From the NCBI GenBank assembly GCA_002721895.1, contig PBLV01000066.1, positions 1-27,006 on the forward strand: DNA of 27,006 bases, given 5' to 3'. A model generated the notes under the pieces. The model had not been told where the DNA came from. It did no database searches and saw nothing but the letters and a program-made list of their open reading frames with translations. The translations under genes were made by a program, and so were the position numbers. This document shows positions 1 to 27,006 of the stretch, in pieces. The DNA is from Verrucomicrobiales bacterium. Its GTDB lineage: Bacteria > Verrucomicrobiota > Verrucomicrobiae > Limisphaerales > UBA1100. Numbering within the stretch: the first letter of the stretch is position 1; each line of letters opens with the position of its first letter.

Positions 1-164
1 GCGTGAATGAAGCGGCCGTGAATGCCGGGACTTTTTCCTTCGCCGACTTGAAATCGTATCGCGATCCAAACTTCCTGCCCGGGGCAGTGAAGTACGGTGA
101 CCTCAAATCCCTGCGCCGCTTGGCGGCGGCTCAAGGCATCAAATTCATCAAGGCTACAAAATGA
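1..164 (+). CDS. C-terminal end of an unidentified protein (5' cut by window edge)
   Basis: An open frame runs in from the left edge (codons starting at base 3) and ends at TGA 162-164. The visible 53 residues include FADLKSYRDPNFLPGAVKYG and end KFIKATK. The LPGAVKYGDL segment faintly resembles parts of alpha/beta-hydrolase (acetylxylan-esterase-like) proteins, but too little is visible to name the family. Its stop overlaps the ATG of the next gene (ATGA, 161-164), which suggests translational coupling and co-transcription with the fumarylacetoacetate-hydrolase gene. That the frame is coding is likely; its function is unknown. Confidence 0.55.
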   Translation, partial: VNEAAVNAGTFSFADLKSYRDPNFLPGAVKYGDLKSLRRLAAAQGIKFIKATK

Positions 165-1093
165 AGCTCTGTCGTTTTGAACAAGAAGGTAATCCAGAAA
201 CGGGTTTCTACCGTGAGGACTCGGTCATTCCGCTCAAGGCAGCTGCTGAAGCCGCGGGCGATTCGCTTGAAGCTACCGACGATTTGTTAACCTGTTTACC
301 GCATGGTGCCGATCGGGAGGCGGCTTTGCGTGTTGCGGCTTGGTTGGAAGGGAATCCGGATGCAGCCGCGTCATTGGCCGTGACCGGCGCGAAAATTCTT
401 ACGCCCGTGCCCCGGCCAAATAAGCTGTTGTTGCTGGCGGGCAATTACGCCAAGCACATTGAGGAAGGCGGCGAGATTGCGGTGGAACGGGCGCAGACGT
501 ATCCGTACGTGTTCATGAAACCGGCCTCCACCACGCTGAATCGGCACGGCGGCGAGATTCCCATTCCGGCGGTGTCCCCGGACAACATCGATTGGGAATG
601 CGAGCTGGGCGTGGTGATCGGCAAGAAAGCCAAAGGCTTGAGCGAGGCGGAGGCGTTGGATTACGTGGCAGGATACACCGTGGTGAATGACATTTCCGAC
701 CGTGGCTTTCGGCCTAATCCCATTCGTGCAGAACGTGATCGCGACAAATTCTTCGATTGGCAACACGGCAAATGGCATGACGGCAGTTGTCCGGTTGGCC
801 CGTGTGTGGCTTGTCCGGAAAGTATTCCAGATCCACAGGTGCTGCCGCTCAAGCTCACCGTAAATGGAGTTGCGCATCAGGACGCCAGCACGGCCATGCA
901 GATTTTTCCCGTGGCGGCGGTGATCGAATTCATCTCCTCCTTCGTGACGCTGGAACCCGGCGACATCATCTCCACCGGCACCGCCGCCGGCGTCGGACAT
1001 GCCAAAGGGGTCCACCTTAAATCTGGGGATACAGTCGAGGCCAGCATCGAGGGGATCGGAGTGTTGCAGAACACCATGGTGTCCGGCGATTAA
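161..1093 (+). CDS. Fumarylacetoacetate hydrolase (FAH) family protein
   Basis: Predicted 310-residue cytoplasmic enzyme. The C-terminal two thirds carry the FAH fold: the metal-binding acidic motif DWECELGVVIG (E146, E148), followed by YTVVNDISDR (D177), and the late family motif GDIISTGTAAGVG near residues 265-277. Members hydrolyse or decarboxylate 2-keto-acid type substrates (fumarylpyruvate, acylpyruvates, oxaloacetate, 2-hydroxyhepta-2,4-dienedioate), usually with Mg2+ or Mn2+. The exact substrate cannot be read from sequence. Residues 1-80 form the usual small N-terminal domain. The ATG at 161 overlaps the preceding stop by ATGA, supporting this start. The stop TAA overlaps the stop of the convergent dehydrogenase in a shared TTAA. 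The pairing with a dehydrogenase may reflect catabolism of an aromatic or sugar-derived compound, but that is inference. Confidence 0.9.
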   Translation: MKLCRFEQEGNPETGFYREDSVIPLKAAAEAAGDSLEATDDLLTCLPHGADREAALRVAAWLEGNPDAAASLAVTGAKILTPVPRPNKLLLLAGNYAKHIEEGGEIAVERAQTYPYVFMKPASTTLNRHGGEIPIPAVSPDNIDWECELGVVIGKKAKGLSEAEALDYVAGYTVVNDISDRGFRPNPIRAERDRDKFFDWQHGKWHDGSCPVGPCVACPESIPDPQVLPLKLTVNGVAHQDASTAMQIFPVAAVIEFISSFVTLEPGDIISTGTAAGVGHAKGVHLKSGDTVEASIEGIGVLQNTMVSGD

Positions 1094-2256
1094 AACAAAA
1101 TCACCTGTCGCGCCACTTCACCTTTGTGCAGGCGGTCAAAGCCGGTGTTGATGTCTTCAAGTGCGATGGTGTTGGTCAGTAATTGATCTACGGGCAATTG
1201 GCCGGCATGGAACATGTCGATGAATCGCGGAATATCGTGCGAGGGCACGCAACTGCCTTGGTAAGAGCCTTTCACGGTTTTTTCCATGGCGCTGAGGGTG
1301 ACGGCGGGGATGCTGAATTGATGGTCGGGATGTGGCAGGCCGATCGCTACGGTCGTACCGCCGCGCATGGTGGATTCGTAGGCCTGCGCCAGCACGGTGG
1401 CATTGCCCACGCTTTCAATGGCAATTTCCACACCCCCATGTGAAAGATCCTGAATGACTTCCACGGGATTGGTTTCCGCGGCATTCGCGGTGTGTGTGGC
1501 ACCAAGGTTCCGGGCCATCTCAAGTTTTGAATCCAACAAATCCACCGCAATGATTTGTCCGGCGTTGCAGGCCTTGGCGCCGATCAATGCCGCCAGGCCA
1601 ACGCCGCCCAGGCCAAATACAGCCACGCTTTGGCCAGGGCGAACGTTGGCCGTGTTCATGACGGCACCCGTGCCGGTGGTTACGGCGCAACCGAACAGGG
1701 TGGCAAGTTCGAAGGGCAAGGTGGTATCAATTTTCACCAAGGATCCGGGCAGGGCGATGGTGTATTGCGAATAGCCGCTGACACCGCAGTGATGGAAATA
1801 CGACTGGCCATTGCGACTAAACCGTCGTGCTCCATTCATCAGCACGCCGGCATTGTTGGCTTCTGCTCCATTCTCACACAGGGAAGGCCTGCCCACGTTG
1901 CAATACCGGCAATGTCCGCAGCTGGGGATGAAAGTGAAGATTACGTGATCATCAGCTTTCAAGCCGCGCACGCCCGGGCCCACTTCGCGCACGATGCCAC
2001 TGGCTTCATGGCCGAGCACCATGGGCATTTGGCGCGGGCGCGAACCATTGATCACCGAGAGGTCCGAATGACATAGGCCGGCTCCTTTAATTTCCACCAA
2101 CACCTCGCCTTCACCCGGACCTTCGAGGTCCAATTCCTCAATAACCATCGGTTGCGAGTCCGCGTAGGGCAACGGGCGTTCCATCTCGTGCAGCACGGCG
2201 GCGGCAGTTTTCATGGGCGGAGCATTGGGCATGCCCATGGGGAAATCAACGCCCAA
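1090..2256 (-). CDS. Zinc-dependent alcohol dehydrogenase (MDR superfamily)
   Basis: Up to 388 residues. Catalytic zinc ligands are seen at C62 (GLCHSD) and H83 with E84 (LGHEASG). The structural zinc lobe cysteines are C113, C116, C119 and C127 (SCGHCRYCNVGRPSLC). The nucleotide-binding turn is GLGGVG in AVFGLGGVGLAAL. This is the class III/Zn-ADH branch of medium-chain dehydrogenases, oxidising an alcohol (or a thiol adduct) with NAD(P)+; the substrate is unknown. The longest frame starts with TTG at 2256. In-frame ATG codons at 2238, 2232 and 2214 are more plausible, and the last gives MKTAAAVLHE, where family homology normally begins. No clear Shine-Dalgarno site decides between them. The 3' end overlaps the convergent FAH gene by four bases. 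The divergent prepilin-like gene starts within about 50-90 bases, so the promoters of the two must be closely packed. Confidence 0.9.
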   Translation of the reverse strand: MGVDFPMGMPNAPPMKTAAAVLHEMERPLPYADSQPMVIEELDLEGPGEGEVLVEIKGAGLCHSDLSVINGSRPRQMPMVLGHEASGIVREVGPGVRGLKADDHVIFTFIPSCGHCRYCNVGRPSLCENGAEANNAGVLMNGARRFSRNGQSYFHHCGVSGYSQYTIALPGSLVKIDTTLPFELATLFGCAVTTGTGAVMNTANVRPGQSVAVFGLGGVGLAALIGAKACNAGQIIAVDLLDSKLEMARNLGATHTANAAETNPVEVIQDLSHGGVEIAIESVGNATVLAQAYESTMRGGTTVAIGLPHPDHQFSIPAVTLSAMEKTVKGSYQGSCVPSHDIPRFIDMFHAGQLPVDQLLTNTIALEDINTGFDRLHKGEVARQVILF

Positions 2257-2303
2257 GGCAAAGGGGAATTGCCATCCGGGCGGGCTGGTCTTTGAATGGG
2301 GGC

Positions 2304-3182
2304 ATGCGCGTGCGCGGTTTCACCCTGATTGAGCTACTGGTAGTGGTGGCTATCATCGGCATTCTCGCGAGCACGCTGTTGCCTGCATTGTCCAAGGCCA
2401 AGCGGCGCGCGGCACGCATCAAGTGCGTCAGCCACCTCAAGCAAATCGGCATTGGCATGAAAGGGTTTTCTACGGACAACCACGGGCGGTTTCCGTGGCT
2501 GTTGCCGCGACGTGACTCCGTGGCACTTTGGGCGACGCTGTTCGGTCCGCGTCACTCGGGCGACCATCATTGCTGGGATGTCCGTTTCATGTTTCTGCCT
2601 CCCTCCATTCGGCAGGAGATTGGATCCGCCAAGCTGCTGGCCTCCCCCTGTGATCCGGATGCGCGTGAATTCAACGATAATGAGACAGACAACGGAAAAT
2701 TCGGCGGCTTCGGCAGCCGCTTCGATGGCTGGCATCACCACATGGACAACCGCGCGCTGAGCTATGGCATTCACTTCGGCGCGGATGAAGCCAAGCCGAA
2801 AACCATCCTCGGCGTAACCCGAAACATTTCCGGGGATGCCGCTTATGAGCATGCTTATCCCGCCGGTACGCGCACACCCGTCTGGGCCAATGGCTTGGGC
2901 TGTGCTTTGCGGTCGGCCAACGCCGGAGCAGTTTCACACGAATGGGTTGGTGCTTGGGACGCCAATGCCACCCGTATGCTGTGGCATGGCATGGCCCTTT
3001 TAAACCCTAACGAAGGGCAGCTTCTTTTAAGCGACGGCAGTGTGCAGCAGGCCAACAATGCCCGCTTGGCGCGCGCCATCAACGATCACGCCACAGAGCG
3101 CGGAGGCATCCAGAAAATCTCCAGCGAAAACCTGTCCCGGCCCATGCAGCGCGATCCGTTGGAGGAGACGCATATCCAATGA
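2304..3182 (+). CDS. Prepilin-type N-terminal methylation domain protein (type II pseudopilin-like, PVC family)
   Basis: About 292 residues from the ATG at 2304 (an in-frame TTG at 2292 would add four residues). The N-terminus is a class III signal: MRVRGFTLIELLVVVAIIG, with cleavage expected after G5 before F6 and the conserved E at +5, followed by an uninterrupted hydrophobic helix. Then come SKAKRRAARIKCVSHLKQIG and GFSTDNHGRFPW, typical of the large family of pseudopilin-like secreted proteins in Verrucomicrobia, Lentisphaerae and Planctomycetes. The C-terminal LLSDGSVQ matches the family's closing DGSV motif. Such proteins are expected to be processed by a prepilin peptidase and held in the inner membrane or exported by a type II-like system, but their role is not established. 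It stands alone here, with no pilus or secretion gene nearby. Confidence 0.85.
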   Translation: MRVRGFTLIELLVVVAIIGILASTLLPALSKAKRRAARIKCVSHLKQIGIGMKGFSTDNHGRFPWLLPRRDSVALWATLFGPRHSGDHHCWDVRFMFLPPSIRQEIGSAKLLASPCDPDAREFNDNETDNGKFGGFGSRFDGWHHHMDNRALSYGIHFGADEAKPKTILGVTRNISGDAAYEHAYPAGTRTPVWANGLGCALRSANAGAVSHEWVGAWDANATRMLWHGMALLNPNEGQLLLSDGSVQQANNARLARAINDHATERGGIQKISSENLSRPMQRDPLEETHIQ

Positions 3183-3291
3183 CCAAGAATTTCCCGCCCC
3201 AGGATGACACGCGTTGTCCAAAACTCAAAGGGGTTGCGTCTTCCAGCTAAAGGTTCATACTCCATCTTCAGGCCAAGCAAACCCACTCATC

Positions 3292-6273
3292 ATGAAAACT
3301 CTCCTCCAATCCTTTGCTCTCATCACTTCCCTCGCCGCATTGGCCGCACCGCCTTTGCCGGAGGATGATATCTCGGCGGGGCACCTGAAATGGGCTGGGC
3401 AGACCTCCGGCATCGCCGTGGTGCTCAACAAGGTTTCACCGACGCCCGGGCTGCACGCGGTGGACTTGGCGAAGGCGGGGCTGACGGTTTACTACCAGTC
3501 CGCCGACCCGTTAAAAATTGCCAAGGTGCGCAAGGCAGCGGACAAGGCGGGGCTGTTGGGAAAGAGCATTTTCGTGGAGCACAGCGCGCTGAACCGCATT
3601 TGCCTGGCGGACAACCTGGCGGACTTTGTCCTGAACGGCTCCGGGCGTGACCAGGTGACGGAGAAGGAACTGATGCGCGTGCTGCGGCCGGGCGGGCGAG
3701 TTTGGCAAGGCGGCGGCAAGGCGTTGGTGAAGCCGGTGATGAAGGGGGCGGACTCGTGGAGCCATCCGTTCCACGGGCCGGACAACAACCCGCAGTCGAC
3801 CGACGCCGTCGCGCGCGCGCCGTATCTCACGCAGTTCATCCAGGCACCGAAGTTCAGTCCCATGCCGCAGATCACCGTGGCGGCGGGCGGGCGCGTGTAC
3901 CGCGCGTTCGGGCACATTGCGCACAAGGCCAACCAGAACCCGATGCTCAACACGCTCATCTGCGCCAGCGCGTACAACGGCATCATCCACTGGAAACGCA
4001 AGCTGACGCCGGGCTTCATGATCCACCGCAACACGCTGGTGGCCACGGCTGACGCGCTGTACATGGGCGACCATGAGTCGTGCAAGATCATCGACGCGAA
4101 GACGGGCAAGGTGCGCGACCAGATCGTCATCCCCAAGGGCGTGGGCGACGGGCCGACGTGGAAGTGGATGGCGATGGTCGACGGCACGCTCTACGCGCTG
4201 GTCGGCCATCCGGAGATCAAGGTGGCCACGGTGCCCTCCAACCGCCCGGGCCTCGGCCACTGGCCGTGGGGCATGTGGCAGGGGCACGATTATAAAAACC
4301 CGAAGACCAACTTCGGCTACGGCCGCACGTTCGTGGCGATCGATTTAAAGACGAAGAAAATCAAGTGGCAGCATTCGGAGAAGGAGTACATCGACGCGCG
4401 CGGCGTGTGCATGCGCAACGGGCGCATTTATTACTACAGCCCCGGCAAGGCGCTCTCGGCGCTGGGCACGGACGGCAAGCCGCGCTGGCACAACACCAGC
4501 CCGGCGCTGCTCACCGCCATCGCGCCGCACGCGCGCGCGCAGCATTACATCACCGGCTACGCGACCACCACGTACATCAAGTGCAGTGACGACGAGATTT
4601 TCTTCGCCGGCCCCGTGCGGCCCAACCTCGTGAGCGCCTCCACGAAGGACGGCCGGCTGCTCTGGCAAAAGAAGGGCGGCGGCAACGTGCAGCTCGTCCT
4701 GCGCAAGGAGGGCATTTTCGCCGCCGGCGCGCAACGCTCTGTGGGCGGCTCCATTCTCGAGTACGGCACGGGCAAGGTGAAAAGCATGATGCCGTGGCGC
4801 CGCGCCTGCACGCGCGCGACGGGCAGCATCGACAGCGTCTTTTTCCGCGCCAGCGGCGGCACCGTGCGCATGGACGTGGCCAGCAACACCGCCCAGCACA
4901 TCGCCCCCATGCGGCCCCCGTGCCAGGACGGCGTGATCATTTCCGACGGCCACCTCTTCTGGGGCCCGTGGATGTGCGGCTGCCAGCTCTCGCTTTACGG
5001 CCACATCAGCCTGGCCGGCGCGGGCGACCAGCTCGCCAGCCCCGGCAGCGCCCGTCCGCAGCACGAGCCCGGCGAGGGCGACATTAAAAACGTTAACCAG
5101 CTCAAGAAGGTCCAGGGCGGCTGGGCCGTTTACCAAGGCAACAACCAGCGCACCGCCACCACCGCGCAGCCGCTGCCCGCGGGCGTGCAGCCGCAGTGGC
5201 GCTTCCAGTCCCCCAGCGGCGCAATGCCCACCGCGCCGGTCACCGCCGGCGGGCTCACGTTCATCGCCGACCGCAGCGGCGTCATCCGCGCCTTTGACAA
5301 GGACGGCAAGGTGAAGTGGGAACAGTACACTGGCGGCGCGATCTATTTCCCGCCCGCCATCGCGCATGACCGCGTGTACACCGGCAGCGCCGACGGCCGC
5401 GTGTACTGCCACGAGGCCGCCACCGGGCGCAAGCTGTGGAGCTACCGCGTCGCGCCCACCGAGCGCTGGATCGCCGTCTTCGGCAAGCTCATCTCCACGT
5501 GGCCCGTCGCCGGCGGCGTGCTGGTGGAGGACGGCACCGTCTACGCCGCCGCGGGCATCGCGCACTACGACGGCACGCACGTCGTTGCGCTGGACGCCCT
5601 CACCGGCAAGCTCAAGTGGCACAACGACGCCAGCGGCGCCATCAACGAGAAGGTGAACAGCGGCGTGAGCATGCAGGGCAGCATGTTCCTGCAGGACGGC
5701 AAGCTGTGCTTTCTGGGCGGCGGCGTGCAGGAGGTGGCGCAGTTCGACCTCAAGGACGGCAAGTGCCTGAACGAGCCCATCGAGAACGTGCGCGCCGGAT
5801 ACAGAACTGCGTTTTATCCCTACTACCCCGAGTACGGCAACTACGTTTCACTCGACCACCAGCTGCCCGACGGCCGCTCGCTGGCCTTCGACGCCAGCTA
5901 CGAGGGCAACCGCTTCAACTGGCTGACGCTGCTCGCCCCGCTGCCGCCCGGCGTCGCCAAGCTCCCCAAGGACCGCGCCCGATGGAACCAGCGCCGCGGC
6001 TTTGCCCAGCAGCGCAAGGTGCTGTGGAACGACAAGCAGTCCCGCCGTTTCGCCAGCTTCATCGTCGGCAAGAAAACCATCATCGCCGCCGGCGACGTCG
6101 GCAACGACCAGAAGATCCCCTTCCTCGCCTCGATCGACCTCGAGACCGGCAAGAACAACTGGGTCCACCGCCTCCCCGCCCAGCCGATCAAGGGCGGCGC
6201 CTCCATCGACAGCCTCGGCCGCATCCTCGTGACCTTGGCCGACGGGACGGCGGTCTGCTTCGAGAAGAAGTGA
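3292..6273 (+). CDS. Exported PQQ-type beta-propeller protein with methyltransferase-like N-terminal region
   Basis: About 993 residues from the ATG at 3292, chosen because it begins a signal peptide (MKTLLQSFALITSLAALAAP); the frame upstream to a TTG at 3214 is implausible leader. Residues ~35-135 resemble the C-terminal half of a class I methyltransferase (LADNLADFVLN, then LMRVLRPGGRVW), but the usual GxGxG SAM loop is missing (VVLNKVSPTPG), so catalysis is doubtful. WSHPFHGPDNNP then leads into repeated propeller blades with the pattern D.xTGK..W, such as IDAKTGKVRD, LDALTGKLKW and HEAATGRKLWSY. This matches a planctomycete/verrucomicrobial family of PQQ-like secreted proteins of unknown function. 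It is probably periplasmic. The gene is strikingly GC-rich (two 60-base lines hand-counted at 72-73%, versus 53-65% in neighbouring genes). The lipase gene starts 26 bases downstream. Confidence 0.85.
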   Translation: MKTLLQSFALITSLAALAAPPLPEDDISAGHLKWAGQTSGIAVVLNKVSPTPGLHAVDLAKAGLTVYYQSADPLKIAKVRKAADKAGLLGKSIFVEHSALNRICLADNLADFVLNGSGRDQVTEKELMRVLRPGGRVWQGGGKALVKPVMKGADSWSHPFHGPDNNPQSTDAVARAPYLTQFIQAPKFSPMPQITVAAGGRVYRAFGHIAHKANQNPMLNTLICASAYNGIIHWKRKLTPGFMIHRNTLVATADALYMGDHESCKIIDAKTGKVRDQIVIPKGVGDGPTWKWMAMVDGTLYALVGHPEIKVATVPSNRPGLGHWPWGMWQGHDYKNPKTNFGYGRTFVAIDLKTKKIKWQHSEKEYIDARGVCMRNGRIYYYSPGKALSALGTDGKPRWHNTSPALLTAIAPHARAQHYITGYATTTYIKCSDDEIFFAGPVRPNLVSASTKDGRLLWQKKGGGNVQLVLRKEGIFAAGAQRSVGGSILEYGTGKVKSMMPWRRACTRATGSIDSVFFRASGGTVRMDVASNTAQHIAPMRPPCQDGVIISDGHLFWGPWMCGCQLSLYGHISLAGAGDQLASPGSARPQHEPGEGDIKNVNQLKKVQGGWAVYQGNNQRTATTAQPLPAGVQPQWRFQSPSGAMPTAPVTAGGLTFIADRSGVIRAFDKDGKVKWEQYTGGAIYFPPAIAHDRVYTGSADGRVYCHEAATGRKLWSYRVAPTERWIAVFGKLISTWPVAGGVLVEDGTVYAAAGIAHYDGTHVVALDALTGKLKWHNDASGAINEKVNSGVSMQGSMFLQDGKLCFLGGGVQEVAQFDLKDGKCLNEPIENVRAGYRTAFYPYYPEYGNYVSLDHQLPDGRSLAFDASYEGNRFNWLTLLAPLPPGVAKLPKDRARWNQRRGFAQQRKVLWNDKQSRRFASFIVGKKTIIAAGDVGNDQKIPFLASIDLETGKNNWVHRLPAQPIKGGASIDSLGRILVTLADGTAVCFEKK

Positions 6274-6299
6274 ATTGGGTGGACGGTTCCCAACAAGCG

Positions 6300-7040
6300 A
6301 TGAATGCCCCCAAACTGGACGCGCCAATTGTTTTGGCGCACGGAATGTTGGGTTTGATGCAAGGTTTGTTTGGCGGCGGCCGAATCGAGAATTATTTTCA
6401 TGGAATCCCTGACTGGCTGCGGGCCACGGGCAATGAGGTAATCGTCACGGAAGTTCCGGGTATCGGGTCAATCACGCGAAAGGCGGAAGCTCTACGGAAG
6501 GGTATTCTGACCGCAACGAAAGTGCCGACGCATGTGATCGGTCACAGTCAAGGCGGGCTCGACGCACGGCACATGGTGACGCACTTGGGGACGGCGGACC
6601 GTGTGATCTCCCTGACGACCATTGCCTCACCTCATCGCGGATCACCCATCGCGGACTGGGGAGTGGCGACGGCCGATGCAACGGGGGTGCTTCAAATGAT
6701 GGACGCCAGCCCGCTGGACACAGAGGCATTCCATGACTTGGGCTCGGCGCGCATGGCAGAATTCAACCGGCAAACACCGAACGTGAAAGAGGTGCGCTAT
6801 CGTTCCATCGTAGGCGAATGCCCGCGCGAACAGATGCTGCCAACCCTTCGGTTGTGCCACGATCATATCGTGAAAATAGAGGGACCAAACGATGGGTTGG
6901 TTTCAACCGTCTCGGCGCACTGGGGGGAGGATTGTACAGTGTGGCAGGCGGATCATTCCCGCCAAATCGGCTGGTTTAGTGACGGGGATTTCGATTGGAA
7001 ACAGCATTGGGCCACCCTACTGAATAATTTGGCGGACTGA
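6300..7040 (+). CDS. Alpha/beta-hydrolase lipase, resembling bacterial family I lipases
   Basis: 246 residues from the ATG at 6300. The open frame continues far upstream, but that part is an out-of-frame reading of the PQQ gene. The oxyanion-hole region is VLAHGMLGL, with H14-G15. The nucleophile elbow is GHSQGG with S83. ASPHRGS (110-115) follows, as in Pseudomonas/Burkholderia lipases (SPHKGS). The likely acid is D198 in NDGLVS and the likely base H219 in ADHSRQ. FHGIPDWLRATGNEVIVTEV also matches the family I pattern (YFHGIP..L...G..V.VT.V). It would hydrolyse carboxylic esters, perhaps acylglycerols. No signal peptide is present and no foldase gene (lif) lies nearby, unlike secreted members, so it may act in the cytoplasm. 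Only 26 bases separate it from the PQQ gene, suggesting co-transcription. Confidence 0.85.
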   Translation: MNAPKLDAPIVLAHGMLGLMQGLFGGGRIENYFHGIPDWLRATGNEVIVTEVPGIGSITRKAEALRKGILTATKVPTHVIGHSQGGLDARHMVTHLGTADRVISLTTIASPHRGSPIADWGVATADATGVLQMMDASPLDTEAFHDLGSARMAEFNRQTPNVKEVRYRSIVGECPREQMLPTLRLCHDHIVKIEGPNDGLVSTVSAHWGEDCTVWQADHSRQIGWFSDGDFDWKQHWATLLNNLAD

Positions 7041-7149
7041 TGCCTCGCGGACTCTATTGGGGTTGATTTCGACGGGGTGTGATTTACGATCGGTCGCGTT
7101 GTCCCACGTCATCGGATCGGGTAAGTCTGTTGATGGGATATTTGTTTCA

Positions 7150-9588
7150 ATGCGTCAGATAAAAATCATGTCAGCCAGACCCTCACCCCTCATCATTGCG
7201 TTATCCATTTTTGCATCCAGTTTAATTCTCCCCGCCGGGCCGGCCCCGGGCGGACCAGCCTTGCGGGGATCCATTGTGGAAGATCGCGCGGCACGCAAAC
7301 TGATTCAGGCCGGCGACCTCCGTTATGATGCCGGCGAAATGGAAAAAGCCGTGGAGATTTGGCAATCGGTCATTGAGCGGTATCCACGCAGCCGCGTGCG
7401 CTATGAGGCCCACATGAAACTGGGAGAACATTTTCTCAACCGCAAAAACGCGTATGACAAGGCACGGGCGAGCTTTGAGGCGGTGGCGAACGAGGAAAAC
7501 CGCGACGAGGACATGCGGGCAATGGCTATCCTCAAAACAGGGGTTTGTTTTTTCGAGGGGCGTCATTATGGCCAGTGCTTCAAGGTCATGCGGCGGGTCA
7601 TCGAGGAATTCCCCGTCTCCCAGCACGTAAACGAAGCTTACTACTACATAGGCCTCGGACATTTCCGCCAAGGACACTATGGACGCGCGATTGCCGCCTT
7701 GGAAAAGGTCGGCACGGCGGTGGGCGACAAGGATACCAACGCGGAAAAGCTGGAGGCCGGCAAGCGGTTTTTCGTGAAAATTGAGGATGCGGATCTGGCG
7801 ATTCTGGAAAAGGACGAATCGGTAAAGGTAACCTTGAAAACCTCCGAGGGCGACGAGGAGCAGGTGGACTGCATCCCCATTGGGCGCAATGTGCGCGTGG
7901 TCTTGGGAAGCGTTCCCACGCGGCTGGGCAAGCCACGCAAAGGCAATGGCATCCTGGAAGTCACTGGCACGGCCAAGGTACAGGTGCATTACACGGACGC
8001 TCACACGGCCGACCGCCAGTTTGACACACGGCGCGAAAAGCAGGTGGTGGTGGTGGGCAACGCGATGGTTCAGGTGATGGACGGCGCGTTTTCCGAGGCG
8101 CTGCAGGGCGTGGTTCTGGGCAAGGAGGCCAACCTGCAGGTCAACGATGCCGACCGGGATGTGAGCGATGGCGCGGATATCCTTCAGGTGCGCGTGGAGG
8201 TGTTGCGGCGCAAGACGGCGCTGGAGATCGAGGAGGAAAAAGCCAAGCTCATCGCCGAGGGCAAGCTGCAACCCGACACACCGGGGGAACAGCCGGAAGC
8301 ACCTGCAATCTCTGGCGTGACATTGCAACCGGAGGAACCGGAGATCGACCCCTTCAAGGTCATTGACACGGTGAGCATCAATCTCAAAGAGGCAGTTCTG
8401 CCCAAGACCAACCAGATCATCAACCGACCCGCGGACGAGAAAAACAATCCCGAGGAAAGCCCCGAAGCGCCGACAGAAATCGATCCACAACCAAGAGCTG
8501 AAGACAATCCAGCCGCGCCCCAGCCGGAGCAGCCAACCGCCAAGCCGGTGGAAGAGGTTGACGATGGCACCATCCACTCAGGCGTGTTCCGAGGCACAAT
8601 TCCCGTGGACCAAACTGACGAGGTCGTGCCCAACGACGCCAAGCTCCAAGCCATGCCCGGCGATTTCGTGCGCGTAAATTACCTCGACCAGCTCAACATC
8701 AGCCCCGGCCCGCGCGCCCTCGCCACCCGGGCCAAATGCGTGGAGGGCAACTTGGGCGGCGTGCGCGTCACCCGCACGGAAATCACCGATGCGGAACTGG
8801 AACTCAAAACCAAGCTCAAGACCGCCAGCGCCCTGACCCACATCGGCACCCAATACAGGGAATTTGGCCTCGATGAAAAAGCCCAGCTAAAATACAAGGA
8901 AGCACTGGGCGTCTGTGAAGAGATTGTTGATGACGCCCGCAAGTTGGGCGGCGGGATTCTGGAGGAAACCTACGTACAGCTCTGGAAGATCTATTTTGCG
9001 ATGGACCAGTTGAATCTCGCGGCCGCCATGAGCCTGCGTCTTCAGCGTGAATTCCCGGAGAGCGTTTATCTCGACGAGGCCATTCTCGCCCAAGCGCGCG
9101 TCGCGCAGAAGGGCGGCGACTACCAGCGCGCCATCGCGCTGTTCAACAACCTCACGCGCCTGACCAAGAGCCAGCTTCGCGGCGAGGGCCAGTATGGCAT
9201 TGGTGAATGTTACGAGGAAATGGCCAAGGCGGCCACCGGCAACAACCAACAGATGTTTGAGCGCGCTTTTCAGGCTTACAAGGCCGTGTTTGACCAGTTT
9301 CCTGAAAGCGGCCGCGTGGGCGACGCAGTCGCGAAAATGGCGAGCTTTTATTACCAGAAAAAGGACTACGCCCGGGCCGTGGACGTTTTCGAGAAGGTTC
9401 TCTCCGACCATCCGGACGCAAACTTCCTGGACGTAATCCTCTTCAACTACGGCCGCTGCCTCTACCGCATGAACCGGCGCGCCGAGGCCCGCAAGCGGTT
9501 TGACCAGATGATCGACGAATTCCCCGAGAGCCAACTGGCCCCCGAGGCCAAGCGCATCAGCCAGGCCCTTGCCAAGGCTGGCTTCTGA
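7150..9588 (+). CDS. Exported TPR / beta-sandwich / TPR protein, first gene of the motor-like operon
   Basis: About 812 residues from the ATG at 7150; another ATG at 7168 is also possible, and the long frame from TTG 7057 is unlikely. The start region gives a signal sequence (PLIIALSIFASSLILPAG). Residues ~45-205 hold TPR-like helical pairs (AGEMEKAVEIWQSVIERYP, GHYGRAIAALEKVG). A beta-rich region follows with the motif LQVNDADRDVSDGADILQV and, after a long Pro/Glu-rich insertion (~357-473), HSGVFRGTIPV and then DFVRVNYLDQ. Residues ~555-812 are again TPR-like (YQRAIALFNNLTRL, YARAVDVFEKVLSDHP, AEARKRFDQMIDEFPES). The same plan appears in the next, giant gene, which starts 29 bases downstream. 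It is expected to be periplasmic and a scaffold; its function is unknown. It could also be an outer-membrane-associated protein. Confidence 0.8.
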   Translation: MRQIKIMSARPSPLIIALSIFASSLILPAGPAPGGPALRGSIVEDRAARKLIQAGDLRYDAGEMEKAVEIWQSVIERYPRSRVRYEAHMKLGEHFLNRKNAYDKARASFEAVANEENRDEDMRAMAILKTGVCFFEGRHYGQCFKVMRRVIEEFPVSQHVNEAYYYIGLGHFRQGHYGRAIAALEKVGTAVGDKDTNAEKLEAGKRFFVKIEDADLAILEKDESVKVTLKTSEGDEEQVDCIPIGRNVRVVLGSVPTRLGKPRKGNGILEVTGTAKVQVHYTDAHTADRQFDTRREKQVVVVGNAMVQVMDGAFSEALQGVVLGKEANLQVNDADRDVSDGADILQVRVEVLRRKTALEIEEEKAKLIAEGKLQPDTPGEQPEAPAISGVTLQPEEPEIDPFKVIDTVSINLKEAVLPKTNQIINRPADEKNNPEESPEAPTEIDPQPRAEDNPAAPQPEQPTAKPVEEVDDGTIHSGVFRGTIPVDQTDEVVPNDAKLQAMPGDFVRVNYLDQLNISPGPRALATRAKCVEGNLGGVRVTRTEITDAELELKTKLKTASALTHIGTQYREFGLDEKAQLKYKEALGVCEEIVDDARKLGGGILEETYVQLWKIYFAMDQLNLAAAMSLRLQREFPESVYLDEAILAQARVAQKGGDYQRAIALFNNLTRLTKSQLRGEGQYGIGECYEEMAKAATGNNQQMFERAFQAYKAVFDQFPESGRVGDAVAKMASFYYQKKDYARAVDVFEKVLSDHPDANFLDVILFNYGRCLYRMNRRAEARKRFDQMIDEFPESQLAPEAKRISQALAKAGF

Positions 9589-9617
9589 CACATCACCTCG
9601 ACCATAATTAAAACAAG

Positions 9618-12600
9618 ATGAAAAAAACACTCCTCCTTTCCCTCCTGCTCCTGCCGCTGTGCGTGCCGGCCGCCGTACCCGCGGCCGAAGTGGACGCCAA
9701 GGCCAAGGCTCTCGAGGCCGAGTTGAGCAAGGCCCTCGATACCTCCCCCCAAGGCGCCAAGGCCATGATCGAGCTTGTGAACCTCTACCATGAACACGGC
9801 CGGGTCTTTGGCCTTGTGCGCGTGGGCGAACGGTTCGCCAAGGCACAATCCACCAATACGCAACACCGCGCCATCATGCTCAAGCTGCTCGACGGTCTGG
9901 AAGTCATGGCGCGCCGGGATGACTTCATCACTTACGCCCGCGAATACCTCTCGCGCTACCCGGACTCCACCGAGGCCATCGACGTTGTCCAACGCCTCGG
10001 CGATGCCCTCGTGCTCAACAATAAACGCATCGAAGCCGCCGACGCCTATCGCGCACTGTGGCTGCACAAGCCCATCGCCGCCAACCGCGTAGCCGGCCAG
10101 CGCGCCAGCGAACTCTATGTGCATACCGGAAACGGCCGCATCCGCATCCGCACCGCGGAAATGGCCGAAAGCCTCCTAGAGAAACTGCCCCCCAGCGAAT
10201 TCACCCTGCGCGCCGGCCTGCGTGCGGTTGAGCAATACCGCGCCAACAGCCGCTGGGCGGAAGCCAATGTCGCCGCACAAAAGATGTTTAAAAAAGGCCT
10301 GCCCCTCACCCGCCGCATGCAGCACCATCTGCATGAACTCATGGCCGCCAGCTATGCCTCCCAAAGCCAATGGGCCAACGCCGTGGCCAGCCTCAAGCAG
10401 GCCCGCAGTCTGGGCGACAGCGCGGAACTGCATGGCCGACAAATCGCCTACATGTACAACGCCGGCCTCAAGGCCGCCCAGATTGAGCCGGAAGTACGGG
10501 CCTTGGCCGGCCGCCACCCAAATTCACGTGAACGCTGGTCGACCTACTACTACGTGGGCCATGCCCACAATCGCGAGGGCAACCCGACCCAAGCCGCGCG
10601 CTACATCGCCGGTGCCCTTCCCCATGCCGCCAGTGCACATAGACTGGCCAACTACTATGTAAGCTGGCTCCTTGACTCCTCCCTGTCCGCGCGGAATTCC
10701 GCGCAAAACTCCGTGACCACCGCGCAAACCAACCTTGAGAATGCGAAGAAGGATGAAGCCGCCAAGCGCGATGCCTTCAACAAGGAATCTGATGCGGACA
10801 AGAAGAAAACCGCGCAGACCGCCCTTGCCGCCGCAACTAAGCTGGCGCAACAACGATCCACCGAACTGCAAAATGCTCAGCGCGACCTGACCGCCAAGGC
10901 CAACACCGTCAACCAAATGGCCGTCGAAGCCGACCGCACCCTCAATGCCGCGCTCAATCCCACCCGCCAAGCCAAGCGCGAAGGCGACCTGTTGGCCCTC
11001 CACTACGCGCGCGCGCGTGCGTTGTACATCGACCGCCTGAAGGACGACGCCAAGGGCCTCACCCATGCCCGGGCCGCCGCCAGAGAAACACATCTCTACA
11101 GTTCTCATCAATCGACACTCATTAGTGATCTCTTGGCCCGCCAGCCCGATGGCGGCCAGTTTCGGAATGATGTGGCCATGCTGCTAAAGGAGCGCCGTGA
11201 CCACATCACGGTGACCTACTACCGCGACTACGTTGGCAACTGGGCCTCCTCCATGCGCCGCGACAAAGTTCATCGCGGCAAAGCCCAGTACATCACTGGC
11301 CTGTTGGCTCAGGAAAACCAACGCCCCGAAGTCAACGCCTATCTCAAGAATGGCAGCCCCAACAGCAACGTGAAAAACGCCATCCCGTTGCGCGATCGCG
11401 CCCTGGCGAATTTCAGTGCACTAAGCAAGCGCAACCAATTCCACCTTGTCGGCACGCAACGTGGCGCGCTTATCAGCTACGCCAAGCAGCGTGATCCTGA
11501 GCGTGCCAAGCAACTCGCCATCCAATTGTTCAAGGCACATCCCCAAGATTACACCGCCGCCAGTTGGACCCTGCAAAGCCACCTCAATGACGAGGACAAG
11601 GAGGAGGCCAGAAAATACGCGCAGCAAATCCTAAGACTGCCCCCCATGGCCAAAGGTGAAAATATGGAGCTTGCGCGCGACTTGATGGGCGCGGCGGAAC
11701 GCAATGAAGACGCCGCGCTGGCGGTGCAGGTTTACCAATGGCTTATCCGCGGCAAAGTGCGCCCCATTTATGGAGACTACATCGGAGATGTCCTCTTCAA
11801 GCTCGGTCGCAGGAATGAAGCCTTGGGCTGGTGGCAGCGCGTTGCCGAGGCCCCCACCGAAAACCGCAACGAGGGGCGCACCTGCGCGGAACGATTTCTT
11901 CGCTTTGGCGGCAACCCACCAGCCCCCATGCGGGAGTTGATCGATTTCCGCTGGCCGGAAATGAGGGTGCGTATTGCCGCCTACAAGGCAACGGATGTCC
12001 TTCGGCTGCAGGGCAACGTGAAGGTCTTTGCCGAGGCGGTGAAGAAGATTGAAACTCAATCGGCCGGCATCCCCTTTGCCAACGAGGATTGGCGCAACTT
12101 TGCATCCCCTTGGCGTGATTTTGCCTATAGCAACAAGACCTACATCGAGAGCGATAACCCCACCTACAAGGACTGGAAGGAACTGGACGACGACGCGAAA
12201 CTGGAGGTCTTCCGTGTCGTGCGCGACCTTCGTGGACGCGATTCCTCAGCCTGGGCCGCGGGCGACCTGTTGGCGGCTGGGGCCACGGACGAAGAGCCGA
12301 CCATGGAACGTCTGCTCCGCCTCGTGCGCGTGACCAAGACCACTCACAACGATCACTCCCGCTGGAACACGTTCCGCAGCTACGCGCAAAAGGCATTCGA
12401 GGCCAAGCGCTACGTGGAAAGCGCCACCCTTCTCACCGGCATTCTGGCCCACGTGACCAACGTTCCGAAAGAGGAGAAGGATGCCGGTCGCGGCGCGGTA
12501 CTGCGCGCGCATTCACGCATGGGCGCGGTGGGTCTGACAATTGACGAGGACAGCCCCATGGCTCCCCTGCTCCAAGCTGCGCTGTATCTGCGCTTGGGCG

Positions 12601-15600
12601 ACAAGGCCAAGGCCCTGGAGATGTATCAGGACAACGCCGCGCTCTTTATGGAACACCGTGACAATCTTCCGCCGGACTTGATTCAGTTTGTCTGCAACCA
12701 CCTCATGGCCGCCGGGGGCGAGGACAATCTTCTGGCCGTGGAGGACACACTGCGCAGCTGGCTGGTGAAATACACCGACCCCGACAAGCCGGAGGGCAAG
12801 GAACAAAGCATCGATGCCAAGGCGGGGATGCAGCTGTTGCTGGCCAAGAGCTATTTCAAGGGGCAACGCTACGACGTGGCCCGTGCGGAGTATTCCACCG
12901 TGACCAACCGCTACACGGGCACCCCTCACGCCATCGACGCGCGGTTTGGCATTGGCGAGACTTACATGGCGCAAAAGGTCTTCGATCAGGCAGCCATGAT
13001 CTTTAAGAGTCTCGAGGAAAACCCTGACCTGCGCATCTCGGTGCGGGCGGAATTCCTGACCGGCGTGCTGGCTTTCCGACAGGAACAACACGACGAGGCA
13101 CGCGAAAAATTCCAGCATATTTTGGAGCGCGTCCCGGACGTGGAGCTGGCCAACCAGACTCTTTACAGTCTGTCCGAGATTTATGGGCTGGAGCAACGCT
13201 ATCTCCAGCAGCTCAACCTCTTGCGGACTGTCGGCCGACTCGGCCAGCACAGCAAGCGCCTACACACGCCGGGCAACGCACTCTCCATTGTCGTTCACGA
13301 TCGCGATCTGGGGGTCAGCCGGGGACAGGCGCGAATCCCCGTGATGGTCACCACCAAACCAGGAGGCGACAAGGAACTCGTGTATCTCCGCAGTTCAGCG
13401 GGTGCGGGCAAAGGACTTTTCCGCGGTGAAATCGACACCACACTGGCCAATGTCGCGCCGGGTGACGGCGTGCTGCAGTTGTCGGGGCGGGACGTGATCG
13501 AGAGCGATTACCCGGAGGAGTTTAAAAAGCAATTTCGGACCGTGCCACTTTCGGACGTGGAAATCCGCATTGCAGCGGATGGTGAATTTGCGGTGGCCAG
13601 CAGCGAGATCATTGATCAGGAAAAGGAGACCCTTACCGAACGGCTGCAGCGGGAGCAACGCGAACAGGACGACGCCGATCAGCGCGTATCACAAGGACGC
13701 CCGGCCAACCAAGTCAAGCCGGGCAACCGCATCTTCCTCCGAGTCAAGGATCCAGACCGCGACTTGGGCGATGACCTGGACAAGGTGCTGGTGACCCTGC
13801 GCGCGGACAGCGGGGATGCCGTACAGGTGGAGTTGGAGGAGACCGGTTCGCACACGGGCGAATTCAAGGCCACGATTCCAACCGCGGAATTGCCGGCCGG
13901 CGCGGCGGCAACCGATAGCGCCATCGACCACAACCCACTGATGGCCATTGACCATAGCCGCGAGAGCTATTGGCAAAGTGAACCGGATGGCCAAACCCCC
14001 AAGGCATTGACGGTTGACATGAAGCAGGTGTACGGCATCACGCGGCTGCGCATGTCGACGCCCAACGCGGTGGAGAATGCGCCAGTGCGGGCAACGGTGC
14101 TGGGGAGTCATGATGGAGTTTTCTGGTTCCAATTGGCAGCCAACCCAGGCATCCCCACCGCGGATTCAGTGGCGGAGGAAGTGGGTGCCATGAAACAACG
14201 CGTCTTCAAGGGTGACCACACGGGTTACACGACTTGGCGCCAGATTGCGGACCTCGCCCGAACCGGGACAGCCCTCAGTGAAGAAGAGGTTACTGTGCTG
14301 GAGTGGAGCCTTTCCGAGGAAAAAGATGATGAGCCGGGCGTGGAGAATCCGGAGGCAGCAGAGGCGCACTCGGTCCTGTGGCACGGCAAACTGGTTCAAA
14401 GGAAGGCGGGCGCATTGCGATTGGATGTAACGGGCGACCTGGTGGCAGTTGCCGTGAATGGCCGCCTCGAACTGGCGCCCGCCGCGGCGGCTGCGCGCAG
14501 GCCCGTTGATGTTTGGTTGAACCCGGGCATCCACGAGATCGCCGTGTTTGCAGCGGTGAAACAGGCTAAGAACGGTGTGTCGGCCCAGCGCGCACGTTCC
14601 AACCCAAACATCAGCAATCCTAAGCCCGTTTCGTTCACGGAGGAGGATTTTGACCTCGACGGAGCCGCTGAATTCTTCGGCGCGGAGCCAGCCATTAAAG
14701 AGAAGACCGCCCAGCCCATAGCGTCTGCGAACGATGAGTTTTCCTTCAATAAGAAAACGGAGAAATTTGGCATCGTCGAGGGACTGAAGCCCGAGGCCGA
14801 GGTGGTGGGCTACTGGCAGGCGCTGGAAGACACACTGCAGTGGAAGTTCAACGCCACTACACCGGGCGTTTATAATGTCTGGATGGAACTGGCGCATCAG
14901 GGCGGCGGCTCCAGTTACCGGATGACGTTTGGCGATCAGGTTATCGAGGCGGCCACGCCGAACACTGGCGCTTGGAGTACCTACCGAAAAATCCGGATTG
15001 GCGCAGTTCACATTGAAGAAGCGGGAGAAAAGACGCTGGCGATTGCGCCGGTGGAAATCGCAAACTCAGGCCTGATGAACCTTGCGGGAATTGAGCTTCG
15101 CCCCTCCAAGGGTGAAAACGTGATCCTACGCGATCGCAGTTGGGAATTTTTCTTTCCCGAAACGCCCATGCGCTATGTCCAATTCCAGGTTCATGAGTAC
15201 TTGGGCGACTCGGTGGCGGTCAATCACGTTGAGCTGCGCGGCCCGGAGGCGGCACCCATCCCAACTCAGGAAGATGTCAGCAAGCTCGCAACCAACGATA
15301 TTCTTGAGATCGCCGGTGGCGACACGGTGAACGCATCGTACACGGATGAAACCGCTGTGGCCGTGAACGGAGGCAGCCGCCTCCTGACGGCGCAACTTCA
15401 GGCCACCTATTACAATGCCAAGGTGGAGCCCATCTCGTTCGACTTCACCCGGACCGGCGGCGGGCAGGTGCAACAAACACGCAAGGAACTGCTGCGTGTG
15501 GATCCTGGCGAACGGGTGACCTTTGAGGTGGTCGATTACGACATGGACCAAACCGATGCCCGTGACAAGGTGCCTGTCAGCATTTGGCTCAATGGGCAAA

Positions 15601-17606
15601 AGTGGAAAGATCTTGAAGCCGTGGAGACGGAGGAATACTCCGGCACATTCCGCGTGGAGGTGGACACCGCCGAGGCCCCGGCGGATGGCAAGCTGGTGAT
15701 CCAGCGTGGCGACACGATCATCTGCCGATACACAGACAAGCAAAATACCTTTCCCGGCAACACCGTGGACCGGGAGGGGCAGGTCTTCGCGAATGAACCG
15801 ACCGAGGGCCGCCTGCGGATCGTTGAGACGCGCCTCATCCAGCCGCCGATCGGCAGCGATGCGCCGCCGCGCACCGAATACCTGCCCGAGTCCGAAGAGC
15901 CGCTGGCCGCCGATCATCAGGCACGGGTGAATTACTTTGCCCCCCTGACCGTGGAGGTGATCGATCCCGACGCCGCCAAGGACGGCCTCTCGACCGTAAA
16001 AGTGATTTTAAACGCGGGAACCACCAACGCGGTGGAAGTCACCTGCCAACTCTCCACGCAGTTTGGCGACTTTAGCAATCTGGACACAACCCAGGCCAAC
16101 CAAGCTCTGCTCTTGGGCCGTTTCATCGGCCAGGTGCGCATGCAACTGGGCGGCGAGGGCAGCCCCACCACCATTCCACGCGCGCTGGGTGACAACATGA
16201 GCCTTGTCGGGCGCGTCCGTGTGGCGGGCACGGAGGAGGATGAGAATGAACCAAACAGCAATCTGGTTCACACCGTCCTGAACGTAAACGGCAAATCCAC
16301 GCTAAACGCCGCTTATGAGGATGCATTGAGGCCCGGGGGCACGCCACAAAAGTTGGCCGCAAGAGGCCGGCTGGTGACGGATGGCACCATGGCCATCACC
16401 GAGGAGGACTACAAGGAGCCACTGGAACTGCTGCACGTTGGTGAAAAACTCTATGTGATTGTCAACGACCCGGACCTAGACATTTCCGATGAACGCGACG
16501 CGGCCGAGATCACCATCCAGAGTGAATCCGGCGAACTGGAGACAGTGAAGATTGAGGAAACCCTGAGCCACAGTGGTGTATTCACCGGCTCGATGGATTT
16601 AAAGGCGCGCGAAAAACCGGAGCCCGGGAATTTTGACCCAGCCGAGATGAAGATTGAATGCTTCTTTGGCGACAAGCTGAGCATCGGCTACACCGACAAC
16701 GCGGCCGGCACCCTGGAGGGCAATGCCACCCTGCGTGCCGAGATACCCGTGGCGATCGGAACAGACGGCTTGGTCTCCGCCTTCAGCAAGATATTTGGCA
16801 ACCAACAACTGGCCGTCCAGACACAGTTCCACATTGCGGAGAGTTACTTCGAGCTCTTCAAGAACAACCTTGCGCTCGAACGCAAGGATGAATCTCAGAA
16901 GGCACTGCGCGCGGGCCGCCGAATGCTAAAGGAAATCATGGTGGATTATCCCGACCCCAAGTATCTCCCACGCATCGCCTATCTCAGCGGGCAATTTTCG
17001 CAGGAGTTGAAGGACTGGAACGAGGCCGCCAACAGTTACGCGTTGATCGTGCGCCAATACCCCAACCACACGCTCGCCGCGGATGCGCAATACAAGCTGG
17101 CACAGTGCTATGAGGAAGCGGAGGATTTCGACCGCGCGCTAGAGGAATACGTCACCCTCGCCGCCACTCACCCCAAGAGCCCGCTGATCCCCAAGACCAT
17201 GATTCGCATCAACGAGTATTTCTACAAGCGCGAGAACTACAAGATCGCCGCCAAGGTGGCCGAAAAGTTCATGGACCGGTTCAGTGACCACGAGGCCGCG
17301 CCCAAAATGGGATTCCGCTGGGGCCAGTGCCACTACAAGAACGAAGCCTACGCCAAGGCGGCCGAGGTCTTTGACCTGTTCGTCAAGAAATTCCCGGACG
17401 ACTCCTTGTCCGCTCAATCCATCTTCTGGGCCGGAGAAAGCTGGCGCATGGCCAACAACGTGCCACAGGCGTTCCGCCGTTACAACCGCTGCCGCTGGGA
17501 CTTCCCCGAGAGCGAGGCCGCCCAGTTCGCCCGCGGCCGACTGGCCCTGCCGGAGATGCTCCGGCAATTCGAGGCCGAAGCCAACTCGGTGGACAATGAC
17601 AATTGA
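9618..17606 (+). CDS. Giant (2662-residue) exported TPR protein with Ig-like modules and nested F5/8C, PA14-like and CBM6-like domains
   Basis: The ATG at 9618 begins a clear signal peptide (MKKTLLLSLLLLPLCVPAA). Rough order: TPR-like helices ~30-350; a charged Ala/Lys-rich coiled coil ~360-450; more helical repeats to ~1205, including FDQAAMIFKSLEENP. Ig-like modules with the pattern VxDxDxD...ET..H(S/T)G.F.G....GD....YTD begin near 1221, 1369, 1960, 2105 and 2278. The second is interrupted near 1430 by an F5/8C-like segment (AIDHSRESYWQSEPDG). That segment is itself interrupted by a PA14-like stretch (~1584-1651, WLNPGIHEIAVF) and a CBM6-like domain (~1729-1830, GVYNVWMELAHQGGGSSYR) before F5/8C resumes at ~1851 (RYVQFQVHEYLG). 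C-terminal TPRs span ~2388-2662 (YALIVRQYPNHTLAADAQYK). Probably periplasmic or surface-exposed and possibly glycan-binding. No membrane anchor or sorting domain is evident. ExbB follows after 45 bases. Confidence 0.85.
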   Translation: MKKTLLLSLLLLPLCVPAAVPAAEVDAKAKALEAELSKALDTSPQGAKAMIELVNLYHEHGRVFGLVRVGERFAKAQSTNTQHRAIMLKLLDGLEVMARRDDFITYAREYLSRYPDSTEAIDVVQRLGDALVLNNKRIEAADAYRALWLHKPIAANRVAGQRASELYVHTGNGRIRIRTAEMAESLLEKLPPSEFTLRAGLRAVEQYRANSRWAEANVAAQKMFKKGLPLTRRMQHHLHELMAASYASQSQWANAVASLKQARSLGDSAELHGRQIAYMYNAGLKAAQIEPEVRALAGRHPNSRERWSTYYYVGHAHNREGNPTQAARYIAGALPHAASAHRLANYYVSWLLDSSLSARNSAQNSVTTAQTNLENAKKDEAAKRDAFNKESDADKKKTAQTALAAATKLAQQRSTELQNAQRDLTAKANTVNQMAVEADRTLNAALNPTRQAKREGDLLALHYARARALYIDRLKDDAKGLTHARAAARETHLYSSHQSTLISDLLARQPDGGQFRNDVAMLLKERRDHITVTYYRDYVGNWASSMRRDKVHRGKAQYITGLLAQENQRPEVNAYLKNGSPNSNVKNAIPLRDRALANFSALSKRNQFHLVGTQRGALISYAKQRDPERAKQLAIQLFKAHPQDYTAASWTLQSHLNDEDKEEARKYAQQILRLPPMAKGENMELARDLMGAAERNEDAALAVQVYQWLIRGKVRPIYGDYIGDVLFKLGRRNEALGWWQRVAEAPTENRNEGRTCAERFLRFGGNPPAPMRELIDFRWPEMRVRIAAYKATDVLRLQGNVKVFAEAVKKIETQSAGIPFANEDWRNFASPWRDFAYSNKTYIESDNPTYKDWKELDDDAKLEVFRVVRDLRGRDSSAWAAGDLLAAGATDEEPTMERLLRLVRVTKTTHNDHSRWNTFRSYAQKAFEAKRYVESATLLTGILAHVTNVPKEEKDAGRGAVLRAHSRMGAVGLTIDEDSPMAPLLQAALYLRLGDKAKALEMYQDNAALFMEHRDNLPPDLIQFVCNHLMAAGGEDNLLAVEDTLRSWLVKYTDPDKPEGKEQSIDAKAGMQLLLAKSYFKGQRYDVARAEYSTVTNRYTGTPHAIDARFGIGETYMAQKVFDQAAMIFKSLEENPDLRISVRAEFLTGVLAFRQEQHDEAREKFQHILERVPDVELANQTLYSLSEIYGLEQRYLQQLNLLRTVGRLGQHSKRLHTPGNALSIVVHDRDLGVSRGQARIPVMVTTKPGGDKELVYLRSSAGAGKGLFRGEIDTTLANVAPGDGVLQLSGRDVIESDYPEEFKKQFRTVPLSDVEIRIAADGEFAVASSEIIDQEKETLTERLQREQREQDDADQRVSQGRPANQVKPGNRIFLRVKDPDRDLGDDLDKVLVTLRADSGDAVQVELEETGSHTGEFKATIPTAELPAGAAATDSAIDHNPLMAIDHSRESYWQSEPDGQTPKALTVDMKQVYGITRLRMSTPNAVENAPVRATVLGSHDGVFWFQLAANPGIPTADSVAEEVGAMKQRVFKGDHTGYTTWRQIADLARTGTALSEEEVTVLEWSLSEEKDDEPGVENPEAAEAHSVLWHGKLVQRKAGALRLDVTGDLVAVAVNGRLELAPAAAAARRPVDVWLNPGIHEIAVFAAVKQAKNGVSAQRARSNPNISNPKPVSFTEEDFDLDGAAEFFGAEPAIKEKTAQPIASANDEFSFNKKTEKFGIVEGLKPEAEVVGYWQALEDTLQWKFNATTPGVYNVWMELAHQGGGSSYRMTFGDQVIEAATPNTGAWSTYRKIRIGAVHIEEAGEKTLAIAPVEIANSGLMNLAGIELRPSKGENVILRDRSWEFFFPETPMRYVQFQVHEYLGDSVAVNHVELRGPEAAPIPTQEDVSKLATNDILEIAGGDTVNASYTDETAVAVNGGSRLLTAQLQATYYNAKVEPISFDFTRTGGGQVQQTRKELLRVDPGERVTFEVVDYDMDQTDARDKVPVSIWLNGQKWKDLEAVETEEYSGTFRVEVDTAEAPADGKLVIQRGDTIICRYTDKQNTFPGNTVDREGQVFANEPTEGRLRIVETRLIQPPIGSDAPPRTEYLPESEEPLAADHQARVNYFAPLTVEVIDPDAAKDGLSTVKVILNAGTTNAVEVTCQLSTQFGDFSNLDTTQANQALLLGRFIGQVRMQLGGEGSPTTIPRALGDNMSLVGRVRVAGTEEDENEPNSNLVHTVLNVNGKSTLNAAYEDALRPGGTPQKLAARGRLVTDGTMAITEEDYKEPLELLHVGEKLYVIVNDPDLDISDERDAAEITIQSESGELETVKIEETLSHSGVFTGSMDLKAREKPEPGNFDPAEMKIECFFGDKLSIGYTDNAAGTLEGNATLRAEIPVAIGTDGLVSAFSKIFGNQQLAVQTQFHIAESYFELFKNNLALERKDESQKALRAGRRMLKEIMVDYPDPKYLPRIAYLSGQFSQELKDWNEAANSYALIVRQYPNHTLAADAQYKLAQCYEEAEDFDRALEEYVTLAATHPKSPLIPKTMIRINEYFYKRENYKIAAKVAEKFMDRFSDHEAAPKMGFRWGQCHYKNEAYAKAAEVFDLFVKKFPDDSLSAQSIFWAGESWRMANNVPQAFRRYNRCRWDFPESEAAQFARGRLALPEMLRQFEAEANSVDNDN

Positions 17607-17651
17607 CCCGGCCTGCCCCACCCTCCAAGGTTTGCCCGATCTGATTCTTAA

Positions 17652-18563
17652 ATGAAGCTGTTGCTCATCCCTCTCACCTGTCTCGCCTTGGCCATCACTG
17701 GCTGGGCCGCCAACCCGCCCGTTCCCCTCAAGGGCCCGGAGGCAAACGCCACCAGCGACGCCAATGCAACCGGAGACAACAACAACACTGATGATCCTGA
17801 CGACGAACCACCCACTGACGAAAGCGCCGAACCCGCGCCCCAACCAACCTGGTTAGACAAACTCAAGGGCAAAGGTCCCATTGGACTGCTCATCACAGGC
17901 GGCTGGTTCATGTTACCCATCCTGCTGCTCGCCATTCTGGCGCTGGCCGTCATCATCGAGCGTTGGCGATCCCTGAAAATGCTGAACACCGACAACGAGA
18001 CCCTGCGCCAATCCGTATTGGACGACCTTACCAACGACCGCCCCGAGGAAGCTCTGGCCCGCTGCGACAACGAGCGCGGCCCGGTCGCCGCCGTGCTCGC
18101 CAACGGCATGCGCAAATACATCGTCCTCCGCAAGCTTGGTTACGACCCCGGCCGCCTGGAGGAACAAGTCGTCAAGAGCATGGAAAACTACGGCGTCCAT
18201 ATCGTTGCCGCCTTGGAGCGGCATCTGGCCATCCTCGCCATCATCTCCAGTGTCGCCCCCATGCTCGGCTTCCTTGGCACCGTGGCCGGCATGATCGAGT
18301 CGTTCAATGACATCGTGCAAAACGTCGAGAACGGCACCAGCAAGAACATCGTCACCGACGCTGCCAACGGCATCCGGGTTGCCCTGCTCACCACCTGCTT
18401 CGGGCTGATGGTTGGCATCCCCGCCTTCATGGCTTTCAACTATTTCTCCAACGTCATCAATACCTTCGTGCTTGAGGTGGAGGAATCCGCCACCCAGTTG
18501 ATGGAAGCCGTCACCCTGCAACTCACCCTTGATCAGGCCGACACGAACGAACGCCGCGAATAG
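17652..18563 (+). CDS. MotA/TolQ/ExbB proton channel family protein with signal peptide and acidic N-terminal extension
   Basis: 303 residues. After a signal-like leader (MKLLLIPLTCLALAITGWAA) comes a hydrophilic acidic linker (~21-66, rich in D, N, T, E and P), then three membrane helices at ~80-104, ~192-217 and ~241-268, as in ExbB/TolQ. The family signature lies in helix 2 (SSVAPMLGFLGTVAGMIESF), and T210 plus T247-T248 in helix 3 (VALLTTCFGLMVG) occupy the polar pore positions expected of the family. Predicted role: pentameric proton-channel stator driving work across the envelope with the ExbD partners that follow directly. The leader and linker make it longer than a typical 230-250-residue ExbB; similar extended forms occur in PVC and Bacteroidetes proteins. 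The start at ATG 17652 follows the giant gene by 45 bases. The next gene starts two bases after the stop. Confidence 0.92.
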   Translation: MKLLLIPLTCLALAITGWAANPPVPLKGPEANATSDANATGDNNNTDDPDDEPPTDESAEPAPQPTWLDKLKGKGPIGLLITGGWFMLPILLLAILALAVIIERWRSLKMLNTDNETLRQSVLDDLTNDRPEEALARCDNERGPVAAVLANGMRKYIVLRKLGYDPGRLEEQVVKSMENYGVHIVAALERHLAILAIISSVAPMLGFLGTVAGMIESFNDIVQNVENGTSKNIVTDAANGIRVALLTTCFGLMVGIPAFMAFNYFSNVINTFVLEVEESATQLMEAVTLQLTLDQADTNERRE

Positions 18564-18565
18564 CA

Positions 18566-18961
18566 GTGAAACTCCGCCGCCAAGCCTTGCTCACCGAGCC
18601 CCCTGCAAGCGCCACCAGCGACATCGCTTTTATTCTCATCATTTTCTTTCTCGTTTGTGCCTCCATCCAGGAGGACGATGGACGCCCACAGGAAATCCCC
18701 AACTCCGACAAGGAACGCCAATCCAAGAACCCCATCCGCGTCGGATTGGAGCGTGACCACATCAAACTTAACGGCGAAGTCATGGCCATGCAGGTATTCG
18801 AGAAAAAACTGGCCACCCTCCTCGATCAAAAGGTCAACGAAGCCGAGAAAACCGTTGCCGTCCGCTGCGGCCCCACCGTCCCCTACGGGCGCTGGATGGA
18901 AGTCACCGCCCTGATTGAGGATTCCGGCGGAACCATCACCCTCATGCGCAAGGTCCAATGA
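18566..18961 (+). CDS. Biopolymer transporter ExbD/TolR family protein (first copy)
   Basis: 131 residues. The start is GTG 18566, two bases after the ExbB stop and supported by this coupling. Short cytoplasmic N-terminus, then one transmembrane helix (~20-38) with the essential membrane aspartate at D19 (ATSDIAFILIIFFLVCASI), the proton-carrying residue of ExbD/TolR. The periplasmic domain (39-131) carries the ExbD pattern IRVGLERDHIKLNGEVM, ..EKTVAVRCGPTVPYGRWMEV and a final segment on a paired strand. It should dimerise inside the ExbB pentamer. The ATG of the second ExbD gene overlaps its stop (ATGA at 18958-18961). It is clearly diverged from the second copy, so the two are probably not redundant. 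Confidence 0.92.
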   Translation: MKLRRQALLTEPPASATSDIAFILIIFFLVCASIQEDDGRPQEIPNSDKERQSKNPIRVGLERDHIKLNGEVMAMQVFEKKLATLLDQKVNEAEKTVAVRCGPTVPYGRWMEVTALIEDSGGTITLMRKVQ

Positions 18962-19386
18962 TCCTTCAGCGACGCAAGATGAACGCCGAGGTGCCATCCA
19001 TGGCCATGGGTGACATAGCCTTTCTGCTGCTCATTTTTTTTATCATCCTCGCGCGGGTTACCGACGACAGCCACGTGAAGGTCAATAAGGCCTCCGGCGA
19101 GGAACTGGAGAAACCCAAGAGCAAGCGCGTCAGCGTAGCCATTGACACCAATCAAATCACCTACCTCAATGGCGTACGCATCAATCCTGACACGATCACC
19201 GCGGCTCTGTACCAGCCCGATGCGCCCCCCGGTCAGCAGGGCCTCCTCGGCGAACTGCCACCCGGCCAGCGCACCGTGCTTTTAAAGATAGACAAGGACA
19301 CCCCCGCATACCTGTTCGAACCCGTCATCGAGGCCGTCAGCAAGGCCGGCGGCGAACTGCACCATGTCCTGGAGGAGAAAAAATGA
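18958..19386 (+). CDS. Biopolymer transporter ExbD/TolR family protein (second copy)
   Basis: 142 residues. The membrane helix (~20-38) again has D19 at its cytoplasmic edge (MGDIAFLLLIFFIILARV), and the periplasmic domain contains KRVSVAIDTNQITYLNGV and QRTVLLKIDKDTPAYLFEPV, both ExbD-type elements. A loop of about 15 residues rich in Pro, Gly and Gln (YQPDAPPGQQGLLGELPPGQ) is inserted between them and is absent from the first copy. ATGA overlaps on both sides (with ExbD-1 at 18958 and with the GYF gene at 19383) argue for tight translational coupling and stoichiometric synthesis. Two TolR-type subunits with one TolQ-type subunit is also the arrangement of the Myxococcus AglRQS motor; that similarity is noted from knowledge of that system, not from alignment. 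Confidence 0.92.
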   Translation: MILQRRKMNAEVPSMAMGDIAFLLLIFFIILARVTDDSHVKVNKASGEELEKPKSKRVSVAIDTNQITYLNGVRINPDTITAALYQPDAPPGQQGLLGELPPGQRTVLLKIDKDTPAYLFEPVIEAVSKAGGELHHVLEEKK

Positions 19387-20090
19387 TCAACCGGCCCGTG
19401 CCGGCCGTCCAACCCTACGCGAACATGCAACTATACGTTTTAAAGAACAACGAAAAGCTTGGCCCCTTGGAGCTGGAGGAAGTTCGCAACCTTCTCGCCA
19501 CCGGCAGCCTGAACCCCGCCGATCAGGCATGGCATGAGGGCGCCGAGAACTGGGCGCCCCTCTCGGACATTCCCGGTGCCATGAAAAAATCCAAGGGCGC
19601 CAAGGCGGATGTCAGGAAACCCCGCGCCTCCGAGCCCGCGCAACCCATGTCCAGCGTGGCCCGTGACGTTAAAAACCTGAAGGCCAACACCTCCACCACT
19701 ACTGCCGAGATTCGGGCGTTTCTGGCGGAGATGCAGGGCAAATCCCCACGCGAAATGCTGGGTGTCATCGCCCAGAGCAGCCTTGTCTCCAGCCTCGCAC
19801 TGTCCACCGTCATTATCACCCTTTTGCTGGCTGGCTTCACCGGCCTTGCCTTCGCCATCGGGGATGATCCATCGCCGCCGTCAATCAAGGCGAAAAAACA
19901 AGAACCCCAACCCGAGCCCAACCCAAAGGCCGGCGCCAAGGCTCCACCCAAGATGGATACCCGCACCCTCGAGGAAAAGGCCGCCAAGGCCATGGGCGTC
20001 GACAAGGCAAAGAAAGGGCAACCCAAGGAAGTTAACCCCTTCGGCAGCAAGCCCGGCGGCGACGACATCCTCGGCGAAATAGACAATTAG
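19383..20090 (+). CDS. GYF-domain protein with one membrane helix and a Pro/Lys-rich periplasmic tail
   Basis: 235 residues. Residues ~16-66 form a GYF_2-type domain (LYVLKNNEKLGPLELEEV ... ADQAWHEGAENWAPLSDI). A linker with basic and coiled-coil-like character follows, then a single strong membrane helix at ~133-160 (VIITLLLAGFTGLAFAIG). The C-terminal ~75 residues are rich in Pro, Lys and Glu (KKQEPQPEPNPKAGAKAPPK), ending with an acidic tip (GDDILGEIDN). The positive-inside rule and absence of a signal peptide put the GYF domain in the cytoplasm and the P/K tail in the periplasm, like TonB/TolA spacers, but no TonB C-terminal domain is present. The ATG at 19383 overlaps the ExbD stop; the internal ATG at 19425 is an alternative that would start just before the GYF domain. 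Likely a motor adaptor or transducer (inference). Confidence 0.82.
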   Translation: MINRPVPAVQPYANMQLYVLKNNEKLGPLELEEVRNLLATGSLNPADQAWHEGAENWAPLSDIPGAMKKSKGAKADVRKPRASEPAQPMSSVARDVKNLKANTSTTTAEIRAFLAEMQGKSPREMLGVIAQSSLVSSLALSTVIITLLLAGFTGLAFAIGDDPSPPSIKAKKQEPQPEPNPKAGAKAPPKMDTRTLEEKAAKAMGVDKAKKGQPKEVNPFGSKPGGDDILGEIDN

Positions 20091-20104
20091 TTTTTCATGT
20101 GCGC

Positions 20105-22249
20105 ATGAAACACTTACCCCGCATTTGCGCGTTGATCCTGATAGTCGGGTTTTTCCTGCCCTGCTTGCCCAGTGGCATCAGCGGGGTGTCCCTTGTGGAG
20201 GGAGGCATCATGCTGGCGGATATATCGCCTGAAGCCTTGGAGGCCATCGAGCACGTGGTTGAAACCATGTTCATGGTCGAAATAGCAGACCTGAAGATCC
20301 AAACGGGATTACTTTCACTTTTGCTTCTGGCCACGGCCCTAATTCCCGCCACTGCCCTTGCCGCCCTTGTTTTGGATAGCAAACCCGCCCATGCCGCCTC
20401 CGGCTTGGTTTCCATTGTTCTCCTTGCCGCTTGGTCATTCAAGTTTGGGAAACCCATCTTTGACACCCTCGCCTATGGAAGCTGGATTTGCCTAGGATCT
20501 GGAATAGCTCAGTTGTTTGTTGCCAGCAAAAGCCGAGAGTTGCCCTTGGGCGACTTTCTGGCCGATGTGGAAAACTTCACGGTCACCTATGCTTCCCAAC
20601 TATGGGGAATTATGATCGTGCTATTCTGGACATGCCTGATCGCCGACGCCTTGTATACCCGTCACCTGCCCCTTTGGCTGCCAATCACCGCGCTCGTCCT
20701 TCAAGTCACTGGCGCCGTGTGTTGGCTTTCCCAATTGCGCGGCAAACTTGAGGCTCGCGGCATTTCCGGTAAAACATCGATCATCGCGATCCCCTTCGCC
20801 GTTTCAATGCTCATCACTTGGGGCTATCTCTGGTTTCTCTGGCATCCCGGCGCCGCATTCATCTCCGACACGCTGCTCTGGACGGGCTTCTCCATCGCCT
20901 TCGCCGTCGCCCTGCTTGGCCTCGGCACATTCCGAGCCTATGCGCGCCCCCACTGGGGGCGGCGGGAATTCTGGATGATCGCCACCGCCGCCTTCATCCC
21001 CACTTGGCAATGGTTCGTCTTCGCCACGGATTTCTTCGCCCTCGAGGGCCTGAGAGTCGCCGTCGCCAAGGGAGGCTTGTTAACTGCCTTCTTCGTCGGG
21101 CTCGCCTGGACGATTCACTGGGTAGAGAATCGCTCCCGCGAAATCCAGCTCCTGCGCCGTTCCAGCAACCCCACAGGTCTGGCCCAAGCTTCGCCATTGG
21201 ACGCCATGAATCGCTCCATCGCTTCCCCGGACAAACGCACCTGGAACCCCCTCGACATGGATGCTTGGTACTACGGCCGCCAACGACAAAAGCTCAAGCA
21301 ATCCCTCAATGCCTTTGCCAGCTACACCGCCCTTTTCATCGCCATCTTTCTCCTCCTGATGAGCCTGACTGGCTGCCAGGAAATCTATGAACTCCCAGCA
21401 GGTGGCGGGGAGCCGGAACTCAAGCAAAAGGTTATCAAGCAAATCATCAAGATCAAGGAGGTGCCCATCGTCAACCCGCTCAGCAACCTCATCCGCCCCG
21501 TGCCACCCATTGAGGAGATTTTAAAGAACATGCTTGAGGAAACCATGCACCGCTACGAGGTTGGACAGGGCCAGGGCAAGGGCGCAGGCTTTGCCGGGGG
21601 CACAAACAAGGGCAAGGTTCGCTTCATCCGCCTCCGCTATGCCGGGGGCGACTGGGATCAGGATCTGGATTTAAACTCCGACCTGAACATGCTCCTCTGG
21701 TACGCCTCCAACACCGGTCAGCCCGCCGCCAAGCTTCCGGAAGTCCGCAGTATCGGGCAACTCCGCAACTTCCCCAAGATGAAGAGCCCGCCACTCGTTT
21801 ACATGACCGGCGAACGTGGCATCTCCATCTCCAGCTCTGAAGTCGAAACCCTGCGCGAATACTTGGTCGACAAACACGGCATGCTTTTAGCTGACAATGG
21901 CGGCAGTATCACGTGGCACAATGCGTTCATGAATCTTATGGAGCGCCACGTGCTGCCCAACGTCAAAAAACGCAGAATACCCATCGATCATCCCGTACAC
22001 AGCGGACTCGCGGCCGTTCCAATGCCCTTCCCCCACGATGGCGGGAAAGGCGTCGTTTACGGGTGGACTATTGAAAACCGCATCGCGGTATACTATCATC
22101 CTGGAGATATCGGTGATGCATGGGCTGATGGACACGCTGGCATATCCCGCCAACACTGGATGGCCTGCTATCGCCTCGGCGGAAACATCATCCTCTACGC
22201 ACACTCGGAGTACAGCAAATGGTTGCAGACACAAAAACAAAAGGACTGA
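20105..22249 (+). CDS. Polytopic membrane protein with C-terminal DUF4159 domain
   Basis: 714 residues from the ATG at 20105 (a GTG two codons upstream is the alternative). About ten hydrophobic helices lie between residues 5 and 340 (for example ~66-90, ~163-183, ~222-246, ~252-276, ~322-340). A soluble loop follows, then another helix at ~403-421 ending in LLMSLTGC, a lipobox-like sequence in mid-protein. Residues ~504-712 match DUF4159: VRFIRLRYAGGDWDQDLDLN, LREYLVDKHGMLLADNGG, the IPIDHPV element and YRLGGNIILYAHS. DUF4159 has a glutamine-amidotransferase-like fold in related families, but its function is unknown and no catalytic Cys is evident here. In PVC genomes DUF4159 genes are often near ExbB/ExbD and TPR genes (from memory). 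The 3' end overlaps the next gene by 31 bases. Confidence 0.82.
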   Translation: MKHLPRICALILIVGFFLPCLPSGISGVSLVEGGIMLADISPEALEAIEHVVETMFMVEIADLKIQTGLLSLLLLATALIPATALAALVLDSKPAHAASGLVSIVLLAAWSFKFGKPIFDTLAYGSWICLGSGIAQLFVASKSRELPLGDFLADVENFTVTYASQLWGIMIVLFWTCLIADALYTRHLPLWLPITALVLQVTGAVCWLSQLRGKLEARGISGKTSIIAIPFAVSMLITWGYLWFLWHPGAAFISDTLLWTGFSIAFAVALLGLGTFRAYARPHWGRREFWMIATAAFIPTWQWFVFATDFFALEGLRVAVAKGGLLTAFFVGLAWTIHWVENRSREIQLLRRSSNPTGLAQASPLDAMNRSIASPDKRTWNPLDMDAWYYGRQRQKLKQSLNAFASYTALFIAIFLLLMSLTGCQEIYELPAGGGEPELKQKVIKQIIKIKEVPIVNPLSNLIRPVPPIEEILKNMLEETMHRYEVGQGQGKGAGFAGGTNKGKVRFIRLRYAGGDWDQDLDLNSDLNMLLWYASNTGQPAAKLPEVRSIGQLRNFPKMKSPPLVYMTGERGISISSSEVETLREYLVDKHGMLLADNGGSITWHNAFMNLMERHVLPNVKKRRIPIDHPVHSGLAAVPMPFPHDGGKGVVYGWTIENRIAVYYHPGDIGDAWADGHAGISRQHWMACYRLGGNIILYAHSEYSKWLQTQKQKD

Positions 22250-23865
22250 CCCGCGCGCTGGCCGCCGCCAGCCTCGTCTTCACCCTCACCAGCAAGGCCG
22301 CCCTCGGCTATTTGGAACAAATCCCTGTCGAGACCTTCGCCAAGATGCGTGAGGTCGAGCGTTACCAGATGCGCATCGCCGAGAAGCTCTACCTGCGCGG
22401 CGAGTTCAAGGCAGCCATGAGTGAGTACGAGAAATACCTCACCCTTTATGAGCGCAGCCTCGGAGCTCCCTACGCCCAACTCATGTGGAGCCACTGCCTC
22501 GTCAAGCAACGCAAGGTTTACACCGCCATTCGCGAGGGATTCCTGTCGGTCATCGACTACTGGCCCGAGTCCCACGAGGCCGCGCTCGCCGCCTACCTCA
22601 TTGGCTGGAACTACAAGAACGCCGGCGAACTCCCCAACGCCGAGAAAGCCTATTTGCGGGCAATCAATGACTATGAGTCCCACCACGTTGCGGTGCTTTC
22701 CAAGTGGGACCTGACCGAGCTTTACGGCGAACAAAAGAAACAGGTCCAGCGGGTTGCGATCTGGAAAGACCTTTCCTACAAGGTCAAACGCACTAAGGAA
22801 AACAGTTCCATTCTCGTCAGTGCCAGCCGCAGCCTTTGCTCCCACCACTTTTACAATGGCGATTTTCCCGAGGGCCTCAAGGCACTGGAAACCTCGTATA
22901 AAACGACCTCCCTCGTCTATTACGCCTACATCCACGCTCGCTCCCCCGTGAACACCCTCACCGGCGATCCCAACAAGAAGCCCCTGGGTGAAAAACTCGC
23001 CGACCAGGCCATTGCCTTCATCCGTAAACAAGCCCCCGCCACAACCGGCACTGATGACGAGAAAAAACAAATCCGCAAATACTACAGCTACATGGCTGAC
23101 CTGCACGCCTCCGCCCGGCGTGACCGTGAAGGGCTGCAGACTTGGGAACAACTGGGCAAGATTCTAGGCATGGATGATGGCATCCGCGGCTCCATGGCCG
23201 ACTGGCACATCGCCCGCAAACGCTTTACCGAAGGCCGCAAGCTCCACGAACAGTTTCAAGACAAGATCAAAGGGTTGGAGAAAATCGCCGACGTTTACGC
23301 CGACAAGAGAAAGGATTATCAGCCCGACAAAGCCGTGGACACCTACAACCGCATCATCGGCCTCGATGACAAGGAGAACAAGGGTACTTGGGATGAAAAA
23401 ATTGCCGCCACTTGGTTCAACGCCAAAAAATGGGACGAAGCCATCGCCGCCTATCAAGTGCTGCTAAAATCCGCTCCAGATAAATTTGGCACCTGGTACC
23501 GGCAAATCGGCCTGTGCTACGAGTACAGCAATCGCATTCCCACCGCCATCCAGTCCTACCGGCAATCCGACTATTTCCCAAAAGTATACTTCGACATCGC
23601 CCGCTGCCACCGCAAGCTCAAGCAATGGAAGGAAGCCCTTGTCGTCTATCACCAGGCCCGAGCCGACAAGGGTGCCGCCCCTGAGGCTTCCATCCAGATC
23701 GGCTTCACCTACGAGGATTCCGGCAGCCGCGAAAATGCCATCAAGTGGTTCCAACAAACCTGCAAGCTCTATCCCAAGAACTCGCAGGCCAGTGTAGCCC
23801 ACGCCCATTTGCAGAGGGAATACAAGATCAGCATCACCCTCGGCGGTGCCACGGACGACAAATAG
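22219..23865 (+). CDS. Periplasmic TPR protein, last gene of the operon
   Basis: 548 residues. The start is ATG 22219, inside the end of the DUF4159 gene (31-base overlap). The N-terminus has a basic region and a hydrophobic stretch (LTRALAAASLVFTLTSKAALG) that reads as a signal peptide. The rest is helical repeats of TPR type: FKAAMSEYEKYLTLYERSLG, LPNAEKAYLRAINDYESH, WDEAIAAYQVLLKSAPDKFG, PTAIQSYRQSDYFPKVYFDI and ENAIKWFQQTCKLYPKNSQA. No beta domain is present, in contrast to the two TPR genes at the head of the operon. It is probably a periplasmic adaptor in the same complex, comparable in position to the TPR protein CpoB/YbgF of Tol-Pal operons (inference from context). A terminator follows about 110 bases downstream. 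Confidence 0.85.
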   Translation: MVADTKTKGLTRALAAASLVFTLTSKAALGYLEQIPVETFAKMREVERYQMRIAEKLYLRGEFKAAMSEYEKYLTLYERSLGAPYAQLMWSHCLVKQRKVYTAIREGFLSVIDYWPESHEAALAAYLIGWNYKNAGELPNAEKAYLRAINDYESHHVAVLSKWDLTELYGEQKKQVQRVAIWKDLSYKVKRTKENSSILVSASRSLCSHHFYNGDFPEGLKALETSYKTTSLVYYAYIHARSPVNTLTGDPNKKPLGEKLADQAIAFIRKQAPATTGTDDEKKQIRKYYSYMADLHASARRDREGLQTWEQLGKILGMDDGIRGSMADWHIARKRFTEGRKLHEQFQDKIKGLEKIADVYADKRKDYQPDKAVDTYNRIIGLDDKENKGTWDEKIAATWFNAKKWDEAIAAYQVLLKSAPDKFGTWYRQIGLCYEYSNRIPTAIQSYRQSDYFPKVYFDIARCHRKLKQWKEALVVYHQARADKGAAPEASIQIGFTYEDSGSRENAIKWFQQTCKLYPKNSQASVAHAHLQREYKISITLGGATDDK

Positions 23866-23975
23866 CCCCTCGGCTAAAAGTCGGTGAATAACTCCCGCTT
23901 GACCCTGCATACCGCCCCCCTAGGCTCAGCATAGGATTTCGGTTAGCTGGTTAATGGGTTGTGCGCCGCGATCCT

Positions 23976-24007
23976 GCCATCGTGGAGCTTCCCCGGTGGC
24001 TTTTTTT
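23976..24007 (+). terminator. Rho-independent terminator closing the eight-gene operon
   Basis: The stem is GCCATCG (23976-23982) pairing with CGGTGGC (23994-24000), with one G-T wobble. Inside it, GGA (23984-23986) pairs with TCC (23990-23992) around a GCT loop, and seven T follow at 24001-24007. The T-tract is on the plus strand only. The stop codon of the convergent DUF2059 gene (complement of 24006-24008) lies in this T-tract. Confidence 0.78.
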
Positions 24008-24494
24008 ACTTCTTGGGACTGCCCTTCTCCGGTGCGGGCCGAGGCAACGGCAGATTCAAGCCCGGCTTGGTCCCAATCGACTGCGAGGTCTTCAGGAACG
24101 CCTTCTGCAACTCCAGTTGAATGTGCGGACCCATCTCCTTCATGCACACCCCGATCTTTTTCATCGCCGACTTGCCCACCGGCGTGCTGTAAAAATCCGC
24201 CAGCGCCGATAACTCCTTCGCCGTCAAGTGCCGCACCAGCGAGTCCAGCGTCGCCTCCTCCACCGCCTTGAAATCCAGATGGCGCGTCATGTTGTCGATG
24301 AACTCTTTACGCTGCCCCGCCGGAAAATTCTGCGCCATGGTGAAGATCATATCCCCCACAAATTCCTCCGGCGGCAGCGCCTTGAGATACCGCGCCGCCT
24401 CCTTTTGACGCAACCCCTTGGAATCCGCCTCATCGTCCGCCCATGCCACCACAACCAGACCCACTGCCATAAAAATTCCGAGAGACAACTTCAT
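24006..24494 (-). CDS. DUF2059 family exported protein
   Basis: 162 residues. The signal peptide is MKLSLGIFMAVGLVVVAWA, with cleavage expected before DDEA. The helical domain contains the DUF2059 hallmark LSALADFYSTPVGKSAMKKI (96-114), preceded by an amphipathic stretch (FKAVEEATLDSLVRHLTAKE). Family members are small periplasmic proteins of unknown role. The C-terminal tail is basic and Pro-rich (PLPRPAPEKGSPKK). It converges with the motor-like operon, whose terminator overlaps its stop codon. A candidate promoter lies about 42 bases upstream of the ATG (24536-24564). It is a single-gene unit between the operon and the tRNA-anchored element. Confidence 0.85.
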   Translation of the reverse strand: MKLSLGIFMAVGLVVVAWADDEADSKGLRQKEAARYLKALPPEEFVGDMIFTMAQNFPAGQRKEFIDNMTRHLDFKAVEEATLDSLVRHLTAKELSALADFYSTPVGKSAMKKIGVCMKEMGPHIQLELQKAFLKTSQSIGTKPGLNLPLPRPAPEKGSPKK

Positions 24495-24535
24495 GCGTTC
24501 AATCTAGCACAAGCACACAAATTGAGAAAGCTGTG

Positions 24536-24564
24536 AGTATAGGTGCTCCCTTAAATCGCCTGAA
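24536..24564 (-). promoter_or_regulatory. Candidate sigma70-type promoter for the DUF2059 gene
   Basis: On the minus strand, TATACT (complement of 24536-24541) is a good -10 box. A weak -35 (TTCAGG, complement of 24559-24564) lies 17 bases upstream of it. The position, about 42 bases before the ATG at 24494, is suitable. The -35 matches consensus at only three positions, so this is tentative. Confidence 0.35.
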
Positions 24565-24626
24565 CTAGTACAGGCACTGGTTGTTGCTTGTCTCGGATTT
24601 TTCCAATGACAAAAAACGCTAAAAAA

Positions 24627-24676
24627 TGGTGGGCGATGAGGGATTCGAACCCCCGACCAACGGCGTGTAAAGCTGC
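24627..24676 (-). pseudogene. 3' fragment of tRNA-Val(UAC), left attachment site of an integrated element
   Basis: Read on the minus strand this is the 3' half of a tRNA. CCA is at 24629-24627 and discriminator A at 24630. The acceptor 3' strand is ATCGCCC (24637-24631). The T arm is GGGGG-TTCGAAT-CCCTC with all five pairs possible (one G-T). The variable loop is TGGTC. The anticodon 3' stem is GCCGT and the anticodon loop TTTACAC, giving anticodon UAC (Val). The preceding GCAGC would pair with GCCGT at four of five positions. Upstream there is no D arm and no 5' acceptor strand (GGGCGAT expected), so the gene is truncated. Such 3' tRNA remnants are typical of the distal attachment site left when a tyrosine-integrase element inserts in a tRNA gene. 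The intact copy should be at the other end of the element, right of this window. Confidence 0.82.
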
Positions 24677-24682
24677 GTAAAT

Positions 24683-24700
24683 TTCAATTTTCTAACTGAA
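24683..24700. repeat. Short inverted repeat beside the attachment site
   Basis: Left arm TTCAATT (24683-24689) and right arm AACTGAA (24694-24700) can form a 7-bp hairpin, with one G-T pair when read on the minus strand, around a four-base loop. It sits immediately inside the element, next to the tRNA fragment. It could be an integrase-related site or a weak transcriptional barrier, or it may be chance in AT-rich DNA. Confidence 0.35.
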
Positions 24701-24721
24701 AAATGAAGAGGTTGAATCAAG

Positions 24722-24741
24722 TATCACGTTTTATCACGTTT
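24722..24741. repeat. Perfect tandem repeat of a 10-mer (TATCACGTTT x2)
   Basis: TATCACGTTT occurs at 24722-24731 and again at 24732-24741, back to back. The second copy runs into the stop codon of the Ntn-hydrolase gene. Tandem ~10-bp direct repeats 50-100 bases from the crossover are typical of arm-type binding sites of tyrosine integrases, which makes this a candidate integrase or excisionase site. A regulatory operator is the alternative. Confidence 0.6.
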
Positions 24742-25177
24742 ACAACTTGAACGAATTGACCCTGCCGCCACTATTCGTATCAACCTTGCAAGCCAAGCGT
24801 ACTGCCTCGGCTGGCGACTTGCCAGCAAGCATTGCCCCCAGGGCCACGTCCCCTCCAGAGCCTATTGCGGCGGGGCACCCTGAGGCTATGCCGCCAGGTA
24901 TAAGCCTCTTTCCGTACCAGTAAACCCCATTCTTTCTCATGGCCAGCCCAGCAAAATCGTCATCCTCAAACTGCGGTTTTTGCGCAGGGTCATCAGGCTC
25001 CCCTCGCTCTATCCAGCTGAAAAACAGAACCCCCATTTCGACATCGCCAGCAAACCCAACCACACAGTCTTTAACCTTCTTGATCTTTGGGAAATTAAGC
25101 AGATCCATTGAGCCTCCGTCATCCGTGATGCGGGAGTCCGCAGCCATCATGACTCCATCTGTGGCAATTGTGCTCAC
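24740..25177 (-). CDS. Phage-type proteasome-like Ntn hydrolase
   Basis: 145 residues. It starts with GTG at 25177, overlapping the previous stop as GTGA, which supports this start. The N-terminus MSTIATDGVMMAADSRITDD follows the beta-proteasome/HslV pattern (TTI....G.v.AaDsr). Further matches are KIKKVKDCVVGFAGD (31-45), where the proteasome core has its lysine and GfAG turn, and AIGSGGDVALGAM (104-116), the conserved GSGG before the final helices (KSPAEAVRLACKVD). After Met removal the N-terminal nucleophile would be Ser rather than Thr. Similar short proteins beginning MTTIAY.G are widespread in tailed phages, with unknown function (proteolysis or auto-processing suspected). No HslU/ATPase partner is seen. 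It is the last gene before the attachment site. Confidence 0.78.
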   Translation of the reverse strand: MSTIATDGVMMAADSRITDDGGSMDLLNFPKIKKVKDCVVGFAGDVEMGVLFFSWIERGEPDDPAQKPQFEDDDFAGLAMRKNGVYWYGKRLIPGGIASGCPAAIGSGGDVALGAMLAGKSPAEAVRLACKVDTNSGGRVNSFKL

Positions 25178-25431
25178 GCCTTGAACCTGAAATGTGGAAT
25201 TGGGTATATCCGAGTTCCCGCATTAACCCTGAACGCTCTGGTCTCAACGGTTCCTTCCTTTACCCCGGCGCGAAGAATCTTGCTGGTGTGAGATACCGAC
25301 AAGCCCATATCCTCGGCACACTGGGCGGTGGACCTCCACTCATCCGGAACAACTTCAGGGCCTCTTTTTATTGAATCCCTGAGGTCTTCAAGCCACTTTA
25401 GATTGTCTTTATTCCCTTTGGGATGTGCCAT
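25174..25431 (-). CDS. Small winged-helix/HTH-like DNA-binding protein
   Basis: 85 residues. EWRSTAQCAEDMGLSVSHTS (46-65) reads as a helix-turn-helix. It is followed by a recognition-like segment SKILRAGVKEG and a beta wing (VETRAFRVNAGTRIYPIPHF). It is likely a small transcription or packaging-related DNA-binding protein of the element. The family name is not certain. The start at ATG 25431 lies within the end of the phosphoesterase gene (34-base overlap) and is preceded by two purine-rich Shine-Dalgarno-like motifs, supporting it. Its stop overlaps the GTG of the Ntn-hydrolase gene. Confidence 0.65.
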   Translation of the reverse strand: MAHPKGNKDNLKWLEDLRDSIKRGPEVVPDEWRSTAQCAEDMGLSVSHTSKILRAGVKEGTVETRAFRVNAGTRIYPIPHFRFKA

Positions 25432-26120
25432 GATCCTCCTACCTCCTCAATCTGCCAGGCAGACCACTGGCCTGTCTTTTCGTTGATGATTCCGAAAATG
25501 AACCCATGACTGTGGCGCAACGATGATGGCATATGGGCGGACCACTTCATGTCCAGCTCACAGAGGCATCCGGAAGACATAGCCACCTTGCGCGTTATTG
25601 ATGGGGCGCTGTACTGGTCAATGGCATGGATGTGGCCAAATATTATGGATCCATAAACATTTGCCATTTGCCTGCATGCATTTACTCCAGCATAAAAGCC
25701 ATGAGCAAATGACAAGTCCCCAAATTTCCATATCGATTTCTTGTGGTACGGCTTCCATAGGCAATCGATTGAGGCGAAGGCCTTCTCTAGTTCCTGCGCC
25801 CCCTGGTAAGCGTACTCACTTTCAATGCCGGTCTCTGCCTCAGCCAGGTCATATATCCTTTTATCATGGTTTCCAAGCAGGGCATGCGTAGGCTTCCATT
25901 CCTCAAGGAAACGTATCCCGGCGATCCAATCGTCACGCATCCCTTCTGCACGTTCCTCCTTGCACGCATTACGCCTAAGCGGCCTCGCGTCAATAAGGTC
26001 GCCGCCGAATATCTTAAGGTGCGGCTTAAGCTCTTTGGTTGCATGAAGCAGCGCCTTGACAGCACTCTTTGATGAAAGATCACCGTGCAAATCCGATGCG
26101 AATAGGAATCGTTTGTTCAT
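25398..26120 (-). CDS. Calcineurin-like metallophosphoesterase
   Basis: 240 residues. The full set of dimetal motifs is visible in order: DLH (D10, H12 in FASDLHGD), GGD (39-41), GNHD (83-86), AHG (H140) and GHIH (162-165). This is the Mn/Fe-dependent phosphoesterase fold, as in lambda Ser/Thr phosphatase, nucleases and DNA-repair or NMN-type phosphatases; the substrate is unknown. No signal peptide or membrane segment. The start ATG 26120 overlaps the stop of the upstream 76-residue gene by ATGA. Phage genomes often carry such enzymes. The 3' end extends 34 bases into the winged-helix gene. Confidence 0.88.
   Translation of the reverse strand: MNKRFLFASDLHGDLSSKSAVKALLHATKELKPHLKIFGGDLIDARPLRRNACKEERAEGMRDDWIAGIRFLEEWKPTHALLGNHDKRIYDLAEAETGIESEYAYQGAQELEKAFASIDCLWKPYHKKSIWKFGDLSFAHGFYAGVNACRQMANVYGSIIFGHIHAIDQYSAPSITRKVAMSSGCLCELDMKWSAHMPSSLRHSHGFIFGIINEKTGQWSAWQIEEVGGSWHIPKGIKTI
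25435..25446 (-). promoter_or_regulatory. Double Shine-Dalgarno motif for the winged-helix gene
   Basis: On the minus strand the sequence GAGGAGGTAGGAGG precedes ATG 25431, so there are two AGGAGG-like motifs in tandem; the nearer lies only three bases from the start codon and the farther about ten. Both are inside the phosphoesterase coding region. This contrasts with the weak or absent sites in front of the chromosomal genes. Confidence 0.55.
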
Positions 26121-26347
26121 CTACTAGGACATGTATCTAGGGCTACGTTTATATCGCTAGTCACGGGACACCTCTCCACATCAACAGATAGGCGTTCATT
26201 TGCCAGAAGTGTTGCTGCCTCCCTGATCGACTCGTCGCTCACCCGCGCAACCTCATCGCGCTCAATAAATGCGGCCAATATGTAGACCACAGGGAGTAGG
26301 TCCCTCTTGGTCCCGAGCAGTACTATTAATGGATTGTTCTTGGGCAC
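26117..26347 (-). CDS. Small protein of unknown function
   Basis: 76 residues, starting with GTG at 26347. The sequence begins with a hydrophobic stretch (PLIVLLGTKRDLLPVVYILA) and continues with a charged helical region (RDEVARVSDESIREAATLLA). It resembles no family I recognise. The GTG start is supported by an AGGAGG on the minus strand (complement of 26352-26357), four bases away. The stop overlaps the ATG of the phosphoesterase gene, and the upstream gene ends 19 bases before it, so it belongs to the same transcript. Confidence 0.6.
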   Translation of the reverse strand: MPKNNPLIVLLGTKRDLLPVVYILAAFIERDEVARVSDESIREAATLLANERLSVDVERCPVTSDINVALDTCPSR

Positions 26348-26351
26348 CCCG

Positions 26352-26357
26352 CCTCCT
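26352..26357 (-). promoter_or_regulatory. Shine-Dalgarno site deciding a GTG start
   Basis: AGGAGG on the minus strand lies four bases before GTG 26347 and supports that non-ATG start for the 76-residue protein. Confidence 0.55.
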
Positions 26358-26366
26358 AGAGGGGCC

Positions 26367-26645
26367 TTATTCTTCTGACATATTCACAAGAAACACTGGA
26401 GTATTCTCCCCCAGATAGGCCCCCAATACGTTAAATTGAAAATGCTCATTAGCCTCATCCATACTCATCCCGTCTCTCTCCACGAATATCTCAAGAACCT
26501 TCTGCGTGTCGTAGCAGGCAACAGGCGAGGAGCCAAATCTCTCGACCATCCCACAAAACGCATCATCGAGGCCGTCCGCCATTAGGGCCTCCGCGTTCAT
26601 GGACTGAACAAGTATTTCTATGGATTCCGGGCTATTTGCTTTCAT
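26367..26645 (-). CDS. Conserved small protein of unknown function (phage-associated type)
   Basis: 92 residues, ATG 26645. The core reads LMADGLDDAFCGMVERFGSS, then ACYDTQKVLEIFVERDGMSM, then EANEHFQFNVLGAYLGENTP. This pattern (acidic start, RFG, YD..K.lei...rDGMs..EA.E.f.FNv.Ga..G..TPvF) is familiar from a widely distributed uncharacterised family found in phages and some bacterial genomes, recalled from memory. The function is not known. The start lies 14 bases inside the 3' end of the trypsin-like gene, implying coupled translation. Confidence 0.7.
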   Translation of the reverse strand: MKANSPESIEILVQSMNAEALMADGLDDAFCGMVERFGSSPVACYDTQKVLEIFVERDGMSMDEANEHFQFNVLGAYLGENTPVFLVNMSEE

Positions 26646-27006
26646 TGAAACCTGTTCTCTTGATTAGGAACGGATAGCTCTTATGCTCACCAGATCCCTT
26701 GCTGGCAGATGCCGCAGGGCCTTCTATGGGAAGCTTGTCGATTTCCTTTTGGGTGACTTTTATTGATGGATCCATCGCCCATTCTATGTTGTTTTCCGCC
26801 GCCCATTGCCACATACGAGCCACCGGCACGCTTAGGTTGTAGTCAGAGCCTGCGCCCCGGACCAGCATGCCGATGTACTTGCCGTCGTCGTCAGCCATTA
26901 TACCGCCGGACGAGCCGGGGTAGGCTGGCGCAGTGGTCTGGCAGAACGGCACCTTGAATAAAATTCTGCCGTGCGCTGAGAGGACTCCATCCGAGTACGA
27001 GTTGGA
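26632..27006 (-). CDS. Trypsin-like serine protease, C-terminal part (5' end beyond window)
   Basis: The open frame continues to the right edge: upstream of the in-frame GTG at 26952, residues SNSYSDGVLSAHGRILFK are still open, so the true start lies outside. The catalytic serine region is AYPGSSGGIM (GSSGG, a variant of GDSGG), followed by YIGMLVRGAG and NLSVPVARMWQWA, the closing strands and helix of a chymotrypsin-fold domain. The His and Asp of the triad would be outside the window. The C-terminal ~45 residues form a charged, probably flexible tail. Its position in the element makes a maturation or accessory role possible, but host-type HtrA/trypsin-like proteins also look like this. Confidence 0.72.
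   Translation of the reverse strand, partial: SNSYSDGVLSAHGRILFKVPFCQTTAPAYPGSSGGIMADDDGKYIGMLVRGAGSDYNLSVPVARMWQWAAENNIEWAMDPSIKVTQKEIDKLPIEGPAASASKGSGEHKSYPFLIKRTGFNESK

Follow-up and report, generated by a model that had tools for sequence, protein, structure and literature searches.

A one-ExbB/two-ExbD gene cassette of Verrucomicrobiota and Planctomycetota is a candidate trans-envelope machine for large glycans

We analyzed a 27,006-nucleotide stretch of DNA (the window) of contig PBLV01000066.1 from a Verrucomicrobiales bacterium. Eight ORFs, all on the plus strand, occupy positions 7150-23865 and are separated by gaps of 29, 45, 2, -4, -4, 8 and -31 bases (Table 1). A sequence-only reading had described eight co-directional genes with small gaps or overlaps that encode one ExbB/TolQ, two ExbD/TolR, a polytopic DUF4159 protein and three exported TPR proteins, one of 2662 residues. 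The ORFs and their domain scores bear out this description: hydropathy marks the DUF4159 protein as polytopic, and all three TPR proteins have a signal-like start, as judged by eye. The strong terminator that had been placed at the end was not recovered. Only a 5-pair hairpin (23863-23876) is present, which is flagged on the minus strand and has no T run downstream on the plus strand. TPR843 starts with the ATG at 7150, its ORF extending upstream to a TTG at 7057. The DUF4159 protein probably starts with the ATG at 20105; a 714-aa database record of it exists. No matches in the window were found with Rfam (gathering threshold) or ARAGORN, and a search of viral contigs gave no match.

Table 1. 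Features of the cassette, with positions in the window and the basis of each assignment
Feature	Position	Strand	Properties
TPR843	7150-9588	+	Signal-like N-terminus, TPRs at both ends, non-TPR middle; TPR_6 111 bits
Giant TPR protein, 2662 aa	9618-17606	+	Signal-like segment, N-terminal TPRs, beta-rich middle, conserved C-terminal TPRs
CBM32 / F5-8 type C-like (galactose-binding-type) domain of giant, insert-split (predicted)	13893-15251	+	Giant residues ~1426-1878
CBM6/CBM35-like inserted module of giant (predicted)	14706-15113	+	Residues ~1697-1832
C-terminal TPRs of giant	16875-17603	+	Conservation across 43 long rows
ExbB/TolQ-type motor protein	17652-18563	+	MotA_ExbB 87 bits; N-terminal signal-like extension
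ExbD1/TolR-type subunit	18566-18961	+	ExbD 51.8 bits; channel Asp19
ExbD2/TolR-type subunit	18958-19386	+	ExbD 55.3 bits; channel Asp19
Single-TM slot protein	19383-20090	+	GYF_2 47 bits and one TM
TM-anchored DUF4159 protein	20099-22249	+	DUF4159 84.8 bits
TPR548, exported TPR protein, last gene	22219-23865	+	TPR; signal-like N-terminus by eye

The eight genes are a cassette common to members of two bacterial phyla. The cassette is rare: a scan of 84,980 species genomes found at most 131 stretches, of which the best 80 were fetched. These 80 loci belong to Verrucomicrobiota (50), Planctomycetota (28) or organisms without a phylum assignment (2). Among these best 80 of at most 131, 49 have all six genes from ExbB to TPR548, and 46 of them keep the order. 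The cassette proteins co-vary, and given that the genes stand together in 80 loci, their grouping is not due to chance. TPR548 occurs in 68 of the 80 loci and TPR843 in 18, where it lies upstream of the giant in 16 and downstream of TPR548 in two (L018 and L021). These two loci are neighbors in a tree, and PSCyt2/PSD1 with DUF1501 occurs inside their cassettes. A second protein search, with profile A1, added four more proteins (P0034-P0037). In samples of 199 Planctomycetota and 194 Verrucomicrobiota, the window's type of cassette, type A, was matched in the seed genome only; at most six candidates were scored per genome, so these counts are lower bounds.

The motor residues are well kept. ExbB retains both GT[VI]xGM and LLTT in 61/61 cases, ExbD1 has D[IV][AVG]F in 63/66 and ExbD2 has GDI[AG]F in 69/71, with the channel Asp kept in both ExbDs. 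The MotA_ExbB and ExbD domains score above the Pfam cut-offs, and membership in the ExbB/TolQ-ExbD/TolR motor family is well supported by these sequences. In a tree, the cassette ExbB proteins make up a separate clade that excludes 24 further ExbB-type proteins from five PVC genomes, and three PDB TolQ/ExbB segments fall on their own side (98*). The earlier suggestion of a distinct PVC envelope motor is thus upheld, as synteny is kept in Verrucomicrobiota and Planctomycetota and ExbB is not nested among the others.

The single-TM slot protein comprises a GYF domain, a [SGN]P-x-E-x-[LM]G motif, a TM at ~134-152, a linker and a C-terminal NP..DD.L tail. A GYF-TM protein had been claimed, and in the window both GYF_2 and one TM are present. 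However, a phmmer search with the GYF of the window as query (E 0.01) recovers the domain in only 12 of 72 slot members, those of 11 loci and of the window itself. GYF is an accessory domain that does not define the cassette; the single-TM protein with its conserved tail, the TM-anchored DUF4159 protein and the giant TPR protein are more constant.

The middle of the giant is predicted to carry a CBM32-like domain, a CBM6/35-like insert and Ig-like repeats. The AF2 model on which this is based covers residues 1230-2420 (pLDDT 80.8, pTM 0.63), the N-terminal and C-terminal TPR parts being outside it, and the VIA-align rows mainly cover model residues 197-649 and barely the rest of the giant. A long insert at the CBM6/CBM35-like site is found in 15 of 43 aligned giants. 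Blocks 2401-2650, with a majority-residue fraction of 0.70-0.85 in 43 long rows, are among the best-conserved stretches; N-terminal values in this profile are depressed by loci that start inside the giant.

In the DUF4159 protein, a polytopic N-terminus is followed by an AWYYG motif, a TM (405-423), a linker and the DUF4159 domain (508-701). Its anchor was compared with those of sister loci, which are 33 distinct weaker matches from the family and phylum-sample scans; 23 were fetched and 10 were not. The motor plan is common to 21/21 testable sister loci among those fetched, as L118 and L126 end before the motor genes. The TonB/TolA-type Ser-x3-His occurs in 19/23 sister DUF4159 anchors, a count in which L114 and L129, where the search anchor was not matched and no His is seen by eye, are scored as misses. 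This sister motif points to force coupling through the DUF4159 TM. By contrast, Ser-x3-His is absent from the anchor TM in type A. The YYG anchor was present in 37 of 81 type A DUF4159 rows, and a repeat with another anchor took in all 81. His occurs in 10/81 anchor segments, and the single Ser-x3-His (L068, by eye) is sited before the TM. Given that type A lacks the TonB/TolA His, the coupling of the sister types is not transferable to it. Among type A slot TM segments, His occurs in 1/72 (L009). As for the sister slots, the TM scan covered loci other than L118 and L126, no TM-bearing slot ORF is listed for L115, L123, L125 or L127, and both type D slots are polytopic; the sister-slot figure of 15/15 refers to the loci other than all of these.

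Among the closest known systems are vWA force-transducer systems in PVC and other bacteria, whose function is given as unknown in PMC12204202 (2025). They likewise have a TPR gene, one tolQ-like gene and two tolR-like genes that differ from each other, followed by a gene for a TM-anchored protein in which a linker leads to a Rossmann-type domain at the C-terminus. In the cassette, however, the end domain is DUF4159 instead of vWA: on this protein (P0007), Pfam finds DUF4159 and no vWA. The window's type also lacks the motif His. It has a small single-TM protein in addition, more TPR partners, and a giant TPR protein predicted to bear CBM-like domains. Our literature searches found no other paper joining tetratricopeptide, ExbB, ExbD and Planctomycet*, and none naming DUF4159. 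The cassette resembles ExbB-ExbD-TonB and TolQ-TolR-TolA in its families, its conserved channel residues and, in most sister loci, Ser-x3-His. It differs in having two unlike ExbDs and two candidate transducers, and the eight proteins include no TonB_C or TolA domain. There is also no SusC beta-barrel or SusD among them.

Our preferred reading, which we put forward tentatively and rate slightly short of an even chance, is that the cassette is a proton-driven trans-envelope machine of PVC bacteria that handles, and most likely imports, large glycans. ExbB would be the channel, and we infer a stoichiometry in which one ExbD1 and one ExbD2 make up an axle that proton flow rotates. Like TonB and TolA, two inner-membrane partners could pick up this motion, namely the small single-TM protein and the DUF4159 protein, and both would pass it to the three exported TPR proteins. 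The giant may serve as a long periplasmic arm. With its conserved C-terminal TPRs, it could provide a docking site for the tail of the single-TM protein, and its CBM-like domains might bind polysaccharide that has crossed, or stays at, the outer membrane. CBM-like folds can nevertheless be present without glycan binding.

The sequence-only reading had listed surface-glycan handling among the possible tasks, and it gains from the predicted CBM-like domains and from the genomes. Type A occurs in 15 of 97 related genomes of the family, and all 15 are sulfatase-rich. However, 31 of 46 sulfatase-rich genomes have no type A. These are loose first-look counts, uncorrected for kinship, and the genomes with type A are also the larger ones (median 4.3 Mb versus 3.35 Mb). 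Further points also weigh against glycan import: the cassette is rare, 28 of 43 giants lack the long insert, no outer-membrane protein domain was found by Pfam among the eight proteins, and the flanks share no common substrate. Moreover, 18 of 20 cassette genomes encode TonB_C at another place, and selfish uptake is portrayed in PMC5520146 as a TonB-dependent, Sus-like process. A bolder proposal is that the cassettes are the missing selfish-uptake machine of Planctomycetota and Verrucomicrobiota. They would then work as proton-driven importers independent of SusCD, with a giant periplasmic arm that bears CBMs and with DUF4159 or small single-TM proteins as transducers. At least four types would exist, and in the window's type some other coupling would have taken the place of the TonB/TolA His. 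We consider this proposal unlikely.

The same components could instead belong to a proton-driven exporter or assembler. A surface layer or adhesive matrix would then be moved or held in place by the motor and TPR arm, with the giant as a structural, S-layer-like part. However, global superposition is poor (TM 0.14), and a series of Ig-like domains may thus be enough to account for the likeness. The CBM-like domains and the link to sulfatase-rich genomes are more in keeping with cargo binding, and the outer-membrane exit that an exporter needs is also missing. We therefore regard export as rather improbable.

A Tol-Pal-like system that tethers the outer membrane in dividing cells of a TolB-less lineage has a small probability. 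In NCBIfam, the window's ExbB reaches 103.5 bits with the TolQ model but 64.7 with the ExbB model, and both TPR843 (109.5) and the giant (109.4) exceed the YbgF cut-off of 90.1. TolB_N is unmatched in all 20 cassette genomes. However, it is also unmatched in all 97 family genomes, 82 of which lack type A. TolB_N is thus missing with or without type A, which indicates no complementarity, although a divergent TolB could escape the search. In addition, the patchy occurrence of type A is unlike that of a housekeeping system, the TolQ cut-off of 221 is not reached, and the cassette has no TolA, TolB or Pal.

The DUF4159 protein might also be an enzyme or sensor that the motor merely energizes or gates. 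Its predicted fold (AF2, pLDDT 80.7) matches the DUF4159-type protein 4i66 (E 1.6e-8) and, more weakly, amidotransferases, and many His and Asp are conserved, e.g., in a YYHPGD..DAW.D.H stretch. The Ser-x3-His of the sister anchors argues instead for force coupling, and we give the enzyme or sensor role little weight.

The Myxococcus Agl motor consists of one TolQ and two TolR proteins, the same count as in the cassette, and the GYF domain resembles that of GltJ/AglX (PDB 7z3c, E 1.6e-4). A gliding or adhesion motor is nonetheless very improbable, and the proposed Agl-Glt likeness is weak: GltJ, matched through the GYF part at 30.4 bits (cut-off 450), is the only Glt family matched by the eight proteins in NCBIfam, GYF is optional, and motility gained no support in this analysis.

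The predicted sugar-binding-type domains of its giant arm make the cassette a candidate for the device with which some PVC bacteria take up large polysaccharides. Should the cassette family drive this uptake, deleting genes in a single cultivable strain would put the question to the test. Even with another cargo, one-ExbB/two-ExbD motors with giant periplasmic TPR arms in two phyla would widen the known tasks of ExbBD/TolQR.

Glycan accumulation inside a member of the Verrucomicrobiota is also described for Akkermansia MUL1, where it depends on mul genes (Davey 2023, as related in PMC13174399). PMC13174399 terms MUL1 Sus-like and reports that aquatic Akkermansiaceae show no synteny for it. The idea that the cassette is MUL1 was dropped but not disproved, given this lack of synteny and the absence of profile A1 matches in seven M60-peptidase-rich genomes, which are presumably Akkermansia-like. 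With profile A5, two of these seven genomes each had one weak ExbD (E 1.2e-5 and 2.4e-5) and five had none.

For the flanks, a rough coding score selected 189 downstream ORFs from 47 loci. Limiting these to the first three of each locus leaves 132, of which nine near-copies (L051, L054, L076) were excluded and 123 were scanned. Among the best 25 of 73 and the best 25 of 125 families, none occurred in more than 4/66 or 3/57 members, respectively. In one locus (L020), a TonB-dependent receptor begins 25 bases past TPR548.

The window holds a real, apparently ancient and self-contained cassette encoding a proton-driven trans-envelope machine, to which sister cassettes of the same plan can be added. 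Its eight genes all run in one direction, separated by gaps of 29, 45, 2, -4, -4, 8 and -31 bases, which agrees with the small gaps and overlaps described in the sequence-only reading. Pfam likewise returns the domains assigned in that reading, in gene order TPR, giant TPR, MotA_ExbB, ExbD, ExbD, GYF_2, DUF4159 and TPR. We call the outer TPR genes TPR843 and TPR548, and the product of the sixth gene the slot protein. The strong terminator proposed at the cassette end did not hold up: we found a short hairpin, flagged on the minus strand only, which no T run follows on the plus strand.

A profile built from 17 aligned DUF4159-protein sequences was scanned against genome contigs of 84,980 species (one genome each), giving 131 confirmed stretches, of which the best 80 were surveyed. 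DUF4159 occurs in all 80 loci, the slot protein in 71, ExbD2 in 70, TPR548 in 68, ExbD1 in 65, ExbB in 60, the giant in 54 and TPR843 in 18, with upstream genes undercounted more often because many loci are cut off by a contig end or by the 10-kb flank limit. The full run of six genes, ExbB through TPR548, is found in 49 of the 80 loci, and 46 of these 49 keep it in order. Synteny, which the proposed machine had led one to expect, is kept in Verrucomicrobiota and Planctomycetota. The three misordered loci, apparently L068, L074 and L075, appear to reflect over-long ORF starts. Of the 18 TPR843 genes, 16 precede the giant; the other two, in L018 and L021, follow TPR548 in a rearranged but still linked cassette. 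No other flank family in the 80 loci approaches the frequency of the cassette genes, and the remaining large flank clusters resembled, by eye, the eight genes read in antisense or in a shifted frame. A common function was not found among the flanking genes. On the upstream side, most relatives' loci are too short for comparison with the window. Neighbouring and inserted genes are listed in the table.

Features of the window and of related loci, with coordinates
Feature	Location	Strand	Content
Cassette	window 7150-23865	plus	eight genes
Hairpin	window 23863-23876	minus (flag)	5 pairs
Before cassette	window 2292-7040		pseudopilin-like gene, PQQ-propeller protein, alpha/beta hydrolase
After cassette	window 24006-27006	minus	DUF2059, metallophosphoesterase, weak trypsin-like fragment at window end
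Between TPR548 and TPR843	L018 13026-16740		PSCyt2/PSD1 protein, DUF1501 protein
Between TPR548 and TPR843	L021 4781-8314		PSCyt2/PSD1 protein, DUF1501 protein
Between DUF4159 and TPR548	L067 11995-12644		toxin-antitoxin-like pair of small genes (by eye)

The motor proteins keep conserved patterns: GT[VI]xGM and LLTT are both present in all 61 ExbBs, and the channel-Asp pattern occurs in 63/66 ExbD1 and 69/71 ExbD2 proteins. In NCBIfam, the window's ExbB scores higher as TolQ (103.5 bits) than as ExbB (64.7 bits) and reaches neither cut-off (221 and 206.2, respectively). A quick 70-row LG+G4 tree places the 22 ExbBs of the window's cassette type (type A) in one clade (support 100), which sister type D adjoins (97); types B and C share another clade (85). 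Set apart (89) are 24 other ExbB-type rows from five genomes (G001, G003, G034, G054 and G400), one of them very long-branched and two identical after trimming. The type A ExbB is therefore not nested among the other ExbB-type proteins of these genomes. L139, labelled “other” in the tree output, is G054's type A ExbB, given its position within type A cassette L107. TonB_C is found in 18 of 20 cassette genomes. In G001 and G054, ExbB-type genes of the “other” group lie no more than a few kb from it, so that the cassette motor is separate from the Ton motor there.

Type A occurs in 15 of the 97 genomes in G001's family and, among 199 Planctomycetota and 194 Verrucomicrobiota sampled with at most six candidates scored per genome, only in seed genomes, suggesting that the cassette is old and often lost. 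These 15 (E 2.5e-161 or better) belong to the 21 family genomes that passed an E-value limit of 1e-20; the other six have weaker matches only. Inheritance was apparently mostly by descent. The phyla separate in a quick DUF4159 tree (50 Verrucomicrobiota, 28 Planctomycetota, 2 unassigned), needing 2 changes each vs about 24 in shuffles; two Phycisphaera-type rows fall on the Verrucomicrobiota side. The window pairs with L002 (100), near L001, L009 (Pedosphaera) and L013, which makes a host from Verrucomicrobiota the most likely. Pairwise distances of seven cassette proteins correlate (r 0.78-0.93; 39 loci plus the window), and no pair was matched in 200 permutations, although shared descent contributes to these correlations.

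As for cargo, glycan handling has the best support; the most likely direction is import, and neither is proven. Type A family genomes have a median of 147 first-look sulfatase candidates vs 42 in the other 82, or 27.6 vs 11.7 per Mb (Mann-Whitney p 3e-7 and 1e-6, uncorrected for kinship). Below 50 candidates, none of the 51 genomes has type A, and 31 of the 46 with at least 50 still lack it. The trend is weaker for the 13 genomes with weaker DUF4159 matches (81 vs 43). TolB_N had no match in the 97 family genomes or in 20 cassette genomes, with positive controls in E. coli, Caulobacter and Bacteroides; being common to all 97, this absence does not mark out cassette genomes. Published studies state that it is still to be determined how selfish uptake proceeds where SusC/D is absent (PMC12323593), and report labelled chondroitin sulfate in the paryphoplasm of Planctomycetes, depicting that uptake as TonB-dependent and Sus-like (PMC5520146). 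Marine Akkermansiaceae are reported to take up fucoidan, and MUL1 is described as Sus-like (PMC13174399). We found no mention of DUF4159 in the literature searched.

The slot protein and the DUF4159 protein are the candidate transducers. A GYF-TM protein was among the parts named in the sequence-only reading. The window's slot protein does carry GYF_2, but only 12 of 72 slot proteins have a GYF domain. A [SGN]P-x-E-x-[LM]G motif precedes the TM in 66/72, and NPL, NPF or NPR lies near the C-terminus in 70/72 (53/72 under a stricter tail pattern with acidic residues). The DUF4159 protein carries an AWYYG stretch, followed by a TM, a linker and the DUF4159 domain. AWYYG is invariant in the 17 profile rows; in the wider set, YYG was not found in 44/81. 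The protein's model (pLDDT 80.7) matches the fold of DUF4159-type protein 4i66 (E 1.6e-8, TM-score by target 0.78). Four protein records of 1042-1816 aa (P0024, P0025, P0034 and P0035) combine DUF4159 with a precomputed TM2 domain (PF05154).

The TonB motif has the spacing S16/H20. Type A differs from TonB/TolA in missing the anchor-TM His: only 1/72 slot TM segments has one (L009), and the 10/81 DUF4159 anchor segments with His have it outside the expected place (by eye). The sole Ser-x3-His in these 81 segments, in L068, precedes the TM (by eye). PMC12204202 gives the TonB/TolA motor-binding motif as Ser-X-His-X-Leu-X-Ser.

Most sister loci, by contrast, resemble TonB/TolA in this motif, with Ser-x3-His in 19 of 23 DUF4159 anchors vs 22 of 295 TM-like windows in ORFs of the sister loci and L107, a comparison of related rows that yields no clean probability. 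In all 15 sister slot proteins for which a single TM was detected, that TM holds a His (by eye). These loci were fetched for 23 of 33 distinct weaker DUF4159 matches (L103, L104, L108 and L110-L129). ExbB and two ExbDs lie beside DUF4159 in all 21 with sufficient contig reach (L118 and L126 are cut; L104's second ExbD is split into two ORF pieces). We sorted the 21 into types B (8), B-like (6), C (5) and D (2). Relatives of the L108 or window giant were detected in 8/8, 5/6, 5/5 and 0/2 of these, respectively. TPRs and a below-cut-off F5/8C match (22.8 vs 28.2 bits) are found in the L108 giant, whose operon ends with a polytopic protein and a DUF6288 protein. The latter has HEAT repeats and a PDZ match under cut-off. 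In type B loci (L103, L104, L108, L110-L113 and L128), the cassette end is made up of a ~390-aa polytopic protein and a large one. The type D slot proteins (L122 and L124) are polytopic, with 364 and 380 aa and 5 and 6 predicted TMs, and retain an acidic C-terminal tail.
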